Of a stretch of 64,000 nt of DNA, positions 1-64,000 are shown in pieces. The notes beneath the pieces are model-generated. The model made no database searches. It had not been told where the DNA came from and saw only the letters and a program-made list of their open reading frames with translations. Position 1 is the first letter of the stretch. Each line of letters starts with the position of its first letter. Source of the stretch: Chryseobacterium lathyri (GTDB lineage: Bacteria; Bacteroidota; Bacteroidia; Flavobacteriales; Weeksellaceae); the NCBI RefSeq assembly GCF_030812195.1, contig NZ_JAUSSF010000001.1, positions 806,001 through 870,000 on the forward strand, read 5' to 3'. A program made the translations under genes and the position numbers.

Positions 1-348
1 AATACCAATGGTTATAAGGATCAGCTACTTTCTGTTTCATTTATCCAAGAAAATCCAACAGTTATTAATGATACAAAATTAACAGCTATTGCAACAAAAA
101 CCCTTGAAAGTATTTATGGGAAAAATGTAATCGTTACCGGTTATGGCCAGGTTCCTTTTTTTAATGATGATTTTGCCTATTTTCAACAAAAAGTACCTGG
201 TGTGTATTTCCTTATTGGAGGTTCAAATTTTGAGAAAGCAATCGTTGCAATGAATCATGCACCGAATTTTCAAGTTGACGAAGAAAGCATCAGAACAGGG
301 GTGCAATGTTTTTCATCTTTAATTCTGGAACGTCTCAATCTAAACTGA
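1..348 (+). CDS. M20 family metallopeptidase / amidohydrolase, C-terminal part
   Basis: The reading frame is open from base 1 to a TGA at 346-348 (115 codons), so only the C-terminus is here. The segment PGVYFLIGG followed by MNHAPNFQVDEESI resembles the end of M20D aminoacylase/carboxypeptidase proteins, where a His in an H-x-P motif close to the C-terminus helps bind the metal pair and the following acidic stretch is conserved. Such enzymes cleave N-acyl amino acids or small peptides. The catalytic domain and start lie outside the window, so substrate and any signal peptide cannot be judged. No clear terminator follows; a weak hairpin (AGATCA and TGATCT arms) lies around 368-402. Confidence 0.75.
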   Translation, partial: NTNGYKDQLLSVSFIQENPTVINDTKLTAIATKTLESIYGKNVIVTGYGQVPFFNDDFAYFQQKVPGVYFLIGGSNFEKAIVAMNHAPNFQVDEESIRTGVQCFSSLILERLNLN

Positions 349-519
349 AAAAACTATATTTCAAAAGATCAGACATTCTGATGATCTGCTTGAATATCGC
401 TACTGTCCAATCTGTAATTGCCCGGGCTATAATTTTTTATTATAAAAATTGTCCCGATACCGTTATCCCGAATGTCCTATAAGCAGTGAAACAAATTATT
501 AACTTTAAAAGAAAAAATC

Positions 520-858
520 ATGAAAGAATTTTTATTGCTAATCAGGGAAAATGTAAACTATGGAAATTTATCGATGGAAGAAATGCAGAAAGACATTCAA
601 AAGCATGTACAGTGGGTAGAGACTTTGATTGAAAAAGGACATTTCAAAGAAGGGAACCCATTAGATTCCAATGGTATTACATTGAAAAATGAGATGGTTA
701 CCGACGGGCCTTATATTGAAACAAAGGAATGTGTAAGTGGCTATTATTTTCTTCTTGCCCATTCATTACAGGAGGCAACAGAACTTGCAAAAGGTTGCCC
801 GGATTTTAAATGTGGATCAACTTTAGAAATCCGGGAAATACTTAAGACCGATGAATAG
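520..858 (+). CDS. YCII-related (DGPF) family protein
   Basis: A 112-residue protein matching the YCII/DGPF family: an N-terminal beta strand (EFLLLIRE), a helical middle, and the family signature in the form DGPYIETKE followed by GYYFL. The biochemical role of the family is unsettled; members are habitually encoded beside ECF sigma factors of the ECF41/42 type. That arrangement is seen here: its last 8 bases overlap the ATG of the sigma factor, so the two are probably translationally coupled. It is likely a small partner or sensor in the same regulatory circuit (inference). Confidence 0.85.
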   Translation: MKEFLLLIRENVNYGNLSMEEMQKDIQKHVQWVETLIEKGHFKEGNPLDSNGITLKNEMVTDGPYIETKECVSGYYFLLAHSLQEATELAKGCPDFKCGSTLEIREILKTDE

Positions 859-2119
859 GGACTTTGATGAAAGCATTCACACTCTTACAGACCATCTTTT
901 CAGGGAAAACTATGGAAAGATGGTTTCCTATTTATCTCAAAAGTATGGCTATAAGGAAATAGAAAATATTGTAGATGCTGTTCAGGAATCTTTTGAAACC
1001 GCCTTAAACACATGGAAGTTTTCAGGTATTCCTGATAATCATTTTGCATGGCTCTATAGGGTTGCTGTTAATAAATTACTGAATAAGATCAAATATTCAG
1101 GTATCAGGAAGTCAAATGTAGATCACCTGGACATTGCTGAAGAAATAATATATGAGTTTAATGAAAAAGAATTAGAGGACAGTTTGCTGAAACTTTTAAT
1201 CTTCTTTTCAAAAATTGATTTTTCGGAACGCAACAAATTAATTATTTCCCTTTATTTTTTATGTGGATTTGGTTATGAAGAAATCGCAAATGCACTTATT
1301 TTAAAAAATGAAACGGTAAAGAAAGTCATTTTAAGAAGTAAGGAAAATATCAAACAATTTGCTGAAAAATATGATGATTTTCAGATTGGCTCTTTTGATG
1401 ATTGCCGAAAGCATTTGCTGAAAATTATGTATCTGCTTTTTAACGAAGGCTACAAAACTTCACAAAAGAAAGGTTCAATAAATTATGACCTGTGCTATGA
1501 AGCCATACGTTTAGCAAAATTAGTTCAGAGTTACGATGTCCGGAATTCGGAAATAAATTCCTTATTAGCCCTCATGTTCTTTAATTCGGCAAGATTTCCG
1601 GCAAGGATCGAGAAAGGTACCTGGGTCTCCTTGGAAGATCAGGACAGAGATCTTTGGGATAAAAACTTGATTTATGAAGGATTCTACTACCTGGAACTGG
1701 CAAAATACAATCAAGCAAACTTGAGCAAATATTATATAGAAGCTTTAATTGGCTCTGTACATTGCACTTCTGAAAGTTATGGAAAGACGAATTGGCAAAC
1801 CATTTCCTTTTTATATAAGCAGATTGAAAAGATTGAACCAGATTCTATTTCCGTAAAACTAAACAGAATAATTTCGGAAAGTAATTTTAAGAATATCAAT
1901 ACACTATTGTTAGAGGTAAATATTTTAGAAGGTCTTATAACAAAAGAAAGTGCATTTACATTCTTCAGTTCCAAGGCTCATCTTTATTTCAAATTAAGAG
2001 AATGGAATACGGCTATTGAGTACTATGAGCTGTCATTGAATTACACCAAAAACAAAACAGATATCTATTACATTGATGGAAAAATAGCCCTTATAAGGAA
2101 GGGCTTATACCCCATATAA
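851..2119 (+). CDS. ECF sigma factor of the ECF42 type (DUF6596 C-terminal extension)
   Basis: A 422-residue protein. Residues about 10-80 look like sigma-70 region 2 (helical, with AWLYRVAVNKLLNKIK typical of region 2.4), residues about 115-170 like region 4 (a helix-turn-helix around GYEEIANAL), and the remaining ~250 residues form the long helical, TPR-like extension found in ECF42 sigma factors (FNEGY, YEAIRLAKL, ALMFFNSAR). ECF42 members usually lack an anti-sigma gene and are thought to be controlled through this extension. The gene starts inside the end of the YCII gene. No anti-sigma factor is visible in the neighbourhood. The regulon cannot be read from this sequence. Confidence 0.88.
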   Translation: MNRDFDESIHTLTDHLFRENYGKMVSYLSQKYGYKEIENIVDAVQESFETALNTWKFSGIPDNHFAWLYRVAVNKLLNKIKYSGIRKSNVDHLDIAEEIIYEFNEKELEDSLLKLLIFFSKIDFSERNKLIISLYFLCGFGYEEIANALILKNETVKKVILRSKENIKQFAEKYDDFQIGSFDDCRKHLLKIMYLLFNEGYKTSQKKGSINYDLCYEAIRLAKLVQSYDVRNSEINSLLALMFFNSARFPARIEKGTWVSLEDQDRDLWDKNLIYEGFYYLELAKYNQANLSKYYIEALIGSVHCTSESYGKTNWQTISFLYKQIEKIEPDSISVKLNRIISESNFKNINTLLLEVNILEGLITKESAFTFFSSKAHLYFKLREWNTAIEYYELSLNYTKNKTDIYYIDGKIALIRKGLYPI

Positions 2120-2122
2120 ATC

Positions 2123-3544
2123 TTATTTGGTAGTACGTGTTCTATTCTTTTGCAGATATTTCAAAGCTTCAGTGAGCTGGGAATCATATTTTTGCGGGTA
2201 TAAAACATCATTTAAATTCTGTTTCACAATGATTTCCGGTTTTATTCCTATACCTATAAACTCTTCATTATTTGGCAGTGTTACTTTTTTCGTGCAGATC
2301 CAAGCTGAGCCATTCCCAGGCAGTTCTATCTGGAGAGGCTGTCCTGTGCTTCCGTTTGTATAGTCTCCAACTCGGGTAATATTTTTTTCATTATACAGAT
2401 AAATCAGGAAATCTTCTGCTGCCGATGCGGTATTATTATTTGTCAATACAATCGTTGGTACAATGAATTTAGTGTCAGAGCGAATTATGATAGGCTTATA
2501 TTCAAATGCATAAAATTTAGATCCAGAATATGCCTTAAACTGCCTGGTTGCATCTTCTTTGGAGAGCCCCCATTGTGCTTTGCCGCTTATTGTATCTTGT
2601 GCCGTTAAAAATGAACCGATAGCACGTTCTGTGGGAATAATCTCCCTGCTATAACTTTTTGCGCCGTAAATGGTATCCCCTTTGGTAAAGTATTTAGCAA
2701 TATTTAATGCATTTTTACCGCTTCCGCCTCCATTGTTCCTAATATCAAGAATGATTTTTTTAGCTTTTTTCAGCTCAGAGATATTTGCTTCAAAACTTTT
2801 TACAACAGATGCATCATTGAAAGTTCTTATTGCTACATATGCAACTTGATTTTCTAACCATTTGAATTCAAAAAATGCATTACGGGCTAAGGGAATGGAA
2901 CTTAATTCTTTTTCTTCGGTTTTTGCGTGGATTAAATGTAATTTTTTGATTTCTCCTTTTGGTGTTTTTACTTCAATATCGAACTGTTCTCCTTCCAGAC
3001 CGGCTAACAGCCCGAATGATGCTTTACTGTTCAGAACACTTTCTGTGGATGTTGAAATAAAAGGTTTCACAAATTTATTCTGATAAATGTCTACAGGAAG
3101 GTCATTAACTTTTAGAATTTCACTTCCTACGGGAATTTCTTTTTCTTTGCTCTTGTTGATATCATAAATGTAAATCCTACCGTTTACATCAGTCAGGAAA
3201 AGCCTATACGCTCCAAAATTTGTTGTCATCACCTGATTTTGGATATATTCCGGTAAATAAACCTGTGTATGGCCATCCTTAAGAACAGAACATAATTTTT
3301 GAAGCTCCCTGAAATATTCGTAATCATTTTTAGTTTTCTGAACATTTGCAATAGCTTCCTTATAGGCTGCATTCCACTTTAGCTGATCAACTTTATACAT
3401 ATAGACAAAATTGTAATTGACATCCGACCAGAATTTGGAAGCACCATAAAGTCTATCGTTTAAGGAGATTGAATTGGTAATTTGTGCTGAAAAGAAGCCA
3501 GATAAAAAAATAAACAGACTTAAAATTAACAGTTTTATTTTCAT
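2123..3544 (-). CDS. Secreted S41 (C-terminal processing) family peptidase
   Basis: A 473-residue protein with a Sec signal peptide ending near residue 20 (FFSAQ). Residues ~40-100 form the N-terminal helical region of bacteroidotal S41 proteins; the peptidase core runs from about 220 to 460 with VAYVAIRTF, IILDIRNNGGG, and TNNNTASAAEDF, in which Ser374 is the expected nucleophile of the Ser/Lys dyad. A PDZ-like segment (VGSEILKVNDLPV) sits at about 139-152. The product should act in the periplasm or at the surface on unfolded or tagged proteins. It converges on the sigma-factor gene with a gap of only 3 bases, so the two transcripts probably overlap at their 3' ends. Confidence 0.88.
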   Translation of the reverse strand: MKIKLLILSLFIFLSGFFSAQITNSISLNDRLYGASKFWSDVNYNFVYMYKVDQLKWNAAYKEAIANVQKTKNDYEYFRELQKLCSVLKDGHTQVYLPEYIQNQVMTTNFGAYRLFLTDVNGRIYIYDINKSKEKEIPVGSEILKVNDLPVDIYQNKFVKPFISTSTESVLNSKASFGLLAGLEGEQFDIEVKTPKGEIKKLHLIHAKTEEKELSSIPLARNAFFEFKWLENQVAYVAIRTFNDASVVKSFEANISELKKAKKIILDIRNNGGGSGKNALNIAKYFTKGDTIYGAKSYSREIIPTERAIGSFLTAQDTISGKAQWGLSKEDATRQFKAYSGSKFYAFEYKPIIIRSDTKFIVPTIVLTNNNTASAAEDFLIYLYNEKNITRVGDYTNGSTGQPLQIELPGNGSAWICTKKVTLPNNEEFIGIGIKPEIIVKQNLNDVLYPQKYDSQLTEALKYLQKNRTRTTK

Positions 3545-4021
3545 GGTTTTATTTAAAAATATTAGTATAGATGAATAAACGTAAAACTAGTCCTTTTTAG
3601 CAGTATTTATTGTGTAATTATTTAAATTTTCCTGTGTATCATTTTTTAAGATAGCTGTTGCTTAACCATTTTAAACCTGTGTAGGCCCAACTTCAAATAA
3701 TAAAGTAGAAGAAAATTCTACGATTTGAAGAGAATAAAGTAATTTAATATCCACAATAATGCAACAAAAAGTAAAACAATTCCAAGATTGATGCTGTCTT
3801 AGTTGTGTAGCTGCTGTTTGATTATTTTACCACAACATCTTTCTAAATTTGTTATAAGAATTTCTGAGAGAAATGAACGGATCTGTGTAACTGCATCCGC
3901 TCGTGTTTTGATTTTTAAACATATTTGTTGTATTAATACAGGCACGATTTAGTACACTGTTAATACAATCTCAAGATATCTAAATTACTACGAAACCTTT
4001 ATAGAAAGGGGTTTCGCCTTG
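3545..4021. other. Gene-free stretch with two hairpin-forming segments
   Basis: No convincing coding frame on either strand. Two inverted repeats stand out. At 3691-3730 an outer stem CTTCAAAT/ATTTGAAG encloses an inner stem GTAGAA/TTCTAC. At 3928-3969 TTGTATTAA pairs with TTAATACAA, reinforced by CAG/CTG. A third hairpin at 3992-4017 is listed as the tRNA-Ala terminator. The stretch could hold a small RNA or decayed DNA; nothing decides between these. Confidence 0.4.
3992..4017 (-). terminator. Hairpin after tRNA-Ala
   Basis: CGAAA/TTTCG continued by CCTTT/AAAGG around a 4-base loop, with a 2-base bulge, 5 bases past the 3' end of the tRNA on the minus strand. There is no strong U-run, so it is either a weak terminator or a processing signal. 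Confidence 0.45.
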
Positions 4022-4095
4022 TGGAGAATACGGGATTCGAACCCGTGACCTTTTGACTGCCAGTCAAACGCGCTAGCCAACTGCGCCAATCCCCC
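4022..4095 (-). tRNA. tRNA-Ala (anticodon GGC)
   Basis: A full 74-base cloverleaf on the minus strand: a 7-bp acceptor stem with a G3-U70 wobble (the alanine identity pair), D-stem GCGC/GCGC, anticodon stem TTTGA/TCAAA with loop CTGGCAG giving anticodon GGC, a 5-base variable loop, T-stem ACGGG/CCCGT with loop TTCGAAT, and discriminator A. The CCA end is not encoded (CAA follows), so it must be added after transcription, as is common in this phylum. Confidence 0.97.
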
Positions 4096-4265
4096 TACTT
4101 TCTTAAAGCGGTACAAAAGTAAGTATTTAAACTACATATCCAAATATTTTTCTCCCTTTTTTATTAGAATTCATACTAATTTTTTCCTCTGCTATTCAAT
4201 TCTTGAAGAAATTCAGCCAGAAAAAACGAGTGTAATATTTAACAAATTACTGATATTCAAATGAT

Positions 4266-4745
4266 TCAATCTTTTTTCTTCATCTGTATGGCACGTTGGT
4301 AAAAAGACTGTATTGCAATTTTTTCTTCCGCTTCATTAATAGCTTTCAAAAGATGATTTTCATTGTCTGCAATTTCTCCCAGTACTTTTGAGACCAATTC
4401 CCAAACCGGTTTCATCTTTTCAATGAGTTCAAGACCTTTTGTAGACAGTACAATAAGTCTTTTTCGCTCATCCTGTTTATCCTTTTTAGATTGAATGAGC
4501 TTCTGTTTTTCCAGCTCCTTTAGCAAACTTATGGTTGAAGGATGTGTGTACCCTATTTCGTTTGCGATCTCTACCACACTCAGCATTTTTTTGTGGTGCA
4601 GGGTAAAGATTACAGGGAACCACTTAGGTTCAAAATCAATGCCGAAGGATTTATAAATCATGGCGCCGTCTTTTCTGAGCTGCTCACTGAGGCGTTGCAA
4701 TCTCGTTGATATGGCCAGAATTCCTGATTCATCTATTATATTCAT
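4266..4745 (-). CDS. MarR family transcriptional regulator
   Basis: 159 residues with the MarR winged helix: LSVVEIANEIGYTHPSTISLLKELEKQKLI (helix-turn-helix, residues ~55-85) followed by the wing with the conserved DERKR motif, and helical ends for dimerisation. It is the second gene of a pair with the upstream GNAT enzyme; the stop and start overlap by 4 bases. A 12-base palindrome in the pair's promoter is the probable operator, so the protein likely represses its own operon (inference). Confidence 0.92.
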   Translation of the reverse strand: MNIIDESGILAISTRLQRLSEQLRKDGAMIYKSFGIDFEPKWFPVIFTLHHKKMLSVVEIANEIGYTHPSTISLLKELEKQKLIQSKKDKQDERKRLIVLSTKGLELIEKMKPVWELVSKVLGEIADNENHLLKAINEAEEKIAIQSFYQRAIQMKKKD

Positions 4746-5239
4746 ACAGTCTGATTTACATTTAAATAATAAAAAACATTATCAGCACTCATCAATGGAA
4801 AGCGGGTTGGCAAATCTTCCTTTTTAACCTGTAAAAAATGATTTCTTTCATAAAACCGCATCGCCGCTTTCAGTATTGAAACTGTTCCTAAATATATAGC
4901 TTCTATTCCATTGTCGCGGCAAAAAGAAATCAAAACTTCCAGAAGTTCCTGTGCAATATTCAGTTCTTTTCCTCTGAATTCTTTTTTTACAAACATCTTT
5001 CTCACCGCTCCTTCCCTTTCATCAAATTTAACTAATGCTATGGAACCTACCAGCTCTTCTTCTATGAAAGCTCCCCAGAAGTTCCCCCCGGATTCTATAT
5101 AAAAGTTCTCAATCTTTTTAAGATCCGGCTGATCTTCTATCGTAATCGGTACGTTAAATTCTTTCTGCTGGATAGTAAGGATCAGGTCAATAAGCTGATC
5201 AGAATAGCTATTATCTAGTTGCTGAATATGTATTTTCAT
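4742..5239 (-). CDS. GNAT family N-acetyltransferase
   Basis: 165 residues of GNAT fold. The central strand ELVGSIALVKFD is followed by REGAVRKMFVKKEFRGKELNIAQELLEV, which holds the acetyl-CoA binding motif A (R-x-x-G-x-G/A variant, here FRGKEL), then IEAIYLGTV and the C-terminal AMRFYERNHF strand-turn typical of the family. Acceptor substrate unknown. First gene of an operon with a MarR regulator (ATGA-type overlap), a common pairing in which the regulator senses the acetylated or related small molecule. The MarR gene is downstream, so both share one promoter at 5259-5290. Confidence 0.9.
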   Translation of the reverse strand: MKIHIQQLDNSYSDQLIDLILTIQQKEFNVPITIEDQPDLKKIENFYIESGGNFWGAFIEEELVGSIALVKFDEREGAVRKMFVKKEFRGKELNIAQELLEVLISFCRDNGIEAIYLGTVSILKAAMRFYERNHFLQVKKEDLPTRFPLMSADNVFYYLNVNQTV

Positions 5240-5258
5240 AATTTTTTATTTTATAAAA

Positions 5259-5290
5259 CAAAACTACGTAGCTTGCTACATATATGCAAA
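5259..5290 (-). promoter_or_regulatory. Promoter of the GNAT-MarR operon
   Basis: On the minus strand TTTG (5287-5290), a 20-base spacer and TAGTTTTG (5259-5266) match the Bacteroidota consensus TTTG/TAnnTTTG exactly. The start codon lies 20 bases downstream of the -7 element. Confidence 0.8.
5268..5279. promoter_or_regulatory. Probable MarR operator
   Basis: GTAGC, two bases, GCTAC: an inverted repeat lying wholly in the spacer between the -33 and -7 elements, touching the -7 box. A dimeric MarR protein bound here would exclude RNA polymerase. Assignment to the MarR gene at 4266-4745 is by position. Confidence 0.6.
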
Positions 5291-5340
5291 TGAAATTATT
5301 ATTTTATATTATTTTTAACTTTATTATCCAACCCTATTTC

Positions 5341-5372
5341 AATAAAAAACGTACACCAGTAGATGTACGTTT
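5341..5372 (-). terminator. Terminator of the RND efflux operon
   Basis: A perfect 9-bp stem, AAACGTACA/TGTACGTTT with an 8-base loop, followed on the minus strand by a run of T. It lies 25 bases past the stop of the outer-membrane channel gene. Confidence 0.85.
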
Positions 5373-5396
5373 ATATTATTAATCAAAATGAAATTA

Positions 5397-6812
5397 TTAT
5401 TTCCAGCCACCACCAAGGGCCTGGTACAGCTCTACAGCAGCTTTCATCTTATTGTATTCTGCATTGGAAATATTCAGTTCTGCATTCAATGAATTAACGC
5501 TAGCATTCAATACTTCAAGATAGTTTGCCATTCCATAGTTCACAAGCTCTTGAGAGTATTCTACAGATTTTTTATAGGCATCCAGTTCCTTTTGTTTTAA
5601 TTCAATAAAGGAATCCTGAACCGAAAATACCCGAATTGCATCTGACACCTCTTTTCCGGCTGTAAGGACCGTCTTTCTGAAGTTCAGATAAGCCGTTTCC
5701 CGGTTCGCAAGACTTACATCATAATTTGTCTGGATCTGTCTTTTATTTAAGATCGGCTGTGCAAGACCGGCCACCACATTCGCAAACAATGAATTTACAC
5801 TGAACAAATGATCAAGGTCTACCGACTGCAGTCCTCCGCTTCCTGTAAGCTTTAAAGTTGGATAAAACTGAGCTTTTGCAGAATTAGTCAGTTCAAAGGC
5901 ATTCATAAGATTATATTCCGCTCTCATAACGTCCGGACGGTTAGCTAATAACTGTGCCGGATATCCTAATTTAAGATCAATCGGAAGCTTCTGTGTTTCC
6001 AGGGTAGATCTTGCAATAGAATGAGAAGACTCTCCCATCAGAAGGCTCATGGTATTTTCAAGCAACTGAGTCTGAGTCTCAATATCAATCAACAAAGATT
6101 TTGCATTAAAAACAAGAGCCTCACTCTGCTGTACAGCTACTTCTGTGACATTTCCTGAAATTTTTAATGCTTTGGTTGTTTCTAAATTCTTTTCTCTTAC
6201 TGCAATTGTCTCATTGATGATCCTTTTTTGAGCATCAAAAGTTAAAAGCTGATAATAGGTAGAAGCTATAGAAGCAACAAGATCACTTTTAACCGCTTTG
6301 TGGGCAGCAACAGTTCCCAAATAAGTAGCAAGCTGTGCTTTTTCCTGAGCTTTTAATTTCCCCCAAAGATCTGCCTCCCATCCTATACTTGCCGTTATAT
6401 CAAATTGGTTGACATACCGTCTTTCTCCGATGATCTGTCCAAACTGGGTATTGATAGACTGTGTCTGAAATGTATAGTTCGGACCTACTGAAAGAGTCGG
6501 CTGGTAGGCCGCTTTGCTCTGTTTCAGGTAAGCTTCTGCAGAACCAATGCTCTGCAGGGCAATCCTAATATCTAAGTTGTTTTCTAAAGCTTTGGAAATA
6601 TGTCCCTGCAATACAGGATCCGTAAAAATTTCTTTCCATGAAACAGCTCCGATGCTGGCACTGTCTGAGGGCAGCATATCTGTACGGAAAAGCTTTTCGT
6701 CCACAACATTTTTCGGTCTCTCATATTCTTTTCTGGCCATGCACGATGTAATGGCGCCTAGTATGACAGCTGAAAAAGTTATTCCTTTTATGATGTTTAA
6801 TAAACTTTTCAT
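5397..6812 (-). CDS. RND efflux outer membrane channel (OprM/NodT-type) lipoprotein
   Basis: 471 residues, last gene of the efflux operon. Signal peptide with lipobox ending at Cys24 (AITSC). Two OEP repeats (about 60-260 and 280-465) give the trimeric TolC-like barrel and coiled-coil tunnel; recognisable family segments are WKEIFTDP, the tandem helices around YYQLLTFDAQ, RPDVMRAEYNL and the C-terminal ALGGGW. It would connect the inner-membrane pump and adaptor to the outside. A 93-base gap containing a heptad-phased inverted repeat separates it from the pump gene; the other junctions in the operon are only 1-3 bases. Confidence 0.93.
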   Translation of the reverse strand: MKSLLNIIKGITFSAVILGAITSCMARKEYERPKNVVDEKLFRTDMLPSDSASIGAVSWKEIFTDPVLQGHISKALENNLDIRIALQSIGSAEAYLKQSKAAYQPTLSVGPNYTFQTQSINTQFGQIIGERRYVNQFDITASIGWEADLWGKLKAQEKAQLATYLGTVAAHKAVKSDLVASIASTYYQLLTFDAQKRIINETIAVREKNLETTKALKISGNVTEVAVQQSEALVFNAKSLLIDIETQTQLLENTMSLLMGESSHSIARSTLETQKLPIDLKLGYPAQLLANRPDVMRAEYNLMNAFELTNSAKAQFYPTLKLTGSGGLQSVDLDHLFSVNSLFANVVAGLAQPILNKRQIQTNYDVSLANRETAYLNFRKTVLTAGKEVSDAIRVFSVQDSFIELKQKELDAYKKSVEYSQELVNYGMANYLEVLNASVNSLNAELNISNAEYNKMKAAVELYQALGGGWK

Positions 6813-6819
6813 TATAAAA

Positions 6820-6901
6820 AATTAGAAATTAGATGTTAGAGGTTAAAAGCCAGACATGATATTAGATAATTTCTACTATCCAGCTTCTAACTTCTCTAAT
6901 T
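6820..6901. repeat. Heptad-phased inverted element H1
   Basis: Between the pump and channel genes. The left arm consists of 7-base units such as TTAGAAA, TTAGATG, TTAGAGG; the right arm read on the other strand is AATTAGAGAAG then TTAGAAG, so the arms pair imperfectly over more than 20 bases. The element occupies nearly the whole intergenic gap and could form an RNA hairpin tuning expression of the downstream channel gene. Confidence 0.6.
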
Positions 6902-6905
6902 AATT

Positions 6906-9900
6906 TTATTCTGCTAAATTGATGTCTTCTTTCTTGAGAGGCTTAATTTTTTCCTGCAGTGTTTCAAAGATCACATACAGAACCGGGATTACGAATAATC
7001 CTAAAATAGTTCCTATCAATAATCCGATCGCAGCACCTGTTGCAATAGATCTGTTACCTACCGCCCCGATTCCGCTTGCAAGCACCAACGGCAATAATCC
7101 GAAGATAAACGCAAATGAAGTCATAAGGATCGGTCTTAATCTGGCCTTAGCTGCATTGATGGCAGACATGACGATGGTTTCACCATGGTGTCTCCGCTGG
7201 ACGGCAAATTCAACAATAAGGATCGCATTTTTTGCCAGTAATCCGACGAGCATGATCAGGGCGATCTGGAAGTAGATATTATTCTCCAGCCCCATGATCT
7301 TCTGCCCGAAATAAGCTCCCATTACCCCAAGAGGAAGAGAAATTACAACAATCAGCGGAAGGATATAACTTTCATACTGAGCAGAAAGGATAAAGTAAAC
7401 GAAGATCAAACTTAATCCGAAGATCAGAACGGTCTGTGATCCTGAATTTAATTCTTCTCTGGTCAGTCCGGTAAACTCTACTGAATAATTTTGGTTCAGT
7501 GTTTCACCTGCTACCTGCTGTATAGCAGTAATGGCATCTCCTGAACTGTATCCTGCAGAGTTTCCTCCTGTCACCTTCACAGAAGTAAACAGGTTGTAGC
7601 GGCTTACAGACTGAGGCCCGTACGCTTTTTTCAGTGTAACGAACTGTGAGATCGGAGACATTACTCCTGAACCTGTTCTTACATAAAGTTCGTTCAGGTT
7701 TTCAATGTTCTTTCTGTTTTCAGGAAGTGCCTGAACCATTACCCTGAACTGTTTTCCGTACTTGGTAAAGTCAGCAGTATAGATCCCTCCGATATATCCC
7801 TGCATCGTAGCAAGAATATCGCTTACAGAAACTCCAAGCTGTTTGGTCAAGGGAACGTTGATCTCCATCAGATACTGAGGATATTTTGTATTGAATGAAG
7901 TCTGGGCAAATTCAATTTCGGGTCTCTCCATCAGCTTACCGATAAATTCATTTGTTTTATCATCCAGATCTGCATAGTCACCACCGGATTTATCCAGCAA
8001 TACCATTTCAAAACCGGCGCTATTACCAAATCCGGGTACACTCGGAGGCTGAAAGAACACAACTTTAGCATCAGGAACAGATCCTACGATACCAAATAAT
8101 TTTTTAGTGATATCTTCTGAATTCTGACCATCTTTTTTTCTTTCATCGAATGGTTTCAGCTTAATAAAGGCAAGACCGTTATTACTTCCATTTCCGGATA
8201 AGAATCCTCTCCCTGTGGAAATTGTTACGTTCTGTACTCCCGGAACTTTCATGGCTTTTGCCTGAAGTGTTTTCAAAACATTATAGGTTCTTTCCATAGA
8301 GGCTCCCGGAGGAAGCTGAACATCCGTAAAGATAATTCCTCTGTCTTCCGTAGGTACGAACCCTTTTTTCATGCTGCTGTTTGCCCAGAATAAAATACCT
8401 CCTGTAATAGCAAAAATAATCAGCGTTACCCATTTATGTCTTAGCAGGAATACAAATCCTCTTCCGTAACGTTCGGTCGTTGTTTTAAAAGCAATATTAA
8501 ACTTATAGAAAAACTTCTGAAGAAAATTCAGGTTTTTGTACTCTTTATGATGCTCTGAGTGAGGTTTTAAGAATAGTGAACATAAAACCGGACTTAAAGT
8601 TAATGCATTAATTGCAGAAATAATGATTGCCACAATAAGCGTGATCCCAAACTGTTGGTAGAATACCCCTGTAGGTCCTGTAATGAACGTCACCGGAATA
8701 AATACCGATGCCATTACCAAAGTAATAGAGATGATTGCTCCTGTGATCTCGTCCATTGCCTCTACGGTTGCTTTTTTAGCATCTGAAATACCGTGCTCCA
8801 TCTTGGCATGGACGGCCTCGACGACGACGATGGCGTCATCCACCACAATACCGATCGCAAGTACCAGTGCAAAGAGGGTGAGGAGGTTTAATGAATATCC
8901 AAACAGATTCAGGAAGAAGAATGCCCCCACAATAGATACCGGAACTGCAATGGCCGGAATCAGGGTAGATCTGAAATCCTGAAGGAAAATATATACAACG
9001 ATAAATACAAGGATGAAAGCTTCGATCAGAGTATGTACTACTTTCTCAATAGAAGCTTCAAGGAATTCGTTCGTATCAAAGTTGAAGGTATACTTGATTC
9101 CCTGTGGAAAAGTTCCCTCTGCTGATTTCAGATATTCTTTAATATTTTCGATGATCTCCTGAGCATTGGATCCCGGAGTCTGGAAGATCCCCATACTGAT
9201 GGAAGGATTGTTTCCGTTCTCCCCGACCCCGCTGTAAGACTGCCCTGCCAATTCTACTTTGGCAACATCTTTCAGCATTAAATTCTGTCCGTCCCCAAGA
9301 GATTTGATGATGATATTATCATACTGTTCCTTATCATTGAATTTACCTACATATTTGATGATATATTCAAAAGAACTTCCGCTGTTCTGGCCAATAGAAC
9401 CCGCTGCCGCTTCTCTACTCTGCTCATTGATAGCATTGGTAACATCTGTGGGTGTTATTCCATAAGCTGCCATTTTTGCAGGGTCTAGCCAGATTCTCAT
9501 CGAATAGTTCTTACCACCGAAAACGTTGGCATCCCCTACACCGTTGATCCTTTTAAGATTCGGAATAATGTTGATATTCAAAAAGTTCTGAAGGTATACA
9601 TCATCAAGATCCTTGTTTTCGGAATAGAAAGACATATACATCAGGGCGCTGGTCTGCTGTTTCTGGGTAACAACCCCAGAACGTGTCACTTCTGAAGGCA
9701 GAAGCGGTGTCGCTCTTGCCACACGGTTCTGTACGTTTACCGAAGCGATATCAGGATCTATTCCTTGTTTAAAGAAAACCTGGATCTGGGCAGAACCGTC
9801 GTTCCCGGCGCTGGAAGTAATATAGTCCATTCCTTCCACCCCGTTGATCTGCTCTTCCAAAGGTACCACTACACTTTTCATCACCGTCTCTGCGTTCGCT

Positions 9901-10052
9901 CCCGTATAGTTTGCAGAAACACTTACCGTGGGAGGCGCAATATCCGGATACTGCGTAACCGGCAGCGAGATAAGTCCTAAAACACCGAGAATAACAATTA
10001 AAATTGAAATTACGGTGGATAAAACCGGTCTGTTAATAAAATTTTTAATCAT
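6906..10052 (-). CDS. RND multidrug efflux permease (HAE-1, AcrB/MexB-like)
   Basis: 1048 residues, the usual length of HAE-1 pumps. The N-terminus MIKNFINRPVLSTVIS is typical; twelve membrane helices in two sets of six flank two large periplasmic loops (~30-335 and ~560-870). The proton-relay pair is Asp405-Asp406 in GIVVDDAIVVVE (TM4), and GPSGVF-like TGPTGVFYQQF and GLLAKNAILIVEFA mark TM6 and TM10 regions. It exports drugs, bile salts or dyes from the inner membrane and periplasm by proton antiport. It lies 3 bases after the adaptor gene and shares its operon with regulator, adaptor and outer-membrane channel. Confidence 0.96.
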   Translation of the reverse strand: MIKNFINRPVLSTVISILIVILGVLGLISLPVTQYPDIAPPTVSVSANYTGANAETVMKSVVVPLEEQINGVEGMDYITSSAGNDGSAQIQVFFKQGIDPDIASVNVQNRVARATPLLPSEVTRSGVVTQKQQTSALMYMSFYSENKDLDDVYLQNFLNINIIPNLKRINGVGDANVFGGKNYSMRIWLDPAKMAAYGITPTDVTNAINEQSREAAAGSIGQNSGSSFEYIIKYVGKFNDKEQYDNIIIKSLGDGQNLMLKDVAKVELAGQSYSGVGENGNNPSISMGIFQTPGSNAQEIIENIKEYLKSAEGTFPQGIKYTFNFDTNEFLEASIEKVVHTLIEAFILVFIVVYIFLQDFRSTLIPAIAVPVSIVGAFFFLNLFGYSLNLLTLFALVLAIGIVVDDAIVVVEAVHAKMEHGISDAKKATVEAMDEITGAIISITLVMASVFIPVTFITGPTGVFYQQFGITLIVAIIISAINALTLSPVLCSLFLKPHSEHHKEYKNLNFLQKFFYKFNIAFKTTTERYGRGFVFLLRHKWVTLIIFAITGGILFWANSSMKKGFVPTEDRGIIFTDVQLPPGASMERTYNVLKTLQAKAMKVPGVQNVTISTGRGFLSGNGSNNGLAFIKLKPFDERKKDGQNSEDITKKLFGIVGSVPDAKVVFFQPPSVPGFGNSAGFEMVLLDKSGGDYADLDDKTNEFIGKLMERPEIEFAQTSFNTKYPQYLMEINVPLTKQLGVSVSDILATMQGYIGGIYTADFTKYGKQFRVMVQALPENRKNIENLNELYVRTGSGVMSPISQFVTLKKAYGPQSVSRYNLFTSVKVTGGNSAGYSSGDAITAIQQVAGETLNQNYSVEFTGLTREELNSGSQTVLIFGLSLIFVYFILSAQYESYILPLIVVISLPLGVMGAYFGQKIMGLENNIYFQIALIMLVGLLAKNAILIVEFAVQRRHHGETIVMSAINAAKARLRPILMTSFAFIFGLLPLVLASGIGAVGNRSIATGAAIGLLIGTILGLFVIPVLYVIFETLQEKIKPLKKEDINLAE

Positions 10053-10055
10053 TTT

Positions 10056-11240
10056 CTAAAATTTCGGTTTTATTGATTGAACAAGGCTATCCATTTTTAC
10101 TTTTTTAGGCTTAACGGCAGTTCCTGGTTTTAATCCTCCAATACCTGCCGCAACAATGATTTCTCCTTTGTTTACACCAGATTTTATAAGCGCAAAATTG
10201 TCTACTCTGTCGATGACATTCACCACAACATTTTTAGCGGTATCCTTGTCTACTTTGTAAACATACACAATACCCTGCTGCTCGTACGTTGCACTCTCCG
10301 GTACAACCAATACGTTGTCATAACGCTGAGGAAATCTGATTGTTCCGCTGTTCCCATTACTCAATAATTTCTGAGCATTGGTAAAGGCTACCCTGAACTG
10401 AATGGTACCTGTTGTAGGATCAATCTGTCCGGTAATAGCCTCAATAGTTCCTTTTTCAGGATAAAGGCTTCCGTTGGCCAGCTGAAGTTCTACCATCGGA
10501 AGATTTTTAATTTTGTCCGGCATAGATGAACCAGGAGATTTTTCAAGGAAATCAAAATATTCTTTTTCATTCATGGAAAAATAGGCAAAGATCTGCGAGG
10601 TGTCAGAAATCGTCGTCAGTGCGGTCTGATCAGTAGGTCCTACCAAACTTCCCACTTTTAAAGGAAGTTTCCCGATTACTCCTGAAATAGGGGCACGGAT
10701 GACAGAATACTCGATATTGGCTTCTACTCCTTTATAATTGGCAACAGCCTGTCTTTTTGCTGCATTGGCCTGTTGTAGCTGTGCTTGAGCCTGGGCAAGA
10801 TTAGCCTGAGCCGTCTGCAGCTGTACGCTACTGATGATATTTTTCTGAACAAGAGGTTTCAGTTTATTGACCTCTACCTGTGCTGCATTTACAGAGGCCT
10901 GCGCTGCTGCAATGGTAGATTCTGCCGCACCGATACCTGCTTTGGAAGCAGCGGCATTTTCAGTCAGGATATTGGTTTCAAGACGGAATAATGGCTGTCC
11001 TTTTGTAACATACTGTCCTTCGTCTACCAGTACCTGAGTAATATATCCCTGTATTTTTGCGCGGACATCATTGTTTACCCTTCCCTGAATGGTAGCCGGG
11101 AAAGTCTGATAGCCCACTATATTTTTCGACTCCACAGAAACAACAGGAAAAGGTTTTGGACCATCCTGTTTTGGAGCTTCTTTTTTGCAGGCTGTTAGTG
11201 AAAACGCTGCAATAGAAAGTATAACTAGCTTATTATTCAT
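10056..11240 (-). CDS. RND efflux periplasmic adaptor (AcrA/MexA-like) lipoprotein
   Basis: 394 residues with lipobox ending at Cys18 (SLTAC). Order of domains: barrel-sandwich half (about 60-95, ATIQGRVNNDVRAKIQGYI), a long alpha hairpin of Ala/Gln-rich heptads (about 100-165), second lipoyl half (YSVIRAPISGVIG), beta barrel and membrane-proximal domain. It bridges the RND pump and the outer-membrane channel. It begins 1 base after the regulator's stop, so regulator and pump are co-transcribed. Confidence 0.95.
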   Translation of the reverse strand: MNNKLVILSIAAFSLTACKKEAPKQDGPKPFPVVSVESKNIVGYQTFPATIQGRVNNDVRAKIQGYITQVLVDEGQYVTKGQPLFRLETNILTENAAASKAGIGAAESTIAAAQASVNAAQVEVNKLKPLVQKNIISSVQLQTAQANLAQAQAQLQQANAAKRQAVANYKGVEANIEYSVIRAPISGVIGKLPLKVGSLVGPTDQTALTTISDTSQIFAYFSMNEKEYFDFLEKSPGSSMPDKIKNLPMVELQLANGSLYPEKGTIEAITGQIDPTTGTIQFRVAFTNAQKLLSNGNSGTIRFPQRYDNVLVVPESATYEQQGIVYVYKVDKDTAKNVVVNVIDRVDNFALIKSGVNKGEIIVAAGIGGLKPGTAVKPKKVKMDSLVQSIKPKF

Positions 11241-11241
11241 T

Positions 11242-11697
11242 TTAAAGTTTATTAAGAGATTCCTGAATATTTTCTATGTTTTTATGTAAAAGTGCTTTGT
11301 AAGCTTCTATCCGTTCGTTGTATTCATTGTCATGATTCTTTTTAAAGTTGTTTAGGTCATCCAGTAATTTGAGTTCGTCCTCCATTTTTTGAACTATTTT
11401 TTCAAACCGGATCTTCTTGTACTCATCATTGATGAAAAAATATCGTTTCCGTTCATCCATTTTGTTGTGATCGATAATAAGCTGCGCGTTCAGCAGTAAT
11501 GAAATACTGGTAGAAACAGAGCTTTTGCTTGCAGAAAGCACTTCGACAAATTCATCAAAAGTAATTCCCACTTTCTCATAATCGAAAAGCAGGTAGGCAT
11601 AAATTTTTGACGCTAAAGGCGGTAGGTTGAAAACTGTGCCATAAAATTTTACAGCATCTTGAAAAATTCTCTCATCAATTTCTATACTTTGGTGCAT
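11242..11697 (-). CDS. GbsR/MarR-type transcriptional regulator of the efflux operon
   Basis: 151 residues. The N-terminal LPPLASKIYAYLLFDYEKVGITFDEFVEVLSASKSSVSTSISLLL is the GbsR-type winged helix (recognition helix in SKSSVSTSIS, ~50-65), followed by the wing (DERKRYFF) and a C-terminal helical pair. First gene of the four-gene efflux operon. A 15-base palindrome just upstream of the -7 element at 11714 suggests it represses its own operon and is released by a pump substrate (inference). Confidence 0.88.
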   Translation of the reverse strand: MHQSIEIDERIFQDAVKFYGTVFNLPPLASKIYAYLLFDYEKVGITFDEFVEVLSASKSSVSTSISLLLNAQLIIDHNKMDERKRYFFINDEYKKIRFEKIVQKMEDELKLLDDLNNFKKNHDNEYNERIEAYKALLHKNIENIQESLNKL

Positions 11698-11713
11698 AAT
11701 ATAAAAATTTTGA

Positions 11714-11721
11714 CAAAAGTA
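11714..11721 (-). promoter_or_regulatory. -7 element of the efflux operon promoter
   Basis: TACTTTTG on the minus strand fits TAnnTTTG; it ends 16 bases before the regulator's ATG. A TTTG at 11746-11749 lies 24 bases upstream, slightly longer than the usual spacer. Confidence 0.65.
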
Positions 11722-11725
11722 GAAA

Positions 11726-11740
11726 TTAGTTCAGAACTAA
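11726..11740. promoter_or_regulatory. Probable operator of the efflux operon regulator
   Basis: A perfect palindrome, TTAGTTC-A-GAACTAA, between the -33 and -7 regions. Its position fits repression by the GbsR/MarR protein encoded first in the operon. Confidence 0.6.
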
Positions 11741-11813
11741 ACGAACAAACCTGATAGAGTTTATAAATAAAGACTCTTTTAAAAATTCAATGAAAGTTGA
11801 TTTAACTTTTAGC

Positions 11814-12326
11814 TTAAATTATAATCTTCTCATAGGCTTTTCTCATCCCGTCAGCCAGAAGTACTTCCCCACAATAGGAATATCCCTTACTTTCAAGGAT
11901 CTTCAGCATGGCAATATTATCGTAATTTGTATCTACTTTTATACTTTGAATTTCCTGAGATCTTGTAAAATCTTCAATGTGGTCAAACAATTTTTTCACC
12001 ATACCCCGGCCGGCAAATTTTCCATCGACTGCGACTCTATGTACAACAACAAACTCCCCGTCGCTCAGCCAGGCTCCTTCGATTGTGCTGTAAGCCGGCT
12101 CGTCATTCAGTATCAGAGCTGCATAAATTGCAATCTCCCCATCTACTGTAAGAACGTATCCAAATCCCTTTGCAATATCACTTTCTACGGTTCCTATATT
12201 GGGATATCCGTTCTGCCATTGTGTACTTCCGTCCTGCTTTCTTCTTTCAATGGATTGCTGGATCATTCCCCAAATAATATCCCTGTCCTCAATCTCTGCT
12301 TTTCTTAGTTTCGTCTCTGAATTCAT
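11814..12326 (-). CDS. GNAT family N-acetyltransferase
   Basis: About 170 residues. The start MNSETKLRKAEIEDRD at 12326 is chosen because the frame's only earlier start is a TTG at 12362, which overlaps a promoter-like TATTTG. The acetyl-CoA site is VHRVAVDGKFAGRGMVKKLFDHIE (motif A, R/Q-x-x-G-x-G/A as KFAGRGM) and the tail MLKILESKGYSYCGE is the usual C-terminal GNAT strand. Substrate unknown; similar proteins are annotated as acetyltransferases of amino acids or antibiotics only by homology. A monocistronic minus-strand gene between the efflux operon and the DUF2007 terminator. Confidence 0.88.
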   Translation of the reverse strand: MNSETKLRKAEIEDRDIIWGMIQQSIERRKQDGSTQWQNGYPNIGTVESDIAKGFGYVLTVDGEIAIYAALILNDEPAYSTIEGAWLSDGEFVVVHRVAVDGKFAGRGMVKKLFDHIEDFTRSQEIQSIKVDTNYDNIAMLKILESKGYSYCGEVLLADGMRKAYEKIII

Positions 12327-12399
12327 TGTTGGTCCGTTATTGATTAAAGTATTGATTTTCAAATATTTTAATGGTCAATATTGATTTTTTGAATTAAAA

Positions 12400-12431
12400 A
12401 ACCGAAAACTAATCAAAATTAATTTTCGGTT
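12400..12431 (-). terminator. Terminator of the DUF2007 gene
   Basis: A 9-bp stem, AACCGAAAA/TTTTCGGTT, followed on the minus strand by six T, 35 bases after the DUF2007 stop. Confidence 0.8.
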
Positions 12432-12465
12432 CGAAGTAGTAAAATTTAAAATTATGAAATTGTTT

Positions 12466-12696
12466 TTATTGATTTTCACTTTGCTGAAGATAAGCATCTA
12501 TAACTTCAAATGCATTCTTCTCGTCTTCCAACTTTACCATAATTTTTAATGACGTTGCTGTAGGCGTTGTCGTAAAGGTAAGATAATTGTTTTCGACGCT
12601 GTTTGTAATTTGTGCATCATCCAATTTAGACTTTATTAGCTGGATTTCTGAAGGCTTATCACTTTCAAAAACCGATACTCTCGTGCTTCTTTCCAT
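12466..12696 (-). CDS. DUF2007 domain protein
   Basis: 76 residues covering one DUF2007 module: RVSVFESDKPSEIQLIKSKLDDAQI, then an EDEKNAFEVIDAYL helix. The family is described as putative signal-transducing and adopts a ferredoxin-like alpha/beta fold; no activity is established. It sits between the lysine aminotransferase gene and a GNAT gene with its own terminator downstream. It could be the tail of the lysine operon (62-base gap), but nothing in the sequence shows a functional link. Confidence 0.8.
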   Translation of the reverse strand: MERSTRVSVFESDKPSEIQLIKSKLDDAQITNSVENNYLTFTTTPTATSLKIMVKLEDEKNAFEVIDAYLQQSENQ

Positions 12697-12758
12697 ATTC
12701 TATATCGTTTGAGTATCTAAATGTACAATGTTTTTTTTAAAATTACAAATCTTTGAAT

Positions 12759-14084
12759 TTAAATTTTATTAATATTGTTCTCTATTTTATCAAGAGCCAA
12801 TTGAATTTCTTTCTGGGTAACATTCAGATGCGGTCTGAAACGAAGCGAGTGATCTCCGCACGGAAGAATAATCAATCCGTCCTTGAAAAGCTCGTTCATC
12901 AAACGGTTACGCTGTTCTGCGGAAGGAAGATCAATGGCACACATGAGACCTCTTCCTCTTGCGTTTGAAATTTTCTCAGGATATTTCTGAGCCAGTTCTT
13001 TTAATCTTTCCAACAGATAATCACCCACTACTCTTGCATTTTCAACCAGGTTTTCTTTTTCGATAACTTCCATCACCAGTTGGAAACGAAGCATATCAAT
13101 AAAATTTCCTCCGAAAGTAGAATTGATCCTTGAACTTTCTCTGAAAACATTGTTCGGGATCTGGTCAAATTTTTCTTTATTCGCTAAAACTCCGCAAACC
13201 TGTGCTTTTTTACCGAAAGAAATAATATCCGGTTTTGCCGTAAAATGCTGGAACGCCCACATTTTTCCTGTGATGGCAATACCTGTCTGAACTTCATCAA
13301 AGATCAGTAATATTTCATTCTGATCACAGAGCTTTCTCAATCCCATTAAGAACTCATCTCTGAAGTGATTGTCACCACCTTCGGCCTGGATCGGCTCAAT
13401 GATGATACATGCCACTTTATCTGGATTCATAAGGATAGCTTCTTCGATCTGTAGAAGAGCCAGCCTTTCATTCTTGATGGTTTCTTCTAAATTTTCTTCT
13501 GTGATTGGGAAAGATAATTTAGGATTTAAGATTCTTGGCCATTCAAACATCGGGAAATACTGGTATTTTCTTGGGTCTGAAGTATTGGTTAAGCTCAATG
13601 TATAGCCGCTTCTTCCGTGGAATGCCTGTCTGAAATGGATACAGATTCCGGCTTCCGTCTGAAGTCCTTTTTCAAAATTCTTACGGGTTTTCCAGTCGAA
13701 GCACGCCTTCATTGCATTTTCCACTCCCAGAGTTCCTCCTTCAATAAAGAAAGCATACTGCAGTTCTTCAGGAATTACTACTCTTTCAAAAACTTCCAGA
13801 AAGTGAGCATATTCCTCTGAATACACGTCTGCCAAAGTAGGCTTGTTCACAGCCATTCTCCCGAGCCACTCCGATCTTTCTACAAGATAAGGATGGTTGT
13901 AGCCTATGGACGCTGATGCAAACATAGAGAACATATCCAGATACTCTTTGTCCGTAAGTTTGTCATATAGCCATGATCCATGGGATTTTTCAATATCCAT
14001 GACAAAATCAAAACCGTCTGCCAAAACATGTCTTCCTACAGTTTCTTTTACTTTATTTACTTTTATATCAATTGTTTGTTCCAT
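12759..14084 (-). CDS. lat: L-lysine 6-transaminase
   Basis: 441 residues, PLP-dependent class III aminotransferase. It transfers the epsilon-amino group of L-lysine to 2-oxoglutarate to give alpha-aminoadipate semialdehyde. Features: FIEGGTLGVENAMKACFDW, IIEPIQAEGGDNHFR, IFDEVQTGI (the Asp contacting the PLP pyridine), and SFGKKAQVCG with the Schiff-base lysine at 292 or 293. FGKKxQVCG is characteristic of lysine 6-transaminases rather than ornithine enzymes. The upstream gene encodes the ALDH7-type dehydrogenase that would oxidise the product, so the two form a lysine degradation unit. Confidence 0.93.
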   Translation of the reverse strand: MEQTIDIKVNKVKETVGRHVLADGFDFVMDIEKSHGSWLYDKLTDKEYLDMFSMFASASIGYNHPYLVERSEWLGRMAVNKPTLADVYSEEYAHFLEVFERVVIPEELQYAFFIEGGTLGVENAMKACFDWKTRKNFEKGLQTEAGICIHFRQAFHGRSGYTLSLTNTSDPRKYQYFPMFEWPRILNPKLSFPITEENLEETIKNERLALLQIEEAILMNPDKVACIIIEPIQAEGGDNHFRDEFLMGLRKLCDQNEILLIFDEVQTGIAITGKMWAFQHFTAKPDIISFGKKAQVCGVLANKEKFDQIPNNVFRESSRINSTFGGNFIDMLRFQLVMEVIEKENLVENARVVGDYLLERLKELAQKYPEKISNARGRGLMCAIDLPSAEQRNRLMNELFKDGLIILPCGDHSLRFRPHLNVTQKEIQLALDKIENNINKI

Positions 14085-14105
14085 AATTAAAATAGTTGTG
14101 TGATC

Positions 14106-14147
14106 TAATAATTGAATGATTAAAAGTCTTAAACATTCAGGTTATTA
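14106..14147. repeat. Heptad-phased inverted element H2
   Basis: Six 7-base units between the ALDH and aminotransferase genes. The left half has TAATAAT, TGAATGA, TTAAAAG; the right half is close to its reverse complement (CATTCAG, GTTATTA). It could fold as a hairpin between two co-transcribed genes. Confidence 0.5.
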
Positions 14148-14186
14148 ATTTTTGTTTTTTTGTTGAAAATGACTTAAACCAAATTT

Positions 14187-15737
14187 TTACAAATCAAATT
14201 TAATTCCCTGTGCCAAAGGAAGTTGAGCTGTATAATTTATAGTATTGGTTTGTCTTCTCATATAATATTTCCAAACGTCTGAACCAGACTCTCTTCCGCC
14301 TCCGGTTTCTTTTTCGCCACCGAAAGCGCCTCCGATTTCAGCACCCGAAGTTCCGATGTTTACGTTGGCAATACCACAATCTGAACCTGCATGAGAAAGG
14401 AACAATTCTGCTTCTCTTAGATTCTGGGTCATGATAGCAGATGACAATCCCTGAGGAACATCGTTCTGGATAGCAATAGCCTCCTCCAGTGTTTTATATT
14501 TGATTAGATACAGGATCGGCGCGAAAGTTTCGTGCTGAACGATCTCGTAAGAGTTTTTTACTTCTGCGATGCATGGTTTCACATAGCAACCTGATTCGTA
14601 TTCTTTTCCGCTTAAAACGCCACCTTCAACTACAAATTTTCCTCCTTCTTTCTTACATTTCTTGATAGCCTCTTCATATTGATTTACTGCGTCCACATCA
14701 ATAAGCGGTCCTACATGATTATTTTCGTCTAACGGATTTCCGATTTTCAGCTGTCCGTAAGCTTTTACCAATCTGCTTTTCACTTCATTGTAAACGCTTT
14801 CATGGATGATCAGCCTTCTTGTTGACGTACATCTCTGACCTGCAGTACCTACAGCACCGAAAACAGCACCGATGATAGACATGTCGATGTCTGCATCTTT
14901 GGAGATAATAATCGCGTTGTTTCCTCCTAATTCCAGGATCGATTTCCCGAATCTTTCCGCTACTTTAGAAGAAACCATTCTTCCTACTCTTGTAGAACCT
15001 GTGAAAGAAACCAGGGAAACTCTTTTATCATCAACCAGCTTCTGCCCGATTTCATGGTCAGCAACCAGCACGCTTGAAATACCTTCGGCAAGATTATTCT
15101 CCTTTAATACTTCAGACATAATGTTCTGGCATGCAATAGCGCATAATGGTGTTTTTTCTGATGGTTTCCAGATGGTAACGTTACCGCAGATCCATGCTAA
15201 AGCTGTGTTCCAGGCCCAAACGGCAACCGGGAAGTTGAATGCAGTGATGATTCCTACAACGCCAAGCGGATGATATTGTTCGTACATTCTGTGACCAGGT
15301 CTTTCCGAATGCATGGTATACCCATGAAGCTGTCTGGATACGCCCACTGCAAAATCACAGATGTCAATCATTTCCTGAACTTCTCCAAGGCCTTCCTGAA
15401 GGGATTTACCCATTTCATAAGAAACCAGTTTTCCAAGGTCGTCTTTATATGTTCTTAACTTCTGACCCAGCTGCCTAACGATCTCACCTCTTTTAGGAGC
15501 AGGAATGGATCTAAACTCCTGAAACGCCTTCTGAGCCGCCTCAATTACTTTGTCATAATCACTTTCTCCGGAAGTCTTAATTTTAGCGATTAGCCTGCCA
15601 TCTACGGGAGAAAAACTTTCTATCGTTTTCCCCGAAGCAAAATATTTTCCGCCCACTGAAGTTCCCTTATTTTCTTCTTTAATACCAAGGTTTTTGAGTG
15701 TTTTTTCGATTCCGAAATCCTTTACTTTTTTAGACAT
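14187..15737 (-). CDS. Alpha-aminoadipate semialdehyde dehydrogenase (ALDH7/antiquitin type)
   Basis: 516 residues, NAD(P)-dependent aldehyde dehydrogenase. Rossmann and catalytic elements are complete: AFNFPVAVWAW, KPSEKTPL, FTGSTRVGR, general-base Glu269 in LELGGNN and nucleophile Cys303 in GQRCTSTRR. GQRCTSTRR and the GSDCGIANVNIGTSGAEIGGAFGG segment are typical of ALDH7 (antiquitin), whose substrate is alpha-aminoadipate semialdehyde. With the lysine 6-transaminase gene downstream on the same strand, it converts lysine to 2-aminoadipate. A TATCTTTA sequence near 15762 on the minus strand is a possible -7 element. Confidence 0.9.
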   Translation of the reverse strand: MSKKVKDFGIEKTLKNLGIKEENKGTSVGGKYFASGKTIESFSPVDGRLIAKIKTSGESDYDKVIEAAQKAFQEFRSIPAPKRGEIVRQLGQKLRTYKDDLGKLVSYEMGKSLQEGLGEVQEMIDICDFAVGVSRQLHGYTMHSERPGHRMYEQYHPLGVVGIITAFNFPVAVWAWNTALAWICGNVTIWKPSEKTPLCAIACQNIMSEVLKENNLAEGISSVLVADHEIGQKLVDDKRVSLVSFTGSTRVGRMVSSKVAERFGKSILELGGNNAIIISKDADIDMSIIGAVFGAVGTAGQRCTSTRRLIIHESVYNEVKSRLVKAYGQLKIGNPLDENNHVGPLIDVDAVNQYEEAIKKCKKEGGKFVVEGGVLSGKEYESGCYVKPCIAEVKNSYEIVQHETFAPILYLIKYKTLEEAIAIQNDVPQGLSSAIMTQNLREAELFLSHAGSDCGIANVNIGTSGAEIGGAFGGEKETGGGRESGSDVWKYYMRRQTNTINYTAQLPLAQGIKFDL

Positions 15738-15839
15738 AAAATGTTTACTTTTCGTTTCCTCTAAAGATAGAAATATTATGCGAACCTCAAAATTTTAATT
15801 TTTAACGGACTTTTTATTTGGACTAATTATAAACATGCT

Positions 15840-15847
15840 TATCTTTG
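15840..15847 (+). promoter_or_regulatory. -7 element for the 50-residue membrane protein gene
   Basis: TATCTTTG fits TAnnTTTG, with a TTTG about 19 bases upstream. The ATG lies 25 bases downstream. Divergent from the aldehyde dehydrogenase gene. Confidence 0.7.
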
Positions 15848-15872
15848 TAGGGTAATCTTTTGACATTCAGAC

Positions 15873-16025
15873 ATGGAAAATTCACAGGAAAATAACAATT
15901 CGAAGTTTAAGAAGTGGTTCAAGCGCGTAGGCTGGGCAGGATTTGCTTTTTTCACGATCAAAGGCCTGATCTGGCTCGTTATATTCTATTTTGGAGCAGA
16001 TACGCTTCAGAGTTGTATAAAATAA
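15873..16025 (+). CDS. Small single-pass membrane protein, unknown
   Basis: A 50-residue product flanked by a good promoter and an excellent terminator, which is why I accept it despite its size. Residues 1-18 are polar and basic (KKWFKR), 20-43 form one hydrophobic helix (WAGFAFFTIKGLIWLVIFYF), and the tail is short. The basic N-terminus suggests N-in, C-out orientation. Small proteins of this kind appear in many flavobacterial genomes without known function. It lies divergent from the lysine pathway. Confidence 0.75.
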   Translation: MENSQENNNSKFKKWFKRVGWAGFAFFTIKGLIWLVIFYFGADTLQSCIK

Positions 16026-16056
16026 AAAAGCAGAGAAGGATCTCTGCTTTTCTTTT
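16026..16056 (+). terminator. Terminator of the small membrane protein gene
   Basis: An 11-bp perfect stem, AAAAGCAGAGA/TCTCTGCTTTT with loop AGGA, then CTTTT. It begins right after the stop codon. Confidence 0.9.
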
Positions 16057-16136
16057 AAGTAAGGTTAATTGAATTGCTATAGCCCTATTATTCGTTACAA
16101 TGCAAAGGCTCATTGTTAATGTTTTTACCCTCCGGC

Positions 16137-16331
16137 CTATTCTTCTTCTTTCTTTTTCCTTCCCGAATTGACCAGGCTCTGATGCAGCAGATATTCGATC
16201 TGCCCGTTCACACTCCTGAATTCATCATTCGCCCACTTCTCCACCAACTTATAGGTAGCTTCATCGATTCTTATGACGAAGGATTTTTTTTCTTTGTTTT
16301 CGGAGGGTTTTGAAGTTTTTTCCGATTTCAT
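16137..16331 (-). CDS. Small ribbon-helix-helix (Arc-like) protein
   Basis: 64 residues. After a Lys/Ser-rich N-terminus, KKSFVIRIDEATYKLVEKWANDEFRSVNGQIEYLLHQSL reads as one Arc/MetJ fold: a beta strand (FVIRID), helix A, the turn DEFRSVN and helix B (QIEYLLHQSL). Arc-like proteins bind DNA as dimers through the strand; no toxin gene is next to it. The gene follows the SPFH gene on the same strand after 144 bases that carry a CGCAAAAGA-type repeat. The function could be regulatory or a chromosome-linked accessory role. Confidence 0.75.
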   Translation of the reverse strand: MKSEKTSKPSENKEKKSFVIRIDEATYKLVEKWANDEFRSVNGQIEYLLHQSLVNSGRKKKEEE

Positions 16332-16370
16332 TCTTTTCTCTTTGCCTGTTTTAGTAATACTTTTTTAATA

Positions 16371-16446
16371 ACGCAAAAGACGCAAAGATTTCGTTTAAAT
16401 AAACTTTTATACCCAGTTCGCAAAAGCGTTTTACTCAGTTAAGTTT
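16371..16446. repeat. Intergenic CGCAAAAGA-type repeat
   Basis: Two adjacent 9-base copies (CGCAAAAGA, CGCAAAGAT), then about 45 bases later CGCAAAAGCG, which is a short palindrome. Between the SPFH and ribbon-helix-helix genes. It differs in period from the heptad elements elsewhere in the window. Confidence 0.45.
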
Positions 16447-16475
16447 GTTATGAAATCTAAGTATTCATTTTCCTT

Positions 16476-17342
16476 TTAATTATAAAGAGTTCCTGCATTC
16501 AAAATGGGTTGGGCTGCTTTTTCACCGCAAAGCACTACCATTAAATTGCTTACCATAGCCGCTTTTCTTTCATCATCAAGCTCTACGATATTATCTTCCG
16601 AAAGCTTTTTCAGTGCCAGATCCACCATTCCTACAGCACCTTCCACAATCTTGGTTCTTGCCGCCACGATAGCTGTAGCCTGCTGTCTCTGAAGCATAGC
16701 TCCTGCAATTTCTGATGCATAAGCCAGGTGTGAAATTCTCGCCTCCTGAATGATAATCCCTGCTTTTGAAAGACGATCCGTAAGCTCTTGCTCCAGAATA
16801 GAATTGATCTTATCACCACCTTCTCTCAAAGTAATCGGGGCATGGTCATCTTCTAAATTATCATACGGAAAACTCATTGCCAAATGACGTACTGCAGCTT
16901 CACTCTGCATTCTTACAAAGTCCGAATAGCGTTCTACATCAAAAGCAGCTTTATAGGTATCTCCCACTTTCCAAACCATCACTACTGCGATCTCAATGGG
17001 ATTACCCATTTTATCATTAACCTTCAAAGTCTGCCCTTGCAGGTTTTCTGAACGCAACGATATTTTTTGTGATGAATACAAAGGATTGATAAAAAATAAT
17101 CCGTTATCTTTTACCGTTCCCACATATTTTCCGAAGAAATTCAGCACTCTTGAATGGTTTGGCTGAATGATCATCAGCCCTTTCAGGAAGAAACAGAACA
17201 GCAAAAAGCAAAGCATAGCAATAATCACAAACGTGATGCTCTGCTCAACTCCGGAAATAAAAAAATAAACCGCTCCGGCAAATAAAATGAGACAGAATAC
17301 TAATGCCAGATAGCCCGACATGGGCTTTAATACTTTTTCCAT
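16476..17342 (-). CDS. SPFH/Band 7 domain membrane protein
   Basis: 288 residues from the ATG at 17342 (MEKVLKPMSGYLA); an earlier in-frame ATG at 17378 falls about where a TATCTTTA promoter element would start transcription. Two hydrophobic helices (about 8-28 and 32-52) precede the SPFH core (MIIQPNHSRVLNFFGKYVGTVKDNGLFFINP), ending in the family's coiled region with QQATAIVAARTKIVEGAVGMVDLAL. SPFH proteins form large membrane-bound oligomeric rings or microdomains that scaffold other membrane proteins and proteases. No NfeD-type partner is adjacent; a ribbon-helix-helix gene is. Confidence 0.9.
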   Translation of the reverse strand: MEKVLKPMSGYLALVFCLILFAGAVYFFISGVEQSITFVIIAMLCFLLFCFFLKGLMIIQPNHSRVLNFFGKYVGTVKDNGLFFINPLYSSQKISLRSENLQGQTLKVNDKMGNPIEIAVVMVWKVGDTYKAAFDVERYSDFVRMQSEAAVRHLAMSFPYDNLEDDHAPITLREGGDKINSILEQELTDRLSKAGIIIQEARISHLAYASEIAGAMLQRQQATAIVAARTKIVEGAVGMVDLALKKLSEDNIVELDDERKAAMVSNLMVVLCGEKAAQPILNAGTLYN

Positions 17343-17480
17343 AATTGTAATTTTAATTTGATATTGTTTTGATATCATAAAGATATGAATAAGTTTTGAA
17401 TTATGGATATTGAATAATGATTTTTTTGATGCAGGATACGGGGTGCGGGTTTCGAATTATGGTGTGCATCCCGAAACACA

Positions 17481-17511
17481 AAAAAATCCCGGAAAATAAA
17501 TTCCGGGATTT
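17481..17511 (-). terminator. Terminator of ccsBA
   Basis: An 11-bp stem, AAATCCCGGAA/TTCCGGGATTT, with loop AATAAA; on the minus strand it is followed by seven T. It is 23 bases after the ccsBA stop. Confidence 0.9.
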
Positions 17512-17533
17512 CAGTTGTTATATTGTAAATATC

Positions 17534-20500
17534 TTATTTCTTCGTTAAAACTTTAAACTTGAAGTAAGAAGCAGATGATAAAAGCAGCATTGTTCCCAAT
17601 CCGATATATACCCAGGCCGGAACCGGAACCGGATCTCCTGCAGCATATGAGTGAAGTCCGCTTAGGTAATAATTAACTCCGAAGTACGTCATTACCATAG
17701 AACAGAATGCAAACATTGTGGCTACGTGGAATGCCCATCTGCTTCTTAGTCCCGGAACCAATCTCATGTGCAATACGAATGCGTATACCATGATGGAAAT
17801 GAAAGCCCATGTTTCTTTCGGGTCCCAGCTCCAGTATCTTCCCCATGATTCATTGGCCCAGATACCACCTAAGAAGTTACCAACGGTTAAGGCAAAAAGA
17901 CCAATCGTCAGTGACATTTCAGAAACGATAGTCAATTCTTTTAATGTTGTATCATGATGAAGTTTGTGAGTGTCCTTGTTGGCAATAATAAAGAATACTA
18001 AACAGATCACAGCAATAATCATTGACAGGGCAAAGAAACCGTAACTTGAGGTAATGATTGCTACGTGAACAATCAGCCAGTAAGATTTCAATACCGGAAC
18101 CAGCGGCGTAATCTGCGGATCAAGCGCTGAACCTCCGTGCGCAAATCCCATCATGATAACCGCTACCATAAATCCGGCAGCAGGAATAAGGGCATTGGCA
18201 TTTCTGTATAAAACAAGTCCTGCCGTAATACCTACCCATGAGATAAAAATAATAGCTTCATAACCGTTACTCCAAGGCGCGTGTCCTGAGATATACCATC
18301 TTGCTACAAGGCCTAAGAAGTGGCATAAATACCCTACTAAACCTACAGCAATGATTACTTTGATTATTTTATTTAAAACTTTATTGGATTTGAATAATTC
18401 TACAAATCCTAAGATCAGAAGAAGTCCCCCGATCAGCGTGTAGAAGATTAATAATTTAAAGTTAACATTCACTTTGTTCATGAAAACTTCAAGATCCACT
18501 TTAGATTTTGCAGGAACAACTGCTTTACCCCACTTCTGCTGATATTCTGAAAGTTTTGCCAGCTCGGCATCTGCTTTACTCCAGTTTCCTGTCTGCTGTG
18601 CGGAAAGGACTTCTGCAAAATAAGGACCCATCACCTGCTGAGATTCCATATCCGGTTCGAATTTCTGATCCAGCCAAGAATGCCATGTGTGGTTGGCATC
18701 GTTTTTCACAGGAACAATTCTCATAAACTGACCACTGAAAAATTCGTTGAAGATCTGCACCCTTTCGTTTACAGAAATTACTTCCTTATCATAATTGGTC
18801 TGCTCAGAAGGTTTTTTACGGAATGCTGTGTTGTAATCATGTTCCAGGATATAGGTAAGATTACCGTTGGCATCTGCCGGGAAAAGGTTCATCAGTGAAG
18901 TATACCCTTCATCATCCGCCTTCGTTTTATTTTTTAATTCGTCACCTCCTTTCGTTCCTACTTTGATCATAGGAACCATAGTCCAGCTCGGTGTATCCGT
19001 ATTGATCGACAGGAACCACTGGTTAGCCGTAAGAGACTTCCCGTCCGTTCCCCTGAATTCGTCCTTCTTATATAATTTTCTTAAAACATCCAGTGCTTCT
19101 GTATTGATAGGAACGATTCTTCCTTCAAAGTTCTGAACCAGAAGATATCCGAATTTATCTGCATGCTCTTTGCTGATTTTATTTCTGGCAATAATCTCGT
19201 CTGCGGAGATTTTTTTCATTTTAGTCAGTGGTGCCGCCAGAGAATTCTGGTTTGGTGCTGTTCCCTGAGAAGATTGGGATGTTTCCGGTGCCGGTGCATG
19301 AGTGTGTCCGTCACCTTCTACGTGTACATGTTCCCTGCTTCCGTCAGTAGTCCCGTGTGTTTCAATTTTCTGTGCATTTAAGCCTAAACTTAATAATACT
19401 AAAAGTACTGCTGCTGTTTTCTTTTTGTTAACATCTGTCAGCATTTTATTCAGTTTCCAGAAGTGAGTTCCTTTCCAGAAGAAGATCACAAACATTCCTA
19501 AGAACAGAAGCCCGTATCCGATATAAGAAATAATTGTTCCCCAGAAATCATGGTTTACAGAAAGTACGGTTCCCATTCTGTCCGGATCAAAACTTGACTG
19601 GAAGAAACGGTAGCCTTTATGGTTCAGAACGTGGTTCATGTAAATCTTATAAGGGGTTTCTTTTCCTTCGTCAATGATCTTTACGTGGCTTTCATAAGCA
19701 CTTGGAGAGGTACTTCCCGGATAAGTTTCCATCACGAAATCATCCAGCTTCAATGCAAAAGGTGTATTATATACTTTAGGTCCGAAACCTACCATAATAT
19801 TCAAACCGTCCATTGTCACTTGCTTATATACATTTGGGTTTCCTTTTTCTACGGAAAGATCTACCATTTGTTTTGTTTTTGGTCCCTGAAGTTCTATTCT
19901 CATTACATCAGGTACCATGGCATCTTTCTTTTTATCACCTTCGAAAGCCATCAGTCTTCCTTTCTTAAGGCCTTCCGGAACAACCAGTTTCAATTCGTTG
20001 ATAGTATATAAACTTCTCAACACCAAAGGCTGGAATTCATCTTTCTTCGTACTTCCTGTAGCCTGGGTTGCCATGGTCATAAAGGCTGCATCAACAGGTG
20101 TTTTGATGAACAGTTTTCCATCTTCTTTTTTGAACTCTACAGCACCTTCGATTGCCCTGTTGAACGTTACCAGAGTTCCGTTGATGGATTTTGTCTCTCC
20201 CGGTTTGATGTAAATATTCTGCCTTCCGGTGGTTCCCGTAGACACCAGGTGAAGATATTCTGCTCCGTTGGGTTCAGCAATTAAGCTGTCTTTTTTTCTC
20301 TGGATATAGTCTTTTGTAAACACCTTTACTTCCTTTCCGTGGAAATCATAGGTTGCCTTAAAGTCTTTATGTAGTGGAGACATCAGATAGGGAACATCCT
20401 GATAATTAAGAACGTCTCCTTTCTCTTCAATCTGGATTTTAAAGAAATTCTTATCAGTCACAATCTCGTTGGAAGTTTCCCCTTCTCTGATGTGCATTGT

Positions 20501-20806
20501 GCCTTCAAAACTGATGTATCTTGTAATAGCACCTCCTATAAAAATAAGGATAAAAGAAAGGTGAAATACCAGAACGGGCCATTTTTCTCTTTTCCAAAGG
20601 CGATACCTTGCGATATTCCCTATGAAGTTGAGAATGAGCAGAAACATGATTAATTCAAACCATTTTGCTTCATAAATTAGCGCTTTAGCTGTAGGAGTTC
20701 CGTAGTCGTTTTCTAAGAACGTTGCATAAGCCATCGCAAATGCATACACCAGTAACAGCACAGCCATTGTTCTGGTTGAGATAAGAATATCTTGGAGCTT
20801 CTTCAT
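17534..20806 (-). CDS. Fused CcsB-CcsA (ResB-ResC) cytochrome c biogenesis protein
   Basis: 1090 residues. The N-terminal ResB-like half (about 1-460) starts with membrane helices and has a large periplasmic domain; the C-terminal half (about 780-1090) is CcsA/ResC with the WGRYWSWDPKETW (WWD) heme-handling motif and heme-ligating histidines in flanking helices. Together they export heme and attach it to CxxCH apocytochromes (system II). In between, residues ~462-505 hold a hydrophobic stretch (AVLLVLLSLGLNAQ) that looks like a second signal peptide, then a His-rich linker (HVHVEGDGHTHAP) and a further ~250-residue periplasmic region. Single-gene unit with its own promoter and terminator. Confidence 0.93.
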   Translation of the reverse strand: MKKLQDILISTRTMAVLLLVYAFAMAYATFLENDYGTPTAKALIYEAKWFELIMFLLILNFIGNIARYRLWKREKWPVLVFHLSFILIFIGGAITRYISFEGTMHIREGETSNEIVTDKNFFKIQIEEKGDVLNYQDVPYLMSPLHKDFKATYDFHGKEVKVFTKDYIQRKKDSLIAEPNGAEYLHLVSTGTTGRQNIYIKPGETKSINGTLVTFNRAIEGAVEFKKEDGKLFIKTPVDAAFMTMATQATGSTKKDEFQPLVLRSLYTINELKLVVPEGLKKGRLMAFEGDKKKDAMVPDVMRIELQGPKTKQMVDLSVEKGNPNVYKQVTMDGLNIMVGFGPKVYNTPFALKLDDFVMETYPGSTSPSAYESHVKIIDEGKETPYKIYMNHVLNHKGYRFFQSSFDPDRMGTVLSVNHDFWGTIISYIGYGLLFLGMFVIFFWKGTHFWKLNKMLTDVNKKKTAAVLLVLLSLGLNAQKIETHGTTDGSREHVHVEGDGHTHAPAPETSQSSQGTAPNQNSLAAPLTKMKKISADEIIARNKISKEHADKFGYLLVQNFEGRIVPINTEALDVLRKLYKKDEFRGTDGKSLTANQWFLSINTDTPSWTMVPMIKVGTKGGDELKNKTKADDEGYTSLMNLFPADANGNLTYILEHDYNTAFRKKPSEQTNYDKEVISVNERVQIFNEFFSGQFMRIVPVKNDANHTWHSWLDQKFEPDMESQQVMGPYFAEVLSAQQTGNWSKADAELAKLSEYQQKWGKAVVPAKSKVDLEVFMNKVNVNFKLLIFYTLIGGLLLILGFVELFKSNKVLNKIIKVIIAVGLVGYLCHFLGLVARWYISGHAPWSNGYEAIIFISWVGITAGLVLYRNANALIPAAGFMVAVIMMGFAHGGSALDPQITPLVPVLKSYWLIVHVAIITSSYGFFALSMIIAVICLVFFIIANKDTHKLHHDTTLKELTIVSEMSLTIGLFALTVGNFLGGIWANESWGRYWSWDPKETWAFISIMVYAFVLHMRLVPGLRSRWAFHVATMFAFCSMVMTYFGVNYYLSGLHSYAAGDPVPVPAWVYIGLGTMLLLSSASYFKFKVLTKK

Positions 20807-20826
20807 GATTTATTTTACTTGACATG

Positions 20827-20834
20827 CAAAAATA
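20827..20834 (-). promoter_or_regulatory. -7 element of ccsBA
   Basis: TATTTTTG on the minus strand fits TAnnTTTG and ends 20 bases before the start codon. No well-spaced TTTG upstream. Confidence 0.55.
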
Positions 20835-21052
20835 AGGATGATAAACAACAAAGAGGCTAAAAAAAGCTGTTTTTTGTCACTTTGAGGCCGATTTTAGTTA
20901 TTTTGAATCATTCTTAATAGCAGGGAATTTATTAAAGAAAATTCAATTTTTAAGATCGTGAAATTCCGGATATAATATTCCTATCCCTGTGATTGAAGTT
21001 GTCTATTTCTAAAAATCCGTATATAAAATACAAGATATTGATATTCAATAAA

Positions 21053-21634
21053 TTACTTATTCAGAGAGGTCTTTTTTCTGATCTTACTCAAAAATTCATG
21101 GGTAATTCCCAAATAGGAAGCTACCTGCTGCTGGGTAATTTTCTGTTCGAGTCCCGGATATTTTTCTAAAAATTCAAGGTACCGTTTATCTGCAGTCTTA
21201 CCGGTTAAAGAAAGAATTCTTCTCTGCAAAGCCACCGAAGACTGCTGATTCATGATCCTAAAAAGTTTTTCTATCTGTGGCATCTCTTCATAAAGCTTCT
21301 CTTTGTCTTTCTTTGAGATCATCAGAACTTCACTTTCTTCAAGAGCTTCTATATTCAGGGTAGACGGAACATTATTGATCAGGCTGTCTATATCGGTTAT
21401 CCACCACCCCTCCACTGCAAAATACAACGTCTGTTCAGATCCGCTTTCGTTCAGATAATACACTTTAAAACAGCCTTTCACCACAAATCCTTCAAAAAGG
21501 CAGTAATCTCCTTCCCTGAGGACAACATCTTTTCTTTTAAATGTACGAAGAGTGAAAGGTCTGCCGAACCGTTCAAATTCTTCACCGGAGAGTTCAAGGT
21601 ATCTGCTGATATTTTTATAGAGGAGGTCAAACAT
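21053..21634 (-). CDS. Crp/Fnr family transcriptional regulator
   Basis: 193 residues. Residues ~20-120 are a cyclic-nucleotide-binding-type beta barrel (RKDVVLREGDYCLFEGFVVKGCFKVYY), without the Fnr cysteine cluster. The C-terminal winged helix is QKITQQQVASYLGITHEFLSKIRKK, a form frequent in Bacteroidota. Ligand and targets unknown. Same strand as, and 71 bases downstream of, the isochorismatase-like gene, so possibly co-transcribed with it. Confidence 0.9.
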   Translation of the reverse strand: MFDLLYKNISRYLELSGEEFERFGRPFTLRTFKRKDVVLREGDYCLFEGFVVKGCFKVYYLNESGSEQTLYFAVEGWWITDIDSLINNVPSTLNIEALEESEVLMISKKDKEKLYEEMPQIEKLFRIMNQQSSVALQRRILSLTGKTADKRYLEFLEKYPGLEQKITQQQVASYLGITHEFLSKIRKKTSLNK

Positions 21635-21705
21635 TGTTATACTTATACAGCATAAAGATACCCATATTATAGATACCTTTACTAAAACGGTTTATAGCTT
21701 TGAAA

Positions 21706-22350
21706 TTATTTTCTCTTCAGAAAGTCCGCCGTATTGACAATCTCTGCGTATAGATTTCCTAAAGCAGAAATCCCCGCAAGAAATGATTTTTGTATTTCTG
21801 CTGCTCTTACAGTTTGTCCGGAAAGCTCTCTGTTCCTCGTTGCTGTAGCGTCTCCAACCACTGTATTCTTAAATTCAAGATCGAAAGCTGCTCTTGTGGT
21901 GGAATCCACACAGACATCGGTCATCATTCCTGTAATAACCAGATTTTTGATGTCGTTTTTCTGTAGATACTCCAATAAATCTGTTTCGCGGAAACTGTTC
22001 GGGAAATGCTTGATGATTACTTTTTCATTGTCTTTGGGTAAAACCAAAGAATTGATTTCAGCTCCTGAAGTACCGGGAAGAAAAAAATCGGCCCCTTCAT
22101 TCAAAGCAATGTGTTTGATGTGAACAACAGGAAGATTGTTTTTCCTGAAGTAGTCTAAAATCTTCCTGGCATTATCGCCTGCCTGTTCTGCTCCGTTCAG
22201 TTCCATCTTTCCTCCGGGAAAATAATCATTCTGTACATCGATAATTAATAAGGCTGTGTTTTCCATGTTTCTTTTTTGTTGTGCATTGATTGTTACTAAT
22301 GAAATTAAAGTCAGGCATAATGCCAGAGTGTTTTGCAATAAATTTTTCAT
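21706..22350 (-). CDS. Isochorismatase-family cysteine hydrolase, apparently exported
   Basis: 214 residues. The core reads TALLIIDVQNDYFPGG (catalytic Asp), VIIKHFPNSF (Lys) and GMMTDVCVDSTTRAAF (nucleophile Cys), the Asp-Lys-Cys set of the isochorismatase/nicotinamidase superfamily. An N-terminal stretch LLQNTLALCLTLISLVTINAQ looks like a Sec signal peptide, unusual for this mostly cytoplasmic family. An internal start at MENTALL (about 22266) would give a cytoplasmic enzyme, so export depends on which start is used. Substrate unknown. A Crp-type regulator gene follows. Confidence 0.88.
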   Translation of the reverse strand: MKNLLQNTLALCLTLISLVTINAQQKRNMENTALLIIDVQNDYFPGGKMELNGAEQAGDNARKILDYFRKNNLPVVHIKHIALNEGADFFLPGTSGAEINSLVLPKDNEKVIIKHFPNSFRETDLLEYLQKNDIKNLVITGMMTDVCVDSTTRAAFDLEFKNTVVGDATATRNRELSGQTVRAAEIQKSFLAGISALGNLYAEIVNTADFLKRK

Positions 22351-22548
22351 TTTTTTACGTTTTTAAACTTTATGGAACAAAATTAGTGGAGGAATAATTG
22401 CTGGCATTTGAACTAGTTCAAAAAGCACCTGCTGTAGCACATTTCAGTAAAAAAAATATATTAAAAACGCTCTATAATTTTAAAAAATAACCCTAAATTA
22501 CACCATCTTTTTGAACAAAAAAAGATTCTATTAATGTTGAAAAAACAT

Positions 22549-22556
22549 TAAATTTG
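22549..22556 (+). promoter_or_regulatory. -7 element of ftsK
   Basis: TAAATTTG fits TAnnTTTG; it ends 12 bases before the ATG at 22569, leaving a very short leader. Confidence 0.55.
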
Positions 22557-22568
22557 CCACATTATATT

Positions 22569-25115
22569 ATGGATAAAAAGACACAGACAAAACAGACCGA
22601 ATCGCCTGATAAAGGCAGAATATTATCTAAGCCGCGCATATTTTTCGGGCTTACCTTTATACTTTTCTCTGTTGTTCTGGCATTTTCGTTCGTCTCCTAT
22701 TTGATGAACTGGAAAGCAGACCAGAGCCAGGCAGGGACTATGACCGACAAAACTATAAAATCTTCAAATATCTTTGGGAAGGTAGGCGACTGGCTGGGAA
22801 ATATTTTCATATTCGAAAGCATCGGAATCGCATCGTTCATCATTGCCTTCCTATTTTTGGTTGTGGGAACTCTTATCCTTAAAAAAAGGACCTTTAAACC
22901 CTGGAAAACCATCGGACATTCTTTGTTCTTTATCTGCTGGCTTCCTATTTTTATGGGAGCAGTAACCAAAGGACAGGGTGTTTTGGGAGGTGTTTACGGT
23001 TACCAGATTATGGATTATCTGAATGCCATCATCGGGCCTGTAGGACTTTGGGTGGTCCTCATTTCAAGTATACTTTTATATTTCATTCTTGAATTCAATC
23101 TTCGTCCAAGCTCTATTAAAGCAAAGCTGGAAAAGATTAATGATAACACGATCGGGAAAGTTAAATCCATGATGCCAAGCTCAGAAGAAAACTTTGAAGC
23201 AGATGAGGAACTTCAGGAGGAGGCTGAAGAAGCAGGCCTCAATGTTACCGTTACGGATGTTTCAAATAAGGCTAAAGCTAAAGAGCAGGAACCGGTAAGC
23301 GTTCCTAAAGGGTTTCCTGAAGTTCAGCCCGTAACAGATCTGGAAACTATCGTAACGCCTAATCAGACTTCTTTCGAAGAGGAAGAAAAACCTGTCAGTT
23401 TAAATCTGAATGCAAAACCGTCAGTTCCTACTTCAACTCCGGAACAGGCTTTTGATATAAAACCAGTGAGCCCGGCTATTAGCCCGGTTCAGCCAGTTTC
23501 TACCCCAGCGCAGGACAATATTAAATTTAATGTAGAGATCGCTCCGGTAATAGATGTACTGGATGATTCGGACAGAAAATCACAGGAACTTGTAGAAAAA
23601 CACGGTCTGTATGATCATAAACTTGATCTGGCAGGTTTCCAGATGCCTACAGTGGAATTGCTAAAAGATTACGGCAGCGAAGAAATCTCAATCAATCAGG
23701 AAGAATTAGAAGAAAATAAAAATAAGATTGTAGGCCTTTTAAAGAACTTCAATGTCGGTATTTCCGAGATCAAGGCAACGATAGGACCAACAGTGACTTT
23801 ATATGAAATTGTTCCGGAAGCAGGAATCAGAGTGGCTGCTATTAAAAAACTTCAGGATGATATTGCCCTGAATCTTTCTGCTTTAGGAATCAGGATCATT
23901 GCCCCAATGCCCGGAAAAGGAACGATCGGGATCGAAGTGCCGAGAAAAAACCCTACGATGGTTTCCATGCGTTCGGTTATTGCTTCCCACAAATTCCAGA
24001 ATACGGACATGGATCTTCCCGTGGTTTTCGGAAAGACGATTTCTAATGAGGTATTCATGGCCGATCTTTCAAAAATGCCTCACTTACTGATGGCAGGTGC
24101 TACAGGACAGGGTAAATCTGTAGGGATTAATGCCATCCTTACTTCCCTTCTTTATAAAAAACATCCAAGCGAACTGAAATTCGTTATGGTGGATCCTAAA
24201 AAAGTGGAGCTTTCATTATATTCAAAAATTGAAAGGCATTATCTGGCTAAGCTTCCGGATGCGGATGAAGCTATCATCACAGACACAAATAAAGTGATCA
24301 ATACCCTGAACTCTCTTTGTGTAGAGATGGATACAAGGTATGACCTGCTTAAAAATGCATTCTGTAAAAACTTAAAAGAGTACAATAAAAAATTCACAGA
24401 AAGAAAATTAAATCCCGAAAACGGTCACCGTTACTTACCATACATCGTTTTGGTAGTGGACGAGTTTGCAGATTTGATCATGACAGCAGGAAAAGAAGTT
24501 GAACTTCCGATCGCCAGACTCGCACAGCTTGCAAGAGCCGTAGGAATCCACCTGATTGTTGCTACACAGAGACCTTCTGTCAATGTAATTACAGGTATGA
24601 TCAAAGCTAACTTCCCTGCAAGAGCTGCCTTCAGAGTAATTTCCAGTGTGGATTCCAGAACGATCCTTGATTCTCCGGGTGCAGACCAGCTGATCGGTAA
24701 AGGTGATATGCTTTATTTCAACGGGAATGAGATCTTAAGACTTCAGTGTGCTTTCGTAGATACACCGGAAGTGGAAAGACTTGCAGAATATATCGGCGAG
24801 CAGAAAGGTTATTCATCCGCATTCCTTCTTCCGGAATTTGTTTCTGAAGATTCTACCAGTACAGTAGGCGCTTTTGATCCGAATGAAAAGGATGCCTTAT
24901 TTGAAGAAGCGGCAAGAATCATTGTTTCTACACAGCAGGGATCTACTTCTATGTTACAGAGACAGCTGAAACTGGGCTATAACAGAGCAGGAAGAATTAT
25001 GGACCAGCTTGAAGCCACCGGTATTGTGGGAGGATTTAACGGAGCAAAAGCAAGAGAGGTGATTATCAGTGATCTTCATTCTTTGGAACAGTTTTTGGAA
25101 GATTTGCGTAGTTAA
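22569..25115 (+). CDS. ftsK: DNA translocase FtsK/SpoIIIE
   Basis: 848 residues. The ATG at 22569 is preferred; a TTG 15 bases earlier lies in the promoter element. Four membrane helices occupy residues ~20-180, a Pro/Glu-rich linker follows (~190-350), and the motor starts with an alpha domain, then Walker A GATGQGKSVG (about 509-518), Walker B YIVLVVDEFADL and the ATQRPSVNVITG strand. The last ~65 residues are the gamma winged helix that reads polar DNA sequences (LFEEAARIIV, TSMLQRQLKLGYNRAGRIMDQLE). It pumps chromosome ends through the closing septum. lolA follows. Confidence 0.96.
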   Translation: MDKKTQTKQTESPDKGRILSKPRIFFGLTFILFSVVLAFSFVSYLMNWKADQSQAGTMTDKTIKSSNIFGKVGDWLGNIFIFESIGIASFIIAFLFLVVGTLILKKRTFKPWKTIGHSLFFICWLPIFMGAVTKGQGVLGGVYGYQIMDYLNAIIGPVGLWVVLISSILLYFILEFNLRPSSIKAKLEKINDNTIGKVKSMMPSSEENFEADEELQEEAEEAGLNVTVTDVSNKAKAKEQEPVSVPKGFPEVQPVTDLETIVTPNQTSFEEEEKPVSLNLNAKPSVPTSTPEQAFDIKPVSPAISPVQPVSTPAQDNIKFNVEIAPVIDVLDDSDRKSQELVEKHGLYDHKLDLAGFQMPTVELLKDYGSEEISINQEELEENKNKIVGLLKNFNVGISEIKATIGPTVTLYEIVPEAGIRVAAIKKLQDDIALNLSALGIRIIAPMPGKGTIGIEVPRKNPTMVSMRSVIASHKFQNTDMDLPVVFGKTISNEVFMADLSKMPHLLMAGATGQGKSVGINAILTSLLYKKHPSELKFVMVDPKKVELSLYSKIERHYLAKLPDADEAIITDTNKVINTLNSLCVEMDTRYDLLKNAFCKNLKEYNKKFTERKLNPENGHRYLPYIVLVVDEFADLIMTAGKEVELPIARLAQLARAVGIHLIVATQRPSVNVITGMIKANFPARAAFRVISSVDSRTILDSPGADQLIGKGDMLYFNGNEILRLQCAFVDTPEVERLAEYIGEQKGYSSAFLLPEFVSEDSTSTVGAFDPNEKDALFEEAARIIVSTQQGSTSMLQRQLKLGYNRAGRIMDQLEATGIVGGFNGAKAREVIISDLHSLEQFLEDLRS

Positions 25116-25179
25116 AGGAAAAATGCTTTATAAATTAAACCTTGAAGCATTAGAATGTTTAAAGTTATTAAATAAGAAA

Positions 25180-25827
25180 ATGAAAAATATTATTTCAAAA
25201 GTTATAGTCGGAAGTTTTGTAATAGGTGCTGTAGGATTTGCCGATGCACAGAAAATTGACGCGAAAGCTAAAAAAATCCTGGATGATATCACAGCCAACT
25301 ACAAGTCTAAAAAGAATTCTTACTTCAAGTTTTCTTTCGGAACCGGCGTAAACGGACAGGTGACCAAAACAGAACCGGGAATTTACTATTCTGCAGGAGA
25401 TAAATACAAGCTGAAGATCATGGATACGGAACAGATCTTTGATGGAAGCAAAATCTACAATATCAATGCAGATGATATGGAGGTAACCATTGCAAAACCT
25501 AACGGAAGCAGCAGCATGTTCTCCCCTATCAATTATCTCTCAACCTACAGAAATGATTATAATGTAACTTATAACGGTAAAAAGAATGTAAACGGAGTAA
25601 ATGCAGATTTCATTAAATTGACTCCTATAAAATCCAATGGAATTCAGCATGTCTATCTTTTTGTAGATTCTGCGAAAAAGCAGATGGTAAAACTAGAACA
25701 GCACGGAAATAATAAAGATGTAGCTGTAATTGCCATCAAAGAATATAAGGAAAACCAGACCCTTGATCCTAATATGTTTGTTTTTGACAAGAATAAATTT
25801 AAAAACTACGTGATCACAGAGCTTTAA
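25180..25827 (+). CDS. LolA-like outer membrane lipoprotein carrier
   Basis: 215 residues from the ATG at 25180, which gives a clean signal peptide (IISKVIVGSFVIGAVGFADAQ); earlier in-frame starts lie inside ftsK and would spoil it. The mature protein fits the LolA/LolB-like half barrel: AKKILDDITANYKSKKNSYFKFSF, then IYYSAGDKYKLKIMDTEQIFDGSKIYNIN and LTPIKSNGIQHVYLFVD. It would shuttle lipoproteins across the periplasm. It lies 64 bases after ftsK, a linkage conserved in Flavobacteriia, and is followed by a terminator. Confidence 0.9.
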   Translation: MKNIISKVIVGSFVIGAVGFADAQKIDAKAKKILDDITANYKSKKNSYFKFSFGTGVNGQVTKTEPGIYYSAGDKYKLKIMDTEQIFDGSKIYNINADDMEVTIAKPNGSSSMFSPINYLSTYRNDYNVTYNGKKNVNGVNADFIKLTPIKSNGIQHVYLFVDSAKKQMVKLEQHGNNKDVAVIAIKEYKENQTLDPNMFVFDKNKFKNYVITEL

Positions 25828-25890
25828 AAGGTGAAAGATTGAAACAATTGATTTACTTTCCAACTGTTAAATAAAAAGTAATAAAAATAT

Positions 25891-25921
25891 AAGAGCCACA
25901 AGTAAAACTTTGTGGCTTTTT
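25891..25921 (+). terminator. Terminator of ftsK-lolA
   Basis: An AGCCACAA/TTGTGGCT stem followed by five T, about 65 bases after the lolA stop. Confidence 0.85.
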
Positions 25922-25924
25922 GAT

Positions 25925-25932
25925 TAATTTTG
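25925..25932 (+). promoter_or_regulatory. -7 element of the LptF/LptG-family gene
   Basis: TAATTTTG fits TAnnTTTG and ends only 4 bases before the ATG at 25937, immediately after the lolA terminator. If used, the mRNA would be leaderless or nearly so. Confidence 0.5.
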
Positions 25933-25936
25933 GCGC

Positions 25937-27391
25937 ATGTTAAAAATACTAGACCGATATATCATAAAAACCTTCTTTGGACCGTTTTTCTTTATATTCA
26001 GCGTTTTGTTTTTCATCTTTATTGTAAACATTATCTGGGTTCAGCTTGGGCAGTTCATGGGAAAAGGATTAAGCTACTGGCAGATCCTTAAACTTCTTTT
26101 TTACCTTGGGGTAAGCGTTATCAGTATGGTACTGCCGCTTACGATCCTTTTGGCAAGCATCATGTCCTTCGGTGAGTTTGGGGAGCGGTATGAGCTCGCA
26201 GCAATGAAGGCAGCAGGAATTTCCCTCACAAGAGTAATGGCACCCCTGATGGGAGTATCAATCATACTAGCGGTCATGCTTTTCTTTTTCTCCAATAACA
26301 TCATTCCTGATTTCCAGAAGAAGGCGAAGAATATGCTTTTCAATATTGCACAAACCAAACCGGCACTTAATTTTACCCCCGGACAATTCATCGATCAGAT
26401 TCCTGGGTATATGGTAAAGTTTGATAAGATCAATGGTGAAAACGGTGAAAGCATTGAAGGGGTTTTTATACATAGAAAAGCCGGCACTTATGAAAATCAG
26501 CAGTCTATTGTAGCAGAAAAAGGAAAATTTGTACCTGCAGCCAATAAAAACTATCTGAAGCTGGAACTTTACAACGGTTATATACTTGAGGACGATTTCG
26601 CAGGAAAAGGTGAAAATGTAAGACTGAAGCAACCCGATCAGTCCATCAAATTTGATACCTTAGTTTCACATTTTGATATCAGCGAGATCATTAACAAAGC
26701 CATTGAAAAGGAGCAGATCACAGATGATTACCGTTTTCAGACGTATGGACAGCTTAATGAAACGGTTGCTAAAAATAAGAAAGAGAATGCTACATTCTTT
26801 TCGAATATTGGTGCCGATGTTTTGAGCCAGACCAATTCTGTGATCAACTATATGGATAAAACAAAATCCAACGCAATCGCAAAACAACAGATCAAGCTGG
26901 ACACCGTGAAAGAACAAAAAAAGCTGGAAATCATCTCTAATGCCTACAACAGACTGGATAATCTGAAATCTACATCGATGGGTAAAAAGAGTGAATTCAG
27001 TTCAAATGTGAAATACTTCAGCAAGGTCGTTATCTACCAGCAGAGGATCATTTCTTATTCCGTAACATGTATCATCTTTTTCCTGATCGGAGCCAGCTTA
27101 GGATCCATTATCAGAAAAGGGGGAATGGGACTCCCGGTAATCATCGCAATTGTTATTTTCATCGTTTTTTATGTAATGAATCTCGGTATTGAGAACATTG
27201 CATGGGGAGGCGGAATGAATCCTTATCTGGCAGCGTGGCTTCCTAACCTTATTCTTCTTCCTTTCGGAGTGTGGATGACGTACAAAGCACTTACCGATTC
27301 CCAGTTATTTGATGCTGAAAAATATAAAGCACTGTTCAAACCGATCACAAAGAGATTTTCGAAAAATAAAGAGCATCAGAGATATCAATAA
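25937..27391 (+). CDS. LptF/LptG family LPS export permease
   Basis: 484 residues. An N-terminal membrane block (LDRYIIKTFFGPFFFIFSVL, then two more helices with LTILLASIMSFGEFGERYELAAMKAAGIS, the hallmark coupling segment of LptF/G) is followed by a periplasmic jellyroll domain (~130-350) and three C-terminal helices. In the Lpt complex it pairs with a second permease and LptB to lift LPS from the inner membrane. The periplasmic domain is longer than in E. coli LptF and has a helical insertion (about 265-345), as is usual in Bacteroidota. Own promoter and terminator. Confidence 0.92.
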   Translation: MLKILDRYIIKTFFGPFFFIFSVLFFIFIVNIIWVQLGQFMGKGLSYWQILKLLFYLGVSVISMVLPLTILLASIMSFGEFGERYELAAMKAAGISLTRVMAPLMGVSIILAVMLFFFSNNIIPDFQKKAKNMLFNIAQTKPALNFTPGQFIDQIPGYMVKFDKINGENGESIEGVFIHRKAGTYENQQSIVAEKGKFVPAANKNYLKLELYNGYILEDDFAGKGENVRLKQPDQSIKFDTLVSHFDISEIINKAIEKEQITDDYRFQTYGQLNETVAKNKKENATFFSNIGADVLSQTNSVINYMDKTKSNAIAKQQIKLDTVKEQKKLEIISNAYNRLDNLKSTSMGKKSEFSSNVKYFSKVVIYQQRIISYSVTCIIFFLIGASLGSIIRKGGMGLPVIIAIVIFIVFYVMNLGIENIAWGGGMNPYLAAWLPNLILLPFGVWMTYKALTDSQLFDAEKYKALFKPITKRFSKNKEHQRYQ

Positions 27392-27395
27392 ATTT

Positions 27396-27430
27396 AGTTG
27401 AAAGATTTAAGAATTTAATCATTAAAAGAT
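27396..27430. repeat. Heptad-phased element H3
   Basis: Five 7-base units, among them AGTTGAA, AGATTTA, AGAATTT, starting a few bases after the permease stop codon and ending just before its terminator. No clear inverted arm. Confidence 0.4.
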
Positions 27431-27434
27431 ATTT

Positions 27435-27459
27435 AGACCCGGAATTTCCGGGTCTTTTT
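27435..27459 (+). terminator. Terminator of the LptF/G gene
   Basis: AGACCCGG/CCGGGTCT hairpin with a short AT loop and a run of five T. Confidence 0.9.
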
Positions 27460-27540
27460 GTTGAACGCTATGGCATTTATTTCATTTTGCAGTAAAGTAT
27501 AAAAAGCTATATTTACAAAAAATGTAAAAACTATAATTAT

Positions 27541-28332
27541 ATGAAGAAAGTATTACTATTGGGTCTGTTTGCATTGGTTTCTGTGAATGCCTATGCACAG
27601 GAAGACAATACAGATTATGAATTGAGAACTGATGAAAAATATGGCTACATCGTTGATAAAGGCGGTAAAAAAATTGAGGGAATTGTAAGGCTGAACGGAG
27701 ACGCCATGAACCCGTGGAGCAATCAGAAAAAAGTAAAATTCGTGGCGGTGTCAGATATCGATAAGTCCAAGAAGAAACAAAAGTTTAAGACCCTTGATCC
27801 GGACGATATTAAAGAATATGTTGCCTTTGATGAGAACAATGATGAGAGGCATTTTGAAATGATCAAATATACGAATACCAAAGAAGGCTTCAATACAGCT
27901 ACGGGAGGTTTAAGCGGGAATATCAAAGCATTCAACAACCTCACAAAAAGCAATCAGTTTGCAGAAGTGGTAAAAGACGGCAAGATCAAAGTCTATAAAT
28001 TATACGGCTACCCTACTACATTCTCCGCTGGCGGCCAGATCGCAGTAGCGGAAAAGGAAACAGAAAGAATGAGAAATTCCCCTTCTTACATCTATTCTAA
28101 AAAAGGAGGTAAGATGGAGGAGCTGAATGTAGCCAAAGCCAAAATAATTATTGCAGACTGCAGCTATGCAAAAGGCAAATTAACAAGCGGTTCTTATACC
28201 TCTCTTAAAAATGATGAAAAGAAAAGATCCGGATTGGGAAAACTGATCAAAAGCCAAATTGATGACGTCATGTCCAATGTACCGGAAATCGTGGAAGAAG
28301 TGATTACAGATTACAACGAGAATTGTAAATAA
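27541..28332 (+). CDS. Secreted protein of unknown function
   Basis: 263 residues with a clear signal peptide (KVLLLGLFALVSVNAYAQ). The mature part is charged and lysine-rich, with segments such as DEKYGYIVDKGGKKIEGIVRL and IKVYKLYGYPTTF that suggest beta structure. No family recognised. Bacteroidota have many such secreted proteins beginning with a beta-sandwich that takes up an imported ligand or lines the periplasm, but I see no motif to assign one. It is a single gene between two strong terminators, so it is an independent unit. Confidence 0.75.
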   Translation: MKKVLLLGLFALVSVNAYAQEDNTDYELRTDEKYGYIVDKGGKKIEGIVRLNGDAMNPWSNQKKVKFVAVSDIDKSKKKQKFKTLDPDDIKEYVAFDENNDERHFEMIKYTNTKEGFNTATGGLSGNIKAFNNLTKSNQFAEVVKDGKIKVYKLYGYPTTFSAGGQIAVAEKETERMRNSPSYIYSKKGGKMEELNVAKAKIIIADCSYAKGKLTSGSYTSLKNDEKKRSGLGKLIKSQIDDVMSNVPEIVEEVITDYNENCK

Positions 28333-28343
28333 AAAATAAACAG

Positions 28344-28373
28344 AGGGGCTTTCCACGGAAAGTCTCTTTTTTT
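28344..28373 (+). terminator. Terminator of the secreted protein gene
   Basis: An 11-bp stem (AGGGGCTTTCC with GGAAAGTCTCT, two G-U pairs) and a run of eight or nine T, starting 12 bases after the stop. Confidence 0.88.
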
Positions 28374-28540
28374 ACCTTCGAACTCCCTATTTCCTTTTTC
28401 TGATTTTCATATCCCAAAGCGCTCAAAAATCTATAAACAGGATCATCCTTTTGAAAGAGTAAGAACTATTCTCAATTACCAAATGTCAATGAAAAAACAA
28501 AACTTTTAATTATATTTAATACTCCTTATTAATCATTGAA

Positions 28541-29443
28541 ATGAATAAAATACTAATTTATCAGATAGACTCTTTTACAACAGAAAAGTTCAAAGGAAAC
28601 CCTGCCGGTGTAATTCTTAATGCAGACGGACTAAGTGATGAAGATATGCAGTCCATAGCAAGAGAGCTCAATAATTCGGAGACAGCTTTTATTTTTTCTT
28701 CTGCGAATGCTGAAAGTGATTATACTATCCGTTATTTTACCCCATCCATAGAAGTTCCTTCATGCGGACATGCTACTATTGCTGCACTTTATGCTAAAGC
28801 ACAGGAAGATCATCTCGAATCCTGTATTTTGCGCATCAGTACTAAAATTGGAATTCTTCCTGTTGAAGTGAAAAAAACAGATCATGATTACCAGATTACC
28901 ATGACACAGGGAGCCTTTACATTAAGCCCGGCCTTTGACGATGACCAAACAAAAAAGCTACTTTCTGCATTACATCTGAATTCTTCTGATCTCGAAGAAA
29001 ACTGCCCGATTCAAATTGCTTCTACCGGCCATTCAAAAGTGATGATAGGCATTAAAAGCAGAAAGACCCTGAACGAACTTCAACCTGATATGAGCGCCCT
29101 AATTAAGCTGAGTAATGAAATCGGATGTAATGGTTATTTTGTATTTACATTTGATTCTGATCATAGGGAAACTCTTACCTACGGAAGAATGTTTGCTCCT
29201 GCTATAGGAATCACTGAAGATCCTGTAACCGGAAATGCAAATGGTCCCTTAGGCGGATATCTGGTCCAGAATAAATTAGTAGATGTTCAGAAGGGATATT
29301 TTGAATTTAATGGAAGGCAAGGTGAACAAATTAACCGTCTGGGAACAGTGAATGTAAAAGTAACGGTGAGTGATGGAAAGCCAGAGCTTGTAAAAATTAT
29401 GGGAAATGCAGTTACTATTTTCAAAACCTCTCTCTCATTATAA
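28541..29443 (+). CDS. PhzF family isomerase-like protein
   Basis: 300 residues of the PhzF/diaminopimelate-epimerase fold, two pseudo-repeated halves. Signature segments: FKGNPAGVIL, ELNNSETAFIF with the conserved catalytic Glu, RYFTPSIEVPSCGHATIA, and EDPVTGNANGPLGGYLV. In phenazine producers PhzF isomerises trans-2,3-dihydro-3-hydroxyanthranilate, but no other phz genes are here, so the real substrate is unknown. Single gene; converges on frr across a shared hairpin. Confidence 0.92.
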   Translation: MNKILIYQIDSFTTEKFKGNPAGVILNADGLSDEDMQSIARELNNSETAFIFSSANAESDYTIRYFTPSIEVPSCGHATIAALYAKAQEDHLESCILRISTKIGILPVEVKKTDHDYQITMTQGAFTLSPAFDDDQTKKLLSALHLNSSDLEENCPIQIASTGHSKVMIGIKSRKTLNELQPDMSALIKLSNEIGCNGYFVFTFDSDHRETLTYGRMFAPAIGITEDPVTGNANGPLGGYLVQNKLVDVQKGYFEFNGRQGEQINRLGTVNVKVTVSDGKPELVKIMGNAVTIFKTSLSL

Positions 29444-29449
29444 AAAGTA

Positions 29450-29471
29450 AAAGCACCTGTGAAGGTGCTTT
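29450..29471. terminator. Bidirectional terminator between phzF-like gene and frr
   Basis: AAAGCACCT/AGGTGCTTT with loop GTGA between converging genes. The T-run is better on the minus strand (TTTTACTTTTT), so it serves frr at least. Confidence 0.8.
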
Positions 29472-29492
29472 ATGTATTTGATAAATCTAAAA

Positions 29493-30047
29493 TTATACTT
29501 TCATAATTTCAGCTTCTTTCGTCTTAAGATGTTCATCACAAAGTTTTACATATTTGTCGGTAAAAGCCTGGATCTCGTCCTCCACACCTTTTACCACATC
29601 TTCAGAAATACCTTCCAGCTTTTTAAGTTCTTTCAACCCGTCCTGTCTTGCATTTCTTACTGTTACTTTGGTGCTTTCAGCTTCTACTTTAGCCTGTTTT
29701 GCCAGTTCCCTTCTTCTTTCCTCTGTTAAAGGCGGAACGTTAAGAATAATATTTTCCCCGTTATTAGAAGGTGCAAAGCCTAAATTTGAATTGATGATCG
29801 CTTTTTCAATAGCACCAATGGCAGTCCTGTCCCAAGGCTGGATAGAGATAGTCATTGCATCCGGTACAGAAACATTGGCTACCTGGTTAATAGGAGTCGG
29901 AGCTCCGTAGTATTCTACCATTACATCCTGAACCATTGCCGTAGAAGCACGTCCTGCTCTAATTCTTTGAAATGCATGATCCAAGTGCTTTACAGCGGCG
30001 TCCATGTCGTGCTTTACAGATTCTAATATAAGATCTAATTCTTCCAT
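29493..30047 (-). CDS. frr: Ribosome recycling factor
   Basis: 184 residues from the ATG at 30047 (MEELDLILESVKHDMDAAVKHLDHAF), the normal length for RRF. RIRAGRASTAMVQDVMVEYYGAPTPINQVA and the C-terminal helical hairpin KVTVRNARQDGLKELKKLEG are diagnostic. With EF-G it splits post-termination ribosomes. It follows pyrH on the same strand, the widely conserved pyrH-frr order. Confidence 0.98.
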   Translation of the reverse strand: MEELDLILESVKHDMDAAVKHLDHAFQRIRAGRASTAMVQDVMVEYYGAPTPINQVANVSVPDAMTISIQPWDRTAIGAIEKAIINSNLGFAPSNNGENIILNVPPLTEERRRELAKQAKVEAESTKVTVRNARQDGLKELKKLEGISEDVVKGVEDEIQAFTDKYVKLCDEHLKTKEAEIMKV

Positions 30048-30082
30048 TATATAGTTAAAATTTGATAAATTACACATTTATA

Positions 30083-30131
30083 TAAGTGATGATCGATAAA
30101 TAATAAGTAATGAATAATGAGCAATAAGTAA
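30083..30131. repeat. Heptad-phased element H4 (direct)
   Basis: Seven 7-base units in exact phase with consensus T(A/G)A(G/A)(T/N)(A/G)A, for example TAAGTAA (twice) and TGAATAA, between pyrH and frr. The units are direct repeats without an inverted arm. Confidence 0.6.
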
Positions 30132-30172
30132 TTTTTAAATTACCTTCAGCCTAATTATATGCTACCTCAGAT

Positions 30173-30889
<717 letters not shown>

Positions 30890-30933
30890 TTAATAAGCTT
30901 TACCGGAGTAATTTTCTCCGAAATTTGATTTTG

Positions 30934-30941
30934 CAAATATA
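30934..30941 (-). promoter_or_regulatory. -7 element of pyrH-frr
   Basis: TATATTTG on the minus strand fits TAnnTTTG; back-to-back with the porQ promoter. Confidence 0.6.
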
Positions 30942-30998
30942 ATCATTAAAAATATTGAATAAAGAAAAATATTTACGCAGAAATAATGTCAGAAATAT

Positions 30999-31028
30999 TT
31001 TGATAAGTACGAAAAAGGATTATTTTTG
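30999..31028 (+). promoter_or_regulatory. Promoter of porQ-cmk
   Basis: TTTG (30999-31002), 18 bases, TATTTTTG (31021-31028). Transcription would start about 10-15 bases before the porQ start. Confidence 0.65.
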
Positions 31029-31046
31029 CATTAATTATAAATTGAA

Positions 31047-32039
31047 TTGAAGAAAATTGTCATTTTTTCATTATTTCTGTCAGGAATTGTTTCTTATGCG
31101 CAAACAGGAACAAATGTTTATCCTTTCTTAAACATCCCTGTATCTGCCAGACAGGCTGCCTTAGGTGGCGATGCAATTTCCATCAGAGATCATGATGTTT
31201 CCTTTGCTATTGCAAACCCGGCCCTCTTAAATAAAGATTCAGATAAACAGCTTTCAGTAAATGCCGCAGCTTATCTTGCTGACTCAAAATATGGGACTGT
31301 TGCCTATGCCAGAGACTTTGATAATGGACATATGGCAACTATCAATGCCAGGTACATGACCTACGGAAGCATTCCCAGAACCGATGAAAGCGGTGAACAA
31401 AACGGCGAATTCAAAGCTTCAGACGTAGCAATAGGCGCAGGCTATGCTTACCAGTTCGAAGAGGACTGGACTATTGGCGGTGGCATCAATTTCATTACTT
31501 CAAAAATCGACAACTATACTTCTTCTGCAATCTCCGGAACAGCAGGTGTTACCTATCATAATAAAAAAAATAAAGAGGTCCTTTCCCTTGTCATGAGGAA
31601 TTTTGGGTTTCAGCTCAAATCATTCAACGGAACCAAAGAAAACCTGCCTTTCAGGGTAGATCTGGGATATACCAGGATCCTTAAAGCCATTCCGCTGGCT
31701 GTTACCATTACGGCCCATGACCTTCAGCAGTTTGATATTTCTTCGGAATATAATGTGAACGGTCAGGAAGTAGGCTTCGGAAGAAAGCTGGCAGACCACT
31801 TTTCTATAGGAGCAGAACTTTTCCCTGAAAAAAGCTTCAATATAAGGCTCGGATATAATGCGAAAAGAGGAAACGAACTTGCCGTGGCAGATCAGAGAAA
31901 CTTTTCAGGACTTTCAGGCGGGTTCGGAATTAAATTAAGAAGATTCCGCATAGACTATGCCCATATCCGTTACCACAACTCATCCAATGTGAACCAGATA
32001 GGTGTTTCTATGGACCTTAGCAGCCACGCAGGAGAGTAA
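31047..32039 (+). CDS. porQ: Type IX secretion system protein PorQ
   Basis: 330 residues. Signal peptide (IVIFSLFLSGIVSYAQ), then a predicted outer-membrane beta barrel of the PorV/PorQ type: PFLNIPVSARQAALGGDAISIRDHDVSFAIANPALL is the diagnostic start. PorQ works with the PorU sortase and PorZ/PorV in processing proteins secreted by the T9SS. The start codon is TTG: no ATG or GTG is available that keeps the signal peptide, and the promoter ends 18 bases upstream. cmk follows, an arrangement common in Flavobacteriia. Confidence 0.9.
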   Translation: MKKIVIFSLFLSGIVSYAQTGTNVYPFLNIPVSARQAALGGDAISIRDHDVSFAIANPALLNKDSDKQLSVNAAAYLADSKYGTVAYARDFDNGHMATINARYMTYGSIPRTDESGEQNGEFKASDVAIGAGYAYQFEEDWTIGGGINFITSKIDNYTSSAISGTAGVTYHNKKNKEVLSLVMRNFGFQLKSFNGTKENLPFRVDLGYTRILKAIPLAVTITAHDLQQFDISSEYNVNGQEVGFGRKLADHFSIGAELFPEKSFNIRLGYNAKRGNELAVADQRNFSGLSGGFGIKLRRFRIDYAHIRYHNSSNVNQIGVSMDLSSHAGE

Positions 32040-32122
32040 TTCCAAAACGGAAATTTACATCACAATATAGATTTTTTTCTGTACAACCTTGATTTTTTAA
32101 AAAAATTCTTGAAATTTGCGGT

Positions 32123-32797
32123 ATGAAAAAACCTGTAATAGCTATCGATGGGTACTCGTCTACCGGAAAAAGTTCAATATCCAAAGTCATTGCCGATAAA
32201 CTGGGTCTTATACATCTGGATACCGGTGCGCTTTACAGAGGGATTACATGGTTTGCCATACAGAATTGTATGAATGAGGATAGCTCCATCGATCTTCAGA
32301 AATTATTCTCGTATTTAGATCAGATCGAACTTGAATTCAGAAACAGTGGCAATGAATTGATTCTTTACCTCAATCATATTGATATTTCAAAACAGATCCG
32401 CACCACAGAAGTTTCGGATAATGTAAGTATTGTTGCAAAACAGAAAGAAGTAAGAGATTTTCTTCTTCAATCACAGCGTTCACTGGCAGAAAAAGGGGGC
32501 ATTATTATGGATGGACGTGACATAGGGACAGTAGTTCTGCCAAATGCGGACTATAAATTCTTTCTTACTGCCAGCATTGACGAAAGGACCAACAGAAGGT
32601 ATTTTGAATTGGCAGGTATGGGAATCCAGGCAGACAGAGAGCAGGTCAAGCAAAACCTTACAGATCGCGACAAGATCGACAGCGAAAGAGAAATTGCCCC
32701 TTTAAGGCAGGCTGAAGATGCTATTGTTATTGACAATACAGAACTTACAAAGGAAGAAACCATAGACCTTATTCTGTCTCATATTCAAAAGATTTAA
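32123..32797 (+). CDS. cmk: (d)CMP kinase
   Basis: 224 residues. P-loop IDGYSSTGKSSIS (about 7-19), LDTGALYRGITW, IMDGRDIGTVVLPNADYKFFLTAS and the RQAEDAIVIDNT tail are those of cytidylate kinase. It makes (d)CDP from (d)CMP. Co-directional with porQ after 83 bases. Confidence 0.97.
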   Translation: MKKPVIAIDGYSSTGKSSISKVIADKLGLIHLDTGALYRGITWFAIQNCMNEDSSIDLQKLFSYLDQIELEFRNSGNELILYLNHIDISKQIRTTEVSDNVSIVAKQKEVRDFLLQSQRSLAEKGGIIMDGRDIGTVVLPNADYKFFLTASIDERTNRRYFELAGMGIQADREQVKQNLTDRDKIDSEREIAPLRQAEDAIVIDNTELTKEETIDLILSHIQKI

Positions 32798-32892
32798 CAA
32801 TTTTTAATAGGTACAATGCCTCCTTTGGTATACAAATTGTAGATTTTAACACAGTAAAAACTAATATTTATTAACTATTAAAAAAGCTTAAA

Positions 32893-33243
32893 ATGTCGAA
32901 AAACGGAAAAAATACAGCAGGTATATTGGCAGGACTTCTTGCAGGTGCTGCAGCAGGTGTAATCTTAGGGATGCTTTATGCGCCAGAAGAAGGTAAAGAA
33001 ACCAGAAAGAAAATAAAAGATAAAGCAGGCGACCTAAAAGACCAGGCTAAAAACAAATACGGCGAGGTTTCTGAAAAAGTAAAAGATCAGTACAGCAATA
33101 TATCTTCTACTTTCAAAGAAACTGCCAGCAGTGTAGCCCATACGGTAAAAGACGGATATGATAAATACAAAGATCAGATTGTTTCCAAAACTGCAGATGT
33201 AGTAAAGGATGTAGAAGCAGAACTGAATGATCTTAAAAAATAA
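32893..33243 (+). CDS. YtxH domain protein
   Basis: 116 residues. A glycine/alanine-rich membrane helix (GILAGLLAGAAAGVILGMLYAP) begins the YtxH module (PEEGKETRKKIKDKAG), followed by an amphipathic Lys-rich repeat region resembling LEA or apolipoprotein-type helices (KDQAKNKYGEVSEKVKDQ). Related proteins are general-stress proteins of the inner membrane. First of three genes that look like one envelope module, although a strong terminator follows it. Confidence 0.85.
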   Translation: MSKNGKNTAGILAGLLAGAAAGVILGMLYAPEEGKETRKKIKDKAGDLKDQAKNKYGEVSEKVKDQYSNISSTFKETASSVAHTVKDGYDKYKDQIVSKTADVVKDVEAELNDLKK

Positions 33244-33271
33244 ATAGTTTATTTTTTGAGTAAATTATGGG

Positions 33272-33304
33272 AAGGAACTTTTTGCGCGAAAGTTCCTTTT
33301 TTTG
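33272..33304 (+). terminator. Terminator after the YtxH gene
   Basis: AAGGAACTTT/AAAGTTCCTT with a GC-rich loop and nine T. It lies directly in front of the holin-like gene, so readthrough or a separate promoter must supply that gene. Confidence 0.85.
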
Positions 33305-33322
33305 TAACTTTAAAAAAAAACA

Positions 33323-33631
33323 ATGATAGAGACTATTAAAGAATATGCATCAAAGAGAATAGATCTTCTGAAGATTGAAGCTACTGAAAAATCCTCTCTT
33401 TCTGCAGGGCTCATTACCTACTTTGTAGTGCTGCTAGTTGCTTTTACTTTTTTTATTATCCTTTTTAATTTTGGAATGGCATTTCTTATAGGCAAAGCAC
33501 TGGATAACACGTCTTATGGGTTTCTGATCGTTGCTGGGTTTTATATTGTGGTAATGGGGTTTATCATTGCTTTTAAAAATAAGATTGTCAATGTGGTGGC
33601 AGATCAGGTTATTAAATTTTTAAATCATTAA
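33323..33631 (+). CDS. Holin-X-like (phage holin family) membrane protein
   Basis: 102 residues: a short basic helix (IKEYASKRIDLLKIEATEK) then two membrane helices (about 28-55 and 64-88). It matches the chromosomal family annotated as phage holin family or Holin-X; these are not phage lysis proteins in this setting but small envelope proteins of unknown role. It is 3 bases upstream of the next gene and probably co-translated with it. Confidence 0.8.
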   Translation: MIETIKEYASKRIDLLKIEATEKSSLSAGLITYFVVLLVAFTFFIILFNFGMAFLIGKALDNTSYGFLIVAGFYIVVMGFIIAFKNKIVNVVADQVIKFLNH

Positions 33632-33634
33632 GCT

Positions 33635-34132
33635 ATGGGCAGAAATTACGAAAGCATCGAAGAACTGAGAAGAAAGAAAAAACTGCTTAAAAGCGAGATC
33701 AATGATCTGGAAAACCTTCTTACCTTTAAAAATACAAAAGAAAGCCTGAGCGCATTCACAAATGGCCTTACAGATCAATATCTGCAGGAAAAAGTAGATG
33801 ATGACGGTGATGAAAAAGTAGTTCTCCGAAAAGATGTCATTGCCAGACATCTGACTTCTGAAGTAAAAGATATGTTCATCAATAAACAAACGGCTGTGGG
33901 AATTGCCAGTACTGCATTAGGTGGCAATATAACAGACAGCTTGATAAAACTGGGAATCACTGCCCTGGTTGGCAATTACGCTAAAAAAAATATGAAGAGT
34001 CCCAACTGGAAGAAAAAACTTTTGGGTGCAGCCATGATTTACCTTGCTCCTATTGCCCTTAAATATGTAAGAAAGAAAATGGAGGTATACCAAAAAAACA
34101 AGAGTGTTTCCAGCCTCGAACAGTTGATATAA
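33635..34132 (+). CDS. Conserved protein of the YtxH/holin-like module, unknown
   Basis: 165 residues. Residues 1-35 are a charged coiled coil (EELRRKKKLLKSEINDLENLL); 60-95 are acidic; the second half has a hydrophobic Gly/Ala-rich helix (TAVGIASTALGGNITDSLIKLGITALVGNYA) and a further hydrophobic segment before a basic tail. No domain recognised. It begins 3 bases after the holin-like gene. The coiled coil could bind the YtxH protein's helices (speculation). Confidence 0.75.
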   Translation: MGRNYESIEELRRKKKLLKSEINDLENLLTFKNTKESLSAFTNGLTDQYLQEKVDDDGDEKVVLRKDVIARHLTSEVKDMFINKQTAVGIASTALGGNITDSLIKLGITALVGNYAKKNMKSPNWKKKLLGAAMIYLAPIALKYVRKKMEVYQKNKSVSSLEQLI

Positions 34133-34146
34133 GACATTCACATGCT

Positions 34147-34240
34147 AGATTTCAGATTTCAGAGATATAATTGGCTGATCACAATGTGTCACACAATATT
34201 ATAGGTCTGAAATCTGATGTCTGATATCTAAAATCTATTT
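34147..34240. repeat. Heptad-phased inverted element H5
   Basis: Left arm: AGATTTC twice and AGAGATA. Right arm: TCTGAAA, TCTGATG, TCTGATA, TCTAAAA, TCTATTT in exact 7-base steps (34206-34240), complementary in kind to the left arm. It fills the gap between two converging genes and runs a few bases into the methyltransferase's 3' end. It may act as a bidirectional terminator or hairpin. Confidence 0.65.
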
Positions 34241-34960
34241 ACTAAATAACTGTCCCAGAATAATTCCCGCTGCCATAGAAACATTCAGGCTTTCTGTTGA
34301 CTGGGATTTCCCAAACCTTGGAATAGTGATGCATTTTTGAAGGCGTTTTTCCGTCTCCGGTCTCATTCCATTTCCTTCATTACCAAGAATAAGGTTGAGT
34401 TTTTCAGGTCTTTCAAAAGTATAGATGTTTTCTCCTTCCATATCCGTTCCGATATTGAGATTCTCCGTTTTTGAAAGATATTCTGCAAGATCAGTATAAA
34501 CAATATTTACCCGGGTGAAAGAGCCCATAGTGGATTGAATTACTTTTGGATTGTAAACATCCACGGTGTCATCGCTGCAGATAATCTGTTCTATCCCGAA
34601 CCAGTCTGCCAGGCGGATAATAGTTCCGAGATTGCCCGGATCCTGAATACCGTCCAGAACCAGCTGAACATCTTTATCCTCTGTTTTTTCTTCTTCGGGC
34701 AGATAACAAACTGCTACAGAATCTTTAGGTGTTTTAAGAAAACTGATTTTTTTCAGCTCATTTTCAGTGATCTGGATAACGGGTGTATCTGTCCGGTCCA
34801 GTTTTTGCGGATCGGTAGAAAATATTTCTTTAACTTTAAAATTAGATTCGGAAAGTTCGCAAATGATTTTATTACCTTCAACCAAAAACAAATTGTATTT
34901 TTGTCTGAACTTCTTTTTATCTAAAGACTGTAAAATTTTTATTGTATGAGCTGTAAGCAT
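34235..34960 (-). CDS. TrmH/SpoU family RNA 2'-O-methyltransferase
   Basis: 241 residues from the ATG at 34960 (MLTAHTIKILQSLDKKKFRQKYN). The N-terminal RNA-binding part (FLVEGNKII) is followed by the SPOUT knot: LVLDGIQDPGNLGTIIRLADWFGI (motif 1 with Asn-x-Gly), LILGNEGNGM (motif 2) and SLNVSMAAGIILGQL (motif 3). It methylates a ribose in rRNA or tRNA using SAM, most likely 23S rRNA. Its start and promoter face the BamA-like gene, whose first codon is 4 bases away. Confidence 0.93.
   Translation of the reverse strand: MLTAHTIKILQSLDKKKFRQKYNLFLVEGNKIICELSESNFKVKEIFSTDPQKLDRTDTPVIQITENELKKISFLKTPKDSVAVCYLPEEEKTEDKDVQLVLDGIQDPGNLGTIIRLADWFGIEQIICSDDTVDVYNPKVIQSTMGSFTRVNIVYTDLAEYLSKTENLNIGTDMEGENIYTFERPEKLNLILGNEGNGMRPETEKRLQKCITIPRFGKSQSTESLNVSMAAGIILGQLFSK
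34896..34903 (+). promoter_or_regulatory. -7 element for the BamA-like gene
   Basis: TATTTTTG fits TAnnTTTG; it lies inside the N-terminal coding part of the opposing methyltransferase gene. Confidence 0.5.
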
Positions 34961-34963
34961 TAT

Positions 34964-37546
34964 ATGAATTCTCCTCAAAAATATTATAAAATTATCTCAT
35001 TTGCAACATTTGTTGGTCTCCTTTATGCCTGCAGTACAACTAAAAAAGTTCCGGACGGTGAATATCTGCTTACCAAAAACAACTTTAAGTTTGAAGATAA
35101 GAAAGAATCTTTCGATGAGGAACTAAAAGATTATGTACAGCAGAAGCCTAATAAAAAACAGCTTCTTTTCATGCCGTTAGGTTTAGGATTTTATAATATG
35201 GCCAATCCTAAATATGATACTTTGCTCAATGAATACATGACCTATCCCAGTGAAATGAGAAATCAGAAACTGAGAGATTCTCTTTTCATTAAGTATAATA
35301 TGAAAAACAGTGTAGGAAAAACACTGTTTTTGGACCGTTTGCTTCATAGCTGGGGAAACCCGCCTGTAATCCTCGACCAGACGAGAAGTGAAAAAAGTGC
35401 TGAATCTATCAAAAAAAGGCTTGTTTACAGAGGATTTTGGGATGCTGATGTGAATTTCAAGCATTCTCTGGATTCTGCTTCCAAGAAGGCAGCGGTTAAT
35501 TATTTCATCAAGCATAATGACCCTACCTATATTAAAGATTATTACTACAATATTACAGATCCCACCGTTAAAGGCCTCTACTGGCAGAAACTTGACAAGA
35601 GCCTTATAAGATCCGGACAGAGACTTGACCAGACCGTTCTTGAAAAAGAAGTGACAAGAATTACCGATCTGATGCGGGAAAACGGATATTATAGGTTTAA
35701 TAATTCCAACGAAGAGATCTATTTCGTAGCAGATTCCCTGAAAAGCAGAAAGCAGGTTCCCCTTACCCTTGAAATCCATAAGGATTCCGCCGATCACCCT
35801 TATAAAGTGGCAACCATCGGAAATATTGATGTGGCCATTGTGAACGAGGCAAGCGATTTTCCGAAAAACACCATTAAAGACAGTTTAAGAAGAATAAGAT
35901 TCCATAAAATGGATGAAAGCTACAAAACATCTTCTTTATGGAGAGCCGTAATTGTAGACAGTAAGAAAGTGTATGACCAAAAAAGCCTGGATCTTACGAA
36001 GAGAAATTTCATTGCAATGAATAACTTCAGTATTCTGAAAGCAAGAGATTCTTTAAGAAGAGGTGGCGGCACTTCACCCAATGACAGCATCGTTGATGTT
36101 CTTTACGTCCTGAAACCACTTCCTAAATATGAACTTAAGCTGGGAACCGACATCAATTATTCCCAGATTCTGAACCTTGGAATATCCCCTTCTGTAGATC
36201 TTACCACAAGGAATGTTTTCCGGGGGGCTGAAAACCTTTCTACAAGCATTTCCGGAACATTCGGTTCGATAAGAAGTACAAAAGATATTGATAAGAGAGA
36301 TCTCGCTTACGAAATTTCGGCGCAGGCTTCTCTTAATTTCCCAAGACTTCTGCTTCCATTCAATTATTATAAGCTTCTTCCTAAAAGATACACCCCAACC
36401 TCTTCTATCCTTTTAGGAGCTTCAATACAGAATAACATCGGTTTAGGCAGAGTGAATTTTAACACAGGATTGAATTACCAGGCAAACGTCAATGACCAGG
36501 TGTCACACAGGCTTACTCTTTTCAATACGCAAATTAGTCTTACAAAGAATAAAGATGCTTATTACGACTATTTCAGTAATGATGAAATTATAAAGAATGA
36601 TATACTTGCAAGTTATTTTGCCTATGATCCTATTACTAAGCAAAAATACCTTTCCGGGGAACTCAGCCTTGATATTGTTTCGAAACAGATTGTTGAAGAT
36701 ACAAACTATCAGGGAATGCTTGACCAAAAGGGGCAGGATCTTCTTACCGCATTCAGAGGAACCCTTGTAAATAAAGACAGGCAGACTCAAGACGTCCTTA
36801 TTTCTTCTATGATTTATAATTTCGTTTACAATGAGATTGGTAAAAAAGATTATCCCAATGCATTCTATTTTAATGGTAAAGTAGAGCTTGCAGGCAATAT
36901 TTTAAGCATTTTCAATCAAAAAAGGGACGAGGGTGGAGTTGTAACAAGTCCGCAAAGAACCATTTTCGGGATTCCATATGCACAGTTCGTTAAATTTGAT
37001 ATTGATACCAGAAAATATTTTAAATTCAACGGCAATCAAACCCTGGTTTTACGCCAGTTCATCGGGGTTGGTATTCCTTTTGGGAACTCTACGAATATGC
37101 CTGTAATTAAATCTTATTTCAACGGTGGGTCCAATGATATCAGAGCATGGGTTGCATTCGGAGGATTGGGGCCCGCAGATTCTCAGGTCGATGAAAGAGT
37201 CCGTACATATATGACGGACAATGTAAAGCTTACTACCAACATTGAATATAGAATTCCTTTCAATGACATGTATGAAGGGGCATTATTTACTGATATCGGG
37301 AATACATGGAGCCTTAAAAACTACAATGATGGTTATGGTGACGAATTCAAATTCAATAAATTCTTAGGACAAATGGGGATCGGCAGTGGATTCGGTTTAA
37401 GGGTAAATGTAGCGTATATTACTTTCAGACTTGACCTTGCCTATAAGATCTATGATCCAAACAAACCTGATGGGGAACGATGGAGATTCAAGAATTTCCA
37501 GCCTTTCAAGCCAACATTGAATATCGCGTTCGGATATCCTTTCTAA
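34964..37546 (+). CDS. BamA/TamA family outer membrane lipoprotein
   Basis: 860 residues from the ATG at 34964; another in-frame ATG 18 bases earlier is possible. Lipobox ends at Cys23 (LLYAC). Residues ~35-400 contain POTRA-like repeats, and the C-terminal ~400 residues a 16-strand Omp85 barrel ending in a Phe (FGYPF). KVPDGEYLLTKNNFKF is the start typical of the bacteroidotal lipidated TamA/TamL group. TamL-type proteins are proposed to move proteins, possibly surface lipoproteins, or lipids through the outer membrane. No TamB-like gene is adjacent. Confidence 0.9.
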   Translation: MNSPQKYYKIISFATFVGLLYACSTTKKVPDGEYLLTKNNFKFEDKKESFDEELKDYVQQKPNKKQLLFMPLGLGFYNMANPKYDTLLNEYMTYPSEMRNQKLRDSLFIKYNMKNSVGKTLFLDRLLHSWGNPPVILDQTRSEKSAESIKKRLVYRGFWDADVNFKHSLDSASKKAAVNYFIKHNDPTYIKDYYYNITDPTVKGLYWQKLDKSLIRSGQRLDQTVLEKEVTRITDLMRENGYYRFNNSNEEIYFVADSLKSRKQVPLTLEIHKDSADHPYKVATIGNIDVAIVNEASDFPKNTIKDSLRRIRFHKMDESYKTSSLWRAVIVDSKKVYDQKSLDLTKRNFIAMNNFSILKARDSLRRGGGTSPNDSIVDVLYVLKPLPKYELKLGTDINYSQILNLGISPSVDLTTRNVFRGAENLSTSISGTFGSIRSTKDIDKRDLAYEISAQASLNFPRLLLPFNYYKLLPKRYTPTSSILLGASIQNNIGLGRVNFNTGLNYQANVNDQVSHRLTLFNTQISLTKNKDAYYDYFSNDEIIKNDILASYFAYDPITKQKYLSGELSLDIVSKQIVEDTNYQGMLDQKGQDLLTAFRGTLVNKDRQTQDVLISSMIYNFVYNEIGKKDYPNAFYFNGKVELAGNILSIFNQKRDEGGVVTSPQRTIFGIPYAQFVKFDIDTRKYFKFNGNQTLVLRQFIGVGIPFGNSTNMPVIKSYFNGGSNDIRAWVAFGGLGPADSQVDERVRTYMTDNVKLTTNIEYRIPFNDMYEGALFTDIGNTWSLKNYNDGYGDEFKFNKFLGQMGIGSGFGLRVNVAYITFRLDLAYKIYDPNKPDGERWRFKNFQPFKPTLNIAFGYPF
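34976..34983 (-). promoter_or_regulatory. -7 element for the RNA methyltransferase gene
   Basis: TATTTTTG on the minus strand, inside the first codons of the BamA-like gene, 15 bases before the methyltransferase ATG. Confidence 0.5.
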
Positions 37547-38160
37547 TCCGGAGAAATCCCCAATATAAAATAGACTACAGCAATCACTCTGGCGAGTATT
37601 TCCCTGAACTGGTTTCTGTAGTAGCTTTCCGGTTTGCTAACATCCTGCGCATCAAAACCCAGGGCATTCATCGTGTTATTCCTTGCAAAAAACAAGGCGC
37701 GAAGATTATGAAAGCCCTGTGATACAATAATCACATCTTTCTTTTTATAAACATCCTTACACCGCAGAATGCTTTTATAGGTATTGAATCCTTTCGGATC
37801 CTCAATAATAATATCTCCCGGAACTCCTTCCTGGTTCATCAGGTAATTTTTCATGGCAGCGGGCTCATTATAACCCCTACTTTTTTCTCCGCTTACAATA
37901 ATCTTTTGGATCTTACCATGATGATAAAGAAGTGCTGCAGCATCCATTCTTTTCGTAAAATAAGGATTGGATTTGCCGGATCTCATCTTTGGAGAAGTTC
38001 CTAGTACCAGGGCAACTTCCCGTGGCGGAATTTTAGAAATCTTGGTATAGGTACGTCCATTGGTAAGCCCGAAAACCCATGCATTACAAAGACATATCAG
38101 CAGAATTCCTATTTCTGCTGATATAAATCCCAAGTTAAATATGTTCTTAATAATTCTCAA
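37543..38160 (-). CDS. SanA/YdcF-like (DUF218) membrane-anchored protein
   Basis: 205 residues. An N-terminal anchor helix (FNLGFISAEIGILLICLCNAW) is followed by the DUF218 domain: REVALVLGTSPKMRSGKSNPYFTKRMDAAALLYHHGKIQKIIVSGEK, then DPKGFNTYKSILRCKDVY and VSQGFHNLRALFFAR. SanA-like proteins affect envelope permeability to vancomycin in E. coli; the biochemistry is unclear. The start codon is TTG, and TTGA overlaps the TGA of the upstream reductase gene, indicating coupled translation. The 3' end overlaps that of the BamA-like gene by 4 bases. Confidence 0.87.
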   Translation of the reverse strand: MRIIKNIFNLGFISAEIGILLICLCNAWVFGLTNGRTYTKISKIPPREVALVLGTSPKMRSGKSNPYFTKRMDAAALLYHHGKIQKIIVSGEKSRGYNEPAAMKNYLMNQEGVPGDIIIEDPKGFNTYKSILRCKDVYKKKDVIIVSQGFHNLRALFFARNNTMNALGFDAQDVSKPESYYRNQFREILARVIAVVYFILGISPD

Positions 38161-39281
38161 CTAAGGTCAAAGTTAAGCTTTATTTTCTTACTTTTTACAA
38201 TGGACATGCATGCCAGTATTTTACCTTGTGCTTCTTCTTTTTCAGTCAGGTATTCATTTTCAAGCAGCTCCACTTCTCCTTCTTCAAGATAGCATTCGCA
38301 GCTTCCGCATATCCCGGATTTACATGAATAAGGAACCGGAAAATTCTGAATCAGAAGCTGTTGAAGGATCTTTTCTCTATTATCAGGAAGATGGGTTTCG
38401 TATTCTTTTCCAAGCATTTTAAATTTAACTTCTACATTTTCAATCAGTGGAAATTCTTTTTCTACAGGATAAATATCATCATTATATTCTTCAAAAAGTT
38501 CAAAATGAATGTTCTTTTTCTGAATTCCATGGTGATAGCAGGCATTCGCTAAAGATTTAATCATTTCTCCTTTACCACATATTAATACTTCATCTACCGC
38601 ATCCCAAATCGTAGATTCCTCATCCGTATCATCAAGATGAAGAATCTGGTTGATGATTAAGCTCAGTTTTTTTTCATCCAGCCTTCCGTAGAAAAACTGA
38701 TCAGCCGTTTTTTCTTTTGAAAAAAAATAAAAAATCTGAAGCCTTTCACTGTGTATTCTGGCAAGATTATCCAGTTGTTCTCTATAAATAATTTCTTCAG
38801 AACTTTTGTTACCAAAAAATAGGAAAAGTCTGGTGCGTGGTTCCGTGTGAAGGATATTCTTAAAATGACTCAGGATCGGGGTAATTCCTATTCCGGCAGC
38901 AAAGGCAACAATCGTCCGGAATTCGCTTGGTTTGGAAACCAGTGTAAATCTACCTGAAGGTTCTCCTACCATCAGCTCATCCCCAACATTATAGTTTCTG
39001 AACAGCTCCGAAGTCGCTCCATTAGAAGAATTTACTTTTATTCCAAGACATATTTTTTTCTCATAAGGAGCTGAAGTCATGGAATAATCATTAATGACTT
39101 CTTCACCGTGAGCAATAAATTTTATACTTACAAATTGTCCTGCTTCAAACTTGAAATTTTCCTTCAGATTCCCGGGAATCTCGAATTCCAGAGAAAAAGT
39201 ATTTTTGGTCAGTTGTTCCTTTTTCGCTACTTTTAACGGATGAAACTGTATCAGTTTCCCTTTATAGATTTGTTGTTCCAT
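38157..39281 (-). CDS. FNR-type reductase with C-terminal 2Fe-2S ferredoxin (PaaE-like)
   Basis: 374 residues. FAD-binding barrel (~1-105, INDYSMTSAP carries the R/D-x-Y-S flavin motif), NAD(P)-binding domain (~110-240, FAAGIGITPILSHF) and a plant-type ferredoxin at ~285-374 with CKSGICGSCEC and LACMS as the four cluster ligands. It passes electrons from NAD(P)H to an oxygenase or desaturase. The layout equals PaaE of phenylacetyl-CoA epoxidase, but no paaABCD genes are in the window, so the partner is unknown. Co-directional and overlapping with the SanA-like gene. Confidence 0.9.
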   Translation of the reverse strand: MEQQIYKGKLIQFHPLKVAKKEQLTKNTFSLEFEIPGNLKENFKFEAGQFVSIKFIAHGEEVINDYSMTSAPYEKKICLGIKVNSSNGATSELFRNYNVGDELMVGEPSGRFTLVSKPSEFRTIVAFAAGIGITPILSHFKNILHTEPRTRLFLFFGNKSSEEIIYREQLDNLARIHSERLQIFYFFSKEKTADQFFYGRLDEKKLSLIINQILHLDDTDEESTIWDAVDEVLICGKGEMIKSLANACYHHGIQKKNIHFELFEEYNDDIYPVEKEFPLIENVEVKFKMLGKEYETHLPDNREKILQQLLIQNFPVPYSCKSGICGSCECYLEEGEVELLENEYLTEKEEAQGKILACMSIVKSKKIKLNFDLS

Positions 39282-39313
39282 ACTTCAATTCAAAAATAGT
39301 CAAAAAATAATTT

Positions 39314-39874
39314 ATGAAGAAGATAATTTTATCCACGCTTATTCTTACGGCTCTTTACAGCTGCAAAAAAGAAGGTCACAAAATGGAGGATACAGCTGTG
39401 GCAGACTCAGTTTCAGTAACAGATAATACAGCTTCTGCAACTGGTACTTATACTTCTAAGGAGCTTTCTCCAGAAAATCTGGGAAAATATTTAGCTCAGA
39501 AAAATGACACTTTATATGTTACCAATTTTTTTGCAACATGGTGTGGACCTTGTATGAGAGAAATCCCTCATTTTAAAAACAAAATGGAGGAATTAAAAAA
39601 TAAGCCGGTAAAATTTACTTTTATCAACCTTGATGATAAATCTGAATGGAATACTTCTGTGAAAAAATTTGCACAGGAAAATAATCTTGGAGCAAATATC
39701 ATCCTTTTGGATGGCCAGAAACTAGACGCCAATTTTTTCACTAATAATTTCCAACAGTGGGACGGCGGCTCAATTCCTTTTACTTATTTAAGAAAAGGAG
39801 AAAAAACTGACGAATATTTAGGAATGATGACCGAAGAATTATTGAATTCTAAGGTTGATGCTCTTTTAAAATAA
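39314..39874 (+). CDS. TlpA-like thioredoxin-fold lipoprotein
   Basis: 186 residues. Lipobox ends at Cys17 (ALYSC); a Ser/Thr/Ala linker (~25-48) leads to a thioredoxin fold with the redox centre FFATWCGPCMREIPHF (Cys77, Cys80) and the cis-Pro region GGSIPFTYL. It likely keeps periplasmic cysteines reduced, e.g. for cytochrome c assembly, or works in oxidative repair. A FecCD-type permease gene starts 22 bases downstream, so they may be co-transcribed. Confidence 0.9.
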   Translation: MKKIILSTLILTALYSCKKEGHKMEDTAVADSVSVTDNTASATGTYTSKELSPENLGKYLAQKNDTLYVTNFFATWCGPCMREIPHFKNKMEELKNKPVKFTFINLDDKSEWNTSVKKFAQENNLGANIILLDGQKLDANFFTNNFQQWDGGSIPFTYLRKGEKTDEYLGMMTEELLNSKVDALLK

Positions 39875-39896
39875 AACATCCAGATTCTTTCTGATC

Positions 39897-40868
39897 ATGT
39901 CAAAAAAATTCAAGATCCTGTGTTTACTGCTGACGGCTGCTATTATTCTTACTGCAGTGATCAACCTGAACACAGGATTTTTAAGTTTAAACCTACACGA
40001 TTTCTTTCAGAATACCGCTCAAAGCCAGATCGCTGAGATCCGGATCAACCGGGTACTGGTGATGCTTCTGGCAGGAATTTCAATTCCTACATCCGGTTTT
40101 CTGATGCAGGAATACTTTCAAAATCCTTTAGCAGGCCCGGATATTTTAGGAATCACATCTGTAGCCAGCCTCTCCGTAGCATTCTACATTTTCTGTTCTT
40201 ATGATCTTCTAATTCCTGAATTTCTGCAGAACAGTTTCCTCAGCCTTTCAGCCATCGCGGGAAGCCTGGTCCTGATGCTTGTTCTTTTATCCATGTCGAA
40301 TAAATTTCAGGACAAATCTTATCTGATTATATTTGGATTTCTCGTTTCTGCGTTTGCGGGGGCGGTCGTTTCTTTATTACAGTTCTATGCAGAAAATCAG
40401 AGTCTGAAAAACTATATTTTATGGTCTTTTGGAGCTAATAATATGGTAACCAGAAACCAGATCTATGTATTATCTATCCTGGTTTTCGTGGGAATATTTT
40501 TCTGTTTTAAAACGATAAAACCACTGATCGGAAATTCATTGGGAACGTCTTATGCACAGAGTTTGGGAGTCAATCTCAATCAGCTGAAAATCCTTATCAT
40601 TGCAGCCTCTTCCCTACTTTCAGCTTCTATAACTGCATTTCTGGGACCCATTTTATTTATCGGAATTATTGTTCCTCATTTTTGCAGACTGATCTATAAT
40701 CCATCCAAATTATGGCAGCAGTGGATCCTGAATATGGCGCTCGGAATGCTCATCATGCTAATGTTCTCTATCATAGCAGAAAAAACCCAGATTCCCATGA
40801 ATGTAATAAGCTCAGTGTTTGGAATACCGGTGATTTTACTGATGCTTCTGAAGCAGAATAAGGTTTAA
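39897..40868 (+). CDS. FecCD/BtuC-type ABC transporter permease
   Basis: 323 residues and about nine or ten membrane helices. INRVLVMLLAGISIPTSGFLMQEYFQNPLAGPDILGI is the signature of the iron-siderophore/cobalamin importer permease family (usual RVLAALLVGAALAVSGAxxQ..NPLAdPxiLG), and FLGPILFIGIIVPHFCR is the conserved region contacting the ATPase. It would import iron chelates, heme or B12. No periplasmic binding protein gene is nearby. The ATPase gene is downstream, separated by a small membrane protein gene. Confidence 0.92.
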   Translation: MSKKFKILCLLLTAAIILTAVINLNTGFLSLNLHDFFQNTAQSQIAEIRINRVLVMLLAGISIPTSGFLMQEYFQNPLAGPDILGITSVASLSVAFYIFCSYDLLIPEFLQNSFLSLSAIAGSLVLMLVLLSMSNKFQDKSYLIIFGFLVSAFAGAVVSLLQFYAENQSLKNYILWSFGANNMVTRNQIYVLSILVFVGIFFCFKTIKPLIGNSLGTSYAQSLGVNLNQLKILIIAASSLLSASITAFLGPILFIGIIVPHFCRLIYNPSKLWQQWILNMALGMLIMLMFSIIAEKTQIPMNVISSVFGIPVILLMLLKQNKV

Positions 40869-40907
40869 AGGTTAAGATGTAATTGGTCAATAGTTAATGG
40901 TGAATTT
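40866..40907. repeat. Heptad-phased element H6 (direct)
   Basis: Six 7-base units in exact phase, the first beginning with the permease stop codon (TAAAGGT, TAAGATG, TAATTGG and so on to TGAATTT). Rough consensus TNAANNG. Direct repeats only. Confidence 0.55.
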
Positions 40908-40980
40908 TTTAACCGAAAATAATACTCAGTGTAATCTGAAAAATCTTATGATTTATTTTTTTATGACTCGCTGATTTTGC

Positions 40981-41021
40981 GGATTATAAAGATTTTGAGA
41001 AAATTTAATAATTTATAATCC
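40981..41021. repeat. Inverted repeat upstream of the small membrane protein gene
   Basis: GGATTATAAA and TTTATAATCC, a perfect 10-base inverted repeat with a 21-base spacer, 13 bases upstream of a -7 element. Operator or hairpin. Confidence 0.4.
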
Positions 41022-41033
41022 AATAAACAGATC

Positions 41034-41041
41034 TAAATTTG
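41034..41041 (+). promoter_or_regulatory. -7 element upstream of the small membrane protein/ABC ATPase genes
   Basis: TAAATTTG fits TAnnTTTG and ends 6 bases before the ATG at 41048, predicting a leaderless or nearly leaderless mRNA. Confidence 0.5.
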
Positions 41042-41047
41042 TTACTG

Positions 41048-41350
41048 ATGAACCTAACAAATATTAAGATAACCCAGAAACAGTTAATTATTGCAAATAT
41101 ACTCCAATTTGTGATAAGCTTTGCATTCATGAGATTTTCTGACATATTTCGTTTGGATAAAGATCTCCACTGGATGTATAAATTTGGACATTGTTTGTAT
41201 CTGATGGCCTCTTTGCCTTGGTTCTTTTGGGGATCCCTCTTTTTAGGAGGCTACACCCTTTGGAAAAATAAAACAAATAAAATTTTGTACCTTTTTTTCA
41301 GTCTTTTTCCTCTTTTATTTTTTTTAATAATTATATTTTTTGTCAATTAA
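41048..41350 (+). CDS. Small membrane protein between ABC permease and ATPase genes
   Basis: 100 residues from the ATG at 41048. Three hydrophobic segments: about 13-30, 47-68 and 79-98 (LYLFFSLFPLLFFLIIIFFV). No family recognised. Its stop is separated from the ATPase ATG by one base, so the two are translated together; it could be an accessory subunit of the importer or an unrelated insertion. Confidence 0.65.
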   Translation: MNLTNIKITQKQLIIANILQFVISFAFMRFSDIFRLDKDLHWMYKFGHCLYLMASLPWFFWGSLFLGGYTLWKNKTNKILYLFFSLFPLLFFLIIIFFVN

Positions 41351-41351
41351 T

Positions 41352-42275
41352 ATGCACCTAGAAATCAGACAGGCCAAAATAGGCTACGACAAAACCTTAA
41401 TTTCAAATGCCCAGGCAGATCTGAAACTGGGTGACGTGTGCCTGCTGATTGGAAATAACGGTGTGGGAAAAACCACGCTTATCAAATCTATCCTGCATCA
41501 AGCTTCTCTTTTAAGCGGAGAGATTTTAATTAATCATAAAAATATAAAAACCCTCTCTGTTAAAGAAATTGCTGAAAATATTGCTGTTGTTTTCTCAAAA
41601 TCAAATGTACCACAGCATTATACTGTTGAAGACCTTATTTCATTAGGAAAATACATCTATTATCCTTTTTATTTTGAGCTTAAAAAAGAAGACAGGGAAG
41701 AAATCTCTCATATTATTGATGAACTGGATCTTGCCCAATACAGACATACTCTTCTTAAAAACCTTTCAGATGGGAATTTGCAGAAAGCCTTTATCGGTCG
41801 GGCTATCGCTCAGAACTCTCCGGTTATCATTTTGGACGAACCAACGACGCATCTGGATGAAAAAAACAAACTCATTATCTTAAAAACCCTCCGCAGACTA
41901 GCTAAGGAACAGCATAAAATCATATTATTCTCTTCTCATGACTGGAGACTGTCCAAAGAATTTGCAGACAAAATCTGGTATGTAAAAAATAGCCTGCTTT
42001 TCTCAGGAATCGTAGAAGATGTATTACTTCAGCACGATGAGCTTACCAATGTTTCATTGTTTCAGGTAAATGAGAATTTTGTTCCCCCTTCTATTGATGC
42101 TCCGCAGGTTCACAAGGAAATGCTTTATTCTTTACTGCAGAAAAATTTCGAAAAAGACCTTTCTGCTCTACATTTTGGATACAGGAACGATTTTTGGGAA
42201 ATTCTCACCGGCTCCTCCAAACAGCAATGTGAATCTTTCGAAGAAATAGTTAATTTCGTTAAAAACATTCATTAA
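41352..42275 (+). CDS. ABC transporter ATP-binding protein (FecE-like)
   Basis: 307 residues. Walker A GNNGVGKTT (about 35-43), Q-loop region VVFSKSNVPQHYTVEDLISLGKYIYYPFYFEL, signature LSDGNLQKAFIGRAIAQ (the usual LSGGQ is altered to LSDGN), Walker B VIILDEPTTHLD and H-loop FSSHDW. The N-terminal ~215 residues are the nucleotide-binding domain; the extra ~90 residues have no recognised role. It powers the permease encoded at 39897-40868. Confidence 0.9.
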   Translation: MHLEIRQAKIGYDKTLISNAQADLKLGDVCLLIGNNGVGKTTLIKSILHQASLLSGEILINHKNIKTLSVKEIAENIAVVFSKSNVPQHYTVEDLISLGKYIYYPFYFELKKEDREEISHIIDELDLAQYRHTLLKNLSDGNLQKAFIGRAIAQNSPVIILDEPTTHLDEKNKLIILKTLRRLAKEQHKIILFSSHDWRLSKEFADKIWYVKNSLLFSGIVEDVLLQHDELTNVSLFQVNENFVPPSIDAPQVHKEMLYSLLQKNFEKDLSALHFGYRNDFWEILTGSSKQQCESFEEIVNFVKNIH

Positions 42276-42301
42276 TACTATATTTCTATTAAATATTTCA
42301 C

Positions 42302-42321
42302 ATACTATGCATGCATAGTAT
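42302..42321. promoter_or_regulatory. Distal MarR operator of the beta-oxidation operon
   Basis: ATACTATGCA followed directly by its reverse complement: a perfect 20-base palindrome. It recurs with one mismatch 83 bases downstream. Confidence 0.65.
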
Positions 42322-42384
42322 TATGCTAATCATACAATTTAATCTATTTATTATCAGGCTATTAACAAAATTTAACGTTAATAA

Positions 42385-42404
42385 ATACTATGCATGCATA
42401 ATAT
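42385..42404. promoter_or_regulatory. Proximal MarR operator of the beta-oxidation operon
   Basis: The same palindrome (ATACTATGCA then TGCATAATAT, one mismatch), ending 4 bases upstream of the -7 element at 42409. A bound dimer would block the promoter. Confidence 0.7.
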
Positions 42405-42408
42405 TTAC

Positions 42409-42416
42409 TAAATTTG
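42409..42416 (+). promoter_or_regulatory. -7 element of the marR-fad operon
   Basis: TAAATTTG fits TAnnTTTG; the ATG is 21 bases downstream. Confidence 0.65.
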
Positions 42417-42437
42417 GGTAACACCATTAGTGGATAA

Positions 42438-42893
42438 ATGATGGATAATAATAAAGAAAAAATAGAAAACGTAGATTTAGTTTTGAAGCAGACCTGGCTG
42501 GCTGTTTCTAAAATGTACACAGAGCTTGCTCAAGAGCATGATTCTACTGCTGTACAAGCTCTCACTCTTCTTAAAATTGATCCCAAAGAAGGTACCAGAA
42601 GCACCAATCTGGGTCCTAAAATGGCCATAGAGCCCACCTCTTTGACCAGGATCATCAAGCTTCTGGAAGACAACGGATACATCTATAAGGAAAAGACCAC
42701 TGCCGATAAAAGGGAGGTGATCATTAAACTTACGGATAAAGGTCTGAATTCAAGGAATATGTCAAAAGAAGTAGTGGTCAATTTTAACAAGAAAGTGATG
42801 GAAAAGATCGCTCCTGAGAAAATTGAAACCTTCAAAGAAGTAATGTCTGAAATCATGAAAATTGCAAACGAATTATTAAATAACAGAAAATAA
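42438..42893 (+). CDS. MarR family regulator of the beta-oxidation operon
   Basis: 151 residues. A helical N-terminus is followed by the winged helix GTRSTNLGPKMAIEPTSLTRIIKLLEDNGYIYKEK (about 53-87), the wing DKREVIIKLTDKG, and C-terminal dimerisation helices. It begins the fatty-acid operon, 6 bases before the multifunctional enzyme gene, and its promoter carries two copies of a long palindrome. It is therefore probably an autorepressor released by an acyl-CoA or fatty acid, a FadR-like role (inference). A second ATG directly follows the first. Confidence 0.9.
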   Translation: MMDNNKEKIENVDLVLKQTWLAVSKMYTELAQEHDSTAVQALTLLKIDPKEGTRSTNLGPKMAIEPTSLTRIIKLLEDNGYIYKEKTTADKREVIIKLTDKGLNSRNMSKEVVVNFNKKVMEKIAPEKIETFKEVMSEIMKIANELLNNRK

Positions 42894-42899
42894 ATTATA

Positions 42900-45293
42900 A
42901 TGAAAAGAAGAATCAAACATGTAACGGTTCTTGGTTCAGGAATTATGGGCAGCGGTATTGCGGCACATTTCGCCAACATTGGTGTGGAAGTGTCTCTTTT
43001 GGATATTGTTCCTTTTGAACTGACGGAAGCTGAACAGAAAAAAGGTTTGACCAAAGATGACAAGGTGGTAAGAAACAGAATTGCTTCCGAAAACTTTGAA
43101 AAACTGAAAAAAGCGAGCCCCGCCCTTCTCTATTCTCCGAAATTTGCGGATAGAATTAAAATAGGCAACTTTGATGATGATCTTCAGAAGATCAAAAATA
43201 CAGACTGGATTATTGAAGTAGTGGTAGAAAAGCTTGATATTAAGAAATCTGTTTATGAAAAAATTGAACAGTTCAGAAAACCGGGAACATTAATTTCTTC
43301 TAATACATCGGGAATTCCTATCCATTTTCTAATTGAAGGAAGAAGCGATGATTTCAAAAAATATTTTGCGGGAACGCACTTCTTCAATCCGGTAAGATAC
43401 CTTCCTCTTTTAGAGATTATCCCTACTCCGGATACCCTTCCTGAAGTAGTGGATTTCTACATGAATTATGGCGCTAAATTCTTAGGGAAAACTACAGTTT
43501 TAGCTAAAGATACTCCAGCATTCATTGCGAACAGAATAGGAGTTTTCTCCATGATGGATCTTCTTCACAACGTACAGAAATTAGGATTAACTGTTTCTGA
43601 GGTTGATAAATTAACAGGTCCTGTCATCGGACGCCCGAAATCTGCAACTTTCAGAACAGCTGACGTTGTAGGTCTTGATACATTGGTAATGGTAGCGAAC
43701 GGTGTACGCCAAAGCGGTGCTGAAGCCAATAATTTCAATGATGTCTTTGCCCTTCCTGATTATATCCAGAAAATGATGGATAATAAATGGCTGGGTTCCA
43801 AAACGGAACAGGGATTCTACAAAAAGGTGAAAAATGCGGAAGGGAAATCTGAAATCCACGGACTGAACCTTGATACATTAGAATATGAGCTTCAGGGAAA
43901 ATCTTCTTTCCCTACTTTAGAATTAACTAAAAATATTGATAAACCAATTGACAGATTCAAAGTTTTAATTGGTGGAAAAGATAAGGCCGGAGAACTTTAC
44001 AGAAAGTCGTTAGGTGCATTATTCGCTTATGTTTCTCATAAAGTTCCTGAAATCTCTGATGAAATTTATAAGATTGATGATGCAATGAGAGCCGGTTTCG
44101 GATGGGAAAACGGTCCGTTTGAAATCTGGGATGCCGTAGGCGTTCAAAAAGGTATTGAACTGGCAAAAGATGCAGGCTATGAAGTTTCAGACTGGGTTAA
44201 AAATGTAGAGACTTTCTATAAGGTAAACGATGAAGGTCAAAGTATTTTTGTGGATAAAAATTCAGGAGAATACAATAAAATTCCTGGTCAGGATGCCTTT
44301 ATTATCTTAGACAATATCAGAAAGAACAAAACGCTTTGGAGCAATTCAGGAGCTGCTATCGAATATCTTGGTGACGGAATTATCAATTTTGAGATCCGCT
44401 CAAAAATGAATTCCCTTGGAGGAGAAGTTCTTGACGGATTAAACAGAGCCATTGATTTAGCAGAAAAAGAATATGACGGATTGGTTGTTGGGAACCAGGG
44501 AGCTAATTTCTCTGTAGGAGCCAACCTTGCTATGATCCTGATGATGGCTATCGAGCAGGACTGGGATGATCTGAATATGGCCATTGCTTATTTCCAGAAA
44601 TCCATGATGAGAGTACGCTACTCCTCTATTCCTGTAGTGGTTGCACCTCACGGAATGACCCTTGGCGGTGGTTGTGAAATGACCATGCATGCAGACAGAG
44701 TGGTTGCAGCAGCAGAAACTTATATAGGATTGGTAGAAACCGGAGTTGGAGTAATTCCTGGTGGTGGTGGTACTAAAGAGCTTACCCTGAGAACTTCAAG
44801 AGAATTCCACAGCGATGACGTTAAAAACAACAGACTTCGTGAAGCTTTTATGAATATCGCCATGGGTAAAGTAGCTACTTCTGCTTACGAAGCTTATGAT
44901 ATGGGAATTCTTGAAAAAGGAAAAGACATTGTATCCGTAAGCAAAAACAGACAGATCGCAGAAGCCAAAAAAGTTGCAAAACTACTGGCAGAACAAGGCT
45001 ACACACAACCTATCGAACAGAAAGTAAAAGTTCTGGGAAAAGATGCCTTAGGAATGTTCTATGTAGGAACAGATCAGATGCTTACCGGAAAGTTCATCTC
45101 TGAGCACGATAAGAAAATTGCAGACAAATTAGCCAACGTGATGGTCGGAGGAAATCTATCTGAACCAACCGTAGTTACCGAACAATACTTATTGAACCTC
45201 GAAAGAGAAACTTTCCTTCAGCTTTGTGGTGAAAGAAAAACACTGGAGAGAATTCAGTATATGTTACAGAATGGGAAACCGCTTAGGAATTAG
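42900..45293 (+). CDS. 3-hydroxyacyl-CoA dehydrogenase / enoyl-CoA hydratase (FadN-like)
   Basis: 797 residues. Unlike E. coli FadB, the dehydrogenase comes first: NAD-binding VTVLGSGIMGSGIAAHFAN (~8-26) and FFNPVRYLPLLEIIPTP with the His of the catalytic dyad in GTHFFNP; the second HAD helical domain follows (~190-420), and a crotonase-type domain lies at ~490-680 (GANFSVGANL, GMTLGGGCEMTMHADRVVA, ETGVGVIPGGGG). It carries out hydration and oxidation of enoyl-CoA. Second gene of the operon; its TAG stop is the start of a heptad element. Confidence 0.93.
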   Translation: MKRRIKHVTVLGSGIMGSGIAAHFANIGVEVSLLDIVPFELTEAEQKKGLTKDDKVVRNRIASENFEKLKKASPALLYSPKFADRIKIGNFDDDLQKIKNTDWIIEVVVEKLDIKKSVYEKIEQFRKPGTLISSNTSGIPIHFLIEGRSDDFKKYFAGTHFFNPVRYLPLLEIIPTPDTLPEVVDFYMNYGAKFLGKTTVLAKDTPAFIANRIGVFSMMDLLHNVQKLGLTVSEVDKLTGPVIGRPKSATFRTADVVGLDTLVMVANGVRQSGAEANNFNDVFALPDYIQKMMDNKWLGSKTEQGFYKKVKNAEGKSEIHGLNLDTLEYELQGKSSFPTLELTKNIDKPIDRFKVLIGGKDKAGELYRKSLGALFAYVSHKVPEISDEIYKIDDAMRAGFGWENGPFEIWDAVGVQKGIELAKDAGYEVSDWVKNVETFYKVNDEGQSIFVDKNSGEYNKIPGQDAFIILDNIRKNKTLWSNSGAAIEYLGDGIINFEIRSKMNSLGGEVLDGLNRAIDLAEKEYDGLVVGNQGANFSVGANLAMILMMAIEQDWDDLNMAIAYFQKSMMRVRYSSIPVVVAPHGMTLGGGCEMTMHADRVVAAAETYIGLVETGVGVIPGGGGTKELTLRTSREFHSDDVKNNRLREAFMNIAMGKVATSAYEAYDMGILEKGKDIVSVSKNRQIAEAKKVAKLLAEQGYTQPIEQKVKVLGKDALGMFYVGTDQMLTGKFISEHDKKIADKLANVMVGGNLSEPTVVTEQYLLNLERETFLQLCGERKTLERIQYMLQNGKPLRN

Positions 45294-45340
45294 ACTTGAG
45301 ACTTTAAGACTCGAGACTAAGAGATAAAAACTTAAATCTG
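45290..45340. repeat. Heptad-phased arm H7-left of the four-helix-bundle cassette
   Basis: Units such as AGACTTG, AGACTTT, GAGACTA beginning at the stop codon of the multifunctional enzyme gene. The segment 45290-45312 matches the reverse complement of 45721-45742 at most positions (TTAGAC, GAGA, AGACTC cores with one 2-base gap). Confidence 0.6.
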
Positions 45341-45350
45341 ATGGTAATTT

Positions 45351-45713
45351 ATGCACAATATTAAAAAATTGAAAATCTGGAACGATTCAATTAATTTATG
45401 TGTTGAAGTTTATAGGGCATTGGCAAATATGCCAAACGATGAAAAATATGGACTTTCTTCACAGATTAAAAGGTCTGCTGTTTCAATTTCTTCCAATATA
45501 GCAGAAGGAGCTGGGAGAGAAAGAGAAAAGGAATTTTATTATTTTTTAAATATTGCATATGGATCTTCTTATGAACTTCAAACTCAATTAATAATTTGTG
45601 AAAAATTGAATTTTATTTCAGAAGAAATAAATCAACCCTTACTACATAGGCTTGATGAAGTGCAAAAAATGATTTATGTTTTTAAAGAAAATATTAATAA
45701 AAAAATAATTTAA
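45351..45713 (+). CDS. Four-helix-bundle protein (23S rRNA intervening-sequence/S23 family)
   Basis: 120 residues. LKIWNDSINLCVEVYRALANMPNDEKYGLSSQIKRSAVSISSNIAEGAGRE is the hallmark of the four-helix-bundle family first seen as the ORF in 23S rRNA intervening sequences and related to Avd of diversity-generating retroelements. Members are thought to bind nucleic acid; function unproven. The gene sits between two beta-oxidation genes and is bracketed by inverted heptad arms. It is more AT-rich than its neighbours and looks inserted, yet it keeps the operon's direction. Confidence 0.9.
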   Translation: MHNIKKLKIWNDSINLCVEVYRALANMPNDEKYGLSSQIKRSAVSISSNIAEGAGREREKEFYYFLNIAYGSSYELQTQLIICEKLNFISEEINQPLLHRLDEVQKMIYVFKENINKKII

Positions 45714-45720
45714 ATGGCAA

Positions 45721-45755
45721 GAGTCTCAAATCTCTTGTCTAAAAATCTCTACTCT
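45721..45755. repeat. Heptad-phased arm H7-right of the four-helix-bundle cassette
   Basis: Units TCTCAAA, TCTCTTG, TCTAAAA, CTCTAAA, inverted relative to the left arm. The thiolase start codon follows 4 bases later. Confidence 0.6.
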
Positions 45756-45758
45756 AAA

Positions 45759-46937
45759 ATGAAACAAGCATATATAGTAAAGGGTTTCAGAACTGCCGTA
45801 GGAAAAGCTCCAAAAGGAAGTTTAAGATTCACAAGACCCGACGTGATGGCCGCTACAGTTATTGAAAAGTTGATGGCTGAGCTACCACAATTAGATAAAA
45901 ACAGAATTGATGACCTTATCGTAGGAAACGCAATGCCGGAAGCCGAACAAGGGTTGAACGTTGCCCGTTTAATTTCCTTAATGGGATTGAATACAGATAA
46001 AGTTCCCGGAGTTACCGTAAACAGGTATTGTGCATCAGGAAGTGAAGCGATTGCGATTGCTTCTGCAAAAATTCAGGCAGGGATGGCTGATTGTATCATT
46101 GCAGGGGGAACAGAATCGATGTCTTATATCCCGATGGGTGGTTACAAGCCGGTTCCGGAAACAGATATCGCAAAAACAAACCCTGATTATTACTGGGGAA
46201 TGGGATACACAGCTGAAGAAGTTGCCAAGCAATATAATATCACAAGAGAAGAGCAGGATCAGTTCGCTTTTGAATCCCATATGAAAGCTTTGAAAGCTAA
46301 TGCTGAAGGAAAATTTGCCGGTCAGATCGTTTCGATTCCTGTAGAATATAATTTCCTGGACGAAAACCAGAAAATGCAGTCTAAGAAGTTTGACTTCTCT
46401 GTAGACGAAGGTCCTAGAAAAGATACTTCTTTGGAAGGTTTGGCTAAGCTGAGACCAGTATTCGCGAATGGAGGAAGCGTAACAGCCGGAAATTCATCTC
46501 AGATGAGCGACGGAGCAGCTTTCGTGATGGTAATGAGCGAAGAAATGGTAAAAGAATTAGGTCTTGAACCGCAAGCTAGATTAGTAGCTTATGCTGCTGC
46601 AGGTCTTGAACCTCGAATTATGGGTATGGGACCGATTTATGCGATTCCAAAAGCATTAAAACAGGCCGGTCTTGAATTAAAAGATATTGAACTGATTGAA
46701 TTGAACGAAGCTTTTGCATCACAGTCAGTAGCAATCAAAAAGGAATTGGGCCTAAATCCTGACATCCTCAATGTCAACGGAGGTGCGATCGCTCTTGGCC
46801 ATCCACTTGGATGTACCGGAACAAAATTAACCGTTCAACTTCTTGACGAAATGAGAAGACGCGGCAACAAGTACGGAATGGTTTCTATGTGCGTGGGAAC
46901 CGGACAGGGAGCCGCTTCAATCTTTGAACTTCTATAA
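45759..46937 (+). CDS. Acetyl-CoA acyltransferase (thiolase, FadA-like)
   Basis: 392 residues from the ATG at 45759 (MKQAYIVKGFRTAVGKAPKG); an upstream in-frame ATG would read through the repeat arm. Catalytic residues: Cys91 in NRYCASGSE, His348 in IALGHPLGCTG and Cys378 in MCVGTGQGA. It cleaves 3-ketoacyl-CoA with CoA, the last step of beta-oxidation. It follows the four-helix-bundle gene within the operon. Confidence 0.96.
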   Translation: MKQAYIVKGFRTAVGKAPKGSLRFTRPDVMAATVIEKLMAELPQLDKNRIDDLIVGNAMPEAEQGLNVARLISLMGLNTDKVPGVTVNRYCASGSEAIAIASAKIQAGMADCIIAGGTESMSYIPMGGYKPVPETDIAKTNPDYYWGMGYTAEEVAKQYNITREEQDQFAFESHMKALKANAEGKFAGQIVSIPVEYNFLDENQKMQSKKFDFSVDEGPRKDTSLEGLAKLRPVFANGGSVTAGNSSQMSDGAAFVMVMSEEMVKELGLEPQARLVAYAAAGLEPRIMGMGPIYAIPKALKQAGLELKDIELIELNEAFASQSVAIKKELGLNPDILNVNGGAIALGHPLGCTGTKLTVQLLDEMRRRGNKYGMVSMCVGTGQGAASIFELL

Positions 46938-46940
46938 AAA

Positions 46941-47020
46941 TGTGCTGATGTATTTATGTAAAATGTACTCATGATGCTCGATTCAAATCATTAATACATT
47001 TTACATGAATACTTTAATAC
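46941..47020. repeat. Heptad-like inverted element H8
   Basis: 46950-46974 and 46988-47012 are inverted copies of a 25-base segment with three mismatches (core ATGTAAAATGTA), separated by 13 bases. Units of about 7 bases recur within each arm. It lies between the thiolase and acyl-CoA dehydrogenase genes. Confidence 0.65.
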
Positions 47021-47056
47021 AAAATTACTAATCGTTAAAAAAAAACAAAATAATAT

Positions 47057-48823
47057 ATGGCAACATTAAAGGGTGGAGAATTCCTGATCAAGGAAATTCC
47101 TGCAAATGATATTTTCAGTCTTGAAGAACTGAGTGAAGAACAAAAAATGCTTCGTGATTCTGCAAAAGAATTTATTGACAGAGAAGTAATTCCTCAAAAG
47201 GAAAGATTTGAGAAAAAAGATTATGCTTTAACTGAAGAAAAGATGCGTCAGCTGGGTGAAATGGGGCTTTTAGGAGTTGCTGTTCCTGAGGAATACGGCG
47301 GCCTTGGAATGGGCTTCGTTAATACCATGCTGGCATGTGATTACTGTTCAGGAGCAAATGGTTCATTGGCTACAGCTTATGGAGCTCACACGGGAATCGG
47401 AACGCTTCCTATCCTATTGTACGGTACAGAAGAGCAAAAGAAAAAATACCTCCCGGATCTGGCTACCGGGACAAAATTTGGAGCATACTGTCTGACTGAG
47501 CCTGATGCTGGTTCAGACGCTAATTCCGGAAAAACAAGAGCAAAACTTTCCGAAGACGGGAAACATTATATCATCAACGGACAAAAAATGTGGATCTCCA
47601 ATGCAGGTTTTGCAGAAATCTTCATTGTTTTTGCTAAAATTGATGACGATAAAAACATCACAGGTTTCATCGTAGAAAAAGAAGGAACTGAAGGGCTTAC
47701 TTTCGGTGAGGAAGAGCATAAACTGGGAATCCGTTCGTCTTCTACAAGACAGGTTTTCTTTAATGATATGAAAGTTCCTGCTGAGAACCTTTTAGGCGAA
47801 AGAAACAACGGTTTCAAAATCGCGTTAAATGCTCTGAACGTTGGAAGAATTAAACTGGCAGCTGCCAATCTTGACGGGCAGAGGAGAATCTTAAACCACT
47901 CTCTTCAATATTCTAATGAAAGAAAGCAGTTTGGCGTTTCTATCTCCACTTTTGGAGCAATCAGAAAGAAACTGGCAGAAATGGCAACAGGAATTTTCGT
48001 TGCTGAGGCTGGTTCTTACAGAGCAGCAAAAGATGTTGAAGATAAAATCAATGAATTGGTTGCCGGTGGAATGAATCACCAGCAGGCTGAATTGAAAGGT
48101 GTTGAAGAATTTGCGGTGGAAGCTTCCATTTTGAAAGTTTTCGTTTCAGATTTAACACAACATACTGCTGATGAAGGAATTCAGGTATACGGAGGAATGG
48201 GATTCTCCGAAGATATGCCAATGGAGGCAGCCTGGAGAGATTCCAGAATTGCAAGAATCTATGAAGGAACCAACGAAATCAACCGTCTTTTGGCTGTTGG
48301 AATGCTGATTAAAAAAGCAATGAAAGGAGAACTGGATCTACTTTCTCCTGCCATGGCCATCAGCAAAGAATTAATGGGTATTCCTTCATTTGAAGTTCCT
48401 GATTATTCAGCATTCATGAGTGAAGAGAAAGGCATTATCGCAAATCTTAAGAAAGTATTCCTTATGGTTTCCGGAGCAGCTCTTCAGAAATTCATGATGG
48501 ATATTGAGAAACAACAACATTTATTATTGAATGCTTCTGAAATTCTTAACCAAATCTATATGGCAGAATCTGCCATATTAAGAGCTGAGAAACACTTCTC
48601 CCCTGAGTCTGTGGAAGCAGCAATGGCACAGCTTAACCTTTATAAAGCTGTTGAAAAAATCATCGCAGCTGCCAAAGAAGGAATTGTTTCTTTCGCAGAA
48701 GGAGACGAACAGAGAATGATGCTTTCGGGATTAAGAAGATTCACAAAATATAATAACCATCCGAATGTAGTGGCTTTAACTGAAAAAGTAGCAGCACACT
48801 ATATTGCTAAAGGAGCTTATTAG
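47057..48823 (+). CDS. Acyl-CoA dehydrogenase
   Basis: 588 residues. N-terminal helical domain (LSEEQKMLRDSAKEFIDREV), middle barrel with GAYCLTEPDAGSDANSGKTRA and YIINGQKMWISNAGFA for FAD, helical domain with the family signature QVYGGMGFSEDMPMEAAWRDSRIARIYEGTNEI (catalytic Glu in YEGTNE), and a ~170-residue C-terminal extension as in long-chain/VLCAD-type enzymes. It performs the first oxidation of beta-oxidation. Last gene of the operon. Confidence 0.95.
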   Translation: MATLKGGEFLIKEIPANDIFSLEELSEEQKMLRDSAKEFIDREVIPQKERFEKKDYALTEEKMRQLGEMGLLGVAVPEEYGGLGMGFVNTMLACDYCSGANGSLATAYGAHTGIGTLPILLYGTEEQKKKYLPDLATGTKFGAYCLTEPDAGSDANSGKTRAKLSEDGKHYIINGQKMWISNAGFAEIFIVFAKIDDDKNITGFIVEKEGTEGLTFGEEEHKLGIRSSSTRQVFFNDMKVPAENLLGERNNGFKIALNALNVGRIKLAAANLDGQRRILNHSLQYSNERKQFGVSISTFGAIRKKLAEMATGIFVAEAGSYRAAKDVEDKINELVAGGMNHQQAELKGVEEFAVEASILKVFVSDLTQHTADEGIQVYGGMGFSEDMPMEAAWRDSRIARIYEGTNEINRLLAVGMLIKKAMKGELDLLSPAMAISKELMGIPSFEVPDYSAFMSEEKGIIANLKKVFLMVSGAALQKFMMDIEKQQHLLLNASEILNQIYMAESAILRAEKHFSPESVEAAMAQLNLYKAVEKIIAAAKEGIVSFAEGDEQRMMLSGLRRFTKYNNHPNVVALTEKVAAHYIAKGAY

Positions 48824-48847
48824 TCTTTTATAACATAAATTTGATTT

Positions 48848-48881
48848 AAAGCGTCTCATCTTTTTTGAGGCGCTTTTCTTT
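48848..48881 (+). terminator. Terminator of the beta-oxidation operon
   Basis: An 11-bp stem, AAAGCGTCTCA/TGAGGCGCTTT (one G-T pair), followed by TTCTTTT. Confidence 0.88.
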
Positions 48882-49002
48882 TAGCTTGTATACTAAGAAA
48901 GACATAACAGACAGGAATGTAAACCGATATATAAAAATCTATGGCTCTTAAGAACTTAAAATTTCAATAATTTTTTATATTTTTATTTTAAATTAAAAAA
49001 AC

Positions 49003-49311
49003 ATGAAGATTTTATTATTTCCTCTCCTTTTTATTTCTATTACACTAACTGCCCAGAAAAAAGAAAGAAAGCTGATCCTTCCAAAGACAGATACCACAAA
49101 AATTGACAAATTTAATGATCCCGGAGAAATGCAGAAAAAGATTGGTACAGACCGGAAGGAACAGTATAAAATGCTTACTATAAAGCCAAAAGATACGGCT
49201 GCATATATGGCTTTGAAGGAACCTAAAAAGGATTATTCAAAGTACAGGATAATGAATCCGGATATTCCTGAAAAAATTACAGACACAAAAAAGGCTCAGC
49301 CTTCCAAATAA
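49003..49311 (+). CDS. Small secreted protein, unknown
   Basis: 102 residues with a signal peptide (ILLFPLLFISITLTAQ). The mature part is very Lys-rich (KKERKLILPKTDTTKI, KDTAAYMALKEPKKDYSKY) and probably unfolded in isolation. No family recognised. The YegP-like gene starts 25 bases downstream, so they may share a transcript. Confidence 0.65.
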   Translation: MKILLFPLLFISITLTAQKKERKLILPKTDTTKIDKFNDPGEMQKKIGTDRKEQYKMLTIKPKDTAAYMALKEPKKDYSKYRIMNPDIPEKITDTKKAQPSK

Positions 49312-49336
49312 TCAAAAAAGCAAAAAATTTATTACT

Positions 49337-49672
49337 ATGGGAAAATTTGTTATCTCGAAAAGGGCAGACAATGAATTCAAATTCAATCTGAAAGCCGGAA
49401 ACGGACAAGTCATCTTAACAAGCCAGGGATATGGCTCAAAATCCTCATGTGAAAACGGAATAGAATCTGTACGCACCAACTCGCAGGATGATTCTAAATT
49501 CGAAAGAAATACAGCCAAGGACGACCGCTGCTATTTCAATTTAAAAGCCGGAAACGGACAGATCATAGGAACCAGCCAGATGTACGAATCTGAAAACGGA
49601 ATGGAAAACGGTATAGAATCAGTAAAAAGCAATGCTCCGGGTGCCTCTGTAGAAGATGAAACGCTGCTTTAA
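49337..49672 (+). CDS. YegP-like protein, two DUF1508 repeats
   Basis: 111 residues made of two YegP units: residues ~3-50 (FVISKRADNEFKFNLKAGNGQVILTSQGY, then ENGIESVRTN) and ~58-103 (CYFNLKAGNGQIIGTSQMY, then ENGIESVKSN). FNLKAGNGQ occurs identically in both. The fold is a small beta-alpha unit; the function is unknown. A terminator follows. Confidence 0.92.
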   Translation: MGKFVISKRADNEFKFNLKAGNGQVILTSQGYGSKSSCENGIESVRTNSQDDSKFERNTAKDDRCYFNLKAGNGQIIGTSQMYESENGMENGIESVKSNAPGASVEDETLL

Positions 49673-49697
49673 TATTATGTAAAATAATCTTAATAAA

Positions 49698-49725
49698 AAT
49701 GTCTTATTTTTTAAGGCATTTTTTA
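49698..49725 (+). terminator. Terminator of the YegP-like gene
   Basis: AATGTCTTA/TAAGGCATT stem (one T-G pair) with a T loop and a long T-rich tail. Confidence 0.75.
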
Positions 49726-49751
49726 TTTTTGTATTCTATTTTCAATTTGAA

Positions 49752-50198
49752 ATGACAAAAGAAGAAATGCTCAACAGAGCCATAAAAATAGCTGATAAAG
49801 CACATAAAGGACAAACCGACAAGTACCACGCTCCCTACATTGCCCATGTCATGCGTGTGATGGAATATGGTAAAACAATGGACGAAAAGATCGTTGGTGT
49901 ACTGCACGATGTAGTAGAAGATCACCCGGAAGAATTCAGCCTGGATTATCTAAGGACCGAGGGGTTTCCCGAATACATTATTTTTGCAATAAGCTGCCTG
50001 ACCAAATTTGATCCCGAAGAGGATTATGATGAGTTTGTTAAAAGAACAGAAAGATCTTCTCTGGCTGTTGCTGTAAAGCTTAATGATCTCCGTGATAATA
50101 TGGATCTCAGAAGAGTAAACAGGGAACTTAGCCCTAAAGATATCAAGAGATTCAACAAATACCTGAAGGCTTATCGTTATCTGATAGAGAAATATTAA
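49752..50198 (+). CDS. HD-domain hydrolase (RelA/SpoT-hydrolase-like)
   Basis: 148 residues. The metal-binding set is His32 in PYIAHVMRV, His52-Asp53 in LHDVVEDH and the Asp in VKLNDLRDN, close to the (p)ppGpp hydrolase domain of SpoT and to MESH1-like small hydrolases. No synthetase domain is present. The substrate could be (p)ppGpp or another nucleotide. Its stop overlaps that of the opposing DUF2490 gene by 4 bases. Confidence 0.87.
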   Translation: MTKEEMLNRAIKIADKAHKGQTDKYHAPYIAHVMRVMEYGKTMDEKIVGVLHDVVEDHPEEFSLDYLRTEGFPEYIIFAISCLTKFDPEEDYDEFVKRTERSSLAVAVKLNDLRDNMDLRRVNRELSPKDIKRFNKYLKAYRYLIEKY

Positions 50199-50911
50199 TC
50201 CGCCCCAGGGAAATCATATGTTTTTGTAGGATGGTCCGTACCGTCGATATTGATATTTAAGGCCAAATAGATAAAGTGAAGGTTTTTATTTCCTTTCGCT
50301 TCAAATTCACGCTGCCACAGATAACCTGTCAGGATCCCGAAATGGTCATCAATCTGATAGCCGAAACCGCCATATACCCTGTTTCTGGCAAAAGTAGGCT
50401 TCATGGGACTTATCAGGAAGATTTCGTCGTAAGCATTTGCAAAAATAGTTCCTTTTTTGACAGTTTTTGCATTCAGAGGAACGCTTACATTCAGACGGTA
50501 TCTGTAACGCATTCTTTGAGAACTTTTATCTATTTTAGGCTCATAGAACCAACTTTTCTCGGCACGGAAACGGTTTTCAAACTTGACGATCCCTTTTTTG
50601 AAATCGATCACGTCCTGCAGCCATACCCTGAACTCTTCTCTGCTCAGGCTGTGTTCTTTATAATTCACATATCTTCCAAGACCGATGAAAGGTTTATGAT
50701 TTTTGGTCAGATTGTATCCCACTCCCCCTTTGATCTCGTAATAATCCGGGTAGGTATACTCTTCGTTTCCTCTAAGCTGGCCTTCTGCATAGAGGAAAAA
50801 TTTAGGATGAAACTTGTAGGTTAGAGTCACTGCATTGAAGCTTGAAACATGTTCCTGGGCTTTGAAAAAGGTCATACTCAAAAGTAAACTCAGACTTAAA
50901 AAAAGTTTCAT
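50195..50911 (-). CDS. DUF2490 outer-membrane-type protein
   Basis: 238 residues from the ATG at 50911, giving a tidy signal peptide (LFLSLSLLLSMTFFKAQ). The mature protein alternates polar and aromatic strands (FHPKFFLYAEGQLRGNEEY, RFRAEKSWFYEPK, RMRYRYRLNVSVPLN, VYGGFGYQI), as in small outer membrane barrels of the DUF2490 family. Function unknown. It follows the TonB receptor on the same strand by 72 bases. Confidence 0.85.
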   Translation of the reverse strand: MKLFLSLSLLLSMTFFKAQEHVSSFNAVTLTYKFHPKFFLYAEGQLRGNEEYTYPDYYEIKGGVGYNLTKNHKPFIGLGRYVNYKEHSLSREEFRVWLQDVIDFKKGIVKFENRFRAEKSWFYEPKIDKSSQRMRYRYRLNVSVPLNAKTVKKGTIFANAYDEIFLISPMKPTFARNRVYGGFGYQIDDHFGILTGYLWQREFEAKGNKNLHFIYLALNINIDGTDHPTKTYDFPGAD

Positions 50912-50982
50912 AAAAAATTTTTGCAAAAATAAATCATTTAACAATTTGTTAATATTAATTTTCATTCATTTAAAATTAACGT

Positions 50983-52794
50983 TTATTTAATATTGATCAT
51001 ATATGAGAGCCCTAAATGGAACCATCTCTGGGGCATTTCAACTCCAAAAGCTTCTGTGTATTTTGTATCTGTCAAATTATTGATCAGTACATATACAGAA
51101 AAATCTTTTTTCGCAAAGCTTAGCTTTTCATCAAGAAGATTATAACTTCCCAGATTCAGTCTTTCATTATACCTGTACACCAGCTCATTCGTGAAATATT
51201 TTAAAAATTTGGTTTCAAGCTTTGCTACAACCTGATGTTTCAGATTATCAAGGGTATACCTTGAAACAAACTCATTAGAAGCACTTATTTTACTGTCCAG
51301 ATAGGTATATCCCGCTGTATATTTCAGCCAGTCAAAAACCCTGTGGCTTAATTCTGCCTCAATTCCTTTTGTATCTATTTTTCCTACATTCTGCGCGTAC
51401 CAGACAGGAGCATTAAACTCCTTCTTCGTCCAGTCGATGGAATTTTCAGAATTTCTCATAAATCCGCTGATCTTTGCCAATATCCTTCCATCCTGATATT
51501 GGTACCCAATTTCAGATGAAACAGCATTTTCAGGAAGCAGATCAGGATTTCCCTGCTCCGTTTTACTTACATAATAAAGATCCGTAAATGTTGGAACCCT
51601 GTGAACTCTTGCAATATTTCCGTAGATCTTATTATTCTGACTGAAATTATATCCTACATCCAAACCGGGATAGAAAAAATTTCCTTCCTTTGAATAATTA
51701 GCCCATGAAATCCCCGGACTGATGTTCAGTTTTTTATCCAGTAATGAAAAATGATGCTCAAAGAAAACCTGCGAGACAAAGCGGTTTCTTTCTCCTAAAT
51801 TGTTACTGGCAAGAAACTCCTTTCTCAGTTCCACACCGACACCGGTAGTTCCCAATCCCCATTGGTAGCTGGAATTCACTTCTCCACCTACATTATTCCC
51901 AATATGCATATTTCTGTAACCATCCGGCTTATTCCTGTCATACAGATACATATCCTGCCCTCTTCTCCAATATACATTCGAGCTTAGTTTCAAATTATCA
52001 AATTTTTGCTGATGCGCTAAGCTTACAATAGAAGCCTGTGTTTCCTCATATTGTTCAGTAGCACTTTTAGAAGCATAAAAACCATTAGCCCCGAATTTCT
52101 TTTCAGAAAACCCTGCCTGCAGCTTCAGATCACCGTTTTTAATGTTCAGTTTACTTTGGTAGAAGACATTTCGGATCTCGTAATCCGTATTGTACATATA
52201 TCCCTGGGATGAGGCAGAATTAGCCTGAAGCGAGTTAGAAAACTTTTCATTTCCCAGCTGTGCATTGAACCCGAAGCCGTAGGTTTCGTAATCTCCGCCT
52301 TCAGCACTTACTTTAACTCTTTTTCCGGGAGTTGTCTTAGTAATGATATTGATAACCCCAGCATAAGCATTCTGTCCAAATCTTCTGGCTGCCGGTCCTT
52401 TGATGATCTCAATTCTTTCCACATCATCCATATCTACAGGGACATTCATGGAGTTGTGGCCGGTTTGGGAATCATTCATTCTTATGCCATTCAGCAACAG
52501 TAACACCTGCTCAAAGGAACTTCCCCGGAAGCCTATGTCACTTTGTACGCCATTAGCTCCTCTCCTTCTGATATCCATTCCGGGAACCTGCTGAAGAACC
52601 TCGTCAATACTTTTCGCAGGAGAATTGGCAATATCTTCTTTCGTAATAACCGTAACATTCTGATTGGCATTTTTATAAGGTGTAGAAATAAATTTCCCCT
52701 GAAATTCAATACTTTCAATATCTGTAGTCTTTTCCTGTGCATGAGCACAAAGCATTGAACCCAATAAAAATATACTTCCAATCTTCTTGATCAT
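50983..52794 (-). CDS. TonB-dependent receptor (BtuB-like)
   Basis: 603 residues from the ATG at 52794 (MIKKIGSIFLLGSMLCAHAQ), chosen because it gives a signal peptide and lies about 45 bases downstream of a consensus promoter; longer frames cross that promoter and a terminator. Plug domain: NVTVITKEDIANSPAKSIDEVLQQVPGMDIRRRGANGVQSDIGFRGSSFEQVLLLLNG-type sequence (~30-140); then a 22-strand barrel ending WFHLGLSYMI. It imports a bulky nutrient, perhaps cobalamin or a metal chelate, using TonB energy. No SusD partner. No riboswitch recognised in the leader. Confidence 0.92.
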   Translation of the reverse strand: MIKKIGSIFLLGSMLCAHAQEKTTDIESIEFQGKFISTPYKNANQNVTVITKEDIANSPAKSIDEVLQQVPGMDIRRRGANGVQSDIGFRGSSFEQVLLLLNGIRMNDSQTGHNSMNVPVDMDDVERIEIIKGPAARRFGQNAYAGVINIITKTTPGKRVKVSAEGGDYETYGFGFNAQLGNEKFSNSLQANSASSQGYMYNTDYEIRNVFYQSKLNIKNGDLKLQAGFSEKKFGANGFYASKSATEQYEETQASIVSLAHQQKFDNLKLSSNVYWRRGQDMYLYDRNKPDGYRNMHIGNNVGGEVNSSYQWGLGTTGVGVELRKEFLASNNLGERNRFVSQVFFEHHFSLLDKKLNISPGISWANYSKEGNFFYPGLDVGYNFSQNNKIYGNIARVHRVPTFTDLYYVSKTEQGNPDLLPENAVSSEIGYQYQDGRILAKISGFMRNSENSIDWTKKEFNAPVWYAQNVGKIDTKGIEAELSHRVFDWLKYTAGYTYLDSKISASNEFVSRYTLDNLKHQVVAKLETKFLKYFTNELVYRYNERLNLGSYNLLDEKLSFAKKDFSVYVLINNLTDTKYTEAFGVEMPQRWFHLGLSYMINIK

Positions 52795-52839
52795 AATAGT
52801 TCCCTTTTTGTTCTTAGTCAGTTTCTTTAATAACGGACC

Positions 52840-52871
52840 CAAAAGTAAGGGAGTTCCCGAAGAAAGACAAA
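52840..52871 (-). promoter_or_regulatory. Promoter of the TonB receptor gene
   Basis: On the minus strand TTTG (52868-52871), 20 bases, TACTTTTG (52840-52847), an exact consensus match. The spacer contains GGGA-GT-TCCC (52849-52858), a likely operator; AGTTCCC recurs just before the start codon. Confidence 0.8.
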
Positions 52872-52887
52872 TGATAGTTATCATAAA

Positions 52888-52918
52888 AAAAGATGCAGTA
52901 GGATATACTGCATCTTTT
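52888..52918 (-). terminator. Strong hairpin upstream of the TonB receptor promoter
   Basis: A 13-bp perfect stem, AAAAGATGCAGTA/TACTGCATCTTTT with loop GGATA, then seven T on the minus strand (only four on plus). It may end an unknown minus-strand transcript or insulate the receptor. Confidence 0.75.
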
Positions 52919-53249
52919 GAGGGTAGTAACTTCATCTTTTTCTCATTAAATGTGTAACAAGATCTCTGAATAACTTTCTCATTTCTATATTACATATTTA
53001 TGAATACAATTTTAAATAATTTTAAAATACAAAACAATAGTTAAATGCAAAAACATAATGAAAATCATAAATTATTTTTTAAATTAATAATTATGAGATT
53101 GTTAATATAATCTTATGGCTGCTAATGGCTTACCTGGCTATTTTTTCCCGGCCACAAATGGAAATATTTTACTTTTGTTGATTTATTTATTATTGAATAT
53201 AATTATCTGGCGACAAATATTTAAACATCTTATTTTCAGTAAAATTTTG

Positions 53250-53272
53250 TAATTTTGTGGGTCTTAATTTTG
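53250..53272 (+). promoter_or_regulatory. Two -7 elements upstream of uvrA
   Basis: TAATTTTG at 53250-53257 and again at 53265-53272. No well-spaced TTTG was found, so either or both may be used. Confidence 0.4.
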
Positions 53273-53314
53273 TGATGAAATAATCATCTTTCCAAACTTT
53301 ACAGGCACTTTATA

Positions 53315-53431
53315 ATGCTGAATTCCTGGATGGATAAAAAACAGTTATCAGAAGGCAGAATTTACGGCAAGAAAACAGTCACACTGGCTACAGATAATTC
53401 TCAGTCAGTATATACTTTTATGAATAAATAA
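53315..53431 (+). CDS. Possible 38-residue peptide upstream of uvrA
   Basis: An ATG-TAA frame downstream of the uvrA promoter elements and ending 3 bases before the uvrA ATG. The product is mixed polar (MLNSWMDKKQLSEGRIYGKK and onward) without signal peptide or membrane helix, and I recognise no family. The tight spacing would fit translational coupling, but it could equally be a fortuitous frame in the leader. Confidence 0.3.
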   Translation: MLNSWMDKKQLSEGRIYGKKTVTLATDNSQSVYTFMNK

Positions 53432-53434
53432 AAC

Positions 53435-56227
53435 ATGACTAAAACAGTAGAAATAGATATAAAAAAACAGATCTTCGTTAAGAATGCCCATCTTAACAAT
53501 CTGAAACATATAGACGTTCTGATCCCGAAAAATAAGCTGATCGTGATCACGGGAGTTTCCGGAAGCGGAAAATCTTCCTTGGCATTTGACACTATTTATG
53601 CAGAAGGACAGAGAAGATATGTGGAAAGTTTAAGTTCTTATGCACGTCAGTTTTTGGGCAAACTGGAAAAACCCAAAGTGGATGATATTAAGGGACTTGC
53701 TCCTTCTATTGCCATTCAGCAGAAAGTGATTTCTTCCAATCCCCGTTCTACGGTAGGAACATCTACGGAAATTTATGATTACATGAAACTTCTTTTTGCA
53801 AGGATCGGGAAAACTTTTTCTCCGGTTTCAGGCGAGGAAGTGAAAAAGGATTCCGTTTCTGACGTGATCGATTTTATCAAAGCTTCAAAAAAAGACACTT
53901 CGTTCCTATTGACTGCTCCTTTGGAATATGATGCAGACAATTTTAAAGAAGCACTGAATGTTTTAAAGCTTGCCGGTTTCACAAGACTTGAGATCAACGG
54001 TAATGTAGCCGGTATTGAAGACCTGGAAAGCTTCGGCTTTACCCCTGAAAAGGGAATGACCATTAATCTTGTGATCGATCGTTTTTCTTATGAAGAAGAC
54101 GAAAGTTTCCTTCAAAGGCTGGCAGATTCTATTCAAATGGCATTTTACGAAGGTCATGGTTATTGTTCACTGAAAAATCCGGATACCGGAAAAGTAAAAG
54201 AATTTTCTAATAAATTTGAGCTGGATGGTATGGAATTTCTTGAGCCAAATGTTCATTTTTTCAGCTTCAATAATCCTTACGGAGCTTGTCCGGCATGTGA
54301 AGGGTACGGAAAAGTAATCGGAATAGATGAAGATCTGGTTATTCCCAATAAAACACTCTCTGTTTATGAGGATGCAGTGGTTGCCTGGAGAGGTGAAAGC
54401 ATGAGTGAATGGAAAAAAGCATTCATTAAAAAGGCGGAAGACTTCCCTATCCACAAACCTTATCACCAGCTGACCAAAGAGCAGAAAAACTTCCTGTGGA
54501 AAGGTGATGGTAAAAGCAGTTTTCCTTCTATTAATAATTTCTTCAAAATGCTTGAAGAAAACCTGTACAAGATCCAGTACCGCGTTATGCTCTCCCGATA
54601 CAGAGGAAAAACACTCTGCCCGACCTGCGAAGGCCTGCGATTACGTGAAGAAACGAACTGGGTAAAAATAGACGGACACAATATCCAGTCTATGATTGAG
54701 CTTCCATTGGATGAATTATATCCTTTAATAGACGGACTGAAACTTTCTGAGCACGATCAGGATGTTGCTAAAAGATTATTGTACGAAATTAAAACCCGTA
54801 TTGAATTTTTATTAAAAGTAGGTTTAGGCTATTTAACCCTGAACAGAACCTCCAATACCCTTTCCGGTGGTGAAAGCCAGAGAATCAACCTTGCCACAAG
54901 CTTAGGAAGTTCACTGGTAGGATCTATCTATATCCTGGATGAACCTTCTATAGGACTTCACTCAAGAGACACCGAAAATCTGATCGGAGTTTTAAAAAAT
55001 CTTCGTGACCTGGGAAATACCGTGATTGTCGTTGAACACGATGAGGATGTTATGAAAGCTGCTGACTATATCATAGATATTGGCCCGGAAGCGGGTTATC
55101 TTGGTGGCGAACTGGTGTTTGCCGGAGATTATAGCGATCTTAAAAATGCAGATACACTTACTTCAAAATATTTAACCGGAAGAATGGAGATTGAAGTTCC
55201 TAAAAAGCGAAGAAAAGCCAAGGAATGGATCCATATCAAAGGAGCAAGACAAAATAATCTAAAAAATATAGACGTAGATGTTCCTCTGGAAAGCCTAACA
55301 GTGATCTCAGGAGTTTCCGGAAGCGGAAAATCTACGCTGATGAAGGAAATTTTAACCAATGATATCCAGATCCAGCTCGGAATGGGTGGCAAAAAAGGAG
55401 ATTACGACTCTGTGGAATTTCCAAAGAAACTGATTAAAAATATTGAACTCATCGATCAGAACCCAATCGGGAAATCTTCACGATCCAATCCTGTTACTTA
55501 CCTGAAAGCATATGATGACATCAGAGATCTTTTTGCCAAACAGAAAGTTTCAAAAATGATGGGTTATAAGCCTAAGCATTTCTCTTTCAACGTAGACGGC
55601 GGAAGATGTGATGAATGCAAAGGCGAGGGCGTGATCAATGTATCCATGCAGTTCATGGCAGATATTGAGCTTGAATGTGAAGTATGTAAAGGAACACGTT
55701 TCAAAAACGAGATCCTGGAAGTGAAATTTGATGAAAAAAGCATTTCCGATATTCTTCATATGACTGTGGATGAAGCATTGGAATTCTTTAAAGACAACAA
55801 TGAAGAAAAAATCGTCACAAAACTGAGACCGCTGCAGGAGGTTGGTTTAGGCTATCTGCAGCTGGGACAGAGCTCTTCTACTCTTTCCGGCGGTGAAGCA
55901 CAGCGTGTAAAACTGGCCTCATTCCTTGTGAAAGGAGTTACAACAGATAAAACCCTGTTTATTTTTGATGAGCCTTCTACAGGACTTCATTTTCATGATA
56001 TCCAGAAATTACTGAAATCCCTGCAGGCATTGATTGATCTCGGACATTCTGTAATCGTTATTGAACATCAGCCGGATATTATCAAATCTGCGGATTATAT
56101 TATAGACATTGGTCCTGAAGCTGGGAAATATGGTGGCGAGGTTGTTTTTGCCGGAACTCCGGAAGACCTGGCAAAAGATAAAAAATCGCATACCGCGAAA
56201 TACATCAAGGAAAAGCTTGAAAACTAA
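53435..56227 (+). CDS. uvrA: UvrABC excinuclease subunit A
   Basis: 930 residues. Two ABC modules: Walker A GVSGSGKSS (40-48) and GVSGSGKST (about 625), signatures NTLSGGESQRINLA and STLSGGEAQRVKLA, Walker B YILDEPSIGLH and FIFDEPSTGLH. Zinc sites: CPACEGYG (~285), CPTCEG (~395) and CDECKGEG with CEVCKG (~725-750). As a dimer it detects bulky DNA lesions and loads UvrB. A single gene with its own terminator. Confidence 0.98.
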   Translation: MTKTVEIDIKKQIFVKNAHLNNLKHIDVLIPKNKLIVITGVSGSGKSSLAFDTIYAEGQRRYVESLSSYARQFLGKLEKPKVDDIKGLAPSIAIQQKVISSNPRSTVGTSTEIYDYMKLLFARIGKTFSPVSGEEVKKDSVSDVIDFIKASKKDTSFLLTAPLEYDADNFKEALNVLKLAGFTRLEINGNVAGIEDLESFGFTPEKGMTINLVIDRFSYEEDESFLQRLADSIQMAFYEGHGYCSLKNPDTGKVKEFSNKFELDGMEFLEPNVHFFSFNNPYGACPACEGYGKVIGIDEDLVIPNKTLSVYEDAVVAWRGESMSEWKKAFIKKAEDFPIHKPYHQLTKEQKNFLWKGDGKSSFPSINNFFKMLEENLYKIQYRVMLSRYRGKTLCPTCEGLRLREETNWVKIDGHNIQSMIELPLDELYPLIDGLKLSEHDQDVAKRLLYEIKTRIEFLLKVGLGYLTLNRTSNTLSGGESQRINLATSLGSSLVGSIYILDEPSIGLHSRDTENLIGVLKNLRDLGNTVIVVEHDEDVMKAADYIIDIGPEAGYLGGELVFAGDYSDLKNADTLTSKYLTGRMEIEVPKKRRKAKEWIHIKGARQNNLKNIDVDVPLESLTVISGVSGSGKSTLMKEILTNDIQIQLGMGGKKGDYDSVEFPKKLIKNIELIDQNPIGKSSRSNPVTYLKAYDDIRDLFAKQKVSKMMGYKPKHFSFNVDGGRCDECKGEGVINVSMQFMADIELECEVCKGTRFKNEILEVKFDEKSISDILHMTVDEALEFFKDNNEEKIVTKLRPLQEVGLGYLQLGQSSSTLSGGEAQRVKLASFLVKGVTTDKTLFIFDEPSTGLHFHDIQKLLKSLQALIDLGHSVIVIEHQPDIIKSADYIIDIGPEAGKYGGEVVFAGTPEDLAKDKKSHTAKYIKEKLEN

Positions 56228-56232
56228 ATATC

Positions 56233-56262
56233 AATAGAGAGCCAGATGGCTCTCTATTTTTT
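56233..56262 (+). terminator. Terminator of uvrA
   Basis: An 11-bp stem, ATAGAGAGCCA/TGGCTCTCTAT with a 2-base loop, and seven T. Confidence 0.92.
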
Positions 56263-56403
56263 TATAGTCATGTAAATTTTCTTAATCATTCACTTACAAA
56301 ATAGCTTTACTTAATATAAGTTTCTCTAAATTTTAATCAAACGTTATTCAAACATAATTTTTATCTTCGAAAAACAACTTTCTTTAAAATATGAACGAAC
56401 AGT

Positions 56404-57168
56404 ATGAACTATAAAATTTTATCCGCTCCTATTCTTATTCTGTCATTGTATAGTTGCACATCTAAAAAGATGATCAATTCTAATGTGACCTATGGAACAA
56501 AACTGGATACATTGACCTTATTTGATAATAGCCGGAACCGAAAAATTCCTGTTGCAGTATACAGCCCGAAAACAGATAAAAAAATCCCCTCACAACAGAT
56601 CATTATCTTTAGTCATGGGTATGGAGCCAATAAAGGTCACGATTATTTTGTTTATTCTTATTTAACTGAAAAACTGGCTTCGAAAGGATATTTTACAGTA
56701 AGCATTCAGCATGAGCTTCCAACTGATGAACTGCTTCCTGTAGAAGGAAATCTTCAGGCAGTAAGAATGCCCTTCTGGGAACGGGGTTCTGAAAACATTT
56801 TATTTGTTTTGAATGAGCTTAAAAAGACCCGACCAGATCTTGACTATAAACACCTGACGCTGATCGGGCATTCCAACGGCGGAGATATGACTGCTTTATT
56901 TGCCAGCAAGCATCCTGATCTTGTCTATAAGATTATTACTATGGATAACCGGAGGATGTACCTTCCAAGAACTTCTCACCCTAAAATATATACTCTGCGC
57001 TCTAATGACTATCCCGCTGATAAAGGCGTTCTTCCGTCACCTGAAGAACAGGGAAAATACAAAATCACAGTACAGCTTACCGATATCAATCACGGGCATA
57101 TGGATAATAAAGGAAGTGATAAGGAAAAAGACTATCTTGGAAATATCATTTTAAAATATATTGAATAA
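56404..57168 (+). CDS. Alpha/beta hydrolase lipoprotein
   Basis: 254 residues. Lipobox ends at Cys18 (LYSC). The hydrolase fold is visible as IIIFSHGYGANKGHDYF (oxyanion region), nucleophile elbow GHSNGG with Ser157, DNRRMYLP and a terminal DINHGHMD with the catalytic His. Length and layout match small esterase/dienelactone-hydrolase-like proteins. It would act in the periplasm or on the outer membrane on an ester or amide, substrate unknown. Single gene; 12 bases after its stop lies a hairpin of DnaA-box sequence. Confidence 0.88.
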   Translation: MNYKILSAPILILSLYSCTSKKMINSNVTYGTKLDTLTLFDNSRNRKIPVAVYSPKTDKKIPSQQIIIFSHGYGANKGHDYFVYSYLTEKLASKGYFTVSIQHELPTDELLPVEGNLQAVRMPFWERGSENILFVLNELKKTRPDLDYKHLTLIGHSNGGDMTALFASKHPDLVYKIITMDNRRMYLPRTSHPKIYTLRSNDYPADKGVLPSPEEQGKYKITVQLTDINHGHMDNKGSDKEKDYLGNIILKYIE

Positions 57169-57180
57169 CAACCAGTTACA

Positions 57181-57210
57181 AACTTATCCACAAAAAATTG
57201 TGGATAAGTT
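57181..57210. other. Hairpin made of two opposed DnaA boxes
   Basis: AACTTATCCACAA and TTGTGGATAAGTT form a perfect 13-bp inverted repeat around AAAA. Each arm contains TTATCCACA, the consensus DnaA box, in opposite orientation. It may bind DnaA, or it may simply be the terminator of the upstream hydrolase gene, though the T-run is poor on the plus strand. Confidence 0.55.
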
Positions 57211-57341
57211 GTGAATTTTAACATTAAATTTATGTTTTGTATTAAAAATAGTACTACATTTACTATGTAATACAACTGAAATGAAATCATTTTTTGCTTT
57301 TTTCAGCTTTGAAATTGCAATTAAATTTGAAATAAAAATTT

Positions 57342-57370
57342 AAGCACAGCATTGTCGGCTGTGCTTTTTT
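57342..57370 (+). terminator. Terminator of a possible small transcript
   Basis: AAGCACAGC/GCTGTGCTT with a 7-base loop and six T; it begins at the stop of a 20-codon frame. Confidence 0.8.
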
Positions 57371-57410
57371 ATTGTTGTCTAATTAAAAAAATGAGATGTA
57401 TTTATCTACT

Positions 57411-57441
57411 GGATCCGCTCCTAAAGAGCGGATTCTTTTTT
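57411..57441 (+). terminator. Second terminator in the same gap
   Basis: GGATCCGCTC/GAGCGGATTC with a 5-base loop and six T. Confidence 0.82.
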
Positions 57442-57533
57442 ATACCCATCTGTTCCTAAATACAACCATTTGGAGCCATAACTATGAAAAATTTTTATTT
57501 ATTTAAATTAATTAGTATTTTTATTTTTTCCAT

Positions 57534-57605
57534 GGCCTCATAGTTCAACGGATAGAATAGAAGTTTCCTAAACTTTAGATCCAGGTTCGATTCCTGGTGA
57601 GGCCA
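57534..57605 (+). tRNA. tRNA-Arg (anticodon CCT)
   Basis: A 72-base cloverleaf: acceptor GGCCTCA/TGAGGCC, D-arm GTTC/GAAT, anticodon stem GAAGT/ACTTT with loop TTCCTAA giving CCT, 4-base variable loop, T-arm CCAGG/CCTGG with TTCGATT, discriminator A. CCA is not encoded. It reads AGG codons. Confidence 0.97.
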
Positions 57606-57702
57606 CAATATTTGAATAATTTCGGACGCTGAAAGCCGGATAAGCTTTATCATAATTATATGCAACCTTTAAGCTGGACAAGTAGCAAACTTTCCAACTT
57701 TA

Positions 57703-58530
57703 TTATTTTTCAGGTATTTTCATCACGTTTATAAAATCCTCCCGCATCACTTTAGTCATCTGTTTTGCAATAGTAGTACTAGGCCAAAGTAGGCGGGCAC
57801 CGACAGCCGAGTAATCCCCGGCATTACTGCAGCTGGAGTATGCGAAACCCGACCCTCCGCCAGCTCCATCATTCAGAGTACACATCACTTCATATTTGTG
57901 CTGATAAACGTTCCGGTCATAATTATTGAAGTCAATTACTTCACCATTCCATACAGCTTTATTTGCTTTCCATAATCTGAACATGGAGATGACAGCCTCT
58001 CTATCCTCCTCGGCATAAGCAGATACATCCGGTTCCAGATCAGTATCTATATTCAGAATTTTACAGATATCCTCGTAGCTGTTTATTTCTGATTTGAAAT
58101 TCATTGAACTTAGTTTTAATGATCCATTATCTGTTTTTATTATTTTTTCAGGTATTTTCATTACATTCATAAAATCCTGCTGCATCACCTTAATGACATG
58201 TTTTGCTATGGTAATACCTGGCCAAAGGAGACGGGCACCCGCATGGCTTCTGCTGCTGACAGGACGGTAAGTAAAGTACATTAAACCCGAATCCGGATCA
58301 GTCTCATCACCCAGATCACATAAAGTTTCATATTTCTCCTGATCGTCGTTATTGAAATCAATTATTTCACCATTCCATGCTGTTTTATTTGCATTCCACA
58401 ATCTAAACAGAGAAACAGCCGCCTTTTTATCCTCTCCGTCATAGGCAGATACATCTGGTTCTAGCTCTGGATGTATATTCAGAATTTTACAGATATCTTC
58501 ATAACTGTTCACTTCTGCTTCAAAATTCAT
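57703..58530 (-). CDS. Tandemly duplicated protein of a phage-associated-like family, two copies fused
   Basis: 275 residues made of two ~133-residue copies. Copy 1 (1-129) starts MNFEAEVNSYEDICKILNI; copy 2 starts at an internal Met (codon at 58104) with MNFKSEINSYEDICKILNI. Both contain PDVSAY, a FRLW-x-ANK-x-xWNGE stretch, IDFNN, GARLLWP and end near NVMKIPEK. SYEDICKxLxI with a later GxRLxxPSxxxAxxxxKxxxxxF pattern resembles uncharacterised proteins common in Bacteroidota prophages (recognition from memory, not tested). The linker between copies exists only because copy 1 has six A where copy 2 has five before TAATAA, so the stop is lost. Confidence 0.7.
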   Translation of the reverse strand: MNFEAEVNSYEDICKILNIHPELEPDVSAYDGEDKKAAVSLFRLWNANKTAWNGEIIDFNNDDQEKYETLCDLGDETDPDSGLMYFTYRPVSSRSHAGARLLWPGITIAKHVIKVMQQDFMNVMKIPEKIIKTDNGSLKLSSMNFKSEINSYEDICKILNIDTDLEPDVSAYAEEDREAVISMFRLWKANKAVWNGEVIDFNNYDRNVYQHKYEVMCTLNDGAGGGSGFAYSSCSNAGDYSAVGARLLWPSTTIAKQMTKVMREDFINVMKIPEK

Positions 58531-58629
58531 ATTTAATTAGCTTAATGGTTAAAGTAGCCTGTTTCTTTTCTCTCAGTATTCCCCCAATTATTAATAATCA
58601 CCGTTATTGCTCACACTATGAAATATATT

Positions 58630-59550
58630 TCAATTAAATGACTCTCTGTAGCTTAAAGGAGTTTTTTCTGTTTTCTTTTTAAACAGTTTATTAAAAGACT
58701 GCGGATGCTCAAATCCTAAAGCATAAGCTACTTCGGACACAGAAAAGCTCGTTGCTGTAAGATATTCCTTAGCTTTTTCGATCAGTTTTTCATGAATATG
58801 CTGTTGGGCATTCTGTCCCGTAAGATTCCGGAGCATATCACTCAGGTAATGGGGTGAAAGGTTCATCTCCGAGGCCAGGAATTCTACGGTGGGAAGACCT
58901 TTGTTCAATGTTTCCTGCCTGTTAAAATAATTATCCAAAATGAGCTCCATTTTAGATAAAAGATCACTGTTGACTGTTTTTCTTGTGATAAACTGTCTTT
59001 TATAAAAACGATTGCTGTAATTCAGCAGAACTTCAATATAGGAAACAATAACATCCTGGCTCATCTCATCAATAGCTGTATTCAGCTCATTTCTGATATT
59101 ATCCAGCAATCCGGTTATGATTGTTTTTTCCTGATCAGATAGATGCAGGGCCTCGTTGGTATCATAAGAAAAGAACCCGAACTTTTTGATATTCTTGGCC
59201 AAAGAATAGGTCCGTATAAAATCCGGATGTACCAGCAGCGTATATCCACAGTATTCCGCATCTGCATCCGTATTGGTAGAAAGAATCTGTCCCGGTGCCG
59301 TAAACATCATTCCTCCTTCATTGAAATCATAGTATCCCTGTCCGTACCCGATTTTTCCATGTTCAGAAAATTTATAGGAAATTTTATAAAAGTTCAGATG
59401 AAAGCTTCTGTTCAGGAATTCCTTATTCACAATCATTTTTGTATTATCTACCAGGCTTACTAATGGATGAAGCGGTTTGGGAAGTTTCAGCAGATTGTGA
59501 AGCTCCGATATGGACGAAATTTTCATAGGTGTATTATCTTTCTTTTCCAT
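58630..59550 (-). CDS. AraC family transcriptional regulator
   Basis: 306 residues. An N-terminal cupin-like sensing half (~20-170, FNEGGMMFTAPGQIL) and a C-terminal AraC/XylS domain with two helix-turn-helix units: VEFLASEMNLSPHYLSDMLRNLTG and FSVSEVAYALGFEHPQSFNKLFKKKTEKTPLSYR. The SDR gene lies upstream on the same strand 84 bases away, and direct repeats suitable for an AraC protein lie in that gene's promoter region. A start 24 bases later (MKISSISEL) is also possible. Confidence 0.93.
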   Translation of the reverse strand: MEKKDNTPMKISSISELHNLLKLPKPLHPLVSLVDNTKMIVNKEFLNRSFHLNFYKISYKFSEHGKIGYGQGYYDFNEGGMMFTAPGQILSTNTDADAEYCGYTLLVHPDFIRTYSLAKNIKKFGFFSYDTNEALHLSDQEKTIITGLLDNIRNELNTAIDEMSQDVIVSYIEVLLNYSNRFYKRQFITRKTVNSDLLSKMELILDNYFNRQETLNKGLPTVEFLASEMNLSPHYLSDMLRNLTGQNAQQHIHEKLIEKAKEYLTATSFSVSEVAYALGFEHPQSFNKLFKKKTEKTPLSYRESFN

Positions 59551-59634
59551 GACATAAATGTATTAAATATTTAGCTTAAAAGAAAAGACAGCACAAATAA
59601 AAGCTATTTATGCTGTCTGATATTTAAAATTATC

Positions 59635-60432
59635 TTAGATGAACTGCTTCCCTAGCTGCTCTCTGAAAATTTCATCTCCCAATTCAAGACGCTGTGCATA
59701 TAATGCTTTGGCATCCTCTCCTGCTACATATCTTAACTGTTTCTTACCGTCTGTAGCTGCTTCATATACCACTTCTGCAATCTGTTCCGGTGAAGAAGCT
59801 GTTTTCATCATTCCTTCCATGCTTGAAAAAAGAGAATTGGTAATTTCTTCATAGGCCGGACTCGTTGCCATATCTAAAGAACGGCTTACAAAATCGGTCT
59901 TAATTCCTCCTGGAGATACCGTTTTGATATCGATCCCGAATTTGTTTAATTCATAAGCTAAACTCTCGCTCCAACCTTCCAAAGCCCATTTGGTTGCATG
60001 ATAAGTTGAGCCCAAAGGAAATGCAATCAGTCCTCCGATTGAAGTGGTAGAAATAAACATACCATTATTTTTTTCTCTGAAATATGGAATAAAAGCCTGC
60101 GTTACCCGGATTACCCCCAAAAGATTGGTATCCAGCTGTTTTAAGATCTGCTCATCTTTTAAAGCTTCTAAAGGCCCAATAAGTCCATATCCGGCATTAT
60201 TGAAAACCACATCTACATCACCCAGTTCAAGGGCCTTATTAACAGTTGATTTTATCTCTTCCAGATTGGTAACATCCAAAGGAAGCAGAGTTACATTGTC
60301 CAGGGTGGCAAGCTCAGAAGCAGCTTCAGGATTTCTCATGGTAGCAATAACGTTCCAGCCTCTGCTTTGGAATAATTGGGCAGCCGCTTTTCCCAATCCC
60401 GTTGAAGCGCCTGTTATAAAAATTGTTTTCAT
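59635..60432 (-). CDS. Short-chain dehydrogenase/reductase
   Basis: 265 residues from the ATG at 60432 (MKTIFITGASTGLGKAAAQLF); the longer frame upstream lacks the SDR N-terminus. Cofactor motif TGASTGLG, NNAG at about 84, and active-site Ser with Tyr-x-x-x-Lys in STYHATKWA. Classical SDR length. NAD(P)-dependent, substrate unknown. Likely co-regulated with the AraC gene downstream. Confidence 0.93.
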   Translation of the reverse strand: MKTIFITGASTGLGKAAAQLFQSRGWNVIATMRNPEAASELATLDNVTLLPLDVTNLEEIKSTVNKALELGDVDVVFNNAGYGLIGPLEALKDEQILKQLDTNLLGVIRVTQAFIPYFREKNNGMFISTTSIGGLIAFPLGSTYHATKWALEGWSESLAYELNKFGIDIKTVSPGGIKTDFVSRSLDMATSPAYEEITNSLFSSMEGMMKTASSPEQIAEVVYEAATDGKKQLRYVAGEDAKALYAQRLELGDEIFREQLGKQFI

Positions 60433-60486
60433 TTTGTTCTGTATTAAATTAACAGGACAAAGGTCAGCAATAGAATAAAGGCTGAA

Positions 60487-60521
60487 GTTGCCAAATTGGA
60501 CTAACGTGTAGCCAAAATGGA
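60487..60521. promoter_or_regulatory. Direct repeats resembling an AraC-type operator
   Basis: GTTGCCAAATTGGA (60487-60500) and GTAGCCAAAATGGA (60508-60521) are 12/14 identical and 21 bases apart, two helical turns, as AraC proteins require. They lie 55-90 bases upstream of the SDR gene. Confidence 0.55.
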
Positions 60522-60564
60522 TTTTAAAATAATTTATATTTTTCGGAACGACTGATCCATAATG

Positions 60565-60597
60565 AAAGACCCGGATTATAAAATCCGGGCCTTTTTT
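60565..60597 (-). terminator. Terminator of the KAS III-like gene
   Basis: A 12-bp stem on the minus strand (AAAGGCCCGGAT with ATCCGGGTCTTT, one G-T pair), about 55 bases after the stop; it also separates the gene from the SDR promoter. Confidence 0.75.
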
Positions 60598-60653
60598 CAA
60601 AAGAAGAGAAATGAGCAGCATAAAGCTGTGATTCTCGTTCCAGTAGGTTTATC

Positions 60654-61712
60654 TTAAAATTTACAGACAAATGAATTGATATTCATCCCTGCTCCTACAG
60701 AGGCAAATAAAACCACATGTCCTTCTTTAATTTCATGGGAAGGAAGTTCTCCATTCAGAATCATCGTAAGCAGACTCGGAATGGTAGCTACACTGCTGTT
60801 GCCTAATTTATTAATGACCATAGGCATGATATTTTCCGGCATTGGCAAATCATAAAGCTGGTAAAAACGTTTTACAATTGCCTCATCCATTTTCTCATTA
60901 GCCTGGTGGATAATAATTTTGTCGAGCTGGTCTATAGAATATCCGCTTGCATCCATGCATTTCTTCATAGCATCCGCTACATTCACAAGGGCAAATTCGT
61001 AGATTTTCCTACCATCCATTTTGATGTATTTCGTATCAGGACAGCTGTCATTATTGTATGACTTTCCAAAGAAAAGGAAGTCTTTTTCAGTTAAAGTATA
61101 AGAAGCAGATAAATGGGACTGTATTCCTTTGTCATCTTCACTGATTTCCAGGATAGCAGCTCCTGCACCGTCAGCATAAATCATACTGTCCCTGTCATGA
61201 ATGTCAACTACTCTTGAAAGGGTTTCAGCTCCAATAACAAGGCATCGTTTGGCAATACTGGATTTAATGAATGCATTAGCCTGTATCACTCCTTCAATCC
61301 AGCCCGGACACCCGAACAGAACATCATAGGCCACACAGAAATTATTTTTGATTTTCAGCAGATGTTTTACCCTTGAAGCGAGACTGGGAACACTATCCGA
61401 TTGAATGGTACCAAAGCGGACATCCCCGAAATTATGGGCAAATATAATATAGTCCAGGGTTTCCGGATCTATTTTTGAATTTTCTATTGCTCTCTGGGCC
61501 GCAATCAGTCCCAGATCAGAGGTCACCTGATGTTCAGATGCATATCTTCTTTCTTCGATGCCGGTAATTTCCTTGAGCTTTCTGGCAATAATATCATTCG
61601 CTTCCTTTAATGACTCTCCGTTTTTATTAATAAAATGATGCTGGTCAAAAAATAAATTTGTAATTGTTTCCGGCGGAATATAATTGCCGACTCCTATAAT
61701 CTTGCTTGTCAT
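60654..61712 (-). CDS. 3-oxoacyl-ACP synthase III family protein
   Basis: 352 residues, thiolase fold of the KAS III/FabH group. Cys135 in LFGCPGWIEG, His269 in IIIHQANEKM and Asn305 in NKLGNSSVAT form the Cys-His-Asn triad. The Pro-containing GCPGW is unlike housekeeping FabH (GCSGF/AACAGF), which suggests a specialised acyl condensing enzyme such as those making ketones, resorcinols or starter units. Single gene; no ACP or ketoreductase gene adjoins it apart from an SDR gene beyond the terminator. Confidence 0.9.
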   Translation of the reverse strand: MTSKIIGVGNYIPPETITNLFFDQHHFINKNGESLKEANDIIARKLKEITGIEERRYASEHQVTSDLGLIAAQRAIENSKIDPETLDYIIFAHNFGDVRFGTIQSDSVPSLASRVKHLLKIKNNFCVAYDVLFGCPGWIEGVIQANAFIKSSIAKRCLVIGAETLSRVVDIHDRDSMIYADGAGAAILEISEDDKGIQSHLSASYTLTEKDFLFFGKSYNNDSCPDTKYIKMDGRKIYEFALVNVADAMKKCMDASGYSIDQLDKIIIHQANEKMDEAIVKRFYQLYDLPMPENIMPMVINKLGNSSVATIPSLLTMILNGELPSHEIKEGHVVLFASVGAGMNINSFVCKF

Positions 61713-61952
61713 TAAAAAAAAATTATAATCTTCTTAAATTCATTTTGGTTTTTTCATGAATTTAAATATTGTACAATAATAACGATAAAATTTTTATTAA
61801 TCGTATGATAAAATAGAATTGAATATTTATATTGGTATTCAGAGCATACAATGAAACATCAGCATCCCTCTGATCGCTGTCTGTCATTAGATTTTCACTT
61901 CATCCTCAATACGTTGGATTCTTGTCATCCTTTTTTGTAAATTCGCGTGTTT

Positions 61953-64000
61953 ATGGCAGCATATATTCTTGAAAATACAAATATCAGCACACTTTCTGTG
62001 TATGACCTTCTGAAACATACTTCTGGCAGTGCTTTTCTGGAGATCAGAGATTTTCATGATGTTCATCCTACTGCCATTGAAAACAATATCGGGGTTTTTA
62101 CTAAAAAAACTCCATTAAAGGATTTTCCTGACGTTTCTGTAAGCCAGATAGGCAGTTCCATCGTAAGTACCTGCACCTGCAACAGTTCCAAAGACATACT
62201 TTGTGAGCATCAGACAGAAATTATACACAGTATTTTAGAGGAGAAAAAATTCAGGACTTTTTTTGATCCGTTCCTCCGTAAGAAACTGTTTATTGCTAAA
62301 GCTAAAAGTTACGGCTTAGAAAATGCCCCTGATCTTGATATGTATTTCGAACTGGAGTACGTTGATGGCAAAGTCGAGGTACGACCTAAGATCAAAGAAA
62401 TGTTGCCTATCGATGAGGATGTTTTTAAACAGCAACTTCTTCCCCAACGCTCATCTGTAATCCATGAATTAGCATTGCAGGAGAACGGGAAAAGGAAGAT
62501 TCTGGTTATTGGAAGGCACCGCTATTACAGCCATCTGAATTTTTCCCTTATGGAAGCTGAAACCACACAGGCAGGAAAGCTCAAAAATCCTATAAATCCT
62601 GTTGACGCCATGCAGCTTATCTGGAAAGCCGAAGAACCGCAGCATATTAAATTTTACACTGCAGTTTCAGCATTTCAGAATAATTATAATGAAGATTACA
62701 ATACAGCCGAACTGGAAGCTCTAAAACTGATCGTACAGAATCCGCTTGGGCTGGAAACCTATTATCATGACCGTGAGCTGTCCGAGACCGTTTCATCAAA
62801 ATCTCTTGTTGCCGTACATCTTGAGGTTTTACAGGCAGAAATACAGCTTAGCGTATTCAAAAAGGAGCCTTTTTATGAGGTAACCGGAGCATTGGAATTC
62901 AATGATGTATCCATTCCTTTTAAAAATATAATGATCAGGAATGAATATTTTGTCTATAGCCGGAATATTTTCAGCTTTGCAGATGATCCTGATATGCTCC
63001 GCGTGATTAAGTTTTTTAAAGCCAATAATGAGATCCTGCTTGTGCATGCCTCAAAATATGAAGCGTTCATGAAGAATGTTCTCTCTTCGCTGGAAGAACG
63101 GATTCACATCAATTACAGTTACATACAGCCTGCAACGCCAGTACAGCTTGAAGAAAAAAACCACCGGAAAGAACGGATCATTTATCTCCGCCAGCAGGGA
63201 AATTATGTTGCCTTGACTCCGGTTATGAAATACGGACAGGTAGAAGTTCCCGTATATTCCAGAAAGCAGCTTTTTGATACGGACCAGAACGGAAATGTAT
63301 TTAAAATTGACAGAAGTGATGCAGAAGAAGCCCGTTTTACATCTCTCATTATGAAGCAGCATCCGGACTTTGAAGCACAGATGGACGGCTATGATTATTT
63401 TTATCTGCATAAAGATAAATTTCTGGATCAGGACTGGTTTCTGCACTCATTTGAAATATGGAGACGTGAAGGCGTCATCATTCTTGGTTTCAATGAGCTT
63501 AAGAACACAAAACTCAACTCCCACAAGGCAAAGGTCAATATTCAGATTACCAGCGGACTGGATTGGTTCAATGCTAAATTAAAGGTAAGCTTCGGCCAGA
63601 AAGATGCTGCCCTGAAACAGCTTCACCGTGCGATCCGCAACAGAAGTAAATTTGTACAGCTGGATGATGGCACACTCGGGGTTCTCCCTGAAGAATGGAT
63701 CAACAAAATGAATGAATTTTTCCGGATCGGAGAAATTGATGCTGAAGATCTTAAAATTCCAAAGATCAATTTCACTGAAGTCTCCAATTTGTTTGAAAAA
63801 GACATTTTAAGCAACGAGGTACAGGAAGAGCTTTCTTCTTATTCACTTCAGTTCTCATCCGTTAAAGATATTCCTCGGATCAGCATCCCTTCCGGGTTGA
63901 ATGCGGTGCTGAGGGATTATCAGCATGATGGGCTGAACTGGCTGAATTTTTTGGACGGTTTCAATTTCGGCGGATGTCTGGCTGATGATATGGGTCTTGG
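61953..64000 (+). CDS. SWIM zinc-finger SNF2 helicase, N-terminal part
   Basis: The frame is open from an ATG at 61953 to the window edge (682 codons). Residues ~72-85 carry the SWIM pattern CTC-x8-CEH (CxC, then CxH). A long middle region has no recognised domain. At the very end LRDYQHDGLNWLNFL and GGCLADDMGLG are the Q-motif and the start of motif I of SNF2/Swi2 ATPases. Bacterial SWIM-SNF2 proteins are thought to remodel DNA-protein complexes; several act near phage-defence or stress genes, but no such genes are seen here. The ATPase core lies beyond the window. Confidence 0.88.
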   Translation, partial: MAAYILENTNISTLSVYDLLKHTSGSAFLEIRDFHDVHPTAIENNIGVFTKKTPLKDFPDVSVSQIGSSIVSTCTCNSSKDILCEHQTEIIHSILEEKKFRTFFDPFLRKKLFIAKAKSYGLENAPDLDMYFELEYVDGKVEVRPKIKEMLPIDEDVFKQQLLPQRSSVIHELALQENGKRKILVIGRHRYYSHLNFSLMEAETTQAGKLKNPINPVDAMQLIWKAEEPQHIKFYTAVSAFQNNYNEDYNTAELEALKLIVQNPLGLETYYHDRELSETVSSKSLVAVHLEVLQAEIQLSVFKKEPFYEVTGALEFNDVSIPFKNIMIRNEYFVYSRNIFSFADDPDMLRVIKFFKANNEILLVHASKYEAFMKNVLSSLEERIHINYSYIQPATPVQLEEKNHRKERIIYLRQQGNYVALTPVMKYGQVEVPVYSRKQLFDTDQNGNVFKIDRSDAEEARFTSLIMKQHPDFEAQMDGYDYFYLHKDKFLDQDWFLHSFEIWRREGVIILGFNELKNTKLNSHKAKVNIQITSGLDWFNAKLKVSFGQKDAALKQLHRAIRNRSKFVQLDDGTLGVLPEEWINKMNEFFRIGEIDAEDLKIPKINFTEVSNLFEKDILSNEVQEELSSYSLQFSSVKDIPRISIPSGLNAVLRDYQHDGLNWLNFLDGFNFGGCLADDMGL

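Follow-up and report, generated by a model that had tools for sequence, protein, structure and literature searches.

The window, a stretch of 64,000 nucleotides from Chryseobacterium lathyri, contains at 45290-45755 a one-gene element composed of a heptamer array, a 120-codon S23 gene and an inverted array, which sits between the genes for a 3-hydroxyacyl-CoA dehydrogenase (42900-45293) and a thiolase and not inside a 23S rRNA gene. The left arm (45290-45340, forward strand) is a degenerate array of GAGACTN-type heptamers, and the same type of arm also lies upstream of S23 genes of the same subfamily at three other loci (L101, L208 and L360). The gene (45351-45713, forward strand) codes for a 120 aa protein of the four-helix-bundle S23, or 23S rRNA intervening-sequence, family, as indicated by its matches to PF05635 (S23/23S_rRNA_IVP; E 6.7e-38, 129.6 bits against a cut-off of 33.8) and TIGR02436 (four helix bundle protein; E 2.4e-35), and to the PDB structures 2gsc (E 2.1e-19) and 2rld (E 9.1e-5), each with five chains. 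A domain profile search of the ORF recovered no Y1_Tnp and no nuclease domain match. The right arm (45721-45755, reverse strand) is an array of the left-arm kind in inverted orientation, and stops shortly before the thiolase start inferred at 45759. The inverted ends thus enclose the ORF, with the period-7 score of each arm being reached by 8/300 shuffles. The predicted RNA fold of the element is better than that of 100 shuffles (z -2.98), with only 6 base pairs between the arms, each of which mostly pairs elsewhere. Across the window, Rfam found two tRNAs and nothing else. A filing under defence systems was dropped, as PADLOC gave no family.

The original prediction proposed that gaps between genes in the window are filled by 7-base units, with the period kept and the sequence not. 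When each gap was shuffled 300 times (p values uncorrected), period 7 stood above the shuffles at six of the nine intervals listed and not at the other three. Besides the two arms of the S23 element, the six comprise four solo arrays, to which we assign no strand. The first of these (6820-6901; 0/300 shuffles; fold z -3.36) lies between two co-directional genes and consists of TTAGANN units with its second half inverted; by eye this is the unit of the MKSHRIEDL-type S23 subfamily. The second (30083-30131; 0/300) is a direct array of TRARYAA units without a hairpin (fold 0 kcal/mol), and an array with similar units occurs at C3:692336. The third (34147-34240; 0/300, hairpin reached in 0/150 shuffles, fold z -4.38) is an inverted array (AGATTTC ... 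AATCTGA) between convergent genes, the gap of which holds a period-7 array in 21 and a period-8 array in 8 of 55 species, with differing units. The fourth (40866-40907; 4/300) is a weak array of GTCAATN/GTGAATN-like units, and by eye like units flank a broken S23 copy in the same genome (L143). Period 7 was unsupported at 14106 (53/300), at 27396 (52/300), where period 8 does better (4/300), and at 46941 (176/300). The last of these (46941-47020) is instead a strong solo hairpin (0/150; fold z -7.39) of TACATNN-like units, which period 8 (7/300) fits better than period 7, and its unit type, by eye, is that of the MHDFRQ S23 subfamily. Of the two arrays said to start at stop codons, that at 40866 begins at one, and the first unit of that at 45290 overlaps the stop codon of the dehydrogenase gene. 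Inverted arms, claimed for several sites, are borne out by the RNA folds of gaps 46938, 34140, 6815 and 14100 (z -7.4, -4.4, -3.4 and -2.8), with 40866 reaching only -1.3 and 30078 having none.

We also scored arrays by column likelihood over five units, at thresholds of 8, 10 and 12, in 513 gaps from 864 kb of the genome (the window and 40 stretches of 20 kb), with 10 dinucleotide shuffles as controls. Period-7 arrays numbered 33, 20 and 11, as against 2.8, 0.8 and 0.2 in the shuffles, and period 8 ranked second (10, 8 and 6 against 1.9, 0.2 and 0.0). At threshold 10 the remaining periods from 5 to 15 yielded 0 to 3 arrays against 0.0 to 0.8, the harmonic period 14 giving 3 against 0.1. Hence, the anticipated excess of period 7 in gaps is strong over the 864 kb (20 against 0.8), though uneven across the sites originally listed. 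The lag-7 autocorrelation advocated as a check also revealed an excess when averaged over the window's 36 gaps (z 2.9), but a weak and unspecific one, as lags 3, 6, 8 and 9 had z of 2.05 to 2.4; plain lag-7 identity was consequently dropped as a test within the window. The arrays were rightly set apart from ordinary conserved-sequence repeats, the 7-base period being a conserved property. The units do differ between sites, but they belong to unit families found again at numerous sites and in further species, which qualifies the notion that the sequence is not kept.

Flanking arrays are a widespread feature of S23 genes. Our sample of 283 such genes, drawn from Bacteroidota and from plasmids (12 of 23 records), represents the best-scoring loci among the matches listed, with ORFs below 95 aa or with identical DNA dropped, and with loci beyond the search returns (80 + 60) fetched by position; weak and broken copies are accordingly under-represented, and as the genes form 59 site groups, the largest with 106, they are not independent. 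Among these best-scoring genes 138 of the 283 have period-7 arrays on both sides, as opposed to 1/707 genes of the C. lathyri genome and 0/1,319 of 80 relatives; 225 have an array of either period 7 or period 8 on one side or both (48/707 in controls), and 58 have neither. A period scan of the flanks at threshold 10 recovered period 7 at 174/283 and period 8 at 29/283, with 0 to 3 for other periods from 4 to 12 and none in a single base-shuffled set. No array passes the stricter four-unit threshold in the subfamily of the window's S23 gene (MHNIKK; 9 genes) or in three further clusters of 9 to 13 genes each, and by eye all four carry irregular or octamer arrays. In 132 of the 138 elements with both arms scored, the arms share one unit in inverted orientation, with a median similarity of 0.74, compared with 0.47 when taken in direct orientation and 0.49 when arms of other elements are used. 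The S23 gene reads in the same sense as both neighbours in 247 of 268 scored elements (15 of the 283 being unscored: 13 unclear, 2 short); by site group this amounts to 40/49 sense and 4 antisense, and among plasmid loci only 3 of 7 scored are in sense with both neighbours. Arms match their own partner slightly better than the arms of other copies in the subfamily (17.0 against 15.7; better in 136/216, p 6.8e-7). This difference is seen in the MRDFKK, MHNFEK, MNNFRD and MSHFRK types, with five large subfamilies (the MHNFREL, MSFKED, MKHNFK, MKSHRI and MDLPK types) showing no clear gain. The idea that the arms are kept for base-by-base pairing is poorly supported, given these five subfamilies and the few inter-arm pairs of the window element.

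The S23 subfamilies carry distinct units (TTAGANN, AAAGANN, AGCT-type and others) with fixed and free positions. In each of the two clearest subfamilies the unit has five well-fixed and two variable positions, the information content being 1.7, 1.9, 1.8, 1.7, 0.6, 0.5 and 1.7 bits for TAGAWRT and 1.7, 1.9, 2.0, 2.0, 0.3, 0.5 and 1.8 bits for AAGARWA; the remaining subfamilies have fewer well-fixed positions. Inside single arrays the concentration of variation at set phases is moderate (variance 0.94 against 0.65; p <= 0.05 in 32/258 arrays), and pooled units display it better. Where two S23 proteins are 60-80% identical and no flank homology was detected (152 pairs), unit similarity is 0.77, as against about 0.5 below 50% identity, though 124 of the 154 pairs with at least 60% identity are Chryseobacterium pairs, in which flank homology may go undetected. 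When every pair lacking flank homology is included, protein identity and unit similarity are only weakly rank-correlated (0.14), and 13 pairs between distant groups have 60% identity or more.

The slippage or primer-templated origin originally suggested for the arrays does not fit these units, for such copying would reproduce all seven bases and does not predict a division into fixed and free positions, a pattern that is expected if a protein recognizes each unit. A fuller version of this idea, in which microsatellite slippage and selection for hairpins as terminators or mRNA ends produced the arrays, with S23 linked by hitch-hiking, draws on arrays of perfect copies (CAATTAT at C1:261063 and long AAAGATA runs) and on gap 34133 between convergent genes, which is hairpin-like in many species and plain terminator-like in two (L114 and L115). 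We regard it as very improbable: already hard to reconcile with the arrays on both sides of best-scoring S23 genes, it also fails to account for the tracking of S23 subfamily by unit.

The units are also associated with their S23 subfamilies in trans. We tested TTAGANN with the MKAHRL-type and AAAGANN with the MKHNFK-type S23, a cognate being defined by at least 68% identity, a cut chosen after inspecting the match list. The median count of TTAGANN is 60 in the 11 genomes with a cognate S23 and 7 in the 49 without (AUC 0.94), and that of AAAGANN 40 and 6 (AUC 0.84). With the 4 genomes possessing both subfamilies removed, the cognate p values are 0.00018 and 0.00038, as against 0.26 and 0.35 for the non-cognate pairings. 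Since the independent pairs on starred branches numbered only 7 (median p 0.125), too few for a test, we used phylogenetic regression on 50 of the 60 genomes, which yielded cognate p values of 5.5e-7 and 5.7e-4; corrected in this way, arrays of the cognate unit are about 2.8-fold commoner in genomes with that S23 subfamily, a correlation for two subfamilies. The non-cognate effect is weaker, not nil (p 0.014 for TTAGANN before the exclusion; 0.0023 and 0.03 in the regression). S23 relatives at 54-61% identity are accompanied by no TTAGANN excess (15 genomes, median 8, p 0.25), as unit specificity predicts. When all 26 genomes with an S23 match at E <= 1e-35 are counted, the TTAGANN contrast is weaker (median 30.5 against 7, p 0.0011), and 8 of the 49 genomes without a close cognate, including C. 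lathyri, still hold 32 to 77 matches to this unit.

Orthologous gaps turn over in content: depending on the species, one and the same gap holds one S23 element or another, a solo array, or next to nothing. In 79 species gap 46938 has an S23 ORF in 43 and an S23 fragment in 4. On the gene tree its occupant changes 38 times, as against 39.5 for shuffled labels; this count covers 64 of 81 tree rows, with fragments given their subfamily's label, and leaves out unclassified gaps and the A-rich gaps of L108 and L112, earlier scored as solo arrays. In one orthologous gap, an IS200-like Y1 transposase with palindromes is found in 30 of 79 species and an S23 element in 28 to 30. The transposase scores above the cut-off of the IS200 model (73.7 bits against 55) and below that of the REP-associated one (36.7 bits against 80); we read this element as a putative REPtron.

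The arrays could alternatively be sites at which S23 acts as a regulator of DNA or mRNA, controlling itself via the arms and host genes via solo arrays, with no mobility involved. The subfamily-specific units and the association in trans fit this equally well, and MacGregor has proposed, as far as the available text of PMC4679880 goes, that TAACTGA heptamers are post-transcriptional sites. We nevertheless consider such a regulon improbable. At threshold 8 the solo arrays show no promoter-operator placement bias, with 17 in tandem, 2 in convergent and 1 in divergent gaps (length-matched expectation 13.9, 3.3 and 2.8; none significant), and, in these small numbers, the 17 in tandem gaps have a mean position of 0.52 without start-codon bias; those in the window differ in their units. 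Moreover, the occupant of gap 46938 changing about as often as shuffled labels is unexpected of a regulatory site, and the presence of an S23 gene inside 23S rRNA and the breakage of three of the seven S23 copies in the C. lathyri genome are passenger-like.

A somewhat stronger, though still unlikely, contender is that another agent, such as a transposase, a retroelement or flank recombination, moves the S23 element, with S23 only guarding or processing the RNA. Consistent with it are the lack of a nuclease domain match in the S23 ORF, the IS200-like element in an S23-bearing orthologous gap, matches of the window S23 to Avd below the cut-offs (bAvd 19.3 bits, cut-off 40; DivGenRetAVD 20.2 bits, cut-off 80), and one to an Avd-protein PHROG at E 4.6e-5. 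Avd proteins serve a reverse transcriptase. However, 28 of the 60 genomes, C. lathyri among them, have no RVT_1 reverse transcriptase match, and all have one or more S23 matches; a reverse transcriptase resident in the genome is thus dispensable as a mover at present. Further, a shared mover does not predict the stronger trans effect of the cognate subfamily.

Hence, we posit, at a probability of roughly 70%, that the 7-base arrays are the inverted, and in the solo cases likely orphaned, ends of one-gene S23 elements, with each subfamily likely recognizing and spreading its own unit in trans. This reading of sequence evidence rests on the frequent placement of S23 genes between inverted arrays of one unit, the tracking of subfamilies by units, the mostly sense orientation of S23 inside gene series, and the unit-richness of genomes with a cognate in two subfamilies. 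S23, a pentamer in solved homologues, might bind an array one unit at a time, sensing its fixed positions but not its free ones, and could be expressed by transcriptional read-through from the host operon. Arms paired in RNA may be trimmed, by analogy with the trimming of the 23S rRNA intervening sequence by RNase III. Because the element encodes no recognized nuclease or reverse transcriptase, copying into new gaps would fall to host enzymes, perhaps through template switching on single-stranded DNA; this spread is the weakest step of the explanation. We give about even weight to a broader proposal, that S23 elements constitute a mobile class of their own, in which a nuclease-free pentamer reads DNA or RNA per heptamer or octamer and seeds arrays of its own unit, joining the 23S intervening sequences, the heptamers of Cyanobacteria and Beggiatoaceae, and the Bacteroidota arrays in one family. 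Each array would then be the footprint of one S23 subfamily, with the sharp prediction that the repeat unit can be foretold from the protein, and three loose ends would be tied: the role of S23 in rRNA intervening sequences, the source of bacterial heptamer repeats, and the favoured period of 7. Spread of repeats by S23 without a nuclease would be an unusual route of mobility.

In the literature searched, to which subscription titles are mostly external, no paper links heptamer arrays with S23 genes located outside rRNA; the closest is an account of heptamers in one rRNA intervening sequence (PMC4990558). As described in the available text of that paper, such sequences are located in helices of the rRNA, from which RNase III excises them, and in the 23S insertion of Coxiella the S23 ORF is preceded by GACAGAT heptamers in copy numbers varying among strains. 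Like our elements, they have an S23 gene between inverted ends within a few hundred bp, with heptamers ahead of the ORF in the Coxiella case and heptameric ends in an Azospirillum locus inside the 23S rRNA gene (L269); unlike them, the present elements are found between protein-coding genes, belong to many subfamilies and are accompanied by many solo arrays. The TAACTGA heptamers have been viewed as possible regulatory or rearrangement sites, and S23 has no occurrence in the main text of that paper (PMC4679880).

S23 genes on cyanobacterial plasmids adjoin heptamer arrays (e.g. GGGAGTA, GGGAACA, GTGACAG and AAAAGCT), and these loci are built like the elements described here. The STRR heptamers of Cyanobacteria are defined by near-identical units within an array. 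Together with the TAACTGA repeats they resemble our arrays as tandem heptamers between genes, in Cyanobacteria and Bacteroidetes; several of the cyanobacterial plasmid arrays are likewise near-identical, whereas Chryseobacterium units vary at free positions. The Avd proteins of DGRs are distant kin of S23 but, unlike in DGRs, the C. lathyri genome has no RVT_1 match and the scores stay below the family cut-offs. In RAYT elements gene and dispersed repeat go together. REPtrons resemble the S23 elements in that one small gene lies between inverted repeats, further copies of which are scattered alone; they differ in that S23 is a four-helix bundle lacking a recognized nuclease domain or Y1 (HUH) transposase, with repeats that are heptamer or octamer arrays rather than single palindromes. 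The contrast with REP elements originally drawn is turned round: the build resembles that of a REP/RAYT element with another protein, an IS200-like element shares one orthologous gap with it, and the arrays are best read as the probable termini, some of them orphaned, of REPtron-like S23 elements.

The period-7 signal extends across the 4.5-Mb genome holding the window, which a one-gene comparison places closest, among named species, to Chryseobacterium elymi and C. lathyri. In an 864-kb sample (the window and 40 stretches of 20 kb, with genes called by a simple hexamer model), 513 gaps were scored for arrays of each period; those of period 7 numbered 33, 20 and 11 at thresholds 8, 10 and 12, against 2.8, 0.8 and 0.2 in dinucleotide shuffles. 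As these counts far exceed the shuffles, the outcome that would have refuted the original observation, gaps with no more lag-7 excess than shuffled sequence, did not occur. Period 8 clearly ranks next (10, 8 and 6 versus 1.9, 0.2 and 0.0), and the remaining periods within 5-15 show small excesses (0-3 versus 0.0-0.8 at threshold 10). The companion claim that unit sequence is free is not borne out: many arrays share a common core, the pattern TTAGANNTTAGANNTTAGA, with 32 overlapping matches in the genome versus 8 for the pattern read backwards, and TRARYAA-like units are common to two arrays. The nine intervals originally listed (6820-47020) are unequal, with six beating shuffles of their own gaps at period 7 (three at 0/300, the rest at 4 to 8/300, uncorrected), whereas those at 14106, 27396 and 46941 do not; of these three, 46941 scores as a strong hairpin (fold z -7.4) with a period closer to 8. 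An additional period-7 array at 17428-17462 (GATGCAG GATACGG GGTGCGG, LLR 10.4), absent from that list, is G-rich and differs from the other arrays. Elsewhere in the genome (C1, 261063-261139), a gap consists for the most part of perfect CAATTAT copies, in contrast to the degenerate arrays, and may represent true slippage.

The arrays at 45290-45340 and 45721-45755 enclose a 120-codon ORF of the S23 (23S rRNA intervening-sequence protein) family (PF05635, E 6.7e-38), which also matches TIGR02436, four helix bundle protein. Each of the two relatives of known structure, 2gsc and 2rld, was solved with five chains, and PMC4990558 describes the Xanthomonas one as a homopentamer. PF05635 occurs in 59 of 60 Chryseobacterium and 193 of 247 Bacteroidota genomes. 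From these, together with 12 plasmid loci (taken from 23 plasmid records with a PF05635 match), we pooled 283 distinct S23 genes, of which 196 are flanked by a period-7 array on one or both sides, 138 of them on both. The corresponding figures for control genes are 39/707 and 1/707 in the window genome, and 66/1,319 and 0/1,319 in relatives, the latter set being confined to genes over 600 nt away from an S23. When period 7 or 8 is counted, 225/283 S23 genes stand against 48/707 controls. At threshold 10, S23 genes adjoin arrays of period 7 (174/283), 8 (29) and 12 (3), with none at other periods from 4 to 11, and one base-shuffled set gave no array at any of these periods. Octamers seen by eye in the MSHFRK, MIKTYK and MINFEN clusters, which are among several failing the period-7 test, would account for the period-8 excess. 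The two arms carry one unit, inverted, in 132 of the 138 elements with both arms scored. S23 genes are sense to both neighbours in 247 of 268 elements scored for orientation (3/7 plasmid loci), and one vote per site group gave 40 sense, 4 antisense and 5 mixed among 49 groups. The MHNIKK type, to which the window's own S23 belongs, gave no array at the four-unit test, and the window arms pass gap shuffles only (8/300 each). Three of the seven S23 copies of this genome (L143, L144, L146) have internal stop codons; the broken L143 and L146 retain recognisable flanking repeats.

Orthologous gaps in 80 named relatives hold several S23 subfamilies, each adjoining its own arrays. Pooled by subfamily, the units are TAGAWRT (MKSHRIEDL), AAGARWA (MKHNFK), WGTAHAA (MHNFRELEVW), AGGTWKY (MANFKELLVW), WRGCTWT (MRDFKK), RATTWTA (MSFKED) and others; they mix well and poorly fixed positions, the pattern being clearest for the first two. 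Among S23 pairs without detected flank homology, median unit similarity rises from 0.46-0.54 at protein identities under 60% to 0.77 in the 60-80% range (152 pairs), 124 of the 154 pairs at or above 60% being Chryseobacterium pairs. The rank correlation between protein identity and unit similarity over all pairs without detected flank homology is 0.14; hence, unit specificity seems to be lost fast as the proteins diverge. Just 13 pairs that span distant groups have 60% identity or more (medians 0.64 and 0.80); in one of them, a cyanobacterial and a Bacteroidota S23 at 70% identity have an AGNCAGA-like unit in common.

Array abundance is also associated with the cognate protein in trans. Triplets of two subfamily units, TTAGANN and AAAGANN, were counted in 60 genomes searched for the cognate S23; matches were overlapping, so that long arrays weigh more, and included element arms. 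The TTAGANN median is 60 in the 11 genomes with a cognate S23 (at least 68% identity, a cut chosen after the hits were known) versus 7 in the other 49, and that of AAAGANN is 40 versus 6 over the 60 genomes. With the 4 genomes carrying both left out, each unit tracks its own S23 (p 0.00018 for TTAGANN, 0.00038 for AAAGANN) and not that of the other subfamily (p 0.26 and 0.35). When all 26 genomes hit in the search for the cognate are counted, the TTAGANN median is 30.5 versus 7 (p 0.0011); the 15 with 54-61% relatives alone show no difference (8 versus 7, p 0.25). Phylogenetic regression (50 genomes, one-gene tree) gave cognate effects of about 2.8- and 2.9-fold (p 5.5e-7 and 5.7e-4), with weaker cross effects remaining (p 0.0023 and 0.03); an independent-pairs comparison had too few pairs to decide. 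Eight genomes without a close cognate have 32 to 77 TTAGANN matches, which we infer to be leftovers.

Occupancy turns over at orthologous gaps. The gap at 46938, where a thiolase gene and an acyl-CoA dehydrogenase gene adjoin, holds among 79 species an S23 ORF in 43 (at least four subfamilies), an S23 fragment in 4 and a solo-array score in 7, and is shorter than 60 bases, often 20 to 34, in 11. A quick tree built from the neighbouring gene alone, which leaves 22 of its 78 inner branches open, requires at least 38 changes of state at this gap, no fewer than when labels are shuffled (mean 39.5, minimum 34 of 100); for S23 carriers only, the figures are 25 versus 24.3. Two relatives both named C. 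jejuense (L081 and L113) differ in the S23 subfamily found in this one gap (MSFKED versus MKHNFK) and in its unit. The gap orthologous to 45294-45758 has S23 in 28/79 species by motif (30 by profile) and, in 30/79 (L072, L065, L113 and others), an IS200-like Y1 transposase gene (PF01797 in the one copy tested) between CTCCGTAGGAG / CCTCGTAGAGG palindromes; it is a common site of two unrelated one-gene elements. At this gap L077 and L080 have a short palindromic MITE-like repeat, TGTCATTCCG..GGAATC..CAGCATGACA, and resembling motifs are present in gap 40869 of L066, L067, L070, L073 and L074. The gap orthologous to 40869-41351 harbours, in 17/72 species (L071, L072 and others), a third kind of one-gene passenger that has repeats of its own: a GxxExxY / PDDEXK_3 gene (PF13366 and TIGR04256 in the one copy tested) adjoining, by eye, GCGCAAAGG-type inverted repeats.

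Beyond Bacteroidota, heptamer arrays visible by eye adjoin plasmid S23 genes of Nostoc, Calothrix, Pseudanabaena, Anabaena, Geminocystis and Aulosira, and are inverted in 5 of the 7 plasmid loci with both arms scored. Short tandemly repeated sequences have long been known in Cyanobacteria, and these plasmid arrays resemble them. On a Pseudanabaena and an Anabaena plasmid (L259, L265), cas6 and cas4 flank the S23 gene together with its arrays. The Azospirillum lipoferum S23 locus lies within a 23S rRNA gene (Rfam LSU_rRNA_bacteria across the entire locus) and has heptameric ends by eye. For Coxiella, PMC4990558 reports tandem GACAGAT heptamers upstream of the S23 ORF, in 2 or 3 sets by strain. 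A literature search, mostly without subscription papers, found no publication linking these observations.

With respect to mechanism, RNA pairing presents a mixed picture. Several solo hairpins fold well; the predicted fold of the window S23 element joins its arms by only 6 pairs, and an element's own arms resemble each other little more than they resemble arms from other copies, five large subfamilies showing no clear difference. Therefore, we favor recognition of the unit itself over maintenance of a stem. The S23 protein probably binds its own unit array and aids its spread, RNA trimming and a copying step may also be involved, and solo arrays are likely to be orphaned ends of S23 elements. 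Of the 60 genomes, 28 lack any RVT_1 match, which speaks against a resident reverse transcriptase as the mover. Architecture, unit-protein coupling, association and turnover are documented here, and we read S23 elements as REPtron-like passengers of transcription units, residing in their sense strand.
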